The notes beneath the pieces were generated by a model that did no database searches, was not told where the DNA came from, and saw only the letters and a program-made list of their open reading frames with translations. Source: Gelidibacter salicanalis (GTDB lineage Bacteria; Bacteroidota; Bacteroidia; Flavobacteriales; Flavobacteriaceae). From it: a stretch of 64,000 bases of DNA. The DNA is taken from contig NZ_VORX01000002.1 of assembly GCF_007997285.1 (NCBI RefSeq), positions 186,001-250,000 on the forward strand. Reading direction: 5' to 3'. Below are positions 1 to 64,000 of this stretch, piece by piece (position 1 is the stretch's first letter; each line of letters begins with the position of its first letter). The position numbers and the translations under genes are program-made.

Positions 1-310
1 AGGTTGGTTAATGCTTTACCACGGGGTGATCAATACCTGTAACGGATTCCGTTATGCAATGGGTGCCGCTATTTTAGACGAACACCAACCAGATAAAGTA
101 AAATACAGAACGCAACCTTATTTATTAGGACCTGCTGAACTTTATGAAACCACTGGCGATGTGCCTAATGTGGTATTCCCTTGTGCAGCCTTACACGATA
201 CCAAAGAAGATAAATTGGCGGTCTATTACGGTGCCGCAGATACTGTTGTGGCAATGGCCTTCGGGAAATTGAGCGAAGTGGTGCAATTCACAAAAGATAA
301 TAGTTTATAA
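1..310 (+). CDS. GH130 family beta-mannoside phosphorylase, C-terminal part (cut by window start)
   Basis: Only the last ~102 residues are present; the reading frame is open to the left edge, so this is truncation by the window and not a broken gene. The tail carries typical GH130 features: a GWLMLYHGV strand, a segment in which the product names a derived arginine/tyrosine-rich loop, and the NVVFPC motif near the end. Family members phosphorolyse beta-1,4-mannosides; those in N-glycan loci act on Man-beta-1,4-GlcNAc, releasing mannose-1-phosphate, normally in the cytoplasm. It lies 11 bases before the CBM9-like gene and heads the same strand as GH92, GH18 and PNGase-like genes, which supports the N-glycan core role. 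The exact substrate is inferred from context. Confidence 0.85.
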
Positions 311-321
311 AAACAACTCCT

Positions 322-1392
322 ATGGATTTGAAATTTCGATATGCATTAGTATGCTTTTGGTGTCTGTCTTTGACTGCTTTTGCCCAAACAACTAACGGCA
401 AAATGCCTAAGAGTTATATCGCCTATCACACAACAGATTCTATAACAATTGATGGAAAGGATGCTGATGCGTCTTGGGATAAAGTGGAATGGACTGATTT
501 GTTTATTGATATTGAAGGGGTCAAAAAACCGACCTACAATACCCAAGCAAAAATGTTATGGGATAGTACTTATTTCTACATTTTAGCTAAAATGGAAGAG
601 CCACACGTATGGGCAGATATTACAGAGCACGACGCGATTATCTTTCATAATAACGATTTTGAAGTATTTATCGACCCCACTGGCGATACCCATAATTATT
701 ATGAAATTGAGATCAACACCATCAACACCGTGTGGGATTTATTTGTGTCAAAACCTTATCGCGAAGATAATGTGGTGTTGAATGATTGGACGGCTACGGG
801 AATGAAATCTGCTATATCCATTGACGGCACTTTAAATAATCCGAAGGATACTGATAAAGGATGGATGCTTGAAATAGCTATTCCGTGGAGCGTTTTCAAG
901 AAAGCCTATTTTGAAGAAAATGTACCTAAAGACGACTTTTGGCGCGTGAATTTTTCTAGAGTCAATTGGGATTATCAACTAAATGACGGTGCTTACGGAC
1001 GCAAGAAAGATGCGGAAGGCAATTACCTCCCGGAATACAATTGGGTATGGTCGCCACAAGGTGTCATTAACATGCACGAACCTGAACATTGGGGTTATGT
1101 CTATTTTTCTTCAAAAGAAGCTGGAGCAAAAGATACGTTTGAAATTCCAAATGACGAAAAAATCAAATGGGGATTGTATGAACTGTATCGCGCGCAAAAG
1201 AAACATTTTGAAACTCATGCAGCCTGGGCCACGTCATTAGATAGTTTGATGACCTCGCCAATAATCATTGAAGGCAAGACCATCACCCCTAAACTTGAAA
1301 ACCATAGTTTCGGATGGACGATTTCAGTTAGGAGTCCGTTTTCAAATAAATTTTTGATTATAAAAGAGGATGGTAAATTTAAGATAAAATAA
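322..1392 (+). CDS. Exported carbohydrate-binding family 9-like protein
   Basis: A 356-residue protein with a Sec signal peptide (cleavage near residue 21, after AFA-Q). The rest resembles the CBM9-like/DOMON-type beta-sandwich proteins of Bacteroidota: an early ITIDGKDADASWDKVEW segment, then DFEVFIDPTGD followed by a YYEIEINTINTVWD strand, and a later GWMLEIAIPW strand. No catalytic residues are recognisable. Such proteins occur in glycan loci but most have no proven ligand; some are found beside mannosyl-glycan enzymes. Its place between GH130 and GH29 suggests a periplasmic or surface glycan-binding accessory. The domain call is fairly secure, the role is not. Confidence 0.8.
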   Translation: MDLKFRYALVCFWCLSLTAFAQTTNGKMPKSYIAYHTTDSITIDGKDADASWDKVEWTDLFIDIEGVKKPTYNTQAKMLWDSTYFYILAKMEEPHVWADITEHDAIIFHNNDFEVFIDPTGDTHNYYEIEINTINTVWDLFVSKPYREDNVVLNDWTATGMKSAISIDGTLNNPKDTDKGWMLEIAIPWSVFKKAYFEENVPKDDFWRVNFSRVNWDYQLNDGAYGRKKDAEGNYLPEYNWVWSPQGVINMHEPEHWGYVYFSSKEAGAKDTFEIPNDEKIKWGLYELYRAQKKHFETHAAWATSLDSLMTSPIIIEGKTITPKLENHSFGWTISVRSPFSNKFLIIKEDGKFKIK

Positions 1393-1424
1393 AAATAGAA
1401 TAATAAAAGATTTAGCGGTTAGAT

Positions 1425-1457
1425 AGACCTCACAGGTTTATAAAACCTGTGAGGTCT
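1425..1457. repeat. Perfect 15-bp inverted repeat (hairpin) between genes
   Basis: The arms at 1425-1439 and 1443-1457 are perfect reverse complements separated by a three-base loop (ata). The arm reads agacctcacaggttt. There is no T-run directly after the stem, so it is not a classical intrinsic terminator. Elements of very similar sequence are, to my knowledge, scattered between genes in flavobacterial genomes, so this may be a dispersed palindromic repeat that also affects mRNA stability or termination between the CBM9-like gene and GH29. Confidence 0.85.
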
Positions 1458-1542
1458 CGGCCACCCTCAAAGATACAAGAAGTTTATTTCTTATAATTAA
1501 TTGTGCCACGTGCAGGACAAACTAAATTTAAAAATAACCCAG

Positions 1543-3156
1543 ATGGAGTTCCATAAACACATTTTAATTTTATTCTTAATCGGATTTTTGAGCTTCCCTG
1601 CTCTTTCGCAAGACAAAGACTTGTCATGGGAAGAACTCAGTGCAACTTATGAATTCCCAGCGTGGTATACAGAAGCCAGATTCGGAATTTGGGTGCATTG
1701 GGGTGCGCAAACTGAACCTATGCAAGGAGGCGGATGGTATGCGAGACACATGTATATGGAAGATGTGAAGCATGAAAAATGGGGGAGAAACGCTTATGCC
1801 TTTCACAATAAAACCTATGGCCATCCATCTGAAATTGGGTATAAAGATGTGCTTAATGAGTGGAAAGCTGATAAGCTAGACACGGATGCGCTTGTTTCAT
1901 ATTTCAAAAGTGTTGGTGCCAAGTATTTTGTTGCCTTAGCCAATCATCATGATCATTTTGATAATTTTAATTCTACCTACCACCCTTGGAATTCCGTTAA
2001 TTTGGGTCCAAAACGTGATATTATAAGAGAGTTTGAACAGTCATCTAAAAAGTACAACATGAGGTTTGGGGTGAGTTCACATGATGACCGCTTTTTGGGT
2101 TGGTGGGAACCTGCTTTTGGAGCGGACACTTCAGGACCTTATAAAGGTGTTCCTTACGATGGACATATGACCATTGAAGATGGCAAAAGCAAATGGTGGG
2201 AAGGCTTGGATCCAGCCGATTTATACGGATTGCCACCAGCACAACGGACACCTGAATACATTGAAGGGGTTAAGAAAAATTGGAAACTGCGTCACACTGA
2301 ACTTGTTACAAAATACGATTTGGATTACTTGTGGTTTGATGGCTATAATTTCCCTTATGGCGATTATGGAAAGGCCGTGAGCACCACATATTTCAACAAA
2401 AAACGTGAGAGCAATGGGAAGATTGATGCGGTTTTAGCGGGTAAATTTAGCAGTGAACCCACAACCGTTAAAGATATTGAACGTGGTGGCGCTTCTGAAA
2501 TATTAGCTTTTCCGTGGCAAGGGATCACGACACTGCGTACGTGGTTTTATAAAGAAGATGAAGGCGATCTGGACTATCGCCATAGCACCAGAACCGTTAT
2601 CGAAACCTTGGCAGATTACAATAGTAAAAATGGGAACCTTGTGCTAAATGTGGAGCTGTTACGTGATGGCACCATTCCTACAACTCAAAAACTAATTTTG
2701 GATGACGTTGGCGCATGGATACGCCTTAACAGTGAAGCTGTTTACGCCAGCAAACCTTGGAAAGTATATGGAGATAATCTGGATTCTTATCTCAAGGTTT
2801 TAGAAAATAGTGCTATTGGAGAAGCAGATCTTGAGGCCTTAAAAAAGCAAAAGAGCGAGGAACATTTCAATGAAAGAACCCTCTCCAGTCCAGCTTATGG
2901 TAAAGATGAGGTGCGGTATACCACGAACGGAGATGTGCTGTATATGTTTGTACTTAATCCAGCAGAAGGGCAAATTGAATTGCCAACTTTAGGACTGAAA
3001 TCACAACAGAAGCCTGGCAAGATAACTGCAATCGAAATGATTGGGAGTAACCAAAAAATCGAGTTTAAACAAGACAATACTAAACTAGTACTGACAGTGC
3101 CAGCAAATCGTCCTAATAATTTAACAACGGTATTTAGAATTAAAGGAGTTCTATAA
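1543..3156 (+). CDS. GH29 alpha-L-fucosidase (first of three)
   Basis: The start is placed at the ATG at 1543 because it opens directly onto a signal peptide (hydrophobic stretch ending FPALSQ); the frame extends upstream to a TTG at 1501 but those residues are not signal-like. The 537-residue product has the GH29 fold signatures: RFGIWVHWG near the N-terminus, ALANHHDHFD, and YLWFDG, whose Asp266 is the expected nucleophile of this retaining family. A short beta-sandwich C-terminal domain follows. It should remove alpha-L-fucose from glycoconjugates in the periplasm or at the surface. Linkage (core alpha-1,6, core alpha-1,3 or Lewis type) cannot be told from sequence. It differs clearly from the other two GH29 proteins here, implying different fucose linkages. 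Confidence 0.9.
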   Translation: MEFHKHILILFLIGFLSFPALSQDKDLSWEELSATYEFPAWYTEARFGIWVHWGAQTEPMQGGGWYARHMYMEDVKHEKWGRNAYAFHNKTYGHPSEIGYKDVLNEWKADKLDTDALVSYFKSVGAKYFVALANHHDHFDNFNSTYHPWNSVNLGPKRDIIREFEQSSKKYNMRFGVSSHDDRFLGWWEPAFGADTSGPYKGVPYDGHMTIEDGKSKWWEGLDPADLYGLPPAQRTPEYIEGVKKNWKLRHTELVTKYDLDYLWFDGYNFPYGDYGKAVSTTYFNKKRESNGKIDAVLAGKFSSEPTTVKDIERGGASEILAFPWQGITTLRTWFYKEDEGDLDYRHSTRTVIETLADYNSKNGNLVLNVELLRDGTIPTTQKLILDDVGAWIRLNSEAVYASKPWKVYGDNLDSYLKVLENSAIGEADLEALKKQKSEEHFNERTLSSPAYGKDEVRYTTNGDVLYMFVLNPAEGQIELPTLGLKSQQKPGKITAIEMIGSNQKIEFKQDNTKLVLTVPANRPNNLTTVFRIKGVL

Positions 3157-3222
3157 TGACGGATGATTTTAATTAACCGATTACAACTAAAGCCAATGGC
3201 ATTTTTTTAAACCACAAAAGAG

Positions 3223-4380
3223 ATGAGATTTATCAAATTTATATTCCTACTACCCCTGTTTTTTGCCTGCAACAATGCACCAGAAAAATCGGAATTGCCA
3301 GTTGAAGCGCAAGAAGTCTCCAAAAAGGATGCAGAACCTGTAGATATGAAAATCATCGGCTATGCGGCAGGATATGAAGATTACGATTTTTCAAAAATTG
3401 ATGCCTCAAAACTGACCCACATCAACTTTGCCTTTGCCAATATTGTAGAAGGTAATGCGGCTTTTGAACTCGACACTGATGCTGCCAAAATTGAAACGCT
3501 AATCGGACTCAAACAACAAAATCCGGACTTAAAAGTATTGTATTCAGTAGGCGGTTGGGTTTGGTCTGATCAATTTTCAACAATGGCTGCGTATGAGGAG
3601 TCACGCAAAATATTTGCAGAAAGTTGTGTGGCATTGCTTAAAAAACATGAATTTGATGGGGTCGATCTCGATTGGGAATATCCAGGCCAACGCGCAGAAG
3701 ACAACGTCTTCCGTCCGTCGGATAAAGATAATTTCACATTGCTTTTAAAAGCTATTCGAGAAGCACTCGATGTGCAAGGTGAAAAAGACAACACCCATTA
3801 TTTATTGACTATCGCCACTGGCGCTGATCAAGCCTATATTGACAATACCAATTTAGGAGAGGCGCACGAATACCTCGATTTTATCAACGTGATGGGCTAC
3901 GATTTTTATCAAGGTTGGATGTATCAAACCGGGCACCACGCCAATTTACACCCATCAGATAAGGAAAAATATGGCGGAAATAGTGGTGTTGAAGCCATTG
4001 AAAGACATATTGTAGCGGGCGTTCCCGTAAACAAACTCGTTTTGGGAATTCCGTTTTATGGCAGACAATGGGAAAAAGTAGCGCCTACGAAGGTTCCTTT
4101 ATACGCTTCGGCTAATGAAGGTGGTTATATCATTTCTTACTGGCAAATTCTTGAGAAAATAAAATCTGGTAACTACGAAAAATTGTATGACGAATCGGCA
4201 AAAGCGTCTTACCTCTGGAGTGCTACCGATAAGGTGATGATCTCGTGGGAAACGCCGAAAGAAATCAAATTAAAAGCAGACTATATTAAAGAAAAAGGCT
4301 TGGGAGGCGCCATGTTTTGGGAGTATAGTTTAGATAAGGATCAAGAATTGTTGAATACGCTTTTTGAAAGCTTACATTAG
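3223..4380 (+). CDS. GH18 lipoprotein (endo-beta-N-acetylglucosaminidase or chitinase type)
   Basis: A 385-residue lipoprotein (lipobox LFFAC, Cys16). It holds the GH18 catalytic signature DGVDLDWE with Asp145, Asp148, Asp150 and catalytic acid Glu152, followed by YPG as in chitinases. INFAFAN, YSVGGW, MGYDFYQGW and a terminal GGAMFWEYSLD complete a TIM-barrel chitinase-like pattern. GH18 enzymes use substrate-assisted cleavage of GlcNAc-beta-1,4 bonds. In an N-glycan locus the expected job is cutting the chitobiose core (ENGase), but the DWEYP motif is more chitinase-like than the DDEY seen in EndoH-type enzymes. The family is certain, the substrate is open. It is followed 17 bases later by the GHL10-like gene. 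Confidence 0.9.
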   Translation: MRFIKFIFLLPLFFACNNAPEKSELPVEAQEVSKKDAEPVDMKIIGYAAGYEDYDFSKIDASKLTHINFAFANIVEGNAAFELDTDAAKIETLIGLKQQNPDLKVLYSVGGWVWSDQFSTMAAYEESRKIFAESCVALLKKHEFDGVDLDWEYPGQRAEDNVFRPSDKDNFTLLLKAIREALDVQGEKDNTHYLLTIATGADQAYIDNTNLGEAHEYLDFINVMGYDFYQGWMYQTGHHANLHPSDKEKYGGNSGVEAIERHIVAGVPVNKLVLGIPFYGRQWEKVAPTKVPLYASANEGGYIISYWQILEKIKSGNYEKLYDESAKASYLWSATDKVMISWETPKEIKLKADYIKEKGLGGAMFWEYSLDKDQELLNTLFESLH

Positions 4381-4397
4381 TAGAAATAATTATTTGC

Positions 4398-5519
4398 ATG
4401 CGGAGAATAACCACATATTTGTTTTTGTTTCTGATTGTCGTAGCACTTAGTGGTTGTAATCAAAAGGAGCGCAAACAGGAGACTGCAGCAAATGTGAAGT
4501 CCGCAGAACTGAAGGCTTTTAATTTTGGCACCTGGATCACTTCAAACAAAGCAACATCCAACGCAGATTATGCCGCTGAATTCAAACGGTATAAAGAAGG
4601 TGGTATAGATGAGTTGCTCATCAACACGGCTACAGACGTTGAAGAATTGGAGCGTTTGGTGGCTATAGCATCAAAAGAAGGTCTTAAGGTACACGCTTGG
4701 ATGTGGGCGGTCAACCGACCAGGAGATACCATTGCCCAAAAACATCCGGAGTGGTATATGGTGAGCAGAGATGGCAAATCGTGCTATGACACCCAGCCTT
4801 ACGTAAACTATTACCAATGGCTTTGCCCCACCAGAGAAGCGTCTCGGAACCATATTTTAAGTTTGGTAGAACGTATGGCCAAAGTGGAAGGCATTGAAAG
4901 TGTACATCTCGATTATATCCGATTCCCGGATATTTTCTTGCCCATAGGATTACTGCCTAAATACAACCTTACCCAAGATACTGAAATGGCGGAATACGAT
5001 TTCTGTTATTGTGAAGCCTGTATCAGTGCTTTCGAAAAAATCCATCACAAAAATCCACTGGAAAGTAACAATACCGCGATTGACATGGAATGGAAGAATT
5101 TCCGGTTGAATGCCATTAGAAACTTGGTCAATGACGCTTACGAGATCGTCCATATAAACAACAAAAAACTGACTGCTGCTGTTTTTCCTTATCCAGAAAT
5201 GGCTGACCATATGGTGCGCCAACGTTGGGATAAATGGAATATTGATGCCGTTTATCCGATGATTTACCACGGCTTTTACAACGAAGAAATCGACTGGATT
5301 GGTTATGCCACCAACCAAGGTGTCACCGATTTAGAATCTAAAAATGTCGGATTACATACGGGCGTTTTTCTGCCCCCATTTACATCTGCCGAAGAACTTA
5401 AAGTAGCCATTCAATATGCTAAGGATAACGGCGCCAAAGGCGTGACATTTTTTGACGGTCCACAATTAACAGATGCCTATTTACAGACTATTAAAGAAAT
5501 AAAAGGAAGCTTTAACTAA
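4398..5519 (+). CDS. Putative glycoside hydrolase, GHL10/DUF187 (YddW-like) lipoprotein
   Basis: A 373-residue lipoprotein (lipobox ALSGC, Cys20). The body resembles the YddW/GHL10 (DUF187) TIM-barrel group: an early WITSNKA strand, GLKVHAWMWAVN, a central HLDYIRFPD motif typical of this group, a CYCEACISAF segment, and TAAVFPYPE with DAVYPMIYH near the end. It is not a true GH10 xylanase. Biochemical function is largely unknown for close relatives; the barrel and conserved acidic residues argue for a sugar-cleaving enzyme. Its position between GH18 and the sugar importer makes it a candidate for an uncharacterised step in glycan breakdown. The family is recognised with good confidence, activity is unknown. 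Confidence 0.75.
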   Translation: MRRITTYLFLFLIVVALSGCNQKERKQETAANVKSAELKAFNFGTWITSNKATSNADYAAEFKRYKEGGIDELLINTATDVEELERLVAIASKEGLKVHAWMWAVNRPGDTIAQKHPEWYMVSRDGKSCYDTQPYVNYYQWLCPTREASRNHILSLVERMAKVEGIESVHLDYIRFPDIFLPIGLLPKYNLTQDTEMAEYDFCYCEACISAFEKIHHKNPLESNNTAIDMEWKNFRLNAIRNLVNDAYEIVHINNKKLTAAVFPYPEMADHMVRQRWDKWNIDAVYPMIYHGFYNEEIDWIGYATNQGVTDLESKNVGLHTGVFLPPFTSAEELKVAIQYAKDNGAKGVTFFDGPQLTDAYLQTIKEIKGSFN

Positions 5520-5529
5520 CACATAACCT

Positions 5530-6843
5530 ATGTCCAACCAGAAATCATACCGATCCGCATTTATTTTATTGACCATCCTATTTTTCCTTTGGGGATTTAT
5601 AACAGTGCTGGTCGATTCCCTAATTCCGCGATTGCGTGAACTGTTTACCTTAACTTATTTTCAGGCAGGACTGGTTCAATTCGCGTTTTTTGGAGCTTAT
5701 TTTCTACTCTCCATCCCGGCAAGTTATATCCTTTCCAAAATTGGCTATAAAAAAGGAATCATCCTCGGATTATTGACCATGGCTTTGGGCTGTTTACTGT
5801 TTTATCCGGCCGCTTCCTATCGTGTGTTTGGCATATTTATGTTGGCGTATTTTATTCTCGCTGGTGGGATTACCATTCTGCAGGTAGCTGCAAATCCATT
5901 TGTCGCTGTTTTGGGTTCAGAGGATGGCGCATCGAGTAGATTAAATCTTTCTCAGGCTTTCAATTCCTTAGGAACTGCAATTGCTCCGGCTATTGGAGCG
6001 CTATTTATTTTGAGCGATGTGATAAAAACAAAAGATGAAATTGCAGTTTTGGATAGTTCTGCAAAAGAGGCCTACCTCTCCGCAGAAGCTGCAGCCGTGC
6101 AAACGCCATTTTTAGGCTTGGCACTTTTTATAGGACTGATCGCTGTGATATTTTTGTTTGCAAAATTACCTACCATGATTTCAGAAACGTCTACCGGAAC
6201 GTATAAGGAAGCTCTAAAGAATAAAAAACTGATGCAAGGGGTTTTGGGTATTTTCTTTTACGTAGGTGCTGAGGTCGCTATTGGGAGTTATTTGGTCAAC
6301 TACTTTTTAGATATGAATCTGGTTTCCGTTATTAAAGAATCGAGCTTGATGCGATCTATTGCTGAAACCATTTTAAATTCAGGTTTGGCAGATAAAGATG
6401 GTAAAGCTGTTGTGGGTGTTTTTGTAACTTTCTATTGGTCAGGAGCGATGATTGGAAGATTTGTTGGTGCTTATCTTACTAAAATTATGCAGCCAGGAAA
6501 AGTCTTGGCTATTTTCGCCATCATCTCCATCAGTTTGATTGTGCTATCAATCAGTACGGTTGGATTGGTGAGTATGTGGAGTATTTTGGCGGTTGGTTTA
6601 TTCAATTCCATCATGTTCCCAACCATTTTTACGCTAGCTATCGACGGTATTGGACATTTAAAACCAAAAGCTTCAGGAATGCTGTGTACTGCTATTGTGG
6701 GTGGCGCCATAATTCCTCCAGTTTTCGGATTTTTAACCGATCACATAGCATTTAAAAACGCCATGATTTTTATTATACTGTGCTATGCGTATATTGTGTG
6801 GTTTGGGTATAAAAATGGCAAAGCGAAAGTTGTTGTTGTGTAG
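5530..6843 (+). CDS. MFS sugar:H+ symporter, FucP/NagP-like
   Basis: A 437-residue, twelve-helix membrane protein of the major facilitator superfamily, fucose/glucose-galactose (FGP) branch. Features seen are the N-terminal FFLWGFITVLVDSLIPRL helix typical of FucP-like carriers, ILQVAANPFVAVLG in helix 4, and GRFVGAYL in the second half. Family members import L-fucose, galactose, glucose or N-acetylglucosamine across the inner membrane. Within this locus, GlcNAc or fucose released by the GH20, GH84 or GH29 enzymes is the natural cargo; the sequence does not decide which. It starts 10 bases after the GHL10-like gene, so it is probably cotranscribed. A purine-rich repeat separates it from the following GH92. 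Confidence 0.88.
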   Translation: MSNQKSYRSAFILLTILFFLWGFITVLVDSLIPRLRELFTLTYFQAGLVQFAFFGAYFLLSIPASYILSKIGYKKGIILGLLTMALGCLLFYPAASYRVFGIFMLAYFILAGGITILQVAANPFVAVLGSEDGASSRLNLSQAFNSLGTAIAPAIGALFILSDVIKTKDEIAVLDSSAKEAYLSAEAAAVQTPFLGLALFIGLIAVIFLFAKLPTMISETSTGTYKEALKNKKLMQGVLGIFFYVGAEVAIGSYLVNYFLDMNLVSVIKESSLMRSIAETILNSGLADKDGKAVVGVFVTFYWSGAMIGRFVGAYLTKIMQPGKVLAIFAIISISLIVLSISTVGLVSMWSILAVGLFNSIMFPTIFTLAIDGIGHLKPKASGMLCTAIVGGAIIPPVFGFLTDHIAFKNAMIFIILCYAYIVWFGYKNGKAKVVVV

Positions 6844-6907
6844 AAAGAAAAGAGAATAGAGAGAAGAGAATAGAGAGAAGAGAAAATAGAGAAGAGAGAA
6901 TAGAGAG
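6842..6907. repeat. Purine-rich degenerate tandem repeat upstream of GH92
   Basis: About 66 bases almost wholly of G and A on the + strand, made of imperfect units such as gaatagagagaaga. It fills the gap between the MFS and GH92 genes and ends two bases before the GH92 ATG. A near-identical tract occurs at 38828-38886. Because it abuts the start codon it may influence translation initiation of the mannosidase. Confidence 0.85.
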
Positions 6908-6909
6908 TC

Positions 6910-9156
6910 ATGAGGAAAATTGCGGTTATAGGTCTTTTATGTATGGGGTTTTTGTGGCACTGCAAAGCACCTAAAGCTGTCGTGTCTCAAGAGAAATTAA
7001 CCCAATATGTAAATCCGTTTATTGGCACGGATGGACCGGGAAACACGTATCCAGGTGCCACCGTACCGTTTGGGATGGTGCAGTTAAGTCCTGACATTGG
7101 TATCTCTGGTTGGGATCGGATTGCGGGTTATTTTTATCAGGATTCTATTATTTCCGGATTTTCTCACATGCACTTATCCGGTACTGGGGCTGGCGATCTT
7201 TACGATATATTGGTAATGCCAACTAACAGTCGTTTTGCTGAGCGCATTGAAGCCAACAGTTTCAAACCATTTTCAAGTTATTCTCACGATAAGGAAGCCG
7301 CATCTCCGGGTTATTATACGGTAGACTTGTTAGATTATGGTATTAAAGCGGAATTGACCGCCACTGAACGCACAGGAATTCATAAATACACCTTCCCAAA
7401 AGACGACAGTTCGCAGATTCATATCGATTTAGGCTACGCCTTAAATTGGGACAGTCCTACTGAAACTCATATCAATGTGGTTAATGAAACTACTATTGAA
7501 GGCTATCGGAAATCGACCGGGTGGGCAAGAGACCAACGGGTTTATTTTGTGATGCAACTTTCCAAACCTTTCAAAAACTATAAAGTTTATAAAAACGATT
7601 CGCTTAGTAATTCTCCAGTCACCGCTAAAAACACGAAAATCATTTTAGATTATAGTACAGAAGACGGAGAGGTCATCATTCTAAAAACGGGTGTGTCTTC
7701 TGCCAATCTTGAAGGCGCTTATAAATCTTTAGAAACTGAAGCACCACATTTTGATTTTGAAGCTCTAAGGCATCAAGCAGATCAGAAATGGCAAACGCAA
7801 CTCCAAAAAATCAACATCAGCGTAGCCGACGAGTCTAAGAAACGGATTTTTTATACCATGCTGTACCAATCCATGTTGGCACCAACATTATTAAGTGATC
7901 CTAACGGGAACTACAAAGGCGCGAACGATTCCCTCATGAATGCGAAAGACTTTGATCGGTATGACACCTTTTCGTTGTGGGATACCTATCGTGCAGCACA
8001 TCCCCTTTATACCATCGTACATCCTACACGCGTGTCAGATATGGTCAATTCCATGTTGGCTCATTACAAGGAAACAGGATTGTTGCCCGTTTGGTCCATG
8101 CAGGGCAATGAAACCAATATGATGATTGGTTACCATGCCGTGCCGGTGATTGTCGATGCCTATTTTAAAGGCATTAAAAATTTTGATGCTGATTTGGCCT
8201 ATGAAGCCTGCGTTGCCAGTGCTACGGATGCGTCAAGAGAAATTGATAAATATATGGCCTTAGGCTATGTTCCTGTTGGCGAAGGTGGTGATGATTGGTC
8301 AGTATCCAAAACCTTGGAGTATGCTTATGACGATTGGTGCATTGCGCAATTCGCCAAAGCATTAGGGAAAACTGACGATTATAATACCTTTTTAAAACGT
8401 TCAGAAAACTGGCGAAACGTTTACGATAGCCAAAGCACCTTTATGCGTCCAAAATTGGAAGATGGTATTTTTATCGCTGATTTTAATCCTAAAGACTATT
8501 CCGCACATTTTTGCGAAAGTAATGCGTGGCAATATTTCTGGTCTGTGCAACATAACATTGAGGGTCTAGCCGAACGCGTTGGTGGCAATGAATTATTCGA
8601 AAGAAAACTGGATTCCATGTTTTCATTAAATCCGCTTCCTGACGATGTATTACCAATTTTCAGTACAGGAATGATTGGGCAATATGCGCACGGTAATGAA
8701 CCGAGCCATCATGTGGCCTATTTGTATAACTACATCGAAAAACCTTGGAAAACACAAAAGTTAGTCCGCGAGATCATGGAAACCCAATACCAAAACGAGC
8801 CTAACGGCCATTGCGGAAATGAAGACTGTGGCCAAATGTCGTCTTGGTATGTGTTTAGCGCACTCGGATTTTATCCAGTAAATCCTGCACAAGGGGTCTA
8901 TGCGTTCGGTTCGCCCTTATTCGATTCTGCCGTCCTGAATTTAGAAAACGGCAAGACCTTTACAGTAAGAGCCTTGGAAAATTCTAAAGACAATATTTAC
9001 ATTCAATCGATTTCCTTAAACGGTAAAACCCTACATCGAAATCACATAACACATAAAGAAATTATGGCCGGCGGCACGTTAGTGTTCAAAATGGGAGACA
9101 CTCCTAATACAAACACGAACAATACCATGGCACCATCCTCAACACTATATCATTAA
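6910..9156 (+). CDS. GH92 exo-alpha-mannosidase (first of three), lipoprotein
   Basis: A 748-residue protein with a short signal and lipobox-like end (FLWHC, Cys18). GH92 hallmarks are clear: YVNPFIGTDGPGNTYPGA at the N-terminus, SGFSHMHLSGTG, the HGNEPSHH motif (Glu597) and GNEDCGQMSSWYVFSALGFY in the C-terminal alpha/alpha domain. GH92 enzymes are Ca2+-dependent inverting exo-alpha-mannosidases that trim high-mannose N-glycans. The NEPSHH loop is the form most often seen in canonical members, unlike the variants in the other two GH92 proteins here, so this one probably has a different linkage preference (alpha-1,2 is a guess). It is followed 11 bases on by the glycosylasparaginase gene. Confidence 0.93.
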   Translation: MRKIAVIGLLCMGFLWHCKAPKAVVSQEKLTQYVNPFIGTDGPGNTYPGATVPFGMVQLSPDIGISGWDRIAGYFYQDSIISGFSHMHLSGTGAGDLYDILVMPTNSRFAERIEANSFKPFSSYSHDKEAASPGYYTVDLLDYGIKAELTATERTGIHKYTFPKDDSSQIHIDLGYALNWDSPTETHINVVNETTIEGYRKSTGWARDQRVYFVMQLSKPFKNYKVYKNDSLSNSPVTAKNTKIILDYSTEDGEVIILKTGVSSANLEGAYKSLETEAPHFDFEALRHQADQKWQTQLQKINISVADESKKRIFYTMLYQSMLAPTLLSDPNGNYKGANDSLMNAKDFDRYDTFSLWDTYRAAHPLYTIVHPTRVSDMVNSMLAHYKETGLLPVWSMQGNETNMMIGYHAVPVIVDAYFKGIKNFDADLAYEACVASATDASREIDKYMALGYVPVGEGGDDWSVSKTLEYAYDDWCIAQFAKALGKTDDYNTFLKRSENWRNVYDSQSTFMRPKLEDGIFIADFNPKDYSAHFCESNAWQYFWSVQHNIEGLAERVGGNELFERKLDSMFSLNPLPDDVLPIFSTGMIGQYAHGNEPSHHVAYLYNYIEKPWKTQKLVREIMETQYQNEPNGHCGNEDCGQMSSWYVFSALGFYPVNPAQGVYAFGSPLFDSAVLNLENGKTFTVRALENSKDNIYIQSISLNGKTLHRNHITHKEIMAGGTLVFKMGDTPNTNTNNTMAPSSTLYH

Positions 9157-9167
9157 ACACCTATGTT

Positions 9168-10193
9168 ATGTCAGACAGAAGAGATTTTATAAAAAAAGCA
9201 GCCTTAGGCACTATCGGCATCAGTTCGGTATTGAGCTGTAATACTGCCAGTACTGCGATTATCCCCACAGTACAGCCAACTAAAAAAGCGGTAAAACCTT
9301 TAATAATTTCCACTTGGAACCACGGATTACCAGCTAACGACGAGACTTGGAAGCAACTAAAAAACGGCAAATCGGCCATAGATGCGATTGAAGCTGGAAT
9401 GAGAATCCCTGAAGCAGATCCCAAAGTTAGAAGTGTGGGCTACGGCGGTTTTCCGGATCGGGAAGGAAAAGTCACTTTAGACGCGTGTATCATGGATCAT
9501 AATAGCGATTGTGGTGCGGTGTCCTTTTTACAAGGCATTAAGCATCCCATTTCTGTGGCAAAAAACGTCATGCAAAATACACCGCATGTGATGCTTTCTG
9601 GAGATGGCGCCCTTCAATTTGCCTTGTCTGAAGGTTTTAAAGAAGAAAACCTCTTAACGGCAGAAGCAGAGGAAGATTGGAAAAAATGGATGGAAGAATC
9701 GAAGTATAAACCGGTCATCAATATGGAAAATCACGATACCATTTCCATGTTGGTTATTGATAAGGACGGCAATATTTCAGGTGGCTGTACCACTAGTGGA
9801 GCGGCTTGGAAAATGCACGGTCGTGTTGGCGATTCGCCAATTATTGGTGCAGGTTTGTTTTTGGATAATGAAGTGGGCGGTGCGGCCTCAACAGGATTGG
9901 GTGAAGCGGTCATACGAACTGCCGGCAGTGCCATGGTGGTCGAATTGATGCGCCAGGGTAAATCGCCTTTAGAGGCCTGTAAAGAGATTGTAGAACGCAT
10001 TTATAACAAACACAAAAATCATAGAGATATGGAATATTTGCAGGTTGGTTTTATCGCTATTAACAAAAACGGCGAACACGCGGGCTACAGTTTGCGTTCC
10101 GGATTTAATTATGCGCTAACCGATGAAGCAGAAGGCAGCAGAATGGAAGATGCCACTTTTAAAATGTCTTGGGAAGAATGGAAAATTAATTGA
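9168..10193 (+). CDS. N4-(beta-N-acetylglucosaminyl)-L-asparaginase (glycosylasparaginase)
   Basis: A 341-residue Ntn-hydrolase that splits GlcNAc-Asn into aspartate and GlcNAc (via 1-amino-GlcNAc), the last step of N-glycopeptide breakdown. The HDTISM motif gives the autoproteolysis site Asp190/Thr191, with Thr191 the nucleophile of the beta subunit. WKMHGRVGDSPIIGAG and GLGEAVIR are the matching substrate-binding motifs. The N-terminus has a twin-arginine motif (RRDFIKKA) and then VLSC, so it may be Tat-exported and lipidated. Close functional relatives are the flavobacterial (Elizabethkingia) and human AGA enzymes. Its presence between GH92 and GH20 is strong evidence that the locus targets Asn-linked glycans. 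Confidence 0.93.
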   Translation: MSDRRDFIKKAALGTIGISSVLSCNTASTAIIPTVQPTKKAVKPLIISTWNHGLPANDETWKQLKNGKSAIDAIEAGMRIPEADPKVRSVGYGGFPDREGKVTLDACIMDHNSDCGAVSFLQGIKHPISVAKNVMQNTPHVMLSGDGALQFALSEGFKEENLLTAEAEEDWKKWMEESKYKPVINMENHDTISMLVIDKDGNISGGCTTSGAAWKMHGRVGDSPIIGAGLFLDNEVGGAASTGLGEAVIRTAGSAMVVELMRQGKSPLEACKEIVERIYNKHKNHRDMEYLQVGFIAINKNGEHAGYSLRSGFNYALTDEAEGSRMEDATFKMSWEEWKIN

Positions 10194-10213
10194 TCATATA
10201 AAATTTTAGAAAA

Positions 10214-12544
10214 ATGAGTGTATTTAGAAAGCTAGTTGTTTTAGCATTAATTGCGATAACGTGGTCTTGTGAAGAAAAAAAGGTGAACAAAACGTTTACA
10301 GAAGAGGAGATCGCCGTTATTCCGAAACCTGCGCAACTAACCTTGGCGGAAGGGTCTTTTCAATTTGGTGATGACACAAAAATTGTCATTTCAGACGCAG
10401 CTCAAAAAGAGATGATTTCTGGATTTTTAAGCAAATTTAAAAATGCAGCGGGATGGGATTTAGAGGTGTCTGAAAAAGCGCCAAAAGCGGATTTTGTGAA
10501 ATTGGTTGTGGATGAAAACTTAGAGGAAGAAGCCTATAAATTAGATGTTAATTCTGATCGCGTCATCATTTCTGCAAAAGGGAATGCTGGGTTTCTTTAT
10601 GGACTGGAAACACTGAGACAATTACTTCCTGTAAGTATTGAAAGCGCTGATAAAATTGGTGATACAGCTTGGGTTATTCCAAACTTGATAATTACTGACC
10701 AACCACGTTATAAATACAGAGGTTTGATGTTGGATGTATCCCGTCATTTTTTCGAAATCGATTATTTAAAGGAAACCATTGATCGTTTGGCAATGCTTAA
10801 AATGAATGTCTTGCATTTGCACTTGGTGGATGATCAAGGGTGGAGAATCGAAATCAAAAAATACCCGAAATTGACCGAATTTGGGGCATGGAGAGTCGAT
10901 CAAGAAGATAAGCATTGGGACGGGAGAGAAGAAACGTCTCCAGATGAAAAAGGAACTTATGGCGGTTTCTACACCCAAGATGAGTTAAAAGATTTAGTGG
11001 CCTATGCTGCGACTAAAAATGTGGAAATTATTCCTGAAATAGAAATGCCTGCGCACGTCACTTCAGCAATTGCGGCCTACCCAGAATTATCTTGTCATGA
11101 ACGTCCGGTTGGTGTGCCTTCAGGAGGTGTTTGGCCAATTACGGATATTTATTGTGCAGGAAAAGAACATACTTTCGAATTTTTAGAGAATGTATTATTA
11201 GAAGTTATGGAGATTTTTCCATCTAAATACATTCATGTTGGTGGCGATGAAGCGACCAAAACCAATTGGGCAACCTGTCCACATTGTAAGCAACGCATGC
11301 AAACAGAAGGTTTAAAAAATGTTGAAGAATTACAGAGTTATTTCATCACACGTATGGAGCGTTTTATTAACAAAAATGGGAAACGTTTGATTGGATGGGA
11401 TGAAATTTTAGAAGGCGGAATCGCACCTGAAGCAACGGTTATGAGTTGGAGAGGTGTTGCCGGCGGTGTTGAAGCAGCAAAACAAGGTCATGATGTGATC
11501 ATGACGCCAGGTTCACATGCCTATTTTGACCATTATCAAGGCCCGCAAAACGAGGAGCCTTTAGCGTGGGGCGGTTATACGCCATTGAGTAAAGTGTACA
11601 CGTTTGATCCATTAGTGGAAGGCATGACGGACGAGGAAGCAAAACATGTTTTAGGCGGGCAGGCCAATTTATGGTCAGAACAAATAAAAACTACAGACCA
11701 TTCTGAGTATATGATTTTTCCGAGATTGGCTGCCTTATCTGAAACCTTATGGTCTCCAAAAAAGTCTCGTAATTGGGAAGATTTCTCTTCGCGTATTGAA
11801 ACCATGTTTAAGCGTTATGATTTGATGGACATCAATTATGCAAAGAGTTCCTACTTAGTTATGGAAGATGTTAAAATTGATATGGAAACCAAAGAAGTTT
11901 CTGTAGAATTGAAAAATGAGTACACAGATGCAGATATTCGCTATACCTTAAATGATGCGAAACTAACGGACAATGCGACTAAATATACGGAGCCTTTAAT
12001 CATCAATAAAACTACTGAAATTCATGCCTCACTTTTCAAGGATGATAAGCCGGTTGGCGTGCCTTTTAATACTACCGTCGAATTTCATAAAGCGGTTGGC
12101 AAAGATGTGACTTTTAAAGAGATTTATAATGAGCAATACCAGGGGGAAGGTAAATTTGGTATGGTAAATACTTTACGTGGTACTAAAAATTTCCACGATG
12201 GTCATTGGCAAGCCTGGTTGGCAAAAGGAATGGAAGCAGTGGTCGATTTGGGCGAAGAAATGCCAATCCATGAAGTGATTCTAGGAACATTAGAAAATCA
12301 AGGTCCTGGCATTTATTTCCCAACCGCGGTAAAGGTGTATGTATCTAATGATGGGAAAACCTATAAAGAAGTAGGCGTTGAAAAACGAGCTTTTGCTAAA
12401 AATCCGTCCTTCGATTTAAAAGATTTTAAAATAACTTTTGATGAACAATCTGTAAGATATGTAAAAGTGGTTGCTGAAAGTATGAAAACACTTCCAAACG
12501 GCGGTGATGTATGGTTATTTGTGGATGAAATTGTAATTAATTAG
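10214..12544 (+). CDS. GH20 beta-N-acetylhexosaminidase with C-terminal F5/8-like domain, lipoprotein
   Basis: A 776-residue lipoprotein (ITWSC, Cys19). Domain order: GH20b-type N-terminal domain (~35-165), GH20 TIM barrel (~165-510) with HVGGDEATKTNW carrying the catalytic pair Asp345-Glu346, a small chitobiase C-terminal-like domain with RYTLNDAKLTDNATKY, and a final F5/8 type C/CBM32-like sandwich (~640-776). It should release terminal beta-GlcNAc or GalNAc from antennae by substrate-assisted catalysis. It ends two bases before the next GH29 gene, so the two are almost certainly cotranscribed. One of three GH20 genes in the window; specificity is not predictable here. Confidence 0.93.
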   Translation: MSVFRKLVVLALIAITWSCEEKKVNKTFTEEEIAVIPKPAQLTLAEGSFQFGDDTKIVISDAAQKEMISGFLSKFKNAAGWDLEVSEKAPKADFVKLVVDENLEEEAYKLDVNSDRVIISAKGNAGFLYGLETLRQLLPVSIESADKIGDTAWVIPNLIITDQPRYKYRGLMLDVSRHFFEIDYLKETIDRLAMLKMNVLHLHLVDDQGWRIEIKKYPKLTEFGAWRVDQEDKHWDGREETSPDEKGTYGGFYTQDELKDLVAYAATKNVEIIPEIEMPAHVTSAIAAYPELSCHERPVGVPSGGVWPITDIYCAGKEHTFEFLENVLLEVMEIFPSKYIHVGGDEATKTNWATCPHCKQRMQTEGLKNVEELQSYFITRMERFINKNGKRLIGWDEILEGGIAPEATVMSWRGVAGGVEAAKQGHDVIMTPGSHAYFDHYQGPQNEEPLAWGGYTPLSKVYTFDPLVEGMTDEEAKHVLGGQANLWSEQIKTTDHSEYMIFPRLAALSETLWSPKKSRNWEDFSSRIETMFKRYDLMDINYAKSSYLVMEDVKIDMETKEVSVELKNEYTDADIRYTLNDAKLTDNATKYTEPLIINKTTEIHASLFKDDKPVGVPFNTTVEFHKAVGKDVTFKEIYNEQYQGEGKFGMVNTLRGTKNFHDGHWQAWLAKGMEAVVDLGEEMPIHEVILGTLENQGPGIYFPTAVKVYVSNDGKTYKEVGVEKRAFAKNPSFDLKDFKITFDEQSVRYVKVVAESMKTLPNGGDVWLFVDEIVIN

Positions 12545-12546
12545 GA

Positions 12547-13896
12547 ATGAGATATTTTAAAATTACAGCAGTATTATTTTTCTTAGTAGCCAATCACGTG
12601 GTGGCGCAAGAAAAACTTACCAAAGAAGAACGATTAGAGTGGTTTCAAGATGCTAAATTGGGTGTCTTTATCCATTGGGGCTACTATGGCGTAAAAGGCA
12701 TTGGCGAATCGTGGTCCATGTATCACAAACGCATTTCTTATGACGATTATATGTCGCAAGGAAAAGAGTTTACAGCCAAAAATTACGATCCGGATGCTTG
12801 GGCAAAACTCTTTAAGAAGATAGGCGCACGTTATGCGGTATTGACTACCAAACATCATGATGGTGTCGCATTATGGGATACCAAATTCAGCCATTTAAAT
12901 GTTGTGGAAAAAACGCCAGCTAAGCGCGATTTGGTTGGGCCTTATGTAGATGCACTGCGGGAAGAAGGTTTAAAGGTTGGCTTGTATTACTCGCTGATTG
13001 ATTGGTCGCATCCTGATTATGATGTGGTGTTTCCACGTCCTGATACTCGTAAAAACTATCCTCAAAAAAATCAAAATCAATTGTCGCCATGGCAACGGTT
13101 TTTGAGATTTAATGATGGGCAGTTAAAAGAATTGAGTACCAGATACAATCCGGATTTATATTGGTTTGATGGCGATTGGGAAAAATCAAGTGAGCAATGG
13201 CGCGCAGAATCCTTGAAAGATTCCTTATTGGCTTGGAACCCAAAAGTGATTGTCAATTCCCGTTTGAAAACATACGGCGATTATAGTACGCCAGAACAAG
13301 GTGTGCCCGTAGTAAGGCCAGAAGGTGCTTGGGAGTTTTGCATGACTATAAACGATAATTGGGGGTATTTTCCATCGGATACCAACTACAAACCGGTATC
13401 GCAAATCATCAGAACTTTTGTTGAGGTGATTGCCACGGGAGGAAATTTATTATTGAATATCGGTCCAAAACCTGACGGGTCTATTGCCGAAGAGCAGTTA
13501 GTCCGTTTGGAAGCTTTAGGGGAATGGGTGAATAAACATGAATCGGCTATTTTTAGTAGTAAAGCAGGTTTGCCTTACGGGCACTTTTACGGCCCTACCT
13601 TATTGAGCAAAGACGACACCAAAATCTATTTGGCGTTATTTGACAATCCTAAAAACTACATTTCATTAAAAGGGATTCAGAACAAAGTGAAATCCATCAA
13701 AGTTGTGGGTAGTGGACAAGAATTGAGCTTTGAAAGAAATGGTGGTGCAGAATGGAATAATATTCCTGGAATCTTAAGAATTGAAATTCCTAAAGAGAAG
13801 AATTTAGATGCATATGTAACCCTGATTGAAGTAGAATTGGAAGATGCGTTGGTGTTGTATAGAGGGCATGGGAATGCTGTGGAGTTGAATAAGTAG
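12547..13896 (+). CDS. GH29 alpha-L-fucosidase (second of three)
   Basis: A 449-residue Sec-exported protein (signal ends near ANHVVAQ). It shows the classical GH29 pattern: LGVFIHWGYYG, YAVLTTKHHDGVALWDT, LYWFDGDWE with predicted nucleophile Asp208, and GGNLLLNIGPKPDG closing the barrel. The intact TTKHHDG and LLNIGP motifs place it close to the broad-specificity (GH29-A type) fucosidases, in contrast to the more divergent first GH29. It begins two bases after GH20. It probably removes fucose from N-glycan core or antennae in the periplasm. Subfamily is inferred from memory of motifs, not from a tree. Confidence 0.93.
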   Translation: MRYFKITAVLFFLVANHVVAQEKLTKEERLEWFQDAKLGVFIHWGYYGVKGIGESWSMYHKRISYDDYMSQGKEFTAKNYDPDAWAKLFKKIGARYAVLTTKHHDGVALWDTKFSHLNVVEKTPAKRDLVGPYVDALREEGLKVGLYYSLIDWSHPDYDVVFPRPDTRKNYPQKNQNQLSPWQRFLRFNDGQLKELSTRYNPDLYWFDGDWEKSSEQWRAESLKDSLLAWNPKVIVNSRLKTYGDYSTPEQGVPVVRPEGAWEFCMTINDNWGYFPSDTNYKPVSQIIRTFVEVIATGGNLLLNIGPKPDGSIAEEQLVRLEALGEWVNKHESAIFSSKAGLPYGHFYGPTLLSKDDTKIYLALFDNPKNYISLKGIQNKVKSIKVVGSGQELSFERNGGAEWNNIPGILRIEIPKEKNLDAYVTLIEVELEDALVLYRGHGNAVELNK

Positions 13897-13901
13897 AAAT
13901 G

Positions 13902-13990
13902 AGATCGCTACGCTGTTAGAATTAAGTATTAAGAATTAAGACCGCTGCGCTTCTAGAAACAAGAATCAAGAGATGAGAGCCAAGAGTCAG
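13902..13990. repeat. Imperfect direct repeat in the GH29-GH92 gap
   Basis: Two degenerate copies, about 37 bases each, begin near 13904 (atcgctacgctgttagaa) and 13941 (accgctgcgcttctagaaa), each followed by A/G-rich runs of the aagaattaag/aagaatcaag type. The stretch is followed by some 70 bases to the next ATG at 14061. No coding potential or terminator is visible. It resembles the degenerate A/G-rich intergenic repeats at 6842 and 38828. Confidence 0.6.
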
Positions 13991-14060
13991 GACTGATTCT
14001 GCTGGGTTTAAAGTGCGGATTTTAAAAGGTGATTGAGGTTTGAGCAAGAATAAATTTATA

Positions 14061-16394
14061 ATGTCTAAACAAGTTTTTAAATATACTTACGTGCTGTTGC
14101 TAATTTTTGCGTGTGGTGCAATTAATGGCTACGCACAAAACAATACCTACATTGCTAGTAAGGATTTGGTCGATTTTGTGAATCCTTTAATGGGGACTGA
14201 CTCGTCTTTCGATTTGTCCAATGGGAATACTTATCCCGCCATTGCCACCCCTTGGGGAATGAACTTCTGGACCCCAATGACTTCAAAAATGGGCGATGGC
14301 TGGACTTATAAATACCGTGAAAATAAAATCAGAGGCATCAAACAAACCCACCAACCGAGTCCGTGGGTGAATGATTATGTTGCGTTTTCGTTTATGGCCG
14401 TTACTGGCGATTTGAAATTTCAAGAAGATGAGCGCGAGTCTTGGTTTTCGCATAAAGCAGAAACGGTAACGCCTTATCACTACTCGGTGTATTTGGCGGA
14501 TTTTGATGTGGTAGCTGAGGTAACACCAACGGAACGCGCAGCGCATTTTAAATTTACGTTTCCGGAATCGGACAGCTCCTATATCATCCTCGATGCGTTT
14601 AACAAAGGATCAATGGTGAAAATCATTCCTGAAGAACGCAAAATTATTGGCTATGCTAGAAACAATAGCGGAGGTGTGCCCGAGAATTTTCACAACTATT
14701 TTGTGGCCGAATTTGATAAGGATTTTGAAGTCAACCACACTTGGAAAGACGGATGGCAATTGGTTGAAAACACCACAGATAGCGAAGGTGATCACGTAGG
14801 TGCCATCATCGGATTTAAAACAAAAAAAGGCGAAGTGGTCCATGTAAAAGTGGCGTCATCCTTTATCAGTCCTGAACAAGCACAACTAAATCTGTCCAGA
14901 GAAATTGGGACAGATCCATTTGAAACGACCAAACAAGAGGCAAAGCATGCTTGGGAAACGGAATTGGGTAGAATACAAATTGAGGATGATAACATTGACA
15001 ATCTCAGAACTTTTTATTCCTCTTTATACCGTGTGTTGCTATTCCCAAGAAAATTTTATGAGTTTGATGCTGATCATAAAGTGATGCATTATAGTCCGTA
15101 TAATGGAAAAGTTTTACCGGGTTATATGTTTACGGACAATGGGTTTTGGGATACTTTTAGAGCTGTATTTCCATTTTTTAATATGATGTATCCTGAGCTC
15201 AACGGCAAAATAATGCAAGGTTTGGCAAATACCTATAAAGAGTCAGGATGGCTCCCAGAATGGGCAAGTCCCGGGCATCGCGATGTGATGATTGGTTCCA
15301 ATTCGGCACCTATTATTGCCGACGCTTATTTAAAAGGCGCCCAAGGAATGGATGCTGAGGTGTTGTTGGAAGCTATCTTAAAAAACGCGACCGTGGCTGA
15401 TGGACGTCCTGTGAATTCTGTGGGAAGGGCTGGCTTGACCTATTACAACACCTTAGGTTACGTGCCGTATGATGTGGATATCAATGAGAATGCTGCGAGA
15501 ACTTTAGAATATGCTTACGCCGATTTTACCATTGCGCAAATGGCGGAGAAAATGGGAAAACCGAAGATTGCCAAAAAGTATTTCAAGCAATCGATGAATT
15601 ACAAAAACTTGTTTGATCCGTCCACCAGTTGGATGCGCGGTAAAAACAAAGATGGTAGTTTCCAAAGCCCGTTTAATCCTTTAAAATGGGGCGATGCATT
15701 TACGGAAGGTAATAGTTTGCACTACACCTGGTCCGTTTTTCATGACATTCAAGGCTTGATTGATTTGATGGGCGGCAAGGAGCAATTTGTGGGTAATTTG
15801 GATGAGGTTTTTGATATGCCTCCAAAATTTGACGCGTCATACTATGGATTTACGATTCACGAAATCCGAGAAATGCAAATCGTCAACATGGGCAACTATG
15901 CGCACGGCAATCAACCCATCCAGCACATGATCTATTTGTACAATTATGCCAATCAACCCTACAAGGCTCAAGAGAAGGTTAGGGACGTTATGACGAAATT
16001 ATATTCCGCGACGCCTGACGGTTATTGTGGCGATGAAGATAACGGACAAACATCGGCTTGGTATGTATTCAGTGCTTTGGGCTTTTATCCGGTAACCCCG
16101 GGCGTGGACGAATATGTTATTGGAAGTCCACTGTTCAATAAAGCGACCCTACATTTAGAAAACGGAAACACCTTTGAAATCAAATCCAACAACAATTCAG
16201 AATCGAATGTCTACATTCAAAATGCGGAATTGAATGGACAATCTTATAATAACACCTATCTAAAATTTGATGCCCTTCAAAATGGCGGTGTCTTAGAATT
16301 TAATATGGGTAACACTCCCAATACATCTTGGGGAACTGCAAATGAAAGTGTGCCATATTCCTTAAGCACGTCAAAAAACAAACCTAAAAAATGA
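14061..16394 (+). CDS. GH92 exo-alpha-mannosidase (second of three)
   Basis: The ATG at 14061 is preferred over an in-frame TTG at 14040 because it leads straight into a signal peptide ending GYAQ. The 777-residue product has VNPLMGTDSS, GNTYPA, a WDTFRAVFPFF segment, GDEDNGQTSAWYVFSALGFY and the HGNQPIQH motif. In that last motif Gln618 stands where the first GH92 has Glu597. The catalytic Asp-containing GDEDNG motif is kept, so it should be active, but the altered +1 region suggests another mannosidic linkage or a phosphorylated or capped mannose substrate. Its stop codon overlaps the next GH92 start by four bases (ATGA), showing translational coupling. Confidence 0.93.
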   Translation: MSKQVFKYTYVLLLIFACGAINGYAQNNTYIASKDLVDFVNPLMGTDSSFDLSNGNTYPAIATPWGMNFWTPMTSKMGDGWTYKYRENKIRGIKQTHQPSPWVNDYVAFSFMAVTGDLKFQEDERESWFSHKAETVTPYHYSVYLADFDVVAEVTPTERAAHFKFTFPESDSSYIILDAFNKGSMVKIIPEERKIIGYARNNSGGVPENFHNYFVAEFDKDFEVNHTWKDGWQLVENTTDSEGDHVGAIIGFKTKKGEVVHVKVASSFISPEQAQLNLSREIGTDPFETTKQEAKHAWETELGRIQIEDDNIDNLRTFYSSLYRVLLFPRKFYEFDADHKVMHYSPYNGKVLPGYMFTDNGFWDTFRAVFPFFNMMYPELNGKIMQGLANTYKESGWLPEWASPGHRDVMIGSNSAPIIADAYLKGAQGMDAEVLLEAILKNATVADGRPVNSVGRAGLTYYNTLGYVPYDVDINENAARTLEYAYADFTIAQMAEKMGKPKIAKKYFKQSMNYKNLFDPSTSWMRGKNKDGSFQSPFNPLKWGDAFTEGNSLHYTWSVFHDIQGLIDLMGGKEQFVGNLDEVFDMPPKFDASYYGFTIHEIREMQIVNMGNYAHGNQPIQHMIYLYNYANQPYKAQEKVRDVMTKLYSATPDGYCGDEDNGQTSAWYVFSALGFYPVTPGVDEYVIGSPLFNKATLHLENGNTFEIKSNNNSESNVYIQNAELNGQSYNNTYLKFDALQNGGVLEFNMGNTPNTSWGTANESVPYSLSTSKNKPKK

Positions 16395-18613
16395 AACAGT
16401 TTAGCTTATTAATTCTCTTAATTTTTTGTGGCACTTCTAGCCTCATGGCACAGGAGCCGGCGGATTATGTGAATCCGTTTATTGGCACTTCCAACTATGG
16501 CGCCACGTTTCCTGGGCCCATTGCGCCACGAGGCATGGCGAGTATCAGTCCGTTTAATGTGGCAGGACCGCAAAACACCTTGGAAAAGGACAGTCAGTGG
16601 TTGTCTAATCCGTATGTGAATGAAAATACATTTTTAACCGGTTTTAGCCACGTCAATTTGAGTGGTGTGGGCTGTCCAGATTTAGGAGTGCTATTGTTAA
16701 TGCCAACCACGGGCGAATTAGAAACTAATCACCTGAACTACGGTTCTACGTACAAAAATGAAGTTTCAAAAGCTGGCTATTACAGCACGGAAATCGATAA
16801 ATATAAAGTGAAAGCAGAGTTCACAGCGTCGACACGAGTAGGGGTGAGTAAATTTCATTTTCCAAAAGGTCAGGCGAATGTCTTATTGAATCTTGGATTA
16901 GGATTGACCAATGAGGAAGGTGCTATGGTGCAAGTCGTCTCATCAACGGAAATTGAAGGCATGCGTTCCGTTGGATCGTTCTGTTATAACAGTCCAGAAG
17001 CGGCATATCCGGTTTATTTTGTCGCTCAATTTTCAAAACCAGCCGATAATTTTGGCGTTTGGAAAAAACCTGCAACTTATGAGGGCGTTGAAGCACAATG
17101 GATGGGCTATAATGGCAAAACACGACTGATGGAGAAATCGACCAAAATGGTGGTTGGTGATAGTATTGGAAGCTATTTTACTTACAATTTTGAGAAAGCA
17201 GAAACCGTTACAGTTAACATCGGCGTGAGCTATGTCAGTATTGCCAATGCACGCGAGAACTTAGAAAAGGAAACCAATAACAAAACCTTTGAAGATGTTT
17301 ATAAAGACACCTATAACGCATGGAATGAAACACTCTCTAGAATCAAAGTGGAAGGTGGTTCTGAAGATGATAAAACCGTTTTTTATACCGCTTTATACCA
17401 CACCCAAATTCACCCGAATACTTTAAACGACGTCAACGGCGACTATCCTGAAATAAAAACAGGAAACATCGGAAATACTGATGGGACGCGCTATACCGTA
17501 TTTTCTTTATGGGATACCTATCGTAATGTGCACCAATTGTTATCGCTCGTTTATCCGCAGCAGCAGAATAATATGATCCATAGTATGTTGGATATGTATG
17601 ATGAAAATGGCTGGCTTCCAAAATGGGAATTAAATTCCACCGAAACCTTTACCATGGTGGGCGACCCAGCGAGTATTGTCATTGCGGACACCTATATGAA
17701 AGGTATTCGCGATTTTGATGTAGACAAGGCCTATGAAGCGATGCTAAAAAGTGCCGATCAGTTGGAAAACAACCCGCTGCGTCCAGGTTTGAAAGATTAT
17801 ATTGAAAAAGGATTTGTGACTACGGATCATGGTGGATCGGTTTCGACCACGCAAGAGTATAATGCTGCCGATAATGCCATCGCTCAATTGGCAAACGCAC
17901 TTGGTAAAAAAGACGATAACAAGCGGTTTAAGAACCGCTCGTTATCGTATAAAAAATTGTTCGATAAAGATTTGAAAATGTTGCGTCCTAGACTACAAAA
18001 CGGGGAATGGTACGAACCTTTTGATCCTTACGTTGGTGCTAATTTCTCTGAAAACATCGGATTTATTGAAGGTAATGCGTGGCAATATTCGTTCATGATA
18101 CCGCATAATATTGATGGACTCATAAAGTTGATGGGCGGCGGTAAGGACTTCACAGATCAGTTGCAAAAGATATTTGACACGGAGCAATTTGATATGGCTA
18201 ATGAACCGGGAATTGCTTATCCGTATCTATTTAATTATGTGAAAGGCGAAGAATATCGCAGTCAGCAAATGGTAGAAGATTTGGTTAGAAAACATTTCAA
18301 GAACAGTCCTGATGGCATCCCTGGAAATGATGATACCGGCACCATGTCTGCTTGGGTAGTCTATTCTATGATGGGCTTTTACCCAATCGCTCCTGGAGAA
18401 CCTGTTTATACCATTACCAAAACGTTATTCGATAAAATCACCATTCAATTAGATTCCAAATATTACAAGAATAGTGAGTTGGTTATTGAAAAAGAAACCA
18501 ATGGCAACGGTCGCATCGATCACATTTTAATCAATGGAAAAAAACATAAGGGATATTTTATTAGTCATGACGACTTGGTAAATGGAAACACAATGAAGGT
18601 CATTCTAAAATAA
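16391..18613 (+). CDS. GH92 exo-alpha-mannosidase (third of three, divergent)
   Basis: A 740-residue Sec-exported protein (signal ends SLMAQ). It carries YVNPFIGTSNYG, TGFSHVNLSGVG, VFSLWDTYRN and GNDDTGTMSAWVVYSMMGFY, all GH92 features. It lacks the usual HGNEPxHH loop: the corresponding site reads MANEPGIAYPYLFNY (Glu605), with no histidine pair. The absence of those histidines and the shorter loop imply a distinct substrate specificity. It overlaps the preceding GH92 by four bases and is followed by the PNGase-like gene. Three non-redundant GH92 enzymes in one run are typical of loci that dismantle high-mannose N-glycans bond by bond. Confidence 0.92.
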   Translation: MKQFSLLILLIFCGTSSLMAQEPADYVNPFIGTSNYGATFPGPIAPRGMASISPFNVAGPQNTLEKDSQWLSNPYVNENTFLTGFSHVNLSGVGCPDLGVLLLMPTTGELETNHLNYGSTYKNEVSKAGYYSTEIDKYKVKAEFTASTRVGVSKFHFPKGQANVLLNLGLGLTNEEGAMVQVVSSTEIEGMRSVGSFCYNSPEAAYPVYFVAQFSKPADNFGVWKKPATYEGVEAQWMGYNGKTRLMEKSTKMVVGDSIGSYFTYNFEKAETVTVNIGVSYVSIANARENLEKETNNKTFEDVYKDTYNAWNETLSRIKVEGGSEDDKTVFYTALYHTQIHPNTLNDVNGDYPEIKTGNIGNTDGTRYTVFSLWDTYRNVHQLLSLVYPQQQNNMIHSMLDMYDENGWLPKWELNSTETFTMVGDPASIVIADTYMKGIRDFDVDKAYEAMLKSADQLENNPLRPGLKDYIEKGFVTTDHGGSVSTTQEYNAADNAIAQLANALGKKDDNKRFKNRSLSYKKLFDKDLKMLRPRLQNGEWYEPFDPYVGANFSENIGFIEGNAWQYSFMIPHNIDGLIKLMGGGKDFTDQLQKIFDTEQFDMANEPGIAYPYLFNYVKGEEYRSQQMVEDLVRKHFKNSPDGIPGNDDTGTMSAWVVYSMMGFYPIAPGEPVYTITKTLFDKITIQLDSKYYKNSELVIEKETNGNGRIDHILINGKKHKGYFISHDDLVNGNTMKVILK

Positions 18614-18668
18614 GTATCTCGCTTAAAAACATCCAATGCTAACAATTATAGACAAACACAATTTTAAC

Positions 18669-19847
18669 ATGAAATCAAACGTATTAATTTTTACATTTTT
18701 AGTATTTGCAATTTTCTCATCAAGCGCTCAAAAGCCTTCTACTTACCGGGTTTTTGAAAAGCAACCTCTCAATTTCGGAGGTGAAAAAGGCAGCGATGCT
18801 GAAACGGTGCGTTTAATGGACGGCCGTTTGGTATATAAAAAAGTAACGGTACCCACATTTGCTAAAGGCACGGATGTGAACATCAAATTGACGGTGCGTT
18901 CTAGCGGCGACCGTTGGGACAAGTCGGGGTCTGTCTTCGTGGTTTCTGATCGTGACAAACTTTCCATTTTGGACATTGCAGAAAAGGATGAAAAATTCCC
19001 GACAGATTCTTATGTAGATGAGAAATACGCTGGATTGGTACAGGGAAAAAGCTACGAGCCAGTTGTTGAATTGATGCGTTTCATGACGCCGTTTGGAGTG
19101 GGACATTACAGTGATAATAAAGTTAAGTATCGAAGACCTGTATATATCCCATCTTGGGAAAAGGAAGTAGTGTGGGAGCATGATATTACCGCTTTAGAAA
19201 GCTTGGTGACGGGCACGTTTTATGTAGGCGTGTGGATCGATTCGTGGACCGCTGAAGGCTACGATTTTGATCTGGAACTGAGTTATTCTGACAGAACACA
19301 ACAAAAAGTTTCAGTACTGCCTATAGTGAATACCATTCCGTACGTTGGCGGACAGAAAACACCAGATAATTTCGCTCATAAAGATTTGGAGCAAACCATT
19401 CAACTGAAAAAGAATGCCAAAAACGTGAAATTGCATTACATCACTACCGGACACGGCGGGCATAGTGGTGGCGATGAATTCATCAAAATTAAAAACAGTG
19501 TCTATTTTAATAATACATTGGTTTTGGATACCATTCCATGGCGAGATGATTGTGCGTCCTTCCGACGATTCAATCCTACATCTGGCGTATGGATTAAAAA
19601 AGATTCGGCGTCCTACATCAGCCCAAAAACCAATAAATACGAAATAAAAGAAATTGAAGAACGCATTGCCTCTTCTGATTTGTCGAGATCTAACTGGTGC
19701 CCAGGCTCCTCAGTAGAACCTATGGTGGTGAGTTTAGGCGACTTAAAAGCGGGAGCGCACACGATTAAAATAAAAATTCCTGCAACGCCTGTGGACGGTG
19801 ACAAGCTGAACCATTGGTTGGTATCGGCATATTTGACTTACGAATAA
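18669..19847 (+). CDS. PNGase F-like peptide-N-glycosidase
   Basis: The ATG at 18669 opens on a signal peptide (IFSSSAQ); an upstream in-frame ATG at 18636 adds non-signal residues. The 393-residue product matches the two beta-sandwich domains of flavobacterial PNGase F: DRWDKSG (Asp84), RFMTPFGVGHY, an IDSW strand (Asp191), TTGHGGHSGGDEF (Glu270) and SNWCPGSSVEP. Recalled alignment puts these at the Elizabethkingia PNGase F positions Asp60, Glu118 and Glu206, so the second acidic residue is Asp rather than Glu. The enzyme hydrolyses the GlcNAc-Asn amide and releases whole N-glycans. It is the last gene before a strong terminator. Homology is clear though distant; activity is inferred. Confidence 0.85.
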   Translation: MKSNVLIFTFLVFAIFSSSAQKPSTYRVFEKQPLNFGGEKGSDAETVRLMDGRLVYKKVTVPTFAKGTDVNIKLTVRSSGDRWDKSGSVFVVSDRDKLSILDIAEKDEKFPTDSYVDEKYAGLVQGKSYEPVVELMRFMTPFGVGHYSDNKVKYRRPVYIPSWEKEVVWEHDITALESLVTGTFYVGVWIDSWTAEGYDFDLELSYSDRTQQKVSVLPIVNTIPYVGGQKTPDNFAHKDLEQTIQLKKNAKNVKLHYITTGHGGHSGGDEFIKIKNSVYFNNTLVLDTIPWRDDCASFRRFNPTSGVWIKKDSASYISPKTNKYEIKEIEERIASSDLSRSNWCPGSSVEPMVVSLGDLKAGAHTIKIKIPATPVDGDKLNHWLVSAYLTYE

Positions 19848-19874
19848 GCCTATAATTTTAGTTAAAAATGCTCT

Positions 19875-19920
19875 AATCAGCAGTTTATTACTTCGCGTAA
19901 TGAGCTGCTGATTTTTTTTT
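19875..19920 (+). terminator. Strong intrinsic terminator after the PNGase-like gene
   Basis: The outer stem aatcagcag (19875-19883) pairs with ctgctgatt (19905-19913), and the inner stem attac/gtaat closes a ttcgc loop; two G-U pairs join them into a ~17-bp helix. Ten T residues follow at 19911-19920. It separates the first enzyme operon from susC. Confidence 0.93.
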
Positions 19921-20023
19921 AACGTTTTCAAAAATCAATCGACGTGCCTATCAAGTTGTGTGACGATTGAGAGCTGTCATTCGTCTAATTTCGGACATAA
20001 TTTAACATAATTTTATATATTAT

Positions 20024-20039
20024 TGTCTTATGTAAGACA
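20024..20039. promoter_or_regulatory. Perfect palindrome upstream of susC, possible operator
   Basis: TGTCTTA and TAAGACA flank TG, giving a 16-base site with 7-bp arms, 41 bases before the susC start codon. It sits in an AT-rich intergenic region where a promoter must lie. The symmetry suits a dimeric regulator, but it is not a known HTCS site (HTCS proteins usually bind direct repeats), so its role is a guess. Confidence 0.35.
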
Positions 20040-20080
20040 TAGTTCTTCATGGATAAAATAATAACTTAAAATTAATATTA

Positions 20081-23000
20081 ATGATACAAAAAGGAAGTAT
20101 GTTGCTGCTTGTGTTCTTTTTGTTCGGCTTCATGGCCGTTCAAGCGCAAGTGACAGTAAAAGGTACAGTCACTGATGCCACTAATGGTGATCCCGTACCG
20201 GGAGTTAACATTATGGAAAAAGGAACAAGCAAAGGGGTAATTACTGATTTTGACGGTAAATATTCTATTGACGTAAGTTCAAATGGTACTCTTCAATTTA
20301 GTTATGTTGGGTATGCCACTCAGTCTATCGCTGTTAATGGTAAACAAACCATTAATGTGGTTATGGAGGAACAGAGTGAAGGTTTAAATGAAGTAGTTGT
20401 TGTTGGTTACGGCACCCAGAAAAAGGGCAACCTTACCGGTGCAATAAGTACAATTGACGCTGAAGTTCTAGAAAACAGGCCTGTAAGCAACGTTATGCAA
20501 GCCATACAGGGTTCTGCACCAGGACTACAATTAAGCGTTGGTAACAGCGGAGGTTCACCAGGATCGAGCATGAATATTAGTATTCGTGGGGTTGGGAATT
20601 TACAAGGAACTGGAGCACCTTTAGTAATTGTAGATGATATTCCGCTTAACGATCCGTCAGGATTAAACAATATCAATCCAAATGATATTGAAAGTATTTC
20701 TGTATTAAAGGATGCTGCTTCATCAGCAATCTACGGCTCTCGTGCTGCATTTGGCGTTATCTTGGTTAAAACCAAGAGCGGTGCTGGCGTACAAGGTCAT
20801 GAAATCACCTATTCTAATAACTATATCTATTCTTCTCCAACGAGAATCCCAGACATGATGAATTCTCTGGACTTTGCTAATTATTTCAACCTTGCCGCAA
20901 CAAATGGTGGAGGAGCGCCAATATTTAATGATGATACTTTAGAACGTATCAAGGCTTATTTAGCTGATCCGATAAACACGCCGGTTACTGTGGCGAACCC
21001 AAATGGTACGCAGTGGCAACAATATACAGGATCTAATGCCAACACGAATTGGTTTGACGTGATGTATAAGGATCTTGTGATGCGTCAACAACATAATCTT
21101 AGTTTTTCAGGAAACGAAAAGAAACTTTCTTATAATGTTTCAGGTTCTTTCTTTGATGCGCCAGGGATTATGAATTTCGGAGATGACAGCTACCAAAGGT
21201 ATACTTTGAACAGTAAAATTTCCAGTAAAATGAACGAATGGTTTACGGTGAATGCCAATGTCAGAATGGCTCGTGAAGATTTGGACAGACCAAGTTATGA
21301 TCCGGGACTTTATCTGCATAATATTGCCAGACGTTGGCCAACCAACGGTGTTGTAATGCCAAATGGTAGTTACAGTGATGGTTCTGAAATTCCTTTCCTT
21401 TTGGATGGTGGAAGACGTATGTCAAAAGATTACAGTACCAATGCTAGTATTGATCTAATTTTTGAACCAATTGAAGATTTAAAGATAAAAACAAGTTTGT
21501 TATACCAACGTAATACTAACAATATCACTTCCCATTCTGCAAAAGTTGGTGTGATAGAACCTAATGGTCAGGAGCGTTTAATTCAACAAAACAATAGTTT
21601 TGTGAGATATGCTTATGAACGGAATTATATTTCTCCAAACCTTGTAGTGTCTTATGACAAATCTTTTAATGAGGCGCATAACTTTTCAGGATTGTTAGGT
21701 TTTCAACAAGAAGATACCGACTATAGTGCGGTTCAAGCTTCCAAAAATGATCTAATTACGGATAATGTACCTTCTATTTCTACAGCTGTTGGTGAAGATA
21801 ATGTAGGTGATTCTCAAGGCTCTTTTGGAACACAAGGGTATTTTGGAAGACTCAATTACAACTATAAAGAGAAGTACCTTCTTGAAGTTAATGGACGCTA
21901 TGATGCCTCTTCGAGATTTGCACCGGATAGCCGATGGAACTTTTTCCCATCCATTTCTGCTGGATACAACATTGCGAAAGAAGATTTTTGGCCAGTAGAT
22001 GACATTAGTATGTTTAAAATCCGTTATTCTACAGGATCTATCGGGAACCAAAACGTTGCCAACTACCTCTACATCTCTCGTATGCCAATAAGAACCAACT
22101 TATGGTGGATAGGAAATGCAGGCAGACCAAACTATACGTTAACTCCTGGTCTTATTAGTCCAGATATTACTTGGGAAACTGTTAAAACTGATAATTATGG
22201 TTTGGATATAGCAGCGTTTAAGAATCGCTTACAAACCACATTTGAATATTTTATTCGTTCTACGGATGACATGTTTGGTCCAGCAGAGCGTTTGCCAAGT
22301 GTTTTAGGCACCTCAGCACCACAGGCTAACAATGCATCTTTAGAAACTAAAGGATTTGATTTCAGTATCACTTGGAAAGATAATATAGGAGAGGTTAATT
22401 ATAACCTAGGCTTTATCCTATCTGACGCGGTGACAAAAGTAACTAAGTACCGTAATCCTAACAATTTATTAAACACCTACCGAGAAGGACAAACGCTTGG
22501 AGATATATGGGGATTTGAAACTGTAGGGTTATATCAAAGTCAAGATGAAATTGATAATGGTCCAGATCTAACCAGATTCTATGGTGGTCAATGGTTTCCA
22601 GGTGATGTACACTACAAAGATCTTAACGGTGATGGTTTTGTAGATTGGGGTAAATCTACTACAGACGATCCGGGAGATTTAACCGTGATTGGTAATTCAA
22701 CACCGCGTTACCAATATTCATTTAATGGAGGTCTTGACTACAAAGGACTTGATTTTTCAATGTTCTGGCAAGGAATTGGTAAAAGAGATGTTTGGACAGG
22801 AGATGCTTACACCTTCGGAGCTGTAGGAAACCAATGGCAATCTGCCGGATTCCAAGAACATTTAAATTATTGGTCTGAAGATAACCCAAATGCATTTTTA
22901 CCAAGACCAACATTTAGAAGTGCTTGGAGGAACCAAGAAGTTCAAACCAGATATTTGCAAAACGGCGCTTATGTAAGATTAAAGAATGTGACGCTTGGTT

Positions 23001-23194
23001 ATAGCTTTTCTGAACTTGTACTCGAAAGATTACATCTTAAAAAACTTAGATTTTTTGTTACTGGAGAAAATTTGTTGACCATTACCAAAATGTCTTCCAT
23101 TTTTGATCCAGAAGCTACTGGAGGTAGTTGGGGAAATGGTAAAATATACCCACTTCAAAAATCGTTCTCGATTGGTTTAAATATTCAATTTTAA
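20081..23194 (+). CDS. SusC/RagA-family TonB-linked outer-membrane transporter
   Basis: A 1037-residue protein: signal peptide (ends AVQAQ), a carboxypeptidase-regulatory-like domain (~23-105) with GVITDFDGKYSIDV, then the TonB-dependent plug starting at EVVVVGYGTQKKGNLTGAIS, and a C-terminal beta barrel ending in a terminal aromatic (NIQF). SusC proteins form the channel through which SusD-captured oligosaccharides enter the periplasm using TonB energy. It is followed 12 bases later by its SusD partner. The pair stands between two terminators (19875 and 25002) and so is a separate transcription unit that can be induced strongly. Confidence 0.95.
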   Translation: MIQKGSMLLLVFFLFGFMAVQAQVTVKGTVTDATNGDPVPGVNIMEKGTSKGVITDFDGKYSIDVSSNGTLQFSYVGYATQSIAVNGKQTINVVMEEQSEGLNEVVVVGYGTQKKGNLTGAISTIDAEVLENRPVSNVMQAIQGSAPGLQLSVGNSGGSPGSSMNISIRGVGNLQGTGAPLVIVDDIPLNDPSGLNNINPNDIESISVLKDAASSAIYGSRAAFGVILVKTKSGAGVQGHEITYSNNYIYSSPTRIPDMMNSLDFANYFNLAATNGGGAPIFNDDTLERIKAYLADPINTPVTVANPNGTQWQQYTGSNANTNWFDVMYKDLVMRQQHNLSFSGNEKKLSYNVSGSFFDAPGIMNFGDDSYQRYTLNSKISSKMNEWFTVNANVRMAREDLDRPSYDPGLYLHNIARRWPTNGVVMPNGSYSDGSEIPFLLDGGRRMSKDYSTNASIDLIFEPIEDLKIKTSLLYQRNTNNITSHSAKVGVIEPNGQERLIQQNNSFVRYAYERNYISPNLVVSYDKSFNEAHNFSGLLGFQQEDTDYSAVQASKNDLITDNVPSISTAVGEDNVGDSQGSFGTQGYFGRLNYNYKEKYLLEVNGRYDASSRFAPDSRWNFFPSISAGYNIAKEDFWPVDDISMFKIRYSTGSIGNQNVANYLYISRMPIRTNLWWIGNAGRPNYTLTPGLISPDITWETVKTDNYGLDIAAFKNRLQTTFEYFIRSTDDMFGPAERLPSVLGTSAPQANNASLETKGFDFSITWKDNIGEVNYNLGFILSDAVTKVTKYRNPNNLLNTYREGQTLGDIWGFETVGLYQSQDEIDNGPDLTRFYGGQWFPGDVHYKDLNGDGFVDWGKSTTDDPGDLTVIGNSTPRYQYSFNGGLDYKGLDFSMFWQGIGKRDVWTGDAYTFGAVGNQWQSAGFQEHLNYWSEDNPNAFLPRPTFRSAWRNQEVQTRYLQNGAYVRLKNVTLGYSFSELVLERLHLKKLRFFVTGENLLTITKMSSIFDPEATGGSWGNGKIYPLQKSFSIGLNIQF

Positions 23195-23206
23195 TAACAT
23201 CATATT

Positions 23207-24946
23207 ATGAAATATACAAAATTCATTGCATTAACATTAATACTTGCCTTTAGTTTGGGCTGTTCTGATGATATGCTGGACAAATTGCCTCAGGATGAAA
23301 TTTCTCCAGAGGCCTATTGGAAAACTCCTAATGATCTCGCGCTGTTTTTAAATCAATTCTATACCTCCTTCCCTGTACATAATGGGTATAATGGTGGAAT
23401 ATTTGAGTTTGATAACAATAGTGATAATCTTGCCGATATTTTTGTAAACAACCGTTTAGTAGGTAGTACTACTAGTGTGCCAACGTCCGATGGTAATTGG
23501 GCTTATGGCTCCATCAGAGCGGTCAATTTTTATCTTGAAAACAGTGCCACTGCACAAGGAGATGCTGCATTAATCGATCATTATGATGGTGAAGCTTATT
23601 TTTTCAGAGCCATGTTTTACTACAACCTTCTTAAACGTTATGGAGGCGTACCATACATAGATAAAACGCTTACTACAAATTCGCCAGAATTGTATTCGCC
23701 AAGATTGGCCAGAAATGAGTTGGCCACCAAAATTATAGAAGACTTAGATATGGCTATCGCCAAATTGAAACCTAGAAGTTCAGCTGAGGCTTTTAGAGTT
23801 CATAAAGGTATTGCCTTATCTTTAAAATCGACGGTTGGACTTTATGAAGGAACTTGGGAGAAATACCATAACGGAACGGCATTTGCCGCACCGGTAAATG
23901 AAAGTGAAAAATTCCTTCAAATGGCAGTAGATGCGGCTGAAACCATTATCAATAATGGTGAATATACGCTCTACAATAACGGAACTTCAAAAACCTATTG
24001 GGATTTATTCAATAAGGTTGATTACTCTGGGGTTTCAGAAGTTATGTTTTGGAAAAAATATAGTGTTTCAGACGGTGTGAGCCATTATGTGGGGCATTAC
24101 CTTCCACATACAGGTTCTGGTACTGGCGTAACAAAATCGTTAGTAGATTCGTATTTAGCTAGTGATGGACAACCTATAGGTGTGAGCCCTCTATACAGCA
24201 GCGCTCAGGAAAATAGTCTTACCAATATAGTAAAAAATAGAGACCCAAGACTTGCGCAAACCATTGCCACACCGGGAGATTTATTAACGGAAAATTCTGG
24301 AGTGCCAAATGAACTATTTACATTTCCAACCTTTAGAGGTAACAATGAAATTACTAATACCACCGGTTTTCAAATTTATAAAGGTGGAATTACTGATAAT
24401 GCGCAACGTACAAATAGTTATACTGGTGCCATTATTTACAGATATGCTGAGGTACTTCTTAATTTTGCTGAAGCAAAGGCTGAACTAGGAACCTTAACTC
24501 AAGCTGATCTTGATAAGTCGATCAACTTACTTAGAGCACGTGTAGATATGCCAGCTCTTAATATTGCGCCTGTTCCAGATCCTAACAAAGCGTTTCCTGC
24601 ATTGAGTGACATCATTAATGAAGTGAGAAGAGAGCGCAGAGTAGAATTGGCATTAGAAGGTAAACGTTTTGACGATTTGATGCGTTGGGCAGCAGCTGAT
24701 GAACTAATTGTAGGAAAGCGTCTGCTAGGTTTTAAAATCATCGGAAGTGGAGCAATGGAAACTGAATTTTCAGATTTAATTGGAAATTCTATTCTCGTCA
24801 ACTCACAAGGTTATATTGATCCTTATATGAACACCATTCCGACGGGATTTGGCTTTAACCTTGGTAGAGATTATTTATCGCCTATCCCTACAGAACAAAT
24901 TGTTTTAAGTCAAGGAACTTTGGTTCAAAATCCAGGATGGGAATAG
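23207..24946 (+). CDS. SusD/RagB-family glycan-binding lipoprotein
   Basis: A 579-residue lipoprotein (lipobox FSLGC, Cys19). SusD hallmarks are seen: DKLPQDEISPEAYW near the start, EAYFFRAMFYYNLLKRYGGVPY in the TPR-like helices, YRYAEVLLNFAEAKAEL, and EVRRERRVELALEGKRFDDLMRW. It caps SusC and binds extracellular glycans. It is the only complete SusC/SusD pair in the window, so it probably serves N-glycan or LacNAc oligosaccharide import for the whole region. Binding-site aromatics cannot be assigned by eye. Confidence 0.95.
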   Translation: MKYTKFIALTLILAFSLGCSDDMLDKLPQDEISPEAYWKTPNDLALFLNQFYTSFPVHNGYNGGIFEFDNNSDNLADIFVNNRLVGSTTSVPTSDGNWAYGSIRAVNFYLENSATAQGDAALIDHYDGEAYFFRAMFYYNLLKRYGGVPYIDKTLTTNSPELYSPRLARNELATKIIEDLDMAIAKLKPRSSAEAFRVHKGIALSLKSTVGLYEGTWEKYHNGTAFAAPVNESEKFLQMAVDAAETIINNGEYTLYNNGTSKTYWDLFNKVDYSGVSEVMFWKKYSVSDGVSHYVGHYLPHTGSGTGVTKSLVDSYLASDGQPIGVSPLYSSAQENSLTNIVKNRDPRLAQTIATPGDLLTENSGVPNELFTFPTFRGNNEITNTTGFQIYKGGITDNAQRTNSYTGAIIYRYAEVLLNFAEAKAELGTLTQADLDKSINLLRARVDMPALNIAPVPDPNKAFPALSDIINEVRRERRVELALEGKRFDDLMRWAAADELIVGKRLLGFKIIGSGAMETEFSDLIGNSILVNSQGYIDPYMNTIPTGFGFNLGRDYLSPIPTEQIVLSQGTLVQNPGWE

Positions 24947-25308
24947 TGAGAACACACTAATATTTTAAAATAACATAGTGCAGTAGAGTAGTCCTAGTGT
25001 AAATCCCGCCCAAGTTAATTGGGTGGGATTTTTTATTCTATTGTGAGTCTAACTTCTCACAGTGCTAATATTAATGCAGTATTGACTGTTGCTGAGGTTT
25101 TACTCAATCGGTTGCGTAGAATTTTATGAATTCTCATCCCAGAAATCAGTATATTTTGCTTATTTTAGGCAATTAATTTGGCCCGCATTTTAGAACGTTG
25201 CCAATAGATTTTTTTCTTCTTGCAATTGTTGAATTTGCTGGGAAATTAATCTCATAAATAGGAAGTATCAATTCATATATTTTACACCCTACAACTAAAC
25301 ATTTCATC
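24947..25308 (+). other. Intergenic region between susD and GH2
   Basis: 362 bases with no gene. It begins with the susD terminator hairpin (25002-25034). The remainder is AT-rich leader DNA that must hold the promoter for the GH2 pair, but I found no convincing flavobacterial -7/-33 promoter match. An inverted pair TGTGAG/CTCACA at 25042-25061 is noted without an assigned role. Confidence 0.7.
25002..25034 (+). terminator. Intrinsic terminator after susD
   Basis: aatcccgcccaa (25002-25013) pairs with ttgggtgggatt (25019-25030) with one G-U pair across a gttaa loop, and is followed by a T-run to 25034. It ends the susCD unit. Confidence 0.93.
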
Positions 25309-28300
25309 ATGATTTTAAAAAAAAAGGCTTTAGTGGCATTGCAATTTGTTTTTGTATGCTTTGCTGTTTTAAACGCTAACGCGCAAGACAAGGATCCGAT
25401 TAAAGATTACAAACATTTTATTGAAAACGAAGCGGTCATTAGCGATAATAAATTGGAAGCACATGCGTCATTTACCTCATTTACTTCTGAAAAAGATGCT
25501 TTAAACAACACGCCTCATTTTTATCAATCTTTAGATGGACTTTGGAAATTCAATTGGGTAAAAGATCCTAAAGATAGACCGACAACGTTTATGAATGTCA
25601 ATGAGGATGTGTCTGGTTGGGATGATATTAAAGTGCCGTCCAACTGGGAAGTGGAAGGGTACGGCGTTCCTATTTATGTGAATCATCAATATGAGTTTTC
25701 TGATTATAAAGCCATGATTGCTGATGATATGAAGCTTGTAGATGGCATCTATCCTGCAAACCCAGGTAAAGTTCCTCACTCTTACAATCCAGTAGGATCT
25801 TATACACGAGACTTTACGATTCCTAATGATTGGGATGGAAAGGAAATCTTCTTGCAAATTGGCGCCATGAAATCAGGTGGTTTTGTATGGCTCAACGGTA
25901 AATACATTGGCTATTCTCAAGGCAGTAAATTACCTGCAGAATTCAATATTACGGCAGCCGCCAAACCAGGAAAAAATAAAATTGCTTTTCAAATCTTTAG
26001 ATGGACCGATGGTTCCTATCTAGAAGCTCAAGATTTTTGGAGAATTAGCGGGATTGAGCGTAGCGTGTATGTGTACGCACAACCGAAATTACGTATTGAA
26101 GATTATGAAGTAGTGTCAGTTTTGGATGCTGCCTATAAGGATGGGGTTTTTGGACTTGATGTGAATCTTGACAACGCCAATTCTAAATCGGATAAAGGAA
26201 GTGTTTCTTATAAGATTTTAGATGCCGACTCAAAAACAGTGGCGTCAGAAACAAAATCATTTACAATTGACGGTGCAAAACAAAACGAACTGAGTTTTTC
26301 TGCAACCTTGCCAAACGTGAAGCAATGGAGTGCAGAACATCCTAACCTGTACACGCTTCTTATCGAAACTAAAGACAGAAAAGGCAATACGCTGGAAGTG
26401 ACGACCTCTCGCATTGGATTTAGATCTGTTGAAATCAAGCAAGGTTTATTATTGGTTAATGGGCAACGCATCACTTTAAAAGGGGTGAATACTCAAGAAG
26501 CTAATCCTGAAACGGGACACGTGGTACCGGAGGAGTTGATCATGAAAGACATCAAACTCTGGAAAGAAAATAACATCAACGCTGTACGTTTAAGTCACTA
26601 CCCGCAACAACGTCGTTTTTATGAGTTGTGTGATGAGTATGGTTTATATGTTGTTGATGAAGCTAATATTGAATCTCACGGCATGTACTACGGCGAACAT
26701 TCCTTAGCTAAAAAGCCTAGTTGGGAAAACGCGCATGTCGATAGAATGGTACGTTTAGTGAAACGCGATAAAAACCATCCTTCTGTAATCATTTGGTCTA
26801 TGGGGAATGAAGCTGGAAACGGTGTCAATTTCTTTAAAGGCTATGATGCAATGAAGGCAAACGATAAAACAAAACGCCCAGTACAATACGAGCGCCCATA
26901 TAAAGATTACGACGGGAGTTTATGGGATATGGATACCAATACCGATATTATTGTTCCTCAATATCCGACGCCAGCGACCTTTGAAGCCGTCGGAAGAACC
27001 AAAACGGACCGACCTTATATTCCTAGTGAATATGCCCACGCGATGGGAAATAGCACCGGAAATTTCCAAGATTATTGGGATATTATTGAGCGTTATGACA
27101 ACCTTCAAGGTGGATTCATCTGGGATTGGGTGGACCAATCGATTTGGAAAACAAACGAAAAAGGTGAGCGTTTCTACGCTTATGGCGGCGACTATGGCGA
27201 AAACATGCCAACAGACAATACGTTCTTAAATAACGGCATCGTATTCCCAGACCGTACACCGCAACCAGGATTATTTGAAGTGAAAAAGGCACACGAATTC
27301 ATCAATTTCAGAGATCAAGGCATCAACCGTCATGATGAACTGCGAATCCTCGTAGAGAACTTATATGATTTTACTGATTTAAACCACTTCACTTTTACTG
27401 CTGAAATTAAAGCCGATGGAACCGTTTTAAAAACCATTCCAATTGAAGAGATTTCCGTAGAAACACACACTGGTAAATTGATCAGATTATCCCTAAAAGA
27501 TGTTGATTACAAACCAAACACCCAGTATTTTCTAGAGATTTCAGCAAAAACCAAAGCGCCTTGGGGTATTCTTCCTAAAGGTCATGAAGTTGCGCACGAG
27601 CAATTTGCATTATCGCGTAAATACACCAAACAGAACACGTCATTGGATAACAAGGCGGCTTTAAATATTAAAGAATCAAAAGAGAATTTTGAAGTGTCTA
27701 ACGCAGATGTAAAAGTCATTTTTGATAAAACAAAAGGGCAAATCACCTCTTATGTATACGAAGGAACCGAATTATTGAAAGATGGTAACGGTCCGAAACC
27801 GAATTTCTGGCGTGCACCAACGGACAATGATTTTGGTAGCCAAATGCAAGCCAAAAACATCGAATGGAAAAAAGCATCATTGTTTGCGAAAGTTGCCAAA
27901 CTAACGTCTGCTAAAAATGATGATGGGAGTGTAAGCATTAATGTCACTTATAATTTACCAGGTGTTGACACAACGTTCGATTCAGAATACCATATTCTTG
28001 GGAACGGCGTAATAAAAATCAACAACACCTTACACGAAACGGATTATGAAGCCGACTTACCACGCCTAGGCATGCGTATGCAATTGCCAAAAGCCTATGA
28101 AAACATGACTTATTTTGGTCGAGGCCCATGGGAAAACTATCAAGATAGAAAAGCCTCTGCGTTTCTAGATGTCTACGAATCGAAAGTGAGAGATCAGTAT
28201 GTGCCTTACGTGAGACCACAAGAAAATGGCTATAAAACAGACGTGCGTTGGTCAGCTTTTGCTGATGGAAACAACAACGGACTTTTAGTGGTTGCTAAAA

Positions 28301-28662
28301 ATCAATTCCAAGGCTTGGGCATTAGTGCCTTGCACATGCCAAACGAAGATTTTGACACGACAGATGGGATTGCTTATAGTGGAAACGACAAGTTGGAAGA
28401 AGAATTTAGAACCGATGGTATTCCGCAAATTAATGCGTCTAAACACATCAACGATATTAAAGAACAGGATTTGGTGCAACTTAATATCGATTTAGCACAA
28501 CGTGGTGTTGCCGGAGATAATAGCTGGGGCGGAAGACCACAGGAGGAATATTTAATCAAAGGGCAAGAAAAACAATCTTACAGTTTCTTTTTGATTCCTT
28601 TTAAGAATGGTACCAAAAAAGATTTTGTGGAATGGAGTAAGTTGTATTCCAACCAGAACTAA
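25309..28662 (+). CDS. GH2 beta-galactosidase, LacZ-type (1117 aa)
   Basis: Sec-exported (signal ends NANAQ). Domain order is that of LacZ: GH2 sugar-binding jelly roll (~60-240), immunoglobulin-like domain, TIM barrel (~350-640) and a C-terminal Bgal small-chain domain (~760-1040). The acid/base is Glu501 in WSMGNEAGNG, and the nucleophile is Glu574 in [11 protein letters not shown]. Retention of the full small-chain domain and the [11 protein letters not shown] motif is typical of true beta-galactosidases. In this locus it would remove galactose from LacNAc antennae. It is homologous to the next gene; it has an extra ~15-residue insertion (around residues 128-143) not seen in its neighbour. 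Confidence 0.93.
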   Translation: MILKKKALVALQFVFVCFAVLNANAQDKDPIKDYKHFIENEAVISDNKLEAHASFTSFTSEKDALNNTPHFYQSLDGLWKFNWVKDPKDRPTTFMNVNEDVSGWDDIKVPSNWEVEGYGVPIYVNHQYEFSDYKAMIADDMKLVDGIYPANPGKVPHSYNPVGSYTRDFTIPNDWDGKEIFLQIGAMKSGGFVWLNGKYIGYSQGSKLPAEFNITAAAKPGKNKIAFQIFRWTDGSYLEAQDFWRISGIERSVYVYAQPKLRIEDYEVVSVLDAAYKDGVFGLDVNLDNANSKSDKGSVSYKILDADSKTVASETKSFTIDGAKQNELSFSATLPNVKQWSAEHPNLYTLLIETKDRKGNTLEVTTSRIGFRSVEIKQGLLLVNGQRITLKGVNTQEANPETGHVVPEELIMKDIKLWKENNINAVRLSHYPQQRRFYELCDEYGLYVVDEANIESHGMYYGEHSLAKKPSWENAHVDRMVRLVKRDKNHPSVIIWSMGNEAGNGVNFFKGYDAMKANDKTKRPVQYERPYKDYDGSLWDMDTNTDIIVPQYPTPATFEAVGRTKTDRPYIPSEYAHAMGNSTGNFQDYWDIIERYDNLQGGFIWDWVDQSIWKTNEKGERFYAYGGDYGENMPTDNTFLNNGIVFPDRTPQPGLFEVKKAHEFINFRDQGINRHDELRILVENLYDFTDLNHFTFTAEIKADGTVLKTIPIEEISVETHTGKLIRLSLKDVDYKPNTQYFLEISAKTKAPWGILPKGHEVAHEQFALSRKYTKQNTSLDNKAALNIKESKENFEVSNADVKVIFDKTKGQITSYVYEGTELLKDGNGPKPNFWRAPTDNDFGSQMQAKNIEWKKASLFAKVAKLTSAKNDDGSVSINVTYNLPGVDTTFDSEYHILGNGVIKINNTLHETDYEADLPRLGMRMQLPKAYENMTYFGRGPWENYQDRKASAFLDVYESKVRDQYVPYVRPQENGYKTDVRWSAFADGNNNGLLVVAKNQFQGLGISALHMPNEDFDTTDGIAYSGNDKLEEEFRTDGIPQINASKHINDIKEQDLVQLNIDLAQRGVAGDNSWGGRPQEEYLIKGQEKQSYSFFLIPFKNGTKKDFVEWSKLYSNQN

Positions 28663-28677
28663 TTGAAAAGACATTAA

Positions 28678-31803
<3,126 letters not shown>

Positions 31804-31838
31804 TGATAGTGTAAGTATGCGTATGAAATAAGTACAAC

Positions 31839-31880
31839 ATATCGACCCTTTTCATTGTTGAAAGCGGTCGATATTTGTTT
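31839..31880 (+). terminator. Hairpin between GH2 and GH27, probable terminator or attenuator
   Basis: atatcgacc (31839-31847) pairs with ggtcgatat (31866-31874); the inner helix around ttca/tgaa is continued past one mismatch. A short T-rich tract (ttgttt) follows. It is weaker than the two earlier terminators because the T-run is interrupted, so partial read-through into GH27 is plausible. Confidence 0.65.
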
Positions 31881-31895
31881 AAATATAGAAATAGA

Positions 31896-33149
31896 ATGTA
31901 TAAAATTTGTCTGTTGTTGTCGGTTCTCGTTTTGATGTCTTGTAAATCTCAAGAACGAACGGTGGTGCCTTTGACTTTAATTGAACATACGGCCCAAGCC
32001 ATCAGCAAACCACAAACGCCCATTATGGGCTGGTCCAGCTGGAATAATTTTCATGTCGATATCAATGAAGAGGTCATCAAAGCCCAAGCCGATTTCATGG
32101 TTTCGACCGGAATGGCTGATGTGGGTTACGCTTATGTAAACATTGACGATGGCTTTTTTGGAGGTCGTGATGCTGAGGGCAATTTAATGGTACATCCCAC
32201 ACGATTTCCTAATGGGATGAAAGTTATTTCTGAGTATATCCATTCCAAAGGCTTAAAAGCAGGCATCTATTCGGATGCGGGAATCAATACGTGTGCTTCG
32301 CATTGGGATAAGGATACGATTGGAGTTGGCTCTGGACTGATGGGCCACGACAGAAAGGATTTAAAATTAATGCTCAACGACTGGAATTATGATTTCATTA
32401 AAGTTGATTGGTGTGGGGGTGATTGGTTAGGCTTGGATGAAGAAATTCGATACACCCAAATTGCCAATATCATCAAAGAAATTAAACCGAATACGGTATA
32501 TAATATCTGCCGATGGGAATTTCCTGGCGAATGGGCGTTGCAAATTGCCGATTCTTGGCGAATTTCCGGCGATATCAGCAACGAATTCAGTTCCATCCTA
32601 CACATCATCGATTTGAATGCTGACCTCTGGAAATACGCATCCCCAGGCCATGTCAACGATATGGACATGCTACAAGTAGGTCGCGGTATGAGTTATGAAG
32701 AAGATAAAACCCATTTTACCATGTGGTGCATGATGAATTCGCCACTTTTAGCGGGGAATGACTTGCGTTATATGACTCCAGAAACGATTGATATTCTTAC
32801 CAATAAAGAACTGATTGCCCTCAATCAAGATCCGTTGGTGTACCAAGCACGCCGATTGGTAGATGATGGCGATATAGAAGTTTGGGCAAAACCGTTAATC
32901 TCTACGATGAGTGGGAAAGTGGCGGTGACTTTGTTAAACAGGTCCGACAAGCCAACAACCATGACATTCGATTTAGATACCGTTGGTTTAGATGCTTCAA
33001 AGGGCTATCATTACCGCGATTTATGGGCGAAACAGGATTATGAATCCACCACCAAAGAAGTATTAAGTTTTGAAGTGCCTGCACATGGTGTCGTAGTACT
33101 GTCACTAACTGGGACCTCAAAGCCATTTAATATTTTTCAGAATAAATAG
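31896..33149 (+). CDS. GH27 alpha-galactosidase-type lipoprotein
   Basis: The ATG at 31896 is chosen over a TTG at 31875, since it opens a lipoprotein signal (VLMSC, Cys16); 31875 lies at the end of the upstream hairpin. The 418-residue protein is a GH27 clan-D enzyme: MGWSSWNNF, DDGFFGGRD, IKVDWCGGD with nucleophile Asp171, WRISGDIS with acid/base Asp226, and ALNQDPL. GH27 enzymes cleave alpha-galactose or alpha-GalNAc. On glycoproteins this would mean alpha-Gal caps or blood-group-type alpha-GalNAc. The sequence does not separate the two activities with certainty. It is followed 14 bases later by the third GH2. Confidence 0.9.
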   Translation: MYKICLLLSVLVLMSCKSQERTVVPLTLIEHTAQAISKPQTPIMGWSSWNNFHVDINEEVIKAQADFMVSTGMADVGYAYVNIDDGFFGGRDAEGNLMVHPTRFPNGMKVISEYIHSKGLKAGIYSDAGINTCASHWDKDTIGVGSGLMGHDRKDLKLMLNDWNYDFIKVDWCGGDWLGLDEEIRYTQIANIIKEIKPNTVYNICRWEFPGEWALQIADSWRISGDISNEFSSILHIIDLNADLWKYASPGHVNDMDMLQVGRGMSYEEDKTHFTMWCMMNSPLLAGNDLRYMTPETIDILTNKELIALNQDPLVYQARRLVDDGDIEVWAKPLISTMSGKVAVTLLNRSDKPTTMTFDLDTVGLDASKGYHYRDLWAKQDYESTTKEVLSFEVPAHGVVVLSLTGTSKPFNIFQNK

Positions 33150-33163
33150 AGCGTTCAAATCGT

Positions 33164-35641
33164 ATGAAAACTATCAAAAGACACCTTGTTAACAGTACTA
33201 CAGTTTTTAAAATGTCGGCGATCTGTGTGTTATTTGGAGTGCTCTGCTCAGGGACAATTCACGGTCAGGAGCGAACTGTGTTGACTTTAGAAAAGAATTG
33301 GAAATTTCATAAAGGCGATGTGGAAAATGCAACTTCAACATCTTTTGATGATTCCAAATGGGAAACCGTTACCGTGCCTCACGATTGGGCCATAAAAGGG
33401 CCTTTTGATAAAGAAATTGACAAGCAAACGGTGGCCATTGTTCAAAATGGAGAAGAAGTGGCTACAGAAAAAACTGGACGCACGGGAGCACTGCCATATA
33501 TCGGAATTGGTTGGTACCGTAATCAGTTTGCCATTCCAAATTTTGATTCAGAAAAGAAAGTCATCCTCCTTTTTGAAGGCGCCATGAGCGAGCCTGAAAT
33601 ATTCCTAAATGGCCAAAAAATTGGAAGTTGGAACTATGGTTACAGCTATTTCTATTTTGACATCACCGAGCATATCCGTGCCAACCAAAAAAATATATTG
33701 GCGGTGAAACTGACTAATCGCGAGTTGTCCTCACGTTGGTATCCGGGTGCGGGATTGTATCGCAATGTGCGGGTCATTACTAAAAACAAGGAAAGTATTG
33801 ATCAATGGGGAACCTTTATAACGACACCTTTTATAACTTCAGATCTAGCGAAAGTCAACATCAAAACAAAAGTGTCCGGTGAAAACCTAAAAATGGTAAC
33901 CACCATCAAAGATGCCGACGGAAATACGGTGGCTGTCGATTCAACCCAAGCCATTTTTGGAGATGCCTTTGAACAGAATATCGCGGTTAACAATCCGCGG
34001 TTATGGAGTCCGGAAACGCCTTATTTATATTCGGCCACCTCTCAATTATATGTTGAAGACATCTTAAAAGATGAAATTTCTACACGATTCGGAATTCGAA
34101 AAATCAAATACGAAGCGGAAAAAGGTTTTAGCCTAAACGATTCGGTCATCAAATTTAAAGGCGTTTGTCTGCATCACGATTTAGGCCCAATTGGCACAGC
34201 AGTGAACACATCAGCTTTACGTCGCCAACTTCAAATTTTAAAGGATATGGGGGCGAACGCCATCCGTAGCGCACACAATATGCCGTCTTTGGAGCAACTC
34301 GAATTGTGTGATGAAATGGGCTTCATGTTTTTAGCCGAAAGTTTTGATGAATGGGCAAAACCGAAAGTCGACAACGGCTACCATCGCTATTTTGAATCCG
34401 ATGCAGAAAAGGACATTGTAAACTTAGTACAGGCTACGCGCAACCACCCGAGTATTGTCATGTGGAGCTCCGGCAATGAAGTCCCTGATCAATGGGGCAG
34501 TGATGGTGCTAAACGTGCCAAATGGCTGCAGGATATTTTTCATCGTGAAGACCCAACCCGACCGGTAACGGTAGGTATGGATCAGGTACAAGCAACCATG
34601 GCTTCAGGTTTTGGTGCCGTATTGGACATCCCAGGCTTGAATTATCGGGTGAATTTATATGAAGACGCCTACAAAGCCTTTCCGCAAGGCATGATTTTAG
34701 GGTCAGAAACCGCCTCTACGGTAAGTTCTCGCGGTATTTATAAGTTTCCTGTAGTGGAAGCAAAAATGAAAATGTATGACGATTTACAGTCGTCATCCTA
34801 CGATTTGGAAGCTTGCAGTTGGTCTAACATCCCTGATGAAGATTTTGTATTGCAGGATGATAAACCATGGGTGATTGGCGAATTTGTATGGACGGGTTTC
34901 GATTATCTAGGAGAACCAACGCCTTACGATACCAAATGGCCATCTAGAAGCTCCTATTTTGGGATTAATGATTTGGCAGGATTACCGAAAGATCGTTTTT
35001 ATTTATACCGAAGCCGTTGGAATACAAAAGAGGAAACCCTTCACATGTTACCCCATTGGAATTGGGAAGGACGCGAAGGAGAAATCACCCCCGTTTTTGT
35101 GTACACCAATTATGATAGTGCTGAACTGTTTGTAAACGGTAAAAGCATGGGCATCCAAAGAAAATCTATGAATTCGCCAACCGCGCGCTACCGACTCATG
35201 TGGATGGATGTCAAATACGAACCGGGTACCATAAAAGTGGTCGCTTTTGATGCTGAAGGAAATCCCGTGGCAGAAAAGGAAACCCATACCGCAGGAACAC
35301 CCTACAAATTAGTCTTAGAAGCCGATAGAACACAGTTAAGTGCTGATGGTAAAGATTTAGCTTTTGTCACCGTATCAGTGGTAGATAAAAACGGAGTTCC
35401 GTGTCCTAGCGCTACCAATCAATTAAAATTTAAAGTGAAAGGTGCAGGAAGCTATAAAGCTGCCGCCAATGGAGATGCGACGTCATTAGAAATGTTTCAT
35501 CTGCCTACGATGAAATTGTTTAGTGGTAAATTGGTGGTGTTGGTGCAACCGGATGAAAGTCCTGGTAATATTACCTTAGAAGTTTCAGGAAAAGGATTGA
35601 AAACTGCAAAAATAAATTTAACGAGTTACAATAAATTATGA
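33164..35641 (+). CDS. GH2 hydrolase with C-terminal DUF4982-type domains (825 aa)
   Basis: Exported (signal ends TIHGQ). It is a shorter GH2 than the LacZ pair and lacks the small-chain domain; instead the C-terminal third has DUF4982/Ig-like domains (FVYTNYDSAELFVNGKS, then KLVLEADRTQLSADGKDL). The barrel contains WSSGNEVPDQWG with acid/base Glu439, and the likely nucleophile is Glu515 in LGSETAST; WTGFDYLGEPTPY follows. This architecture is typical of Bacteroidota beta-galactosidases in glycan loci, although some relatives cleave beta-glucuronides or beta-mannosides. It overlaps the sulfatase start by four bases (ATGA), so the two are translationally coupled and may act on the same sulfated galactoside. 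Confidence 0.88.
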   Translation: MKTIKRHLVNSTTVFKMSAICVLFGVLCSGTIHGQERTVLTLEKNWKFHKGDVENATSTSFDDSKWETVTVPHDWAIKGPFDKEIDKQTVAIVQNGEEVATEKTGRTGALPYIGIGWYRNQFAIPNFDSEKKVILLFEGAMSEPEIFLNGQKIGSWNYGYSYFYFDITEHIRANQKNILAVKLTNRELSSRWYPGAGLYRNVRVITKNKESIDQWGTFITTPFITSDLAKVNIKTKVSGENLKMVTTIKDADGNTVAVDSTQAIFGDAFEQNIAVNNPRLWSPETPYLYSATSQLYVEDILKDEISTRFGIRKIKYEAEKGFSLNDSVIKFKGVCLHHDLGPIGTAVNTSALRRQLQILKDMGANAIRSAHNMPSLEQLELCDEMGFMFLAESFDEWAKPKVDNGYHRYFESDAEKDIVNLVQATRNHPSIVMWSSGNEVPDQWGSDGAKRAKWLQDIFHREDPTRPVTVGMDQVQATMASGFGAVLDIPGLNYRVNLYEDAYKAFPQGMILGSETASTVSSRGIYKFPVVEAKMKMYDDLQSSSYDLEACSWSNIPDEDFVLQDDKPWVIGEFVWTGFDYLGEPTPYDTKWPSRSSYFGINDLAGLPKDRFYLYRSRWNTKEETLHMLPHWNWEGREGEITPVFVYTNYDSAELFVNGKSMGIQRKSMNSPTARYRLMWMDVKYEPGTIKVVAFDAEGNPVAEKETHTAGTPYKLVLEADRTQLSADGKDLAFVTVSVVDKNGVPCPSATNQLKFKVKGAGSYKAAANGDATSLEMFHLPTMKLFSGKLVVLVQPDESPGNITLEVSGKGLKTAKINLTSYNKL

Positions 35642-37218
35642 TAAAAATAGGTCATAGTCTCGCAATTGTCATGGTTGTAGCATCCTTCTTCGGATGTAAA
35701 ACTGTTGAGAAACAAGCATCTGAAAAACCTGCTCAAAAACCCAATATCATATACATCTTAGCGGACGACTTGGGCTACGGTGATTTAGGAGCTTACGGAC
35801 AGACCAAAATAGAAACCCCAAACATCGATGCTTTGGCAAAAGAAGGCATCCTATTTACCCAGCATTATACCGCTGCTCCCGTTTGCGCACCGGCACGTGC
35901 GTCCTTGCTGACAGGTTTACATGGTGGCCATGCTAGCATCCGTGGTAATGACGAATGGGAAGAGCGTGGCGACGTTTGGAACTATCGCGCCATGTTAAAA
36001 GATTCTACCTTAGAAGGCCAACGGCCAATGCCAGAAAACACAACCACCATTGCTCAATTTTTAAAAGAAGCCAATTATAAAACGGCCATTGTCGGTAAAT
36101 GGGGATTAGGAGCGCCACAAACCGAATCCATTCCAACAGAAATGGGCTTCGACTATTTTTTTGGATACAATTGCCAACGGCAAGCACATACCTACACCCC
36201 AGTGCATTTATATGAGAACGAACACCGTTATCATTTAAAAAACGATACAATTGCGCCACATTTTGGGTTGTTAAAAGAGAATGATCCTGTGGCTTTGGCT
36301 TCTTATGAAAAATACACACAACCCGATTATAGTCCAGACTTGATTTTTGATAAGATGATGAGTTTTATTGAGGAGAATAAAACGCAACCGTTTTTTATGT
36401 ATTGGGCTAGTCCTATTCCGCATGTGCCCTTACAAGCCCCTAAAAAATGGGTAGATCATTATGTGAAGAAATTTGGAGATGAGGCGCCATATTATTTCAA
36501 AAAAGAAGTGGGCAGTTATTTCCCAACACGATACCCTCATGCTACTTATGCAGCGATGATATCTTATTTGGATGAAAATGTAGGGAAACTGGTTAAGTAT
36601 TTAAAAGAAGAAGGGCTCTATGACAATACCTTGATTATTTTCACTTCAGATAATGGTCCCGCCAGTGATGGTGGTGCTGATCCGGAATTCTTCAATAGCG
36701 GTGGCTTGTTTGATGGCAATCGCGGCAAAGGCAAGGGTTATACGTACGAAGGCGGCATAAGAGTGCCAATGATTGCGACCTGGCCGGCTAAAATAAAAGC
36801 CGGAACTAAAAGCGATCATATTTCTGCATTTTATGATGTGATGCCTACCTTTAATGAGATAGCAAAGGTGCAAACTGATTACAAAACGGATGGTATTAGC
36901 TTTTATAACGCACTTACAAACTCTGGTAATCAACAAGAACATGAGTATTTGTTTTGGGAGTTTGCGGGTTATGAAGGACAGGTTGCCGTGAGAATGGGCA
37001 ATTGGAAAATGGTCTGGAAAAACATTAAAAAAGGGAATAAGGACGTCGAATTATATGATTTAGATTCAGATATCCGTGAGGAAAACAATATCATGGATAA
37101 ACATCCAGAGATGCTCAAAAAATTCCAGGACATCGTTAAAAAGGAACATGCAACACCTGAAAATAGTGCATTTACTATTGAAGGGATAGAATACATGCCA
37201 AATAAAAATAAACAATAG
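35638..37218 (+). CDS. S1-family formylglycine sulfatase (first), lipoprotein
   Basis: A 526-residue lipoprotein (SFFGC, Cys20). The sulfatase signature CAPAR (Cys83-x-Pro85-x-Arg87) marks the cysteine that must be converted to formylglycine, and LADDLGYGDLGAYG supplies metal ligands. GKWGLG and FTSDNGPASDGG are further S1 motifs. Its coupling with GH2 suggests removal of sulfate from galactose (a galactose-3- or -6-sulfatase), but the S1 subfamily cannot be fixed by eye. A maturation enzyme is not encoded in the window and must be elsewhere in the genome. Confidence 0.93.
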   Translation: MIKIGHSLAIVMVVASFFGCKTVEKQASEKPAQKPNIIYILADDLGYGDLGAYGQTKIETPNIDALAKEGILFTQHYTAAPVCAPARASLLTGLHGGHASIRGNDEWEERGDVWNYRAMLKDSTLEGQRPMPENTTTIAQFLKEANYKTAIVGKWGLGAPQTESIPTEMGFDYFFGYNCQRQAHTYTPVHLYENEHRYHLKNDTIAPHFGLLKENDPVALASYEKYTQPDYSPDLIFDKMMSFIEENKTQPFFMYWASPIPHVPLQAPKKWVDHYVKKFGDEAPYYFKKEVGSYFPTRYPHATYAAMISYLDENVGKLVKYLKEEGLYDNTLIIFTSDNGPASDGGADPEFFNSGGLFDGNRGKGKGYTYEGGIRVPMIATWPAKIKAGTKSDHISAFYDVMPTFNEIAKVQTDYKTDGISFYNALTNSGNQQEHEYLFWEFAGYEGQVAVRMGNWKMVWKNIKKGNKDVELYDLDSDIREENNIMDKHPEMLKKFQDIVKKEHATPENSAFTIEGIEYMPNKNKQ

Positions 37219-37225
37219 ACCATTT

Positions 37226-38827
37226 ATGAAACTATTCAAACTCGGCAGTCTTTTTATTTATACACTCCTCACTGTAGGATGTCAAAATAAAAATATCGTT
37301 AAAAAAGTGGAACAATCCCCTACACAACGACCTAACATCATTTTTATCATGTCTGATGATCATGCGTATCAAGCCATTAGTGCTTATGATAAAACCTTGA
37401 TAAATACACCAAATATTGATCGTATTGCCAATGAAGGGATGCTTTTTACCAATGCCAGTGTCACCAATTCTATATGTGCACCGTCAAGGGCCGTAATTCT
37501 GACCGGAAAGCATAGCCATATTAATGGTAAAATTGACAACTTAAGTCATTTTGATACCACTAATGTAACCTTTCCACAAATCTTGCAAAAGGCGGGTTAT
37601 CAAACAGCGATGTTCGGAAAACTGCATTTTGGGAATAATCCAAAAGGATTTGACGAATTCAAGATTTTACCAGGTCAGGGCGATTATTACAATCCGAAGT
37701 TTATTACCCAAAAAGGCGATACTATTATTGACGGCTATGTGACGGACATCACTACCGATTTGACTTTAGATTGGATGAAACACCGTAGAGATCCGAATAA
37801 ACCATTTATGTTGATGTATTTGCACAAAGCGCCACACCGTGCGTGGTTACCGAGTGAAAAGTATTATAAAGAATACACCCAAAAGACCTTTCCATTGCCA
37901 GAAACCTTGTTTGATGATTATAAAACGAGAGGATCAGCTGCTAAATCGGCAGAGATGGGAATTTTAAAACACATGTCGCTCATCAACGATAATAAGCTCA
38001 CGCCAGCTACGGTTAAAGAGCTGAACATTGAGCAATGGAGTCAACTCGGAGAAAGCTTATATACCTTGAATGCAGAGCAGCGCGCCAAGTGGGATGCAGT
38101 TTACGGACCGATAAATGAGGATTTCAAAAAACGTTACCCAACTATGAACGATTCCACCTTAACGGTTTGGAAATACCAGCGCTACTTACAGGATTATTTA
38201 GGAACCATCGCCTCTGTAGATGATAATGTTGGACGCGTGTTAGATTATTTAGATGAAGAACAATTGGCGGATAACACCATTGTGGTGTATACCTCTGATC
38301 AAGGGTTTTACTTAGGCGAACACGGTTGGTTTGACAAACGATTTATGTACAACGAATCGTTTAAAACACCGTTGTTAATTAAATGGCCAAATCAAATTAA
38401 ACCAGGAATTACGGAAGATGAGATGGTGCAGAATCTAGATTTTGCCCAAACATTTCTTGAAGTTGCCGGTGTTACTGCTCCTGAAGACATGCAAGGAGAG
38501 AGTTTAGTGCCGCTTTTAACCGGTAATAAAGCCGTTTGGGATAGAGATGCCGTGTACTACCATTATTACGAATATCCTGCGGAACACGCCGTAAAAAGGC
38601 ATTATGGGATTGCTACCAAAGACTATAAAATCATCCATTTTTACCATGATGTGAATGAATGGGAATTATATGATCGTTTAAATGATCCTAAAGAAGTTAA
38701 TAACGTGATCAATGACCCGAAATATGCACAAGTTGTGACGCGAATGAAGCAAAAACTTCAGGAAACACGGAAGAAATATAAGGATTCTGAGGAGCTGGAT
38801 TGGAAGTATATTGAGAGTTATAACTAG
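37226..38827 (+). CDS. S1-family formylglycine sulfatase (second), likely GlcNAc-6-sulfatase type
   Basis: A 533-residue lipoprotein (LTVGC, Cys19) starting 7 bases after the first sulfatase. The maturation motif is CAPSR (Cys84 to Arg88). IIFIMSDDHAYQAISAY and YTSDQGFYLGEHGWFDKR are metal- and substrate-site motifs that recall the N-acetylglucosamine-6-sulfatase group, an identification made from memory of the family and therefore tentative. Together with the first sulfatase, GH2, GH20 and GH16 it would allow stepwise removal of 6-sulfated LacNAc. It is the last gene of the unit before a repeat-rich gap. Confidence 0.9.
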   Translation: MKLFKLGSLFIYTLLTVGCQNKNIVKKVEQSPTQRPNIIFIMSDDHAYQAISAYDKTLINTPNIDRIANEGMLFTNASVTNSICAPSRAVILTGKHSHINGKIDNLSHFDTTNVTFPQILQKAGYQTAMFGKLHFGNNPKGFDEFKILPGQGDYYNPKFITQKGDTIIDGYVTDITTDLTLDWMKHRRDPNKPFMLMYLHKAPHRAWLPSEKYYKEYTQKTFPLPETLFDDYKTRGSAAKSAEMGILKHMSLINDNKLTPATVKELNIEQWSQLGESLYTLNAEQRAKWDAVYGPINEDFKKRYPTMNDSTLTVWKYQRYLQDYLGTIASVDDNVGRVLDYLDEEQLADNTIVVYTSDQGFYLGEHGWFDKRFMYNESFKTPLLIKWPNQIKPGITEDEMVQNLDFAQTFLEVAGVTAPEDMQGESLVPLLTGNKAVWDRDAVYYHYYEYPAEHAVKRHYGIATKDYKIIHFYHDVNEWELYDRLNDPKEVNNVINDPKYAQVVTRMKQKLQETRKKYKDSEELDWKYIESYN

Positions 38828-38886
38828 GAATAGAGAATAGAGAGAAGAGAATAGAGAGAATAGAGAAGAGAGAATAGAGAAGAGAC
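38828..38886. repeat. Purine-rich degenerate tandem repeat (second tract)
   Basis: About 59 bases of nearly pure G/A with units such as gaatagagagaaga, closely matching the tract at 6842-6907. It begins directly after the sulfatase stop codon and leads into the duplicated module that follows. Confidence 0.85.
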
Positions 38887-39371
38887 AAGCGAATCTCGAA
38901 TCACAAAATCTGAATCACAAATGTTGATGTGTTAATCACAATAACATTGACCTTTGTATTGTTTACTTAATTTTAATAATTAAGTACCATTTCAAATTCT
39001 CCTCCTAACAAGGAGGAGTGGATTCTGCTTCCGGAGAGAAGCAGAAGACGAGGTGGTTTCGGTGTAATTATAAGTGAGGTTGAATGCTGAATAGGGTTTA
39101 GAAAACAGAGAGAAGAGAGAATCTCGAATTCAAGAAACTTAAACGATAAATGTCCAAGTGTTAAGTACGGTATCAATGACCTTTATATTGTTCGCTAATT
39201 TCAGTGATTAAGTACCATCCTAAATTCTCCTCCTTTTAAAGGAGGAGTGGATTCTGATTCAGAAAAGAAGCAGAAGACGAGGTGGTTTTTAATGTGATTA
39301 TAAATAAGTTGAAAAATCAAGACAGAATAAAGAAAAGAGAGAAAATAGAAATAGAAAATTAGATTTTAGAG
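38887..39371. repeat. Tandem duplication of a ~230-base non-coding module
   Basis: Two diverged copies lie head to tail at about 38891-39120 and 39119-39350, with no open reading frame. Shared landmarks include ctcgaat, ttgaccttt/atgaccttt, attaagtaccat, aaattctcctcct, aggaggagtggattctg, agcagaagacgaggtggttt and ttataa. Each copy holds two hairpins: ctcctcct/aggaggag (38999-39018; extended to 10 bp with a one-base loop at 39227-39247 in copy 2) and ttctgcttc/gaagcagaa (39023-39046, one mismatch in copy 2). Paired-arm conservation suggests a structured element, perhaps a dispersed flavobacterial repeat. It fills the gap before the GH16 gene. Confidence 0.8.
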
Positions 39372-40202
39372 ATGATGAAAATGAATTCAGTATTGAGTCG
39401 GTTGGGATTGCTGTTACTTTTGTGCGCGGTGTTACAGTCGTGTTCGGTTAGTAAACCAATAATCGAAAACAATACTGAAGCGTATCAATTGGTGTTTGAA
39501 GACCAGTTTGATGGGACTGCTTATAATACCAAATTATGGACGAGTCTTCCCCAGCGAGAAGGTGGGTCTCCGTGGAACCGATACGTTATGGAGGATGCAG
39601 CGTTGGCGGAAGTCAAGGATGGAAATTTACACATCCGCGCGCGTTGGAATGAAGAGACTGATCTACCAGAAACTGGAGCAATACAAACCAAAGATAAATT
39701 CAGTTTTAAATACGGAAAGATAGAAGTGCGAGCGAAGTTTAACAGCGCTGAACAAGGCGGTTGGCCAGCCATATGGTTGATGCCACAAAATGATGTCTAT
39801 GCTGGATGGCCTAATGGCGGCGAAATTGATATCATGGAACGCCTTAACAACGATAATTTTGTACATCAAGTTGTGCATCAATCGGACGGCAATGCCAAAC
39901 ACATTTCTAAAGGTAAAACGCCTTCAATCACCCTTACAGAGTACAATACGTATGGCATTGTAAAACGCCCCAATCGCATCGAGTTTTATGTGAACAATAA
40001 ACTGACGATGGTGCACGAGCCCACAGGCGATTTCGAAAAACGCTGGCCATTTGAGACCGATTATTACATCATCTTAAACCATGCGAGTGCCGATAAAGGT
40101 CAATCCGGTATTGATTTCTGGCCGGGACTTGTAACCTCAACGGAAAACTTTCCACTTGAAATGGCTATTGATTATGTAAAGGTTTGGGAATTTAAAGATT
40201 AA
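39372..40202 (+). CDS. GH16 endo-hydrolase lipoprotein
   Basis: A 276-residue lipoprotein (VLQSC, Cys24; ATG at 39372 or 39375). A single GH16 jelly-roll domain holds GGEIDIMERLN with nucleophile Glu151, Asp153 and acid/base Glu156, spaced as in the beta-bulge (laminarinase-like) branch. GGWPAIWLMP is a second family motif. GH16 endo-enzymes cut beta-1,3- or beta-1,4-linked glucans and galactans; the same branch includes endo-beta-galactosidases acting on poly-LacNAc and mucin O-glycans. With sulfatases, GH2 and GH20 nearby, an endo-beta-galactosidase on keratan-sulfate-like or poly-LacNAc chains is the favoured reading. Laminarinase activity is the alternative. Confidence 0.9.
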   Translation: MMKMNSVLSRLGLLLLLCAVLQSCSVSKPIIENNTEAYQLVFEDQFDGTAYNTKLWTSLPQREGGSPWNRYVMEDAALAEVKDGNLHIRARWNEETDLPETGAIQTKDKFSFKYGKIEVRAKFNSAEQGGWPAIWLMPQNDVYAGWPNGGEIDIMERLNNDNFVHQVVHQSDGNAKHISKGKTPSITLTEYNTYGIVKRPNRIEFYVNNKLTMVHEPTGDFEKRWPFETDYYIILNHASADKGQSGIDFWPGLVTSTENFPLEMAIDYVKVWEFKD

Positions 40203-40264
40203 ATTGTTTTTATAAAAGTTTGATTATATTTTCCCTTAATCTCTGCTAAAAATGAAATCTTAAA

Positions 40265-40864
40265 TCAGTCCATCACCGAAACATAATGCACTTCTTTTAA
40301 TGTCTTGTCCGTTTGATCAAAAGTAAAGGTCACTTCAAAAGCGTCATGTTCTTCAATTGTAGCCTTGTAATTGGCGTCAATTTCTAAGGGAAACAGTTTT
40401 GTAAAACTATCTGCATCCATTCCTAAATGCATGCTATAATTGAGCTGTAGGCCTTCAGACTGTAATCGCATATAAGTTACGCGCTCGACATACTTATTTT
40501 TTAAAACTTCGATAACATCAGTGGCTGATGCAAATCGGATTAGAGAATCGCGTTCTTTATCAAAATGTTCTTCTCCAATAACCACATAACTGTTAGAATT
40601 GGCTCTCAAAAGGGAGTCGCTATTAGCATTATGCGGATTTTCATTTAAGATATAACTCTTATGGAATTGGATGGTATTTAAGCGTTGTTCTGTAACGTTC
40701 GTGTTTAGTGTTATGGGCGATTCTAAAAACAATTCCATGCGCTCTTCTTTAGTTAATTTTGGAAGTGTTTTTGAATTTCTGGTTTCTGCCTCATCATTGC
40801 AGGAACTTAATAGTATTGATGTCACTATAAAAAAAATGACATTACATTTATTAGAGAAATTCAT
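40265..40864 (-). CDS. Uncharacterised lipoprotein
   Basis: A 199-residue protein with a clear lipobox (LLSSC, Cys22) after a hydrophobic N-terminus. The remainder is charged and mostly without recognisable family motifs; it includes the segments KLTKEERMELF and a C-terminal part rich in Glu/Asp with FEVTFTFDQTD. I cannot assign a function. It lies downstream of the ParDE pair on the same strand, 70 bases from the toxin stop, and points towards the GH16 gene, so it may be unrelated to glycan use. Confidence 0.7.
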   Translation of the reverse strand: MNFSNKCNVIFFIVTSILLSSCNDEAETRNSKTLPKLTKEERMELFLESPITLNTNVTEQRLNTIQFHKSYILNENPHNANSDSLLRANSNSYVVIGEEHFDKERDSLIRFASATDVIEVLKNKYVERVTYMRLQSEGLQLNYSMHLGMDADSFTKLFPLEIDANYKATIEEHDAFEVTFTFDQTDKTLKEVHYVSVMD

Positions 40865-40934
40865 AAAGAAAATTTATTTAGGATTTGAGCGTAGGTGACG
40901 ACACTGAATTTTTAAATATTTTCGTGTGGGTTTT

Positions 40935-41237
40935 TTATTTTAAACGTTCCTTAATATCCATCCTCTGATGTAGAATCCTAACGATTTCAACAATTTGATT
41001 TTCCACTTTCCTGTAAAATATAAGATGCGATTTAATTTTCGTTATTTGATAGTTTTGTCGAGTGTTTTCTGCAGATTTTCCAATTTCATAATTGTCCGCA
41101 ATAAATTCTATCTCACCAATTATTAACTCGTAATATCTGTCCGCTTGTTCTTTTGACCATTTGTGGAATGTATAAATCCAAATAGCGTTCAAATCATCAA
41201 TCGCTTGTCGGCTTATACGATAGTTGTTTTTACGCAT
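40935..41237 (-). CDS. parE: ParE-family toxin of a type II toxin-antitoxin system
   Basis: A 100-residue protein of the RelE/ParE fold: YRISRQAIDDLNAIWIYT at the start, then a KWSKEQADRYYELI helix, and a C-terminal LIFYRKVENQIVEIVRILHQRMD strand-turn typical of ParE. ParE toxins poison DNA gyrase; RelE-like ribonuclease activity cannot be excluded by sequence alone. The start codon overlaps the antitoxin's end by eight bases, the usual coupled layout. It is embedded between unrelated glycan genes, suggesting recent acquisition or a stabilising role for the region. Confidence 0.9.
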   Translation of the reverse strand: MRKNNYRISRQAIDDLNAIWIYTFHKWSKEQADRYYELIIGEIEFIADNYEIGKSAENTRQNYQITKIKSHLIFYRKVENQIVEIVRILHQRMDIKERLK

Positions 41238-41475
41238 TGTGTTGGCGATGTAATTCCGTCAAATTTTCTTTAGGATCGAAGTTCACAACAAATCCACTTT
41301 GTTCTCCAACTTCAAGAGCTTTAATTAATTCTCTTTCCTTTTTCTCTTCCTGTTCTAATAATCGCAATGCTGAACGGATAACTTCACTGACAGACCCATA
41401 TCTTCCCGAATTAACTTCTTCTTTAATGAAATCTTCAAAATGAGTTCCGAGTGATATTGATGTGTTTTTTCCCAT
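41230..41475 (-). CDS. parD: ParD-family ribbon-helix-helix antitoxin
   Basis: An 81-residue protein: TSISLGTHFEDFIKEEV forms the DNA-binding ribbon and first helix, GRYGSVSEVIRSALRLLEQ is the ParD signature helix, and the C-terminal part (VNFDPKENLTELHRQ) should wrap the toxin. It precedes parE with an eight-base overlap. A palindromic site 24 bases upstream of its start (41499-41513) is a good autoregulatory operator candidate. Confidence 0.9.
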   Translation of the reverse strand: MGKNTSISLGTHFEDFIKEEVNSGRYGSVSEVIRSALRLLEQEEKKERELIKALEVGEQSGFVVNFDPKENLTELHRQHNA

Positions 41476-41498
41476 TTTAATTAAAATTTAATTAAAAG

Positions 41499-41523
41499 TA
41501 CCAAATCTTGGTAACGTGACCAA
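41499..41523 (-). promoter_or_regulatory. Probable ParD operator upstream of parDE
   Basis: TACCAA-atc-TTGGTA (41499-41513) is a perfect inverted repeat, and a third half-site ACCAA at 41519-41523 continues the array with inverted spacing. Repeated half-sites just upstream of the antitoxin start fit cooperative binding by a ribbon-helix-helix dimer. Identity as the operator is inferred. Confidence 0.6.
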
Positions 41524-41640
41524 ATTTTACATAAACGGTTTAAATAACGATCGCGTCTCTAAGATAGTAATTGTTTTCATAGGCTTCAGAAATCTAATAC
41601 GTAATTAGTTAGTTAGAAATGGGGAGTTGAGGTATACCCC

Positions 41641-41680
41641 CAAAAAAAATAGGCAAAACAAGATATCTTGCTTTGCCTAT
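41641..41680 (-). terminator. Intrinsic terminator of the - strand hydrolase operon
   Basis: ataggcaaa (41649-41657) pairs with tttgcctat (41672-41680); the inner caaga/tcttg stem closes the hairpin past one A-C mismatch. On the - strand the stem is followed by eight T (A-run 41642-41649). It lies 35 bases after the GH84 stop and closes the operon running from 53098. Confidence 0.9.
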
Positions 41681-41714
41681 AGTTTCACCTAAAATCAGAA
41701 TTATTCTGATCAGA

Positions 41715-43946
41715 TTATTTTAATTCTACTTTTAAATGATCAAGTTTTGCTTCTAGTGTTTTTGAAGCATTATTGCTAATTCTAATATACTTCACCTCAC
41801 TATTAATAGTGCCTCTTACGGCATCATCCTTAACCTCTGTTTTCACAGAGGTCCAGTTGCTACCATTGGTAGATACTTCTAAGGCCAAGTGCTCATAACT
41901 AGTTGCTGGCGATAGTTTGTAGGCGATTGATTTTACTTGTGCGGCTTCCTTTAATTCAAATCCGAAGTAGGCTTTCGGTTCAAAACGAATCACTTCCAAA
42001 GGCACATTCATTCCTAAAGTTCGATCTTTTAGGGTCGCAGTTTGGTGTTTCAACTGCTCAACATTGGTGTAAAGTTTATGCGGATTGTAGTTGGCTACGA
42101 CTTCTAAGTTTTTATCAAATGTTTTATTGTAAACTGCTGTTAAATGTGCAAAAGCCTCATCGATTAATGGTGTTACCACTAAACTGCCGGTTTTCACACC
42201 CGGTTGGTAAGGGTTTTGGTTGTCATTACGGTCATTGGTGTACATCTCTGCTTTCATAGCTTTAATGGCCTGGTAGCTACGTTCAAAATCTGTAGTGTTT
42301 TTTGATTGGAGTGCTTTATGCATATTCACCATGGCCAATCCTGATTGCCCTAACAATTTGAATTGTCTCAACCAAGGGCGCATTTCTTCCAAAAGCACTA
42401 GATTATCCGTACTGTTTAACAAAATATAAGACGCTTCTACCATCGCATTAAATTCGCTGGCAACAAGGTCGAGATTTGCAATGTTTTGATCGGCTTTCAA
42501 ATGTTCCAAGAACGCCTCTGCCTCAGGTTTGAACTTCACCGATTCGTCGCGTCTGTATAAATGACCATTAGGACCTAAATCGCTGTTATGGTTTGCAAAA
42601 ACCTCTAAAGCTGCTGCGCTTTCTGGCATCACTACTTTTAAGGCGTTTTGCCAGCTTTGTTCAGGTCGGTATCCTGCCATGTTCCAAGTATAGTCAGCCA
42701 CGCCGTAAATCGCAATTTTGGAGGCTTCAGCATGTTCCATTGGGTTGGAAACAAAGCCAGATACATCTTTGGCAATGTCTTTAGTGTTGCCATATGCTGG
42801 ACCTAATAATAAGTGGTCTCTCACATAATCAGACACTGGGAAATTCCACCAAATAAAGGCCTCACGCTGAATTTTGTTATTGATCCAGTCCATCGTTTCT
42901 TTATCAATGTCTGCCACCACACGGTTTCCTGTCCACATAATTCTGACTGAAGGATCTAATTCTTTGCCTAAAGTTTCTAGATAACTACCTTCAGGTTTCA
43001 CCCAACTTTTATTATACTCGGTAGGGCACATGATTAAAGGCGTCACGTCTTTTTTAACCTTTACAAAATTGGTGTGCAAGTAATTTAAGAGGTTGGCTTG
43101 TTGACTTGGGTTAGTCCCTTCACCAGAAATATCGTCGAAAAACACAGCGTAAGAACGCACGCCTAAATCATACATCATTTCAAATTTACGGAGTAGGGCA
43201 GTTCGGTCTTCTTCAGTCCATTTTATGTCTTTACCAGGATGCACGGCCCATACAAAATCGACATGATTTAAAGCAGCTCTATCGATGAGTTTTTTAAGTT
43301 GCGCTGCTTCATCCTCAGGATAGGCTTTTCGCCAGTTTGGAGAGCTGTGGTAAGGATCATCCTTTGGACCATAAATGTAGGTGTTGAGTTTGTTTTCGCC
43401 ATAAAAATCAATCTGACGCATACGGTGCTCAAAACTCCACGGCGCACCGTAAAAGCCTTCTACAACGCCACGTGCTGTCACGTCTGGATAATCGGTAATC
43501 TCACCTAAAGGCATTTGATCAGCTTGTAATAAAGCGATTATAGTTCTCACGCCGTAGTAGGTGCCACGCGCATCGTTGCCGATAACGGTAATAGCCTTGT
43601 CCGAACTATGGATGTAATAGCTTTCTGGCTTTTGAGGGACTTTTTTCAGAAGTTTTCTCGAGAATTTATCCTTACGTTCTCCGATGCTAATTGAAAATCC
43701 GTCCGAAGCGGTATTGTTACTCGTAAAGAATGTCGATAGTAAATGTTTCGTAGCAGGATCAGCATTTTTCTGCTCCACCTTAAAATGCGATGGGACAGAC
43801 GTGTACTTTGAGACAGAAAGCTGCTGAGGTTGCGGGTTAACCACTAATTCTTGCGAAAACCCAAGGGTGCTGATTAGCAAATACGCGCTTAGAATAAGGA
43901 TTTTAGTGGTGACCCGTTTTACGGTAAATTGTTTTAATGTTGTCAT
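41715..43946 (-). CDS. GH84 beta-N-acetylglucosaminidase (O-GlcNAcase/hyaluronidase-like)
   Basis: A 743-residue Sec-exported protein (signal ends LGFSQ). It closely follows the known Bacteroides GH84 architecture: N-terminal GH20b-like domain (~35-145), TIM barrel starting at VVEGFYGAPWSFEHRM with the paired catalytic Asp271-Asp272 in FFDDISGEG, helical bundle, and a C-terminal F5/8-like domain. The total length is near that of the characterised ~737-residue Bacteroides thetaiotaomicron enzyme. It removes terminal beta-linked GlcNAc, including from O-GlcNAc peptides. It is the last gene of the - strand operon and sits 30 bases after GH123. Confidence 0.95.
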   Translation of the reverse strand: MTTLKQFTVKRVTTKILILSAYLLISTLGFSQELVVNPQPQQLSVSKYTSVPSHFKVEQKNADPATKHLLSTFFTSNNTASDGFSISIGERKDKFSRKLLKKVPQKPESYYIHSSDKAITVIGNDARGTYYGVRTIIALLQADQMPLGEITDYPDVTARGVVEGFYGAPWSFEHRMRQIDFYGENKLNTYIYGPKDDPYHSSPNWRKAYPEDEAAQLKKLIDRAALNHVDFVWAVHPGKDIKWTEEDRTALLRKFEMMYDLGVRSYAVFFDDISGEGTNPSQQANLLNYLHTNFVKVKKDVTPLIMCPTEYNKSWVKPEGSYLETLGKELDPSVRIMWTGNRVVADIDKETMDWINNKIQREAFIWWNFPVSDYVRDHLLLGPAYGNTKDIAKDVSGFVSNPMEHAEASKIAIYGVADYTWNMAGYRPEQSWQNALKVVMPESAAALEVFANHNSDLGPNGHLYRRDESVKFKPEAEAFLEHLKADQNIANLDLVASEFNAMVEASYILLNSTDNLVLLEEMRPWLRQFKLLGQSGLAMVNMHKALQSKNTTDFERSYQAIKAMKAEMYTNDRNDNQNPYQPGVKTGSLVVTPLIDEAFAHLTAVYNKTFDKNLEVVANYNPHKLYTNVEQLKHQTATLKDRTLGMNVPLEVIRFEPKAYFGFELKEAAQVKSIAYKLSPATSYEHLALEVSTNGSNWTSVKTEVKDDAVRGTINSEVKYIRISNNASKTLEAKLDHLKVELK

Positions 43947-43976
43947 GTTGAATGTTATATAATTTGATTACTATTT

Positions 43977-45743
43977 TTATTTTTCGGCCAATTGATTGAG
44001 TTGCTCTTTAGCGTCTTCAAGCAGTCCTTCTAAATCTTCCGGTTTGGTATTTCTGTTGAACTTTGCGACGAGTTTATTTAATTCTTGAAGTTCTGCATCC
44101 ATACCTCTGTTGGTAAAATCGTCTCTTAAAATTCTGATTTTTTCAGCATCAACAATACCTTCCCTTAATTTTTCAAAGCGGATGGAGCTTTTATTGTTAG
44201 GGTACACAATATAGGTATCGCCCGCAGGCCAGGTTATGAATCGGGAATCTTGCAATGGGTTTTTTGTCCAGCTGTTATAGCTCCAACGCAAAAAGCCGTC
44301 AAAATCGGCCGCCATGGCGTACCAGCCTATAAACGTTCCCTCGGCAGGAGGCGAAAAGGTAAAGGTATTTGGAAATGCGTCGGCACAGGACACATAAAAG
44401 GTGCTGATGTAGCCGTTAGCTTTTCGAATCGTTAAATCCTCAGCATCTACAGGGTGTCCAAAGGCAACGGACATGTCTTTTAAGTCGTCCGGATACAATT
44501 TATAGCTTTTATGATTGTCGGCAAACGACACACCAAATTCGGGAGCGTGCCCATTGAGCAATTCTAGCATGGCCTTCATTTCTTCTGGGCCGCGCTCGTC
44601 CATCGCAATTCTTTTAATGGTATTCCAGCCTTTCTCTTCCAAATGGGTCTTGAATTTGGCTAAAAACGGAATCCATAAGTCATTATATTCTGGGGTTCCC
44701 GGTGCTGCTTTCACCTTGATTTCTTTGTTTTCGGCTTCATCAAAATAGTAAAACTCGTTGCCCCAAGGCACCATGGAATAGCCACTTATTTGATTCTTGA
44801 TGCCTAAATCCATCATCATTTGCACCCATTTATCAAAAATGGTGTAATCATAAGTCCAAGTGCCATCTGCTTTTTTGCGCCACTCAATCATCGCTTCAAA
44901 TTGATCGTAAGTTTGTCCTCCCCACGGGCGTTTATTAAGGGTAACGGTAATGACTTTTTGTCCAGCATCGGCAAGACGTTTCATAATCGGTTTTAACAAA
45001 TCAAAATGCGCATCAGACCACGGCTCCACGTCATGAAAACGTGCTACTGCGTAAGGATTTTGCCATAAATCTAAATGGAATTTCCAATCGGAAGCTGGTG
45101 GTAAAACCTTGTCAATAACGCGGATGGAAAATGCCATTGTTTTTGATGCTTGACCTTTAAGATCAATGGTGAATGTGCTCGTGTAAGTGCCCGGTTTGGC
45201 ATCTTTCGGAATATCCATCGTCACCCAAATTGGTCGGGTTTCCTGTGCGTGAATCGCGAAAGAATTGACTGGCTCAAGTGCATCTGCAGCTAAAGAAGAC
45301 GGAAAGTCTTCCGGTTTTCTATGGCCACAACCTTGATCGAAGACATCGGTTAATACATATTTTACAAAATTAATCGTTGCAATGCTTGATGGGAGTGTTG
45401 CTCCTGAATCCGACTTAAAATCTGAAATTTTGGTGTTGACTTCTGTTAAAGAATCATTGCTCCAAAGTACTAATTGCGCTGCCGTGCGTTCACCTTTCCA
45501 AGCAACACCTTCCCAAGTGGATTGTGGTTCAATTTTAGGGATTTCACTGCGTACAAATCGAATGTCCGTTGAGGACACTGAGGCTTGAAGCCCTTGAGGA
45601 ACCGCCGACCAATTTTGATCCGTTGCTGGTGAAGGATCTTCAGGTTCTTGGTAGGTTTGTGCTATGGTGAAATCTTTTGTCTGCTGACAGCTAGAAGTCC
45701 AGATGACCGAAAAAATTAGCACTAATTTTATAAATAGTTTCAT
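43977..45743 (-). CDS. GH123 beta-N-acetylgalactosaminidase-like lipoprotein
   Basis: The start at 45743 leads directly into a lipoprotein signal (WTSSC, Cys19); the frame is open further upstream but those residues are not signal-like. The 588-residue protein resembles GH123: N-terminal beta domain with WEGVAWKGERTAAQLVLW, a barrel with WKFHLDLWQNP, and the MDERGPEEM motif giving catalytic pair Asp382-Glu383, followed by GWYAMAADFDGFLRWSYN. GH123 enzymes release beta-linked GalNAc (glycosphingolipid or LacdiNAc type). This points to GalNAc-terminated glycans in the diet. It is 30 bases upstream of GH84. Confidence 0.9.
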   Translation of the reverse strand: MKLFIKLVLIFSVIWTSSCQQTKDFTIAQTYQEPEDPSPATDQNWSAVPQGLQASVSSTDIRFVRSEIPKIEPQSTWEGVAWKGERTAAQLVLWSNDSLTEVNTKISDFKSDSGATLPSSIATINFVKYVLTDVFDQGCGHRKPEDFPSSLAADALEPVNSFAIHAQETRPIWVTMDIPKDAKPGTYTSTFTIDLKGQASKTMAFSIRVIDKVLPPASDWKFHLDLWQNPYAVARFHDVEPWSDAHFDLLKPIMKRLADAGQKVITVTLNKRPWGGQTYDQFEAMIEWRKKADGTWTYDYTIFDKWVQMMMDLGIKNQISGYSMVPWGNEFYYFDEAENKEIKVKAAPGTPEYNDLWIPFLAKFKTHLEEKGWNTIKRIAMDERGPEEMKAMLELLNGHAPEFGVSFADNHKSYKLYPDDLKDMSVAFGHPVDAEDLTIRKANGYISTFYVSCADAFPNTFTFSPPAEGTFIGWYAMAADFDGFLRWSYNSWTKNPLQDSRFITWPAGDTYIVYPNNKSSIRFEKLREGIVDAEKIRILRDDFTNRGMDAELQELNKLVAKFNRNTKPEDLEGLLEDAKEQLNQLAEK

Positions 45744-45788
45744 TGATTGATTATATTGTATTGATGAATTTGTGGAGATGGGGTTTTT

Positions 45789-45910
45789 GACACGAATTTC
45801 ACGAATGTGCACTAATTTTTAATTTAGAGTTCACTTTATCATTCAACATAATATTATGAATTTCGAAACTTCCTAACTTTATATTAGTGTTAATTCGTGC
45901 AATTCGTGTC
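45789..45910. repeat. Long imperfect inverted repeat inside the GH20-GH123 gap
   Basis: The 28-base arms at 45789-45816 and 45883-45910 are reverse complements at 24 of 28 positions, with a 66-base A/T-rich spacer. The arm contains repeated acgaat motifs (cacgaatttcacgaat). Sequences of this kind are common between genes in flavobacteria. It would form a long stem in the operon mRNA between the two hydrolase genes. No coding sequence lies inside. Confidence 0.85.
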
Positions 45911-45917
45911 TAAAATT

Positions 45918-48215
45918 TTACTTCCCAATAACATCCCCGTTTAAAATTTTCTTATCGCCATTAGGCGCTGTATACCAAACGGTCAATTGTCCACCGCCAG
46001 TAGCTTCGTGGAATTTTACCGTAAGTGGATGCCATCCTTTTTTAAGGGCGACCATCCCATTCTTTTCTAAAGCAGAATGATTACCGCCATTATCCACCAC
46101 AAATTTATCGCCGATGTATAACAAACTGCCATCATCAGATTTTGTAGCGAATTCATATAAACCGTCAGCTTCCGCATAGAAATAGCCTTTAAAAACCATA
46201 GAGACGTTTTCTTGACCGTCATGATCGGTAAAATTTAATTCGTTAACTACGATGTAGGTTGCTGATTTTGGCATGACGATATCATCAACCACTTTGAATT
46301 TCTTTACTGCCGCCCAACGGTTGATTGCTCCTTTTTCGGGAGTCACCTCTAAAGGCTCCAAATAGCTTTGCTTCTCTACAAGTGCTGAACGCTTTTCGCT
46401 GGCAATGTCACCTCTATAGGCAACAGTGTTTAAAGTAACGGTTTCTGAAAAACTTAAAGGCTCTGTGTATTTCTTAGAGGCTTTGGTTGGTATAGAACCA
46501 TCGGTCGTATAATAGATCTCCATCCCATGTAATGGCGCTTCCAAAGTAATGGTTGCTGTATCTAAAAACGCTACTTTATCTTTCAATCCGGTGACTGCGG
46601 GAATGTGGTATTGAACGCCTAAAGCATCCAATCGGTCGTATTGAAGCGTCATCCGTTTTTGAAAATTATCGTGATCTTTTGCATCTTTTGAACTCCAAGC
46701 CGTTTCAGCCATCGCCAATAATCTTGGAAAGGCTTGGTATTCTAAACGCTTAAAATTAGGAATCATTTCTGACCATAAATTGGCTTGAATTCCTATGATA
46801 TGTTTCGCTTGACCCTCGTTAAATGTTTCTGGGATTGGTTCGTAATTATAAACCTTTTCGAACGGCGTTACTTCATGTTTCGCATCAAAATAATATTCAA
46901 AACAAGGTGTCATGACGATATCATTTCCGTTATCAGCAGCTTTAGTGAGCATATCTGGGGCCCAATTGCGCCACCACATCATCGTGGTTTGATCAGAAAC
47001 ACCACCTTCTACAATTTCATCCCAACCCATCATACGCTTTCCTTTTGATTTAAGAAAAGCCTCAATATTATGATTGAAAAACGATTGCAATTCGTGTTCG
47101 TTCTTTAAATTGTTGTCCTTAATTGCTTTTTGACATAACGGACATTCTTTCCACGACTGGATATTTACCTCATCACCACCGATGTGGATGTATTCAGAAG
47201 GAAACAATTCGGCGATTTCTGAGAGAATGTTTTTTGTAAATTCATAGGTGCTTTCTTTTCCTAAACAGGCAGGACTTGAAAATAATTCGCCCCAACCAGC
47301 TTCTCCAGTACAGGCCAAAAATGGGTAATTATCAATGGCCGATTTAAAGTGGCCTGGCATATCAATCTCAGGAATCACCTCAATTTGACGCTCTGCCGCA
47401 TAGGCAATAATCTCTTTAATTTGCTCTTGGGTATAGAATCCGCCATACATGCGTTGGCCATCACGGTCGTGATAATGTTGTTCGTCAATCGTAAAAGACG
47501 GATCTGTTTTGGCAAGTTTCTTACATTCTATATCGTGAGAACTTTCTATACGCCATGCCCCTTTTTCGGTCAATAAGGGGTACTTCTTTATTTCCACACG
47601 CCAACCTTGATCATCGGTTAAGTGCATATGGTAGGTGTTCAACTTATAAAGTGCCATATAGTCTAAAAAGGTTTTGACCTCATCCATACTGAAAAAATGA
47701 CGGCTGAAATCCATTTGCATGCCGCGCCAAGCAAAACGAGGTTGGTCCGTTATATTGATGCTAGGAATGACCCAATCAGTAGCGTTACTGTCCGCTTTTT
47801 CAATGCTAGCTGGCAAGAGTTGGCGTATGGTTTGCACGGCGTAAAAATAACCCGCAGCATCACTCGCTTTTATGGTGATACTTTTTGGTGTCACTTCTAA
47901 CGTATAGGTTTCACTTGCTAGGGTTTCGTCTTCAATAAATACCACGCCGTTTTCATCTTTGGTGTCAATGATGTTTAGCGGAAAACCTGCTGCCTTTTCA
48001 AATAAATCTGATAAGTATTTAGCGGCAGGCTTTTGACTGTCATCAGCAACAGAGATTTTGGTATCCTTTGAAAAGGTGTAGCTGCCTTCAGAAAGATATA
48101 GTGATGATGGTTTTGGAACTATGGAGATTTCATCTTCCGTAAAAGTTCTTGTTTTTTTGACTTGGCAGCTGCTCAAAATGACCAAGAGCAGGAGTATGGA
48201 TGAAAAGTATTTCAT
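45918..48215 (-). CDS. GH20 beta-N-acetylhexosaminidase with C-terminal PA14 domain, lipoprotein
   Basis: A 765-residue lipoprotein (ILSSC, Cys17). Domain order: GH20b (~25-150), GH20 barrel (~155-510) with HIGGDEVNIQSW (Asp348-Glu349), a chitobiase C-terminal-like segment with EIYYTTDGSIPT, and a terminal PA14 domain (~620-765) with YFYAEADGLYEFATKSDDGS and GWHPLTVKFHE. The PA14 domain probably binds glycan. It starts 3 bases after the other GH20 stop, so the two are cotranscribed. It should remove beta-GlcNAc or beta-GalNAc with a specificity different from its neighbour. Confidence 0.94.
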   Translation of the reverse strand: MKYFSSILLLLVILSSCQVKKTRTFTEDEISIVPKPSSLYLSEGSYTFSKDTKISVADDSQKPAAKYLSDLFEKAAGFPLNIIDTKDENGVVFIEDETLASETYTLEVTPKSITIKASDAAGYFYAVQTIRQLLPASIEKADSNATDWVIPSINITDQPRFAWRGMQMDFSRHFFSMDEVKTFLDYMALYKLNTYHMHLTDDQGWRVEIKKYPLLTEKGAWRIESSHDIECKKLAKTDPSFTIDEQHYHDRDGQRMYGGFYTQEQIKEIIAYAAERQIEVIPEIDMPGHFKSAIDNYPFLACTGEAGWGELFSSPACLGKESTYEFTKNILSEIAELFPSEYIHIGGDEVNIQSWKECPLCQKAIKDNNLKNEHELQSFFNHNIEAFLKSKGKRMMGWDEIVEGGVSDQTTMMWWRNWAPDMLTKAADNGNDIVMTPCFEYYFDAKHEVTPFEKVYNYEPIPETFNEGQAKHIIGIQANLWSEMIPNFKRLEYQAFPRLLAMAETAWSSKDAKDHDNFQKRMTLQYDRLDALGVQYHIPAVTGLKDKVAFLDTATITLEAPLHGMEIYYTTDGSIPTKASKKYTEPLSFSETVTLNTVAYRGDIASEKRSALVEKQSYLEPLEVTPEKGAINRWAAVKKFKVVDDIVMPKSATYIVVNELNFTDHDGQENVSMVFKGYFYAEADGLYEFATKSDDGSLLYIGDKFVVDNGGNHSALEKNGMVALKKGWHPLTVKFHEATGGGQLTVWYTAPNGDKKILNGDVIGK

Positions 48216-48218
48216 GTC

Positions 48219-49865
48219 TTATTTTTTATCGGCTTTAGCTTTTTCTTCTGCTTCAAGCTTGTCAGAATCTTTAAAATAGTTGATGCCTAAAGTATCCCAA
48301 TGTTGTTGCATTTTTTTAAGAGCGACTTTAAAGCTGTCGTAATCTTTGTTGACTAAGTTAGTCCAACCAACTTCAGCAAACGCAGCAATTCTAGGGAAGG
48401 CTTGGCGCTCTACATCAGCGTTGGTCGGTGTCCATTCGCTCCACATTTGGCAACCAGTACCATAAATATTGTCATGGTATTGTGCATCCAATCCTTCAGG
48501 AATCGGGTCAAATTCATAAGCCTTGCGTAAAGAAATAGAGTTGTGGCTATAATCTAAATAGGTGTTGTTGTGAATAGAATTGACAATGCTGTAGCCATTT
48601 TTAGCCGCTTCGGTCAGTAATGCTAAATCGCCTTTCCAAAAATGTACAATGGCGTTTTTGGCCAATTCAGTTTCAGCCTCTGCATCGTCTTTCTTTTCAG
48701 CAAAATCACCATGGATATTTTTACCTAAAATCTCATTCCATCCCATCATTCGGCGACCGTTACTTTCAATAAATTTAGAAACGTTATTGGTGAATTGAAT
48801 CTGTAAATCGGCAGGTGATTTGATGTTGTGCGCTTTCATATACTTTTGAACCGAAGCAGATTTCTCCCAAACTTCGTAGCCTACTTCATCGCCACCAATA
48901 TGGATGACTTCAGAAGGGAATAAATCAAACAATTCATTTAAAACATCTTGAATAAAGGTGATGACTTCTGGCTTAGTCACATCGTAATTGTCATACAAAC
49001 GTCCAAAAGTAACTGGTACCTCAATCGCTTTTCCAGCAGTGCCTAACCAAGTATAAGACGCGATGGCAGCACTAGCGTGTCCTGGCATCTCAAATTCAGG
49101 CACCACATTAATATTACGAGCTGCAGCATAGGCTACAATATCTTTAATTTGTTCTTGAGTATAAAATCCGCCATGTGGCTCGCCTGAAGTCTTACCGCTT
49201 TTCCAAGTTTCGATTTCTGTGTCTTTACGGAACGCACCTACTTCAGTCAATTTTGGATATTTTTTAATTTCGATACGCCATCCAGCATCGTCCACCAAAT
49301 GCCAGTGGAACGTGTTCATTTTTAACAATGCCATTTGATCGAGCATTTGTTTTACGAAGGCTTCACCATGAAAATAACGGGCTTCATCTAACATAAACGC
49401 ACGCCATCTAAAACGCGGACTGTCCTTAACGGTTACTGAAGGCACCAAAACAGTATTGTTTTCAGTAGAAACCAATTGTTTTAAGGTCTGAACGCCGTAA
49501 TAGTAACCTGCAGCAGCACTGGCCGCGATGTTGATGTTTTTTGGAGTGACGGTCAATTCATAAGCTTCTGGGCCTAGATTCGTATTGAGATCAAAAGTAA
49601 TGGTCGCTTTTTTGGCGTCTGATGATTTCAAGTTTTCACCTAAAGTTTCCGTTAGATAAGCTTGAAGATCAGCAGCGGCAGTTTTCTGAAGATCATCCGA
49701 TGCTGAGATACTTTGGTCAGCATTAAGCGTGAAAGAACCTTCCTGTAATTCCAACGAATTAGGTTGTGGCAGCACAGCAATTTCAGAAGCTTTAAAGGTT
49801 TTGGTTTGCGCGGTACAATTGGTTAATGTTAAGAGACCGATGAATGTGAGGAAAATAAATTTCAT
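48219..49865 (-). CDS. GH20 beta-N-acetylhexosaminidase, compact, lipoprotein
   Basis: A 548-residue lipoprotein (LTLTNC, Cys17). It has only the GH20b domain (~20-140) and the barrel, with HWHLVDDAGWRIEIKKYP, EFEMPGHASAA and the catalytic HIGGDEVGYEVW (Asp326-Glu327). There is a lysine-rich C-terminal tail (KLEAEEKAKADKK) and no carbohydrate-binding module, unlike the other two GH20 proteins. It lies 3 bases before the PA14-bearing GH20 and 180 bases after the peptidase gene. Confidence 0.94.
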   Translation of the reverse strand: MKFIFLTFIGLLTLTNCTAQTKTFKASEIAVLPQPNSLELQEGSFTLNADQSISASDDLQKTAAADLQAYLTETLGENLKSSDAKKATITFDLNTNLGPEAYELTVTPKNINIAASAAAGYYYGVQTLKQLVSTENNTVLVPSVTVKDSPRFRWRAFMLDEARYFHGEAFVKQMLDQMALLKMNTFHWHLVDDAGWRIEIKKYPKLTEVGAFRKDTEIETWKSGKTSGEPHGGFYTQEQIKDIVAYAAARNINVVPEFEMPGHASAAIASYTWLGTAGKAIEVPVTFGRLYDNYDVTKPEVITFIQDVLNELFDLFPSEVIHIGGDEVGYEVWEKSASVQKYMKAHNIKSPADLQIQFTNNVSKFIESNGRRMMGWNEILGKNIHGDFAEKKDDAEAETELAKNAIVHFWKGDLALLTEAAKNGYSIVNSIHNNTYLDYSHNSISLRKAYEFDPIPEGLDAQYHDNIYGTGCQMWSEWTPTNADVERQAFPRIAAFAEVGWTNLVNKDYDSFKVALKKMQQHWDTLGINYFKDSDKLEAEEKAKADKK

Positions 49866-50045
49866 TAGTGAGAGTTTAGGTGTTTGATTATAATTGAATA
49901 GGCGTTAGCATGCTTGAAATTATAGGTGTTTAATTGTATAGATAGATTAAAAAAAACAATCTGAAAATATAGGAACTTAGATCATGTAATGAAAAACATT
50001 TCGACGGACGACTCTAATATTCATACGGAGGCGAACTTCCTTTCG

Positions 50046-51002
50046 TTAATCTTGCGAAATAAATTCCAGTTTATAATCCGTAGTGGCAATTTGCATTAAG
50101 GCTTGATAGATAAATTCGCTGACTTGCTGATGTCCCGGAATGTTGATCAAATCGGCCGTATCCTCAGGTCGGTGGTATTGTGGGTGCGCACCCGTATGAA
50201 TTCCGAGAACAGACAAGTCCTTCTTAAAAAAGGAGACATGATCTGAGCCACCAACGGAGCCGGCATGAACAATAGGCGTTAACCCCACGGATTCGCCTAA
50301 ATTCTGTAATAAGGACACGCCATCAGGAAAAGTTCCGGCACCATTCATATACACGTGCTTTTCTATATTTAAGCGGCCAACCATGTCCATGTTAATCATC
50401 AGTTTTATTTGAGACAAGGGCACTAAGGGATTGTCGACAAAATAGTTGCTTCCCAACAGGCCTTGTTCCTCAGCGCCAAAAGCAATAAAAATAACACTGC
50501 GTTTTAGTGCTGTTTTATTGGCGGCGATTTTCTCGGCGATTTCCAATAAGGCTGCGGTACCGCTGGCATTATCATCAGCACCGTAATGAATGGCCTTTTT
50601 CAGGTCAGATTTTGAAGATGGCCCGCCCATTCCTAAATGATCATAATGGGCGCCTAACACGATGTATTCATGTTTTAAAATGGGATCATTGCCCTCAAGA
50701 AAAGCAACTACATTTGACGTTTTAACCGGTCGTTTTTCAGGCCCACCTTTGGCCACCTGGAGGCGTGCTTTAAATTTTTGCTCATAACAGTTGCCTAACT
50801 TTTGAAGTCCTTGTTTTTTAAAATCCTTTTTGATGTACCTGACGACATCCCGACTCGCTTTGGTGCCAGGAAAGCGTCCCGCATTCTTTTCCGAAGCTAA
50901 AAATTCGATGTGATTTTTGAGTTCGCTTTCTGTAATGTCAGCTTGCGAAAATGTTGTGTAAGAACACAAGATTAAAACAGAGGAGAAGAGCAATTTATTC
51001 AT
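50046..51002 (-). CDS. M28-family zinc aminopeptidase, exported
   Basis: A 318-residue Sec-exported protein (signal ends TTFSQ). The M28 metal-binding motifs are present in order: GAHYDHLG, HYGADDNASGTAALLE, AFGAEEQG (general base Glu-Glu), NMDMVGR, and GGSDHVSF, ending with HTGAHPQYHRPEDTAD. Such aminopeptidases trim peptides from the N-terminus using two zinc ions. In a glycoprotein locus it could clear the peptide attached to the released glycan or remove glycopeptides. It begins 8 bases after the GH29 stop, so it belongs to the - strand operon. Confidence 0.92.
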   Translation of the reverse strand: MNKLLFSSVLILCSYTTFSQADITESELKNHIEFLASEKNAGRFPGTKASRDVVRYIKKDFKKQGLQKLGNCYEQKFKARLQVAKGGPEKRPVKTSNVVAFLEGNDPILKHEYIVLGAHYDHLGMGGPSSKSDLKKAIHYGADDNASGTAALLEIAEKIAANKTALKRSVIFIAFGAEEQGLLGSNYFVDNPLVPLSQIKLMINMDMVGRLNIEKHVYMNGAGTFPDGVSLLQNLGESVGLTPIVHAGSVGGSDHVSFFKKDLSVLGIHTGAHPQYHRPEDTADLINIPGHQQVSEFIYQALMQIATTDYKLEFISQD

Positions 51003-51010
51003 GAAATCTA

Positions 51011-53098
51011 TTATTTGGTGATGACTCCAATTTCAGCAATTATGGCTTTGTCGGCATTATTCATAATGGTAGTGGGTACTAATTTGATATAGCGCACAGC
51101 ACTTGGGGCATCCAACATCACTTTTTGCTGAATAGGGTTGGCGATAATATTTGAAAACTCACCTTCCGATAGTTTTGTCCACTGTTCGCCATCTGTGCAT
51201 CCGTAAAAACTGTAATGGGTAATGACCCCGGAAATCCATCGGCCTTGTGTAGGCGTATAGGTGAAGCCTTTTAGCGTAACCGTTTCTCCTAAATCGATTT
51301 TAGAGGTATTTAAAGTTTCTTTGCTGGCAGACCAATTGGTGAATGGGTTATCGTCAATGGCCTGTTCTGTTAGTGCTTCATTAGTTGCAGAGGAAACCTT
51401 CCAAAGAAGTTTGCTGAGGTCAAAAGTTTCGGTTAATACTTCACTCTGACGTTTCGTTTCAGGATCTACCGTAAAAGTTTTTAATGTCGTAGGTTGATCA
51501 ATTTGTATCGGACTAGAATACAAAGACGAAGCAGTGGAAGGTTCCTCGCCATTAGTTGTATAGTACACTGCTAGTCCTTTTTCAGGAACTTCTAGGGTCA
51601 CTTTACCTTGTTTGTCTCTGCTTATTTTAGGGGTATCCACAATTAACGGCGCATTGTAGACTGCAATATTTGAAATAAGCGGTGCAGCTTTGGAATCGGC
51701 AATCGTCAAGCGGATTTTTGTCGCTTCCACATCTGCGAGTCTCAAAATTCGCTTGTACCCAATGGTGGTTTGTTGGTCTATTGTTTTCCATGTGCCATCA
51801 ACTTCAGCTTCTAAACTAAACTTTTTGACGCGTTGCCCTAAGGCAATGTATTCCTGAACTAGAAACCTATTAAACGGGGTTGGTTTTCCAAAATCGATGG
51901 TTACGGAGCCTTTTGTGGTGCCATCATCAGTAGTCCAATAGGTGTTTTTATTGCTATCTACTGTGTTGTCCGAATGGTATTTTTTAGAATTACCGCGATG
52001 GGTATCCGCTGTAGTTTTAGCCTGGAATGCTAAATTCTGTGCGAAATCCTGTTTCAGTTGCGCGGTTAATTTTTTAAGTTGTTTTTCATCATTTTCATGC
52101 ACCAAGCCTCTACGGTCTACGGGTAGATTCAATAATAAGGTGCTGTTTTGACCGATAGATCGGTAATAGATGTCCAATAATTCTTTAAGCGTTTTTACTT
52201 TATCGTCTTCAGACTTGTGATAATACCAGTTCGGTCGAATGGACACATCGGCTTCTGCAGGCACCCAGTGCGTTCCGTTTTCCTGACCCATCGCATATTT
52301 GGTGCTGTAATTAGGCATGCCGCCATAGATTGAATCTCTTACAAGTGGCGACCAAGTCGTTTCGTAAGCATAACCGTGTTCGTTACCAACCCAGCGGGCA
52401 TCCGGACCATTATCACTCCAGATAATAGCATTAGGTTGTAGTTTTCGGATGAGCTGATTTGTAGTGTCCCAATCGTAATAGTTTTCTTTATCAACGGTGC
52501 GCACTTCATTGGCACCTCCGTAATAGCCATCGCCACCATTGGCACCATCAAACCAAACTTCGAAAATATCACCGTAATTGGTCAATAGTTCTGTGAGCTG
52601 ATTTCTAAAATAGTCAATGTATTCAGGTTTGCCGTAATCGGCGTGATTTCTATCCCAAGGTGAGAGATAGATTCCCATTTTAATTCCGTATTCTCTACAT
52701 GCCTCTGCTAATTCCTTTACCACGTCACCTTTCCCATCTTTCCAAGGCGAGTTTTTTACAGAATATTCAGTGTATTTGGAAGGCCATAAGGTGAATCCGT
52801 CGTGATGTTTATTGGTTAAAATCAAACCTTTCATGCCTGCTTCTTTAGCAATTCTGGCCCATTGGCGAGGATCGAGCTCGGAGGGGTTAAACAATTCAGG
52901 CGATTTGTCACCATATCCCCATTCGACATCGGTAAAGGTGTTGATGCTAAAATGGATAAAGCCATAAAATTCCATTTCTTGCCATTCTAATTGTGGCGCC
53001 GTGGGAACAGGTCCTACCGCTTTTGGTGGTGCTACAGAAGCACACGATTGAAGGAGAACAATGAGCACTACTACTGTAAAATATTTAAAATGGACCAT
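51011..53098 (-). CDS. GH29 alpha-L-fucosidase with two F5/8-type domains (third), lipoprotein
   Basis: The start at 53098 gives a lipoprotein signal (LLQSC, Cys19); residues upstream in the frame are not signal-like. The 695-residue protein has a GH29 barrel (~35-350): EWQEMEFYGFIHFSINTFTD, TNKHHDGFTLWPS and EVWFDGANGGDG with nucleophile Asp184. It then carries an F5/8 type C (CBM32-like) domain (~370-495), a chitobiase C-terminal-like linker with YYTTNGEEPST, and a second F5/8 domain (~580-695). This modular layout is typical of alpha-1,3/1,4 Lewis-type fucosidases (GH29-B), an inference by architecture. It is the first gene of the - strand operon. Confidence 0.92.
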   Translation of the reverse strand: MVHFKYFTVVVLIVLLQSCASVAPPKAVGPVPTAPQLEWQEMEFYGFIHFSINTFTDVEWGYGDKSPELFNPSELDPRQWARIAKEAGMKGLILTNKHHDGFTLWPSKYTEYSVKNSPWKDGKGDVVKELAEACREYGIKMGIYLSPWDRNHADYGKPEYIDYFRNQLTELLTNYGDIFEVWFDGANGGDGYYGGANEVRTVDKENYYDWDTTNQLIRKLQPNAIIWSDNGPDARWVGNEHGYAYETTWSPLVRDSIYGGMPNYSTKYAMGQENGTHWVPAEADVSIRPNWYYHKSEDDKVKTLKELLDIYYRSIGQNSTLLLNLPVDRRGLVHENDEKQLKKLTAQLKQDFAQNLAFQAKTTADTHRGNSKKYHSDNTVDSNKNTYWTTDDGTTKGSVTIDFGKPTPFNRFLVQEYIALGQRVKKFSLEAEVDGTWKTIDQQTTIGYKRILRLADVEATKIRLTIADSKAAPLISNIAVYNAPLIVDTPKISRDKQGKVTLEVPEKGLAVYYTTNGEEPSTASSLYSSPIQIDQPTTLKTFTVDPETKRQSEVLTETFDLSKLLWKVSSATNEALTEQAIDDNPFTNWSASKETLNTSKIDLGETVTLKGFTYTPTQGRWISGVITHYSFYGCTDGEQWTKLSEGEFSNIIANPIQQKVMLDAPSAVRYIKLVPTTIMNNADKAIIAEIGVITK

Positions 53099-53613
53099 AT
53101 CGGATTTTATATTTGTGAGGTTCTGTATAAATAAGTAATGCAATGATACCTGTGTGATATTTATAGTACCAGAAAGTATATATGTAAAAGGCTAAAGATA
53201 GTAATTATCGAAGATTGGTCATGCTATCGGGTGATGGAGTTGGTACTGGAATTCGTCAAAATAGGGGATTATTTAAGCAGTGCATCTCGCCAACTATGGC
53301 GGCTTCTTTATCAGATGCTAACAAAATTCGTTTATCTAATGGAAATTTAAGTTATAAATTGTGCCAACGTTAATTTATCTGAATAGAATTCATTGGATTA
53401 AAAGTTTAAAATATCGCACAGTAAAGCCTCAAAAATATTAATATGTAATACATAATACAATTAACGATATTTTATTAACTTAGCCAGGTTGTTTATGAGT
53501 TACTTATGTCAAATTGTAATGTTTTGAAGTCAAAATTAATCATTACGAATATGAATATGTTTAACGCTACTTACAACATACGAAGATTTTAATAGTAATG
53601 TAATAGTTCTCAA
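53099..53613. other. Divergent promoter region between GH29 operon and NanM-symporter gene
   Basis: 515 bases without a gene, separating two oppositely directed transcription units. It must hold promoters for both, but I saw no convincing TAnnTTTG/TTG pair or obvious direct repeat of the HTCS-binding kind. No ORF with coding character and no RNA gene was seen. Confidence 0.6.
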
Positions 53614-56223
53614 ATGAAGAAATTTCAAAAAGCAGTCCTTACAATAGCAGTCCTGTTGACGTGTTTGCCATTATTTAGTCAGGAAATATCCAAATTCGAA
53701 CGAACAGAATTGCCAGCGCTACCAGCAGTTAATAGTACTTCTGAATCTATTGGTTATGCTGGAATGTTGGGCGGTGCGCACAATGGTGTGATTTTGGCCG
53801 CAGGTGGTGCTAACTTTCCAGAAGGCAAACCTTGGGAAGGGGGCAATAAAGTATGGAGCAACGCTATTTTTATTTTAGAAAATGGGCAATGGCGACTCTC
53901 TAAAACACCATTACCGATGCCTATAGGCTACTCCGCTTCTGTAGCAACTAATGAAGGTGTGTTAAGTATTGGTGGTAATAATGAAAATGAGATTACGGAT
54001 AAGGTATATTTACTGTCTTATAATAAGGGATCAAAAGAAATTGCAATAAAAGAGTATCCAAAGCTTCCTGAACCGTTGGCCTTTTCGTCAGCAGTGGTTG
54101 ATGGCGATTATGTTTATGTCGTGGGTGGAAACACTGCGAATGGAAGTACGAATGCATTCTATAGACTGTCCTTAAAAGATAAAAAGAGTTGGGAGAAACT
54201 TAAAGACTATCCTGGGGCTGCACGCGCACTCCATACCACGGCTATTCAGGAAACACAAACTACCAAAAAATTATTTGTTATTGGTGGACGCCAGGAAATG
54301 CTAGGGCAAAAGTCTAACGCATTAACCAATTATTTGACATACGATTTTAAAAAGCAAACTTGGGCTGACGAAGGGGACTTGTTGATAAAAGATGCACCTA
54401 GAGTATTGATGGGGGCTTCGGCAGAAGTCATGGGCTCGATGCACATAATGGTTTATGGCGGTAGTGACGCTGTGCTTTTTGATGAGTTGGAGAATATTGG
54501 CCTGCAATTGCCAACTTCCTCCAATGACTCCCTTACCAATCAGCTAACTACAAGAAGAGATGATATTCTAAATAATCATCCAGGATTTTCTAATGAAATA
54601 TTGGCTTACAATACCATTACCAAAAAGTGGTTTGTGTACGACACCCTCGATACTAAAATTCCAGTGACGGCACTGACCTTTAAAACCAATGAAGATTTTG
54701 TGATTGTTTCGGGAGAAGTGGCTCCAGGTGTCCGTACTTCAGGGGTGCAAAGCTTTAAAATAGCCGATGCTGCACATCCTTTTGGCGTCTTGAATTACAG
54801 TATTCTCGCTTTGTATTTATTGATTTCAGTGTTGATTGGGCTTTATTTTGCACGAAAACAAAAATCAACCGATGATTATTTTTCTGGTGGTGGACGTATC
54901 CCTTGGTGGGCATCCGGATTAAGTGTTTTTGGAACTTTATTGAGTGCTATCACGTTTATGGCAATTCCCGCAAAAGCATTTGTAACAGATTGGTCCTTCT
55001 TTTTTCTTAACATTACGGCCATCCTCATTACACCTCTGATTGCTTTTGTGTTTATTCCCTTTTTTAATAAATTAAAAATTAAAACTGCTTATGAATATCT
55101 TGAAGATCGGTTTAATTATGCAGCACGCGCTTTTGGAAGTTTATCATTTATATTATTCCAATTAGGCCGTATAGGGATTGTGTTGTTGTTGCCTTCTTTG
55201 GCGATCTCCATCGTAACGGGGATTCCGGTAGAGACCAGCATCCTCATTATGGGCGTGCTTTGCGTGTTTTACACGACATTTGGAGGGATTGAAGCGGTTA
55301 TTTGGACCGATGTGATGCAGGTAGTCGTTCTGCTTGGTGGGAGTGTCTTGGCGGTTGCCTGGATCATGCTCCATACCGAAACATCTTTTGGAGAGATGAT
55401 TACTTACGCTTCAGATCGTGATAAGTTTAATATCGCCAATATGAATTTTAATTTTACAGAATCGACATTTTGGGTGGTGTTTATCGGTGGACTCGCCTCG
55501 GCGATGGTGACCCAAGGCACGGACCAAACCATTGTGCAACGGTATTTGACCAGCTCCAGCGTAAAAGATTCGCAAAAAACATTGTATACCAATGCCGTGC
55601 TGACCTTGCCGGCTACCATCATCTTTTTTGGGATTGGGACTTTGCTGTTTATCTTTTATTCTGAAATGCCAGGAAAACTGTCGCCTGCCCTTTCTAATAA
55701 CGATTCTATTTTTCCATGGTATATTGTTAGAGAATTACCGATGGGCGTTTCCGGATTATTGGTCGCCGGGATATTTTCTGCCGCTATGTCTAGCATCAGT
55801 AGTAGTTTAAATTCTGTTTCAACAGCCTATTGCAATGATTTTCACATGCATTTTAAACCTCAAGTCAATGACGTTAAACTCTTGAAAATAGCCCGAATTG
55901 TGACGGTTGTCACAGGTATTCTTGGAGTGCTGTTGGCACTTTGGATGGCCAGTTCAGAGATCAAATCACTTTGGGATCAGTTTTACCGTTTCTTAGGGCT
56001 TTTCACCGGCGGACTAGGAGGAATGTTCCTTTTGGGGATGCTTACCAAACGGGCCAATGCCACCGGCACCTTGATGGGCTTGGTGGTAAGTGCGTTGTTA
56101 ATTTGGTATATTAGTGTGTTTACGGAAATTAACTTTTTAATGTACTCCTTCTTTGGGGTGGCCTCTTGTTTTACATTCGGCTATATATTCAGTTTGTTTT
56201 TTGGAAAACCTAAAGTGAGATAA
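53614..56223 (+). CDS. NanM-like kelch mutarotase fused to a sodium:solute symporter
   Basis: An 869-residue two-part protein. After a Sec signal (ends LFSQE) comes a kelch-type six-bladed propeller (~30-385) of the cyclically permuted mutarotase/NanM group (YAGMLGGAHNGVILAAGGANF, SIGGNNENEI, YVVGGNT, FVIGGRQ). It is followed by a complete sodium:solute symporter (~395-865) with YDFSGGGR-like YFSGGGRIPWW, TFMAIPAKAF and multiple membrane helices. NanM converts alpha- to beta-sialic acid, so the predicted job is periplasmic anomer conversion coupled to import of sialic acid or a related sugar. No sialidase lies in the window. Homologous fusions exist in other Bacteroidota, to my knowledge; substrate is inferred. 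Confidence 0.85.
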   Translation: MKKFQKAVLTIAVLLTCLPLFSQEISKFERTELPALPAVNSTSESIGYAGMLGGAHNGVILAAGGANFPEGKPWEGGNKVWSNAIFILENGQWRLSKTPLPMPIGYSASVATNEGVLSIGGNNENEITDKVYLLSYNKGSKEIAIKEYPKLPEPLAFSSAVVDGDYVYVVGGNTANGSTNAFYRLSLKDKKSWEKLKDYPGAARALHTTAIQETQTTKKLFVIGGRQEMLGQKSNALTNYLTYDFKKQTWADEGDLLIKDAPRVLMGASAEVMGSMHIMVYGGSDAVLFDELENIGLQLPTSSNDSLTNQLTTRRDDILNNHPGFSNEILAYNTITKKWFVYDTLDTKIPVTALTFKTNEDFVIVSGEVAPGVRTSGVQSFKIADAAHPFGVLNYSILALYLLISVLIGLYFARKQKSTDDYFSGGGRIPWWASGLSVFGTLLSAITFMAIPAKAFVTDWSFFFLNITAILITPLIAFVFIPFFNKLKIKTAYEYLEDRFNYAARAFGSLSFILFQLGRIGIVLLLPSLAISIVTGIPVETSILIMGVLCVFYTTFGGIEAVIWTDVMQVVVLLGGSVLAVAWIMLHTETSFGEMITYASDRDKFNIANMNFNFTESTFWVVFIGGLASAMVTQGTDQTIVQRYLTSSSVKDSQKTLYTNAVLTLPATIIFFGIGTLLFIFYSEMPGKLSPALSNNDSIFPWYIVRELPMGVSGLLVAGIFSAAMSSISSSLNSVSTAYCNDFHMHFKPQVNDVKLLKIARIVTVVTGILGVLLALWMASSEIKSLWDQFYRFLGLFTGGLGGMFLLGMLTKRANATGTLMGLVVSALLIWYISVFTEINFLMYSFFGVASCFTFGYIFSLFFGKPKVR

Positions 56224-56236
56224 CAGATAATTAGAG

Positions 56237-57022
56237 CTAATGAAGCATCTGCCACTTTGGAGAGAAATATGTAGATCTCCCTCCGACCTTGATTTTTTGG
56301 ATCTCCGCACTGGTGTGAAAACAGGGTTCGCCTTCTTTTCTACTGTGGATTAAGAAATCGTCCGGAAAATCAGGGTGATGGGCATCATTGGCAATGGCCA
56401 CTTCTATGACTTTTTTCATGGCGTTGAAAACATGTTCAATGTCTTGAGTGCTCATGTCGGGCACTTTTTGCATCGGATGGATTTGCGCTTGGTATAAAAT
56501 TTCATCCGCCATCCAATTCCCAATGCCAGCTACCACACTTTGATCCATGAGGACGGCTTTTATATAAGTTTTTCTGAGATTTAGAGAGGTTTTAAAATCC
56601 TCTAGACTTAAATCACGGGCGTCATCGCTTAAATTGCGTTCAGTTTTGTAGGTTTCTATAGAATCAATTAAATCCCACCACCCGAATTTCCGCTTGTTTT
56701 CAAATGCGAAGTAAAAGCCGTTTTCAAAGCTGAGCACGATATGTCCGAATTTTGGTCGGTCTTCCTTTTCCTTATAATAATTGGGTCTGCCAGTCATTCC
56801 GAAGTGTATCACCAGAGTTTTTTCACCAGAGGTTTTAATAAATAGATATTTTCCGATGCGTTGGGTTTCTGTGAATTCATTGCCGACCAGATATTTTTCA
56901 AATTCAGGTTTTGAAGTTTTGAGTAGTCGGTTATCACGACACTCGAAAGAGGTGATCGTCTTATGTAAGGCGGTGTTGTCAATATAAATTTTATATCCCT
57001 CAACTTCTGGTAATTCTGGCAT
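56237..57022 (-). CDS. Fpg/Nei-family DNA glycosylase lacking the usual zinc finger cysteines
   Basis: A 261-residue protein with the invariant N-terminus MPELPEVEG (Pro2 nucleophile, Glu3) and a GKYLF lysine, DNA-binding H2TH helix with AGIGNWMADEILYQA, and a C-terminal GGRSTYFSPKW hairpin. The zinc finger is degenerate: only one cysteine (Cys234, CFHTS) remains where four are usual, so it is a zincless finger as in NEIL1-type enzymes. The Arg of the loop is kept. It should excise oxidised bases. It is a housekeeping repair gene lying between the symporter and GNAT genes and marks a break in the glycan content. Confidence 0.85.
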   Translation of the reverse strand: MPELPEVEGYKIYIDNTALHKTITSFECRDNRLLKTSKPEFEKYLVGNEFTETQRIGKYLFIKTSGEKTLVIHFGMTGRPNYYKEKEDRPKFGHIVLSFENGFYFAFENKRKFGWWDLIDSIETYKTERNLSDDARDLSLEDFKTSLNLRKTYIKAVLMDQSVVAGIGNWMADEILYQAQIHPMQKVPDMSTQDIEHVFNAMKKVIEVAIANDAHHPDFPDDFLIHSRKEGEPCFHTSAEIQKIKVGGRSTYFSPKWQMLH

Positions 57023-57181
57023 ACTGTTTAATTTTAGACCTAATTTAATTAAAAAACTTCGATGAGTCGTCTCGACTGAGCACTTACTTTCGTCTTTGAG
57101 ATCGCCGATAATTTAGTATCTTCAGCCCATTTAAAATGAATCACTACACTACGAAAAAATTAAACCTCTAAATTTTAGCCT

Positions 57182-57610
57182 ATGAAAATCTATAAACTCA
57201 CTTTGGTAACGGATGAAGTAGTAGAGGCATTTGCCAATTTAATTCCGCAACTTGCTCCTGGCTGTCAACTGCCAACTAAAGGAGATTTAGAGGCTATCGT
57301 AAACTCTAATCAAACCCTGCTTTTTATGGCGGAGGAACATAATGAAATCTTAGGAACCATGACGCTCGTAGTAAATAAAATACCCACAGGCGATAAAGTG
57401 TGGATTGAGGATGTGGTGGTCGATAAATCCGCCAGGGGTAAAGGCGTTGGCGTAAAGCTGATTCAATTTTCAATTGATTACGCTAAAACTGAAAAGCTAA
57501 TGAGCATCAACTTGACGTCTAGTCCTGAACGCATTGCTGCCAATCAGCTCTATCAGAAATTAGGGTTCGTTCAAAGAGAAACTAATGTTTATAGGTTAAC
57601 CCTAAAATAA
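57182..57610 (+). CDS. GNAT-family N-acetyltransferase
   Basis: A 142-residue, single-domain GNAT protein. Motif A (RGKGVG, Arg85 to Gly90) binds the acetyl-CoA pyrophosphate, preceded by the WIEDVVVDKSA strand; motif B includes ANQLYQKLGFVQRETNVYRL. The acceptor substrate is unknown. It ends 25 bases before the end of the HTCS gene on the other strand, with no terminator hairpin visible between them. Confidence 0.88.
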   Translation: MKIYKLTLVTDEVVEAFANLIPQLAPGCQLPTKGDLEAIVNSNQTLLFMAEEHNEILGTMTLVVNKIPTGDKVWIEDVVVDKSARGKGVGVKLIQFSIDYAKTEKLMSINLTSSPERIAANQLYQKLGFVQRETNVYRLTLK

Positions 57611-57635
57611 TTTAGTTTCCTATGTCATTCTACAA

Positions 57636-60600
57636 TTATGACTGTACTTGATGTTTGTTTAAATATTCGTCTACGCCCATTTTTTGGGCTTCATTTTTAA
57701 AGGCTATCGGATTTTTTTTGAAATGCTTTTTAAAGCATTTAGAGAAATATTTTGGATCATTAAAACCTGTTTTAAATGCCGTTTCAGAAACGGTATATCC
57801 ATGTTTGGCAATGAGAACAGCAGCTTTCTTTAAACGTAGCAGTCTAACAAAATCCACTAGACTATGACCAGTTAAAGACTGACATTTTCTGTAAATGCTG
57901 GAATAGCTCATGTTTAGGGGGGCTACTAAATCGTCCATTTTAAAGTTGGAATCGTCCAATCGTAAATTGACATTCGCTACTAAGCTTTCAAGAAATTGTT
58001 CATCTTGAGATTTCTCGATAAAATCTTCCGGTCTTGAAATCACTTCCTTGCGATATTTAGAGATGATATACTCTCTAGAAATAATGATGTTTTGGATCTT
58101 TAACAAAAGCTCATTGGTGTTAAATGGCTTGTTAATATATTCTATAGCTCCCGCTTTTAAACCTTCAATTTTTGAAGTAGTTGAGTTTTTTGCAGTCATT
58201 AAAACGACCGGGATGTGTTTTGTGAGCGGATCTTCCTGAAGTTTCTTGCTCATGGCAATACCGTCCAATTCGGGCATCATTATATCGCTCAAAATAAGAT
58301 CTGGAAGATTGCTTTTGGCGTAATAATACCCTTCGTTACCATTTTCAGCAAGAATAATGTTGTAGTGCTGTTCCAACAATTCCTTTAAAAACAATTGTAA
58401 ATCTAAGGTGTCTTCAACAATAAGGATGGTCTTTTTTAGGGCATTAGGATCGCTGTTTTCAAGTAATTGCAGTTCCGCATCTGTCGCATTAGGAAAATAC
58501 GACTCGTCTGTATCTAAGGTGATGCGTTCTGTGTCTGAATAGGCATCCTCATTAACCGGAAAGGTGATGGTAAAGGTCGTACCCATCGCTTCTGAAGATT
58601 CTACCTCAATGTTCCCTTTATGTAAATCAATCAGCTCTTTGGTAAGTGCCAACCCAATCCCCGTGCCTTTGTTTTTCTTACCGATATTGGATTGGTAAAA
58701 GAGTTCAAAAATCGATTCTAATTCCGCTTTTGGCACCCCTGATCCGGAATCCATCACTGAAATCTTCACCATCTTCTTCGAATCAATGGGCGCTACGGTC
58801 ATCAGAATGTTTCCTTCTTTAGGAGTAAACTTAAAGGCATTGGATAGTAAATTATAAAGAATGTGTTCAATTTTGTCTCTATCGTACCATGTATCCGTTA
58901 GGTTTTTTGGGCAATTAACGGTAAAATCGATGTGCTTTTTTCGGGCGAGGTCATTAAATGATTGTCCGATAGCTTCAATGTGGTTGTATAAGTGGTTTTT
59001 CGTCACCATCAATCGCAATTGATCCAATTCTTTATTTCTGACCAAGGTTAATTCGTAGGCAATTTTAGAAAGCCTTTTGGTATTGTAGGCAATAATATTC
59101 AGCCGCTGTTTGAGTAATAAATTGCCGTCCTTCTCTGCTTTCACCACCATATCATCAATAGGGCCAGAAATTAAGGTGAGCGGTGTTTGAATCTCGTGCG
59201 ACATTTTTGCAAAAAAGTTCAGTTTTAACTGATGCAAGTCCTGGTCGTTTTTATGATTTACTTTTTCTAAGTACAGTTTTTTTCTCAAACTCATCCAACG
59301 CTTTATCCCATAAATCAGTAACGAAAAAACAAGGAGGTAGAAGAGCCAGGCCAACAGTGAATTCCAAAATGGTTTTTCAATGGTTATTGCAATACTTTGG
59401 GTAGGTACATCCCACACATCATCTTTTGTGCCGGCTTTCACCTCAAAAGTGTAATCGCCCGCAGGGATGTTGGTATAGGTTGCGGAACGTTCCTGGTGAC
59501 TCATAATCCAATCGTCATCAAATCCTTTCAGTCGGTAGGCATAGAAAAACTTAGGGTGTAAAATATTGTCTAAAGCCGCAAAACGAAAGGTAAAAGAAGA
59601 CTGATTATGTTTTAAGTTCAGGGATTTTACGTTGGATATGCCCGTAGTGATCTGCTCTGGTAATAGCACCGCTGCTGGTTGATTCAATACTTCTATAGCA
59701 TTGATTTGCAAATGGGCGTTAGAGGGCTTTTTATTTAAATCTTTGGGTTGAAAATAATTTAATCCTTTTAAACCACCAAAATATAATGTGCCATGGTGAT
59801 CCTTAAATGCACTTCTTGACAAAAATATATTGTCTTGCAAGCCATCGGTGTGGTAATAGGTTTTAGTGATGGAATCTCTGGTGTTAAAGTTGACGATGCC
59901 GTCGTTGGAGCTGAGCCATAAATTATCATCGCCAGAGGCAATAACCGCAGCTAAATTCCGATTTTTGATGGCTTTAAAATGCTCAAAAGTTGTAAAAATG
60001 CTAGTGGCGGTGTCATATTTTAGAAGTTTTCCGGCGTCGTCTATAAGCCATAAACTGTTATAGGCACCTTCTGCAATAGACCGGATACCGGTAATTCTTT
60101 CTAAATTGGCATTACGGATTGATCTATCGCTAAATGTGGAGGCGTTCAACTCGTTTTTGTTTTCGTTGAATTGAAATAAGCCACCGCCCACAACACCTAT
60201 CCAAACGCTACCATTTTGAGTTTCTATGATGCTTTGTACAATAAATCCAGATAAATTATTGTCATTGTTGGCAAAGGAGGCCAGTAGTTCGAAGTCGTCT
60301 GAATAGATGTTTAAGCACGTACTTGTACCTGCCCAAATGCGTCCTTTGCGATCTCTAAACAATGTTCTAACATCAAATGCCTTTTGATTTTTAACGTTAA
60401 ACACTGGAACTTCACGAAAAGTTTTTGTTGCCGAATTATACACCCACATCCCGTTTTTATAGGTACCCACCCAAATGTTCCCCTTATTATCCTCCGTTAT
60501 GGTTTGAATATAAAACCCCTTATTAGTTATTTCGTCATTAAAATACGAAGCTTCATCTGTAATTCCTTTATTATTAAAGTCAATTTTTGTGAGTCCAGCA

Positions 60601-61715
60601 CCGTCAGTACCTACCCATAAAACATCGTCAGAAGCTTTATAAATACTCAAAATTCTAGTAGGAGTTTCACTTATTGAACCCTCATGGTAATAAATATTAT
60701 TGTCTGTATTAGGTAAAACATTAAGGTTGCCGTAGTTGGGACTGACCCAAATATTATTGTGGTTGTCTTCATTTATGTGTAAAATAGTATTGCTACTCAA
60801 TGAAAACTCATTTCGGGTCTGTTTGGTAAACAGGACCACCTCACCAGTTGTTAGATTTATTTTGTAAAGGCCCCCGCCATCAGTGCCTGCCCAAATAAAA
60901 TCTTTACTGTCCATATATAAATCTAAAAAGAGTTCCCTTTTTATTTGGTCGATATTGCCTTTAAAAAATGCGTCTTGAATGAATTGTTTATTGGGAATAT
61001 CGTAAACAAAGAGGCCTTTAGTTTCTGTACCAATCCAGAGCCTGTTGTATGCGTCAGTAGATAATATAATATGTTCAGGATAGTTATTAAAAGGGGCCAC
61101 CAAATATTCTAGAGTTTGAGAACCTAAGGAATAAGACAGGACGTTGCCATTGCTAATACTTATAAAGATATTGTCGGGTGTCCCAATGGCCAAGTCTGAA
61201 ATAGTAATACTTCTATCCTGTAATTGTGGAATGGAGACTTTACGCTCCATAGTAGTGTCATAGGTATATAAACTGCCTACTGCGGTTAAGAACCACAGTT
61301 TTTGATGTTTAACGGTCATAAGGCTCACGGTCTCATTTTTAAGGAGCGGCGTCATATCTTTAAACAAACGGGTGGCGCTATCGTATTTGGTCAGTAACCC
61401 GGAAAAAGAGAGGATCCAAATATTTTTAGACTCATCGCGAATAATATCTTTTATCGAAGTGTACGCCACACTTGTTGGGAAGATGTTTTTATTTGGTATG
61501 AGTTTATAGGCGTAACCATCATACGTATAAATATCTCCTTTTTGTATCATCCAAATCTTTCCGAAGTCATCCTGAATAGTCTTATTGACAGCAATAGTTT
61601 TGTTATCCACTGAAGGAGATATATGGATAAAATTAATGTGATTTTGAGACTGAACAGAAATAATTTTGCCCAGTGTAAGACAAAGGATTATTAGAACATT
61701 TTTATGTTTGAACAT
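57636..61715 (-). CDS. Hybrid two-component system (HTCS) regulator with AraC output
   Basis: A 1359-residue inner-membrane regulator. Order: signal/anchor (1-24), two seven-bladed propeller sensor repeats (~25-690, many WVGT.G.GL-type repeats), Y_Y_Y domain (~700-775), transmembrane helix (~782-805), histidine kinase with SHEIQTPLT (His840) and ATPase motifs, receiver with LSDIMMP (phospho-acceptor Asp1144), and AraC-type HTH (~1250-1359). HTCS proteins bind a specific oligosaccharide in the periplasm and switch on adjacent SusC/D and enzyme genes. It is transcribed away from the GH109-like gene, whose SusC follows, and may govern that second unit, the first, or both. Confidence 0.95.
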   Translation of the reverse strand: MFKHKNVLIILCLTLGKIISVQSQNHINFIHISPSVDNKTIAVNKTIQDDFGKIWMIQKGDIYTYDGYAYKLIPNKNIFPTSVAYTSIKDIIRDESKNIWILSFSGLLTKYDSATRLFKDMTPLLKNETVSLMTVKHQKLWFLTAVGSLYTYDTTMERKVSIPQLQDRSITISDLAIGTPDNIFISISNGNVLSYSLGSQTLEYLVAPFNNYPEHIILSTDAYNRLWIGTETKGLFVYDIPNKQFIQDAFFKGNIDQIKRELFLDLYMDSKDFIWAGTDGGGLYKINLTTGEVVLFTKQTRNEFSLSSNTILHINEDNHNNIWVSPNYGNLNVLPNTDNNIYYHEGSISETPTRILSIYKASDDVLWVGTDGAGLTKIDFNNKGITDEASYFNDEITNKGFYIQTITEDNKGNIWVGTYKNGMWVYNSATKTFREVPVFNVKNQKAFDVRTLFRDRKGRIWAGTSTCLNIYSDDFELLASFANNDNNLSGFIVQSIIETQNGSVWIGVVGGGLFQFNENKNELNASTFSDRSIRNANLERITGIRSIAEGAYNSLWLIDDAGKLLKYDTATSIFTTFEHFKAIKNRNLAAVIASGDDNLWLSSNDGIVNFNTRDSITKTYYHTDGLQDNIFLSRSAFKDHHGTLYFGGLKGLNYFQPKDLNKKPSNAHLQINAIEVLNQPAAVLLPEQITTGISNVKSLNLKHNQSSFTFRFAALDNILHPKFFYAYRLKGFDDDWIMSHQERSATYTNIPAGDYTFEVKAGTKDDVWDVPTQSIAITIEKPFWNSLLAWLFYLLVFSLLIYGIKRWMSLRKKLYLEKVNHKNDQDLHQLKLNFFAKMSHEIQTPLTLISGPIDDMVVKAEKDGNLLLKQRLNIIAYNTKRLSKIAYELTLVRNKELDQLRLMVTKNHLYNHIEAIGQSFNDLARKKHIDFTVNCPKNLTDTWYDRDKIEHILYNLLSNAFKFTPKEGNILMTVAPIDSKKMVKISVMDSGSGVPKAELESIFELFYQSNIGKKNKGTGIGLALTKELIDLHKGNIEVESSEAMGTTFTITFPVNEDAYSDTERITLDTDESYFPNATDAELQLLENSDPNALKKTILIVEDTLDLQLFLKELLEQHYNIILAENGNEGYYYAKSNLPDLILSDIMMPELDGIAMSKKLQEDPLTKHIPVVLMTAKNSTTSKIEGLKAGAIEYINKPFNTNELLLKIQNIIISREYIISKYRKEVISRPEDFIEKSQDEQFLESLVANVNLRLDDSNFKMDDLVAPLNMSYSSIYRKCQSLTGHSLVDFVRLLRLKKAAVLIAKHGYTVSETAFKTGFNDPKYFSKCFKKHFKKNPIAFKNEAQKMGVDEYLNKHQVQS

Positions 61716-61998
61716 GCGCGATTGTTAAATTAAGGGCAAGAATTCGTAAGGTGTGAAATGTTAATGTTTTTAACGCTTTGAGTTTAATCTGTGGTAAAGA
61801 TATTAATAATTCGTCAGCTATAAAGTGTTGTTAATGACCTTAATTAGATGGATAGGGAAAGGAATAGTCAAAAAGGAGTATTATTTAGGCTTTGTGTAAA
61901 TTGTGTCTTATTATGCTGAAAATGTCGTCTGGATTATAGGATTAAAGTTCAATATTTGAAAACGTGATAATTTAACGAAATATTAACTATAAGATATT
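61716..61998. other. Divergent intergenic region between HTCS and GH109-like gene
   Basis: 283 bases, AT-rich, no gene. It should hold the HTCS promoter and the promoter for the GH109/SusC unit. I found no clear promoter match, hairpin or repeat here. Confidence 0.5.
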
Positions 61999-63360
61999 AT
62001 GGGTTCAAGAAGAGACTTTGTTAAGAAAACCGCACTCGCCGGTGCTGGAATGTTCATGTTGCCAAATTTGTCATTCGGCGGCATTATGGGAGAAACCTCT
62101 GGTCAGAAATTAAAAATGGCCTTTATAGGTGTGGGACTTAGAGGTGTCAATCATCTAAACAACGCACTATTAAGAAAAGATACAGAAGTAATTGCCATTT
62201 GTGATGTGGATCCCGCACGGATTGAAGTCGCTTTAAAAATGATTAAGGATGCCGGTTTTCCTAAACCGCAAGTCTTCAGCAAATCAGATCAAGATTATCT
62301 AAACCTTTTGAATGTACAGGAAATTGAAGCTGTGGTAATCTCGACGCCATGGTTATGGCATACCCGTATGGCAGTAGATTCTATGAAGGCTGGAAAATAT
62401 ACCGGACTTGAAGTGTCTGCAGCTAATACGCTGGAAGAATGTTGGGATTTGGTGAATACGCATGAAGAGACAGGATCCCATTTAATGATTCTTGAAAACG
62501 TAAACTACCGTAGAGATGTCTTGGCGGTATTAAATATGGTCAAACAAAATGTATTTGGCGAGTTGGTACATTTTAGATGTGGCTATCAGCACGATTTACG
62601 TGGTGTTAAGTTCAACGATGGTAAAACAGCTTACGGTAAAGGTGTGGAATTTGGCGACAAAGGCATTTCAGAATCTAAATGGCGCACACAACATTCATTA
62701 TTAAGAAATGGTGATGTGTATCCTACCCATGGGCTAGGCCCAATGGCGGTGATGTGCGATATCAATAGAGGGAATCGTCTGAGCTCATTAACCTCCCACG
62801 CTACCAAAGGGATTGGCTTACATAATTATATTGTAGAACATGGCGGCAGAGATCACCCAAACGCTAAATTAAAATTTAAGCAAGGCGATGTCATTACCAC
62901 TACCGTGGAGACGGCCAATGGAGAAACCATTATCATTACTCATGATGTCAATTTACCAAGACCATATTCTTTAGGATTCAGAGTGCAAGGCGCTAACGGA
63001 TTATGGGAAGATGATGGTAACCGTATTTATGTGGAAGGACAATCAAAACCACACCGCTGGGATGACGCAGAGGATTGGCTTAAAAAATATGACCATCCCT
63101 TGTGGAAGAAGCACGGTGAACTTGCCACTGGAGCAGGCCACGGAGGCATGGACTTTTTTGTGATGAATTCATTTATAGAATCGGCAAAAGACAAAATCGC
63201 ACCACCAATGGATGCCTATGATGCTGCAGCGTGGAGTTGTATTACCCCACTATCAGAAGCGTCTATTGAAAACAACGGAGAACCTCAGGATATTCCAGAT
63301 TTTACACGAGGCATGTGGGTAAAGCGCAAACCTTATAATTGGATTAAAGATACCTATTAA
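61999..63360 (+). CDS. GH109-like NAD-dependent alpha-N-acetylgalactosaminidase or Gfo/Idh/MocA protein, Tat-exported
   Basis: A 453-residue protein with a twin-arginine signal (SRRDFVKKTALAGAG) and an NAD-binding Rossmann domain (FIGVGLRGVNHLNNAL, ICDVDP). TPWLWHTRMAVDSMKAGKYTGLEV and GAGHGGMDFFVMNSFIESA are motifs shared with GH109. GH109 enzymes cleave alpha-GalNAc through an NAD+-assisted redox mechanism; Tat export allows the cofactor-loaded fold to cross the membrane. The same fold also covers many oxidoreductases, so the activity is inferred. It is placed directly before a SusC gene, in line with use of GalNAc-containing glycans. Confidence 0.85.
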   Translation: MGSRRDFVKKTALAGAGMFMLPNLSFGGIMGETSGQKLKMAFIGVGLRGVNHLNNALLRKDTEVIAICDVDPARIEVALKMIKDAGFPKPQVFSKSDQDYLNLLNVQEIEAVVISTPWLWHTRMAVDSMKAGKYTGLEVSAANTLEECWDLVNTHEETGSHLMILENVNYRRDVLAVLNMVKQNVFGELVHFRCGYQHDLRGVKFNDGKTAYGKGVEFGDKGISESKWRTQHSLLRNGDVYPTHGLGPMAVMCDINRGNRLSSLTSHATKGIGLHNYIVEHGGRDHPNAKLKFKQGDVITTTVETANGETIIITHDVNLPRPYSLGFRVQGANGLWEDDGNRIYVEGQSKPHRWDDAEDWLKKYDHPLWKKHGELATGAGHGGMDFFVMNSFIESAKDKIAPPMDAYDAAAWSCITPLSEASIENNGEPQDIPDFTRGMWVKRKPYNWIKDTY

Positions 63361-63399
63361 CTTAATTAACTATGAATATTAACTAACAGAAATAATTTT

Positions 63400-64000
63400 A
63401 TGAAAAAATTACTTTTTACCTTTTCATGTATGCTGCTGCCTTTAATTTTCTTTGGTCAAGGTCCACTTGAAATTTCAGGAACAGTGATTGATGTGGAGAC
63501 AGGGATGCCAATCGCAGGAGCCAACGTCATTGCAAAAGGCACTTCAAACGGAACAATGACAGACTTTGACGGGAATTTTGATATAAATGTTCCTTCTAGC
63601 TCTACATTGGTCATCTCTTTTTTAGGATACACAACCCAAGAAATTGTGGTTACAAATTCAATCGTGCTTAACGTTAACTTAAAACCGGAAGCCGCGGGAT
63701 TAGACGAAGTTATTGTTGTAGGGTATGGAACTCAACGAAAGGGAAGTGTTACTGCAGCAGTTTCTCAGGTGGATGGAGATATTGTGAAAAAAGCTCCAGT
63801 AGCAAACATTAGTAATGCACTTGCAGGAAGACTTCCCGGATTAAAAATTACACAACGTTCTGGAGAGCCAGGCTATGATGGAGCAGATATTAATTTGCGT
63901 GGGTTTGGTAATCCATTAATTATTGTTGATGGTGTTCCACGAGCTTTCACGTCGATTGATCCAAATACAATTGAAAGCATAAGTGTACTTAAAGATGCAT
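63400..64000 (+). CDS. Second SusC-type TonB-linked transporter (cut by window end)
   Basis: The reading frame opens with ATG at 63400 and stays open to the last base, so it is truncated by the window. The visible ~200 residues contain a signal peptide (IFFGQ), the carboxypeptidase-regulatory-like domain with GTMTDFDGNFDINV, and the TonB plug beginning at EVIVVGYGTQRKGSVTAAVS. It follows the GH109-like gene by 39 bases and starts a second SusC/SusD system whose SusD is presumably beyond the edge. It is distinct in sequence from the first SusC at 20081. Confidence 0.93.
   Translation, partial: MKKLLFTFSCMLLPLIFFGQGPLEISGTVIDVETGMPIAGANVIAKGTSNGTMTDFDGNFDINVPSSSTLVISFLGYTTQEIVVTNSIVLNVNLKPEAAGLDEVIVVGYGTQRKGSVTAAVSQVDGDIVKKAPVANISNALAGRLPGLKITQRSGEPGYDGADINLRGFGNPLIIVDGVPRAFTSIDPNTIESISVLKDA

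Follow-up and report, generated by a model that had tools for sequence, protein, structure and literature searches.

Gene content and conserved linkage of a predicted N-glycan utilisation locus of Gelidibacter salicanalis, with a DUF4015/GHL10-like lipoprotein as a candidate core-cutting enzyme

The analysed DNA, hereafter the window, is the whole stretch of 64,000 nucleotides from contig NZ_VORX01000002.1 of Gelidibacter salicanalis, and its features are collected in Table 1. By a Pfam profile scan, all the families named in the initial annotation (GH130, GH18, three GH92, glycosylasparaginase (AGA), GH20, two GH29, PNGase and SusC/SusD) were confirmed within 1-24946, far above chance; the CBM9, DUF4015/GHL10-like and MFS symporter genes were absent from that list. 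The locus had been bounded at 24946, which was not retained because the same-strand gene run extends to 40202. Directly upstream of position 1, a further GH92 (the fourth) is accompanied by an SSF symporter and a LytTR two-component pair, and the gene-rich region exceeds both ends of 1-24946 by far, with sialic-acid, sulfatase and O-glycan genes (upstream, two BNR sialidase-like proteins, a NanA-like protein, GlcNAc-2-epimerase and SASA esterases; downstream, GH84, GH123 and GH109).

Table 1. Features of the window, with positions counted from its first nucleotide
Feature	Position	Strand	Profile match and other characteristics
GH130, UhgbMP-like Man-beta1,4-GlcNAc phosphorylase, 3' gene end	1..310	+	PF04041, 1.1e-67
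CBM9 protein	322..1392	+	signal-like N-terminus; usually found beside the DUF4015/GHL10-like gene
GH29 alpha-L-fucosidase	1501..3156	+	4.1e-69
GH18, chitinase-type, candidate chitobiose-core cutter	3223..4380	+	2.1e-86; lipobox Cys16; DGVDLDWE at residue 145
DUF4015/GHL10-like TIM-barrel lipoprotein	4398..5519	+	lipobox Cys20; candidate core endo-beta-N-acetylglucosaminidase or chitobiase
MFS sugar symporter (FucP/GluP-like)	5530..6843	+	
GH92	6910..9156	+	6.4e-188; closest solved 6f8z (660 bits), 7zgm (614 bits)
Glycosylasparaginase (AGA)	9168..10193	+	1.5e-64; Tat-type signal motif; nucleophile Thr191
GH20 beta-hexosaminidase	10214..12544	+	1.5e-125
GH29 alpha-L-fucosidase	12547..13896	+	7.1e-93
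GH92	14040..16394	+	1.6e-176; closest solved 2wvx/2ww1 (BT3990), 1076 bits
GH92, more diverged	16391..18613	+	2.1e-159; nearest 6f8z and 7zgm (371 bits each)
PNGase, Bacteroides group-1 type	18636..19847	+	both Pfam domains, 1.1e-56 and 7.6e-54
SusC-like TonB-dependent transporter	20081..23194	+	
SusD-like lipoprotein	23207..24946	+	
Two beta-galactosidase-type GH2, GH27, third GH2 (same-strand continuation)	25309..35641	+	
Two sulfatases and GH16-like protein (end of same-strand run)	35638..40202	+	

The window contains only the 3' end of the GH130 gene, which begins 656 bases before it, at contig position 185345. The closest solved relative of this GH130 over the full length is UhgbMP (4udg/4udk, 495 bits over 317 residues), by which it was assigned to the UhgbMP type, and the protein is probably cytoplasmic because no signal peptide was detected by a crude scan. 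The GH92 set was divided into BT3990-like and BT3130-like enzymes by comparison with solved structures.

The PNGase (403 aa, without the N-terminal bowl domain) was assigned to the PNGase F-like group 1, with 393 bits to 4qhb and 391 bits to 3ks7 of the Bacteroides group 1 versus 218-229 bits to three type-II sequences. The core-fucose gate, at which Asp versus Gly distinguishes group 1 from type II (PMC9522356), is Asp202, with Asp in 11/11 alignment rows; this residue was placed by alignment (chain Gly351, giving an offset of 29 for G380, by which the Glu418 of that paper is one residue off), and the mapping is accurate to about one residue. The AGA was identified by its similarity to 3ljq, a solved glycosylasparaginase (406 bits), and by the autocleavage site H189-D190-T191, which is invariant in 14/14 rows, and the beta chains of the solved relatives start at query residue 191. 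The products of this reaction are Asp and an unstable amino-GlcNAc (PMC6960285), so the cascade ending in Asn that had been proposed was corrected. The proposal of two entry routes is reasonable, because the two enzymes need different peptide lengths: PNGase requires more than two peptide residues and AGA takes the single-residue glycoasparagine after full proteolysis (PMC6960285, PMC5134220).

The GH18 is the sole PF00704 match in its own genome, which is to be read as one PF00704 match since this profile may miss ENGases. Among the matches listed (the best 60 of 142 by sequence, and 50 by fold), its relatives were chitinases, chitinase-like proteins or N-acetylglucosaminidase, and no ENGase was present among the 50 VIA-align fold matches, although it may still act on N-glycans. 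Its earlier assignment as a release enzyme was thus replaced by a role as a chitobiose-core cutter after release, which is more plausible from the chitinase-type relatives. As a whole, the full cascade claimed before was supported by homology for the amidase, the alpha-mannosidases, the UhgbMP-type phosphorylase and the AGA, and was not supported for GH18 release and the Asn end product.

The SusC/D pair together with the co-oriented CAZyme run constitutes a polysaccharide utilisation locus (PUL), and an N-glycan-releasing enzyme, GH92 and a Man-GlcNAc phosphorylase were all found by homology; 1-24946 is, as predicted from these genes, part of an N-glycan utilisation locus of Gelidibacter. Neither mannan nor chitin use is known to involve PNGase, AGA or UhgbMP-type GH130, whose presence argues against algal or yeast alpha-mannan or chitin as the target, a reading that we consider highly improbable even though loci rich in GH92 and GH130 in flavobacteria from the North Sea have been assigned partly to algal mannans, with N-glycosylated glycoproteins also suggested (PMC6298971). 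The sialidase-like, NanA-like, GlcNAc-2-epimerase and SASA genes upstream and GH84, GH123 and GH109 downstream point in the same direction, and no GH76 or GH125 match was obtained among the 33 window proteins scanned with Pfam profiles.

The lipoprotein at 4398..5519 was assigned to DUF4015 (PF13200) with 37.5 bits at a Pfam cut-off of 27, and 12/12 orthologues were matched by this profile at E 0.01. The GHL10 profile (PF02638) matched 8/12 orthologues at the same threshold, the window's own protein not being among them, and a search of its own genome with PF02638 returned, in place of this lipoprotein, two proteins encoded on contig C8. In the structure model (mean pLDDT 75.5; low loops 133-138, 176-198 and 264-274), the top three Foldseek matches were the GHL10 domain of Cwp19 (best 5.7e-14), and PgaB, also solved with GlcNAc, was aligned at Z 23.8; GH42 beta-galactosidases equalled or exceeded Cwp19 and PgaB in VIA-align (25.7, 24.5, 23.8), as TIM barrels are generic. 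GH42 beta-galactosidase and GH156 sialidase are possible fold relations of this protein. The invariant D172-Y173 and G322 are the apparent counterparts of the key residues Asp196-Tyr197 and Gly328 of Cwp19 (PMC5765458). In the literature searched, DUF4015/PF13200 turned up in one paper, where a figure legend concerns an unrelated fusion.

Locus-type DUF4015/GHL10-like proteins formed one clade (39 rows, support 97/98), of which 37/39 had GH130, AGA or GH92 neighbours. Outside this clade, neither GH130 nor AGA was nearby in any of the 20 relatives read, and the neighbours of the only such relative checked by Pfam (L235) were PEPCK and RF-1; the link to N-glycan genes is therefore not general to the DUF4015/GHL10-like family. 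DigH presumably belongs to GHL10. Cwp19 is a peptidoglycan lytic transglycosylase (PMC6016235) and DigH hydrolyses denuded peptidoglycan (PMC12288456), which, with the position of the non-clade relatives away from GH130 and AGA, would suit a cell-wall enzyme or an exo-glycosidase that does not cut the N-glycan core directly. This is unlikely for the locus type, which is a single clade and, across many genera, stands in tight linkage with GH130 and locus-type AGA.

The linkage was counted in 299 Flavobacteriaceae genomes. Locus-type AGA (at least 562 bits; lower copies were left out, with the next four checked by script and the copies at 51-53% in G138, G195 and G241 excluded) was present in at least 29 genomes (30 copies) among the matches listed, and UhgbMP-like GH130 in 46 genomes (47 copies). 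A DUF4015/GHL10-like gene of at least 550 bits was located within 5 kb of 29/30 locus-type AGA copies, the exception being G220, and of 36/47 GH130 copies. For the 11 remaining GH130 copies, a strong copy was present elsewhere in three genomes (G229, G164 and G252), only a weaker one (265-287 bits) in five, and none in the table in three; the alignment itself matched 68/299 genomes at 1e-30, with copies of 265-417 bits lying outside the 47. Of the 26 neighbourhoods of PNGase that were read, 12 also contained AGA (at least 60% identity). From these counts, AGA, cassette and PNGase in one locus are uncommon in Flavobacteriaceae, yet recurrent. The cassette at the centre of the locus is common to many Flavobacteriaceae, and the completeness described as unusual by the initial annotation, which had suggested a gene-order comparison, was not upheld once this recurrence was counted.

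Of 80 named loci, the 66 that span at least 20.9 kb were counted and the 14 shorter ones left out. CBM9 was present in 66, GH92 in 66, SSF in 65, GH130 in 64, GH20 in 59, AGA (at least 60% identity) in 46 and GH18 (at least 60%) in 21, leaving 20 without AGA and 45 without GH18; these counts are inflated, the loci having been located via the DUF4015/GHL10-like gene itself. The gene identities, the key residues and the conserved linkage are established here.

A DUF4838 protein, which we take to be GH163, was present in four neighbourhoods without a DUF4015/GHL10-like gene (G217 and G212 by Pfam, G032 and G258 by similarity), and GH163 stood alongside that gene in 5/40 GH130 neighbourhoods. GH163, read at first as a core endoglycosidase, was rejected as its substitute: it cuts antennal GlcNAc-beta1,2-Man (PMC10154615), so its presence does not speak for an exchange at the core. 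In the same 40 neighbourhoods, the DUF4015/GHL10-like gene was present in 29, GH18 in 15 and both in 12, by which GH18 and the DUF4015/GHL10-like protein were rejected as strict alternatives. All of DUF4015/GHL10-like, GH18 and GH163 were missing from six neighbourhoods, each a stretch of 17-20 kb.

It is also improbable that GH18 alone cuts the core, as a bacterial counterpart of lysosomal chitobiase, with the DUF4015/GHL10-like protein acting otherwise, for example in the removal of core or antenna sugars. Lysosomal chitobiase is a GH18 that requires earlier cleavage of the Asn-GlcNAc amide (PMC13213659), the GH18 N-acetylglucosaminidase 6inx is among the relatives of the Gelidibacter GH18, and the genome's single PF00704 match lies inside the cassette; moreover, the same GH18 (74% identity) is present in G220, which has AGA without a nearby DUF4015-like gene, and GH18 at 34-35% in G032 and G258, also without that gene. 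Against it, only 21/66 named cassettes contain a GH18 of at least 60% identity, and 17/40 GH130 neighbourhoods have DUF4015/GHL10-like without GH18 or GH163, GH18 being judged in the stretch read alone, which is no proof of another core cutter.

From linkage and fold, we tentatively propose the DUF4015/GHL10-like protein as a possible core cutter, and the locus as a whole probably serves animal-type N-glycoproteins, with the core-cutting step supplied from within the cassette. We infer the substrates, the order of steps, their localisation and the core-cutting role as follows. The antennae would be trimmed by sialidases, sulfatases, GH2, GH27, GH29 and GH20, the glycans released by PNGase from peptides without core alpha1,3-fucose, and alpha-mannose taken off by the GH92 enzymes. 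Cleavage of the GlcNAc-GlcNAc core would take place in the envelope, through the DUF4015/GHL10-like lipoprotein, the chitinase-type GH18 or both, the former yielding Man-GlcNAc for GH130 and GlcNAc-Asn for AGA. Man-GlcNAc may then be imported via the SSF or MFS symporter and converted by cytoplasmic GH130 to mannose-1-phosphate and GlcNAc, and glycoasparagines derived from proteolysis would be removed by AGA with the formation of Asp. It is conceivable, if rather doubtful, that the DUF4015/GHL10-like lipoproteins of flavobacteria form an N-glycan core-cutting family so far undescribed, which arose by a single recruitment of an older enzyme, often linked to CBM9, and which supplies the missing step from amidase or proteolysis to GH130 in many environmental Bacteroidota.

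The lysosomal pathway uses beta-mannosidase, which would be replaced here by GH130 phosphorolysis, and the DUF4015/GHL10-like protein is additional. High-mannose N-glycan PULs of B. thetaiotaomicron reportedly contain SusC/D and GH92. In lysosomal N-glycoprotein breakdown, amide cleavage is followed by the GH18 chitobiase and AGA acts only after proteolysis (PMC5134220, PMC13213659), as may be the case here. The B. thetaiotaomicron PULs with BT3987 and BT1285 (PMC11180146) are likewise directed to N-glycoproteins, but release is by surface GH18 ENGases, compared with PNGase and a chitinase-type GH18 here. The plant N-glycan system of Bacteroides massiliensis (PMC9522356) also employs PNGase, GH92, GH29 and GH2; its PNGase, of group 2, tolerates core alpha1,3-fucose and is accompanied by a GH3 xylosidase, whereas Gelidibacter has group 1 and combines AGA, GH130, GH18 and DUF4015/GHL10-like in one run. 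The Gpd complex of Capnocytophaga canimorsus (PMC3128124) is a flavobacterial N-glycoprotein deglycosylation locus with SusC/D homologues too, but GpdG is an ENGase, and the words PNGase and glycosylasparaginase are absent from the main text of that paper.

A review from 2023 on how bacteria degrade N-glycans (PMC10154615) gives GH18, GH85 and PNGase as the release enzymes and states that PNGase products retain two GlcNAc; in the available text of the review no bacterial enzyme splitting this pair after PNGase is named, and the words chitobiose and asparaginase are absent from its main text. Among the literature matches listed, no paper combined glycosylasparaginase with polysaccharide utilization, a single paper joined PNGase, PUL and GH92, and those on N-glycans, flavobacteria, PULs and GH130 did not, judged by their entries, address this question. 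The cassette assigns a specific uncharacterised candidate protein to the post-PNGase GlcNAc-GlcNAc step in many genera, and an AGA gene within an N-glycan locus is a feature of many flavobacteria. Bacterial AGA from Elizabethkingia and Lactobacillus is covered by a paper of 2020 (PMC6960285). In the Lactobacillus casei alf-2 pathway for Fuc-GlcNAc-Asn, glycosylasparaginase and fucosidase are used for glycoasparagines, as proposed here; the available description comprises an MFS transporter, a fucosidase and AGA and mentions neither an amidase nor mannosidases, and AsnA2 is without a signal peptide and probably intracellular (PMC6960285), in contrast to the Tat-type signal motif of the Gelidibacter AGA.

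All enzyme families named in the initial annotation, which had proposed a complete cascade from glycoprotein to Asn, were found in the window (C15:186001-250000; the genome totals 3.78 Mb, spread over 24 contigs), and its N-glycan reading of the locus is likely right; the best lead is a gene absent from its list, encoding a DUF4015/GHL10-like lipoprotein. The N-glycan run is encoded on the plus strand in the order GH130, CBM9, GH29, GH18, DUF4015/GHL10-like, MFS, GH92, glycosylasparaginase (AGA), GH20, GH29, GH92, GH92, PNGase, SusC and SusD, and is followed on the same strand by GH2, GH2, GH27, GH2, two sulfatases and a GH16-like gene. Directly upstream are a LytTR response regulator and a histidine kinase (opposite strand), then a GH92 and an SSF symporter.

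Features of the N-glycan run and the surrounding region (window positions unless contig C15 or the flanking stretches L005 and L006 are named)
Feature	Position	Strand	Content
Sialic-acid type locus, upstream	L005:7687-19723 (C15:153.7-165.7k)		SusC/D, NanA-like, two BNR proteins, GlcNAc-2-epimerase, creatininase
GH130, 3' end	1-310	+	truncated by window edge
GH18	3223-4380	+	
DUF4015/GHL10-like	4398-5519	+	373 aa, lipobox-like Cys20
GH92	at 6910	+	
AGA	9168-10193	+	nucleophile Thr191, Tat-type N-terminus
GH92	at 14040	+	
GH92	at 16391	+	
PNGase	18636-19847	+	
Putative lipoprotein	40265-40864	-	199 aa
GH84 to GH29 run	41715-53143	-	GH84, GH123, two GH20, M28 peptidase, GH29 with F5/8-type C domains
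NANM-SSF fusion	53614-56223		N-acetylneuraminate epimerase-like Kelch domain (NANM) fused to SSF symporter
Further locus, beyond window edge	61999-64000 and L006:3-4959		GH109, then SusC, SusD, DUF3823 protein

The PNGase gave 393 bits to 4qhb and 391 bits to 3ks7, both of which we take to be Bacteroides group-1 PNGases, versus 218-229 bits to type-II chains; 7zgn is presumably the B. massiliensis PNGase. According to PMC9522356, structures of group-1 enzymes are available for both B. fragilis and B. vulgatus. Asp202 occupies the site of the type-II Gly that admits core alpha1,3-fucose, which would make animal-type cores likelier substrates than plant or insect cores. The AGA gave 406 bits to 3ljq, presumably from Elizabethkingia, and the GH130 gave 495 bits to the Man-beta1,4-GlcNAc phosphorylase UhgbMP. 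The GH92 at 14040 was closest to BT3990 (2wvx/2ww1, 1076 bits), which we take to have alpha1,2 activity, and those at 6910, at 16391 and upstream of the run were closest to 6f8z and 7zgm, the latter presumably the B. massiliensis alpha1,3-mannosidase. 6f8z is BT3130, treated as an alpha1,3-mannosidase in the comparison of PMC9522356. The top solved relatives of the GH18, the single PF00704 match in the genome, were chitinases by sequence, and those of its predicted fold were, among the matches listed, chitinases and chitinase-like proteins (Z 40.6-43.8).

Three families, GH130 among them, are known to break Man-beta1,4-GlcNAc, and PNGase products keep two GlcNAc on the glycan (PMC10154615); on glycoasparagines, two GlcNAc would stay on Asn. 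A GlcNAc-GlcNAc cut must therefore precede GH130. In lysosomes this cut is made by a GH18 chitobiase, following amide cleavage (PMC13213659). Within 40 GH130 neighbourhoods (stretches of 17-57 kb; window plus upstream stretch, 84 kb), the DUF4015/GHL10-like gene was present in 29, 17 of which had neither GH18 nor GH163 within the stretch; among the remaining 11, three had GH18, two more only GH163 and six none of the three. The DUF4015/GHL10-like protein is a candidate core cutter by an argument from linkage, which is not proof.

The AlphaFold model of this protein had a mean pLDDT of 75.5 and a pTM of 0.75, and the top three Foldseek rows were all for Cwp19, a lytic transglycosylase acting on peptidoglycan (PMC6016235), in its GHL10 domain. 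By VIA-align the scores were close together for GH42 (Z 25.7, 2.7 A, 295 residues), Cwp19 (Z 24.5, 3.0 A, 277 residues) and PgaB (Z 23.8, 3.0 A, 297 residues). The Cwp19 residues named in PMC5765458, Asp196-Tyr197 past strand 4 and, at strand 7, Gly328, are matched by the invariant D172-Y173 (within HLDYIR) and G322, judging from motif and strand position rather than a residue-level superposition. In that paper the PgaB Asp equivalent to Asp196 is suggested to stabilise an oxazolinium intermediate; such a route would be N-acetyl-assisted chemistry, which a GlcNAc substrate allows.

The rarity claimed for the locus did not hold, as locus-type AGA, GH130 and DUF4015/GHL10-like genes recur among 299 Flavobacteriaceae genomes. 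UhgbMP-like GH130 was counted as 47 copies in 46 genomes, and DUF4015/GHL10-like, at a threshold of at least 550 bits, gave the same two totals; at 1e-30, 68 genomes had a DUF4015/GHL10-like match. AGA of any kind is nearly universal (253 genomes), so its mere presence says little; the high-scoring, locus-type set (at least 562 bits) comprised 30 copies in 29 genomes. A DUF4015/GHL10-like gene lay within 5 kb of 29 of these 30 copies (the exception being in genome G220) and of none of the four AGA copies that ranked next. It lay equally close to 36 of the 47 GH130 copies and, in reverse, GH130 to 35 of the 47 DUF4015/GHL10-like copies. A PNGase domain match was found in 49 genomes, 27 of them with a full-length reading frame of some 400 residues (read from the table). 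Of the 29 genomes in the locus-type AGA set, no more than 13 carried the 400-residue PNGase, so the AGA branch does not require that enzyme. PNGase and AGA (at least 60% identity) shared 12 of 26 PNGase neighbourhoods, the window included and genome G170 left out.

GTDB species genomes were also scanned with the DUF4015/GHL10-like alignment, and 80 of 300 relatives were kept, all titled as flavobacterial genera, Flavobacteriaceae or Flavobacteriia except one 'uncultured Bacteroidetes bacterium'. The 66 named loci of at least 20.9 kb contained CBM9 (66), GH92 (66), SSF (65), GH130 (64), GH20 (59), histidine kinase (55), AGA at 60% or above (46), GH18 at 60% or above (21) and PNGase (1, the 10-kb flank being seldom long enough for its position); anchoring on the DUF4015/GHL10-like gene inflates these counts, and the reverse test in the 299 genomes is the fair one.

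In a midpoint-rooted tree of 60 sequences, several outer rows of which were long branches, one clade (support 97/98) held 37 rows with GH130, AGA or GH92 neighbours together with genomes G030 and G252; stretch L250, with a GH92 neighbour, was placed outside. Neither GH130 nor AGA was found near relatives outside the clade in the 20 stretches read (L235-L254), 18 of which had a CBM9 gene. This makes a single recruitment of the DUF4015/GHL10-like gene into N-glycan loci probable. The CBM9-DUF4015 pair was found across Bacteroidota apart from GH130 and AGA in these stretches, adjoining PEPCK and RF-1 genes in L235 and a GH18 in L251 and L252. In genome G133, GH130-CBM9 is duplicated in tandem (stretch L064), and a second DUF4015-AGA pair is on a different contig.

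Glycan-related genes span about C15:153.7k to 255k, also including, upstream of the N-glycan run, SASA esterases, GH27, GH20 and a second SusC/D and, past the run, a hybrid two-component regulator. The GH84 to GH29 run suggests O-glycan or mucin use beside the N-glycan locus, and the NANM-SSF fusion may combine a mutarotase and a transporter for sialic acid in a single protein. Given the sialic-acid, sulfatase and O-glycan-type genes around the N-glycan run, the substrate of the region is probably a sialylated, sulfated animal-type glycoprotein or mucus. The 199-aa putative lipoprotein had no match in Pfam or NCBIfam; a 75% identical homologue in Gelidibacter genome G244 likewise adjoins a GH16-like gene.
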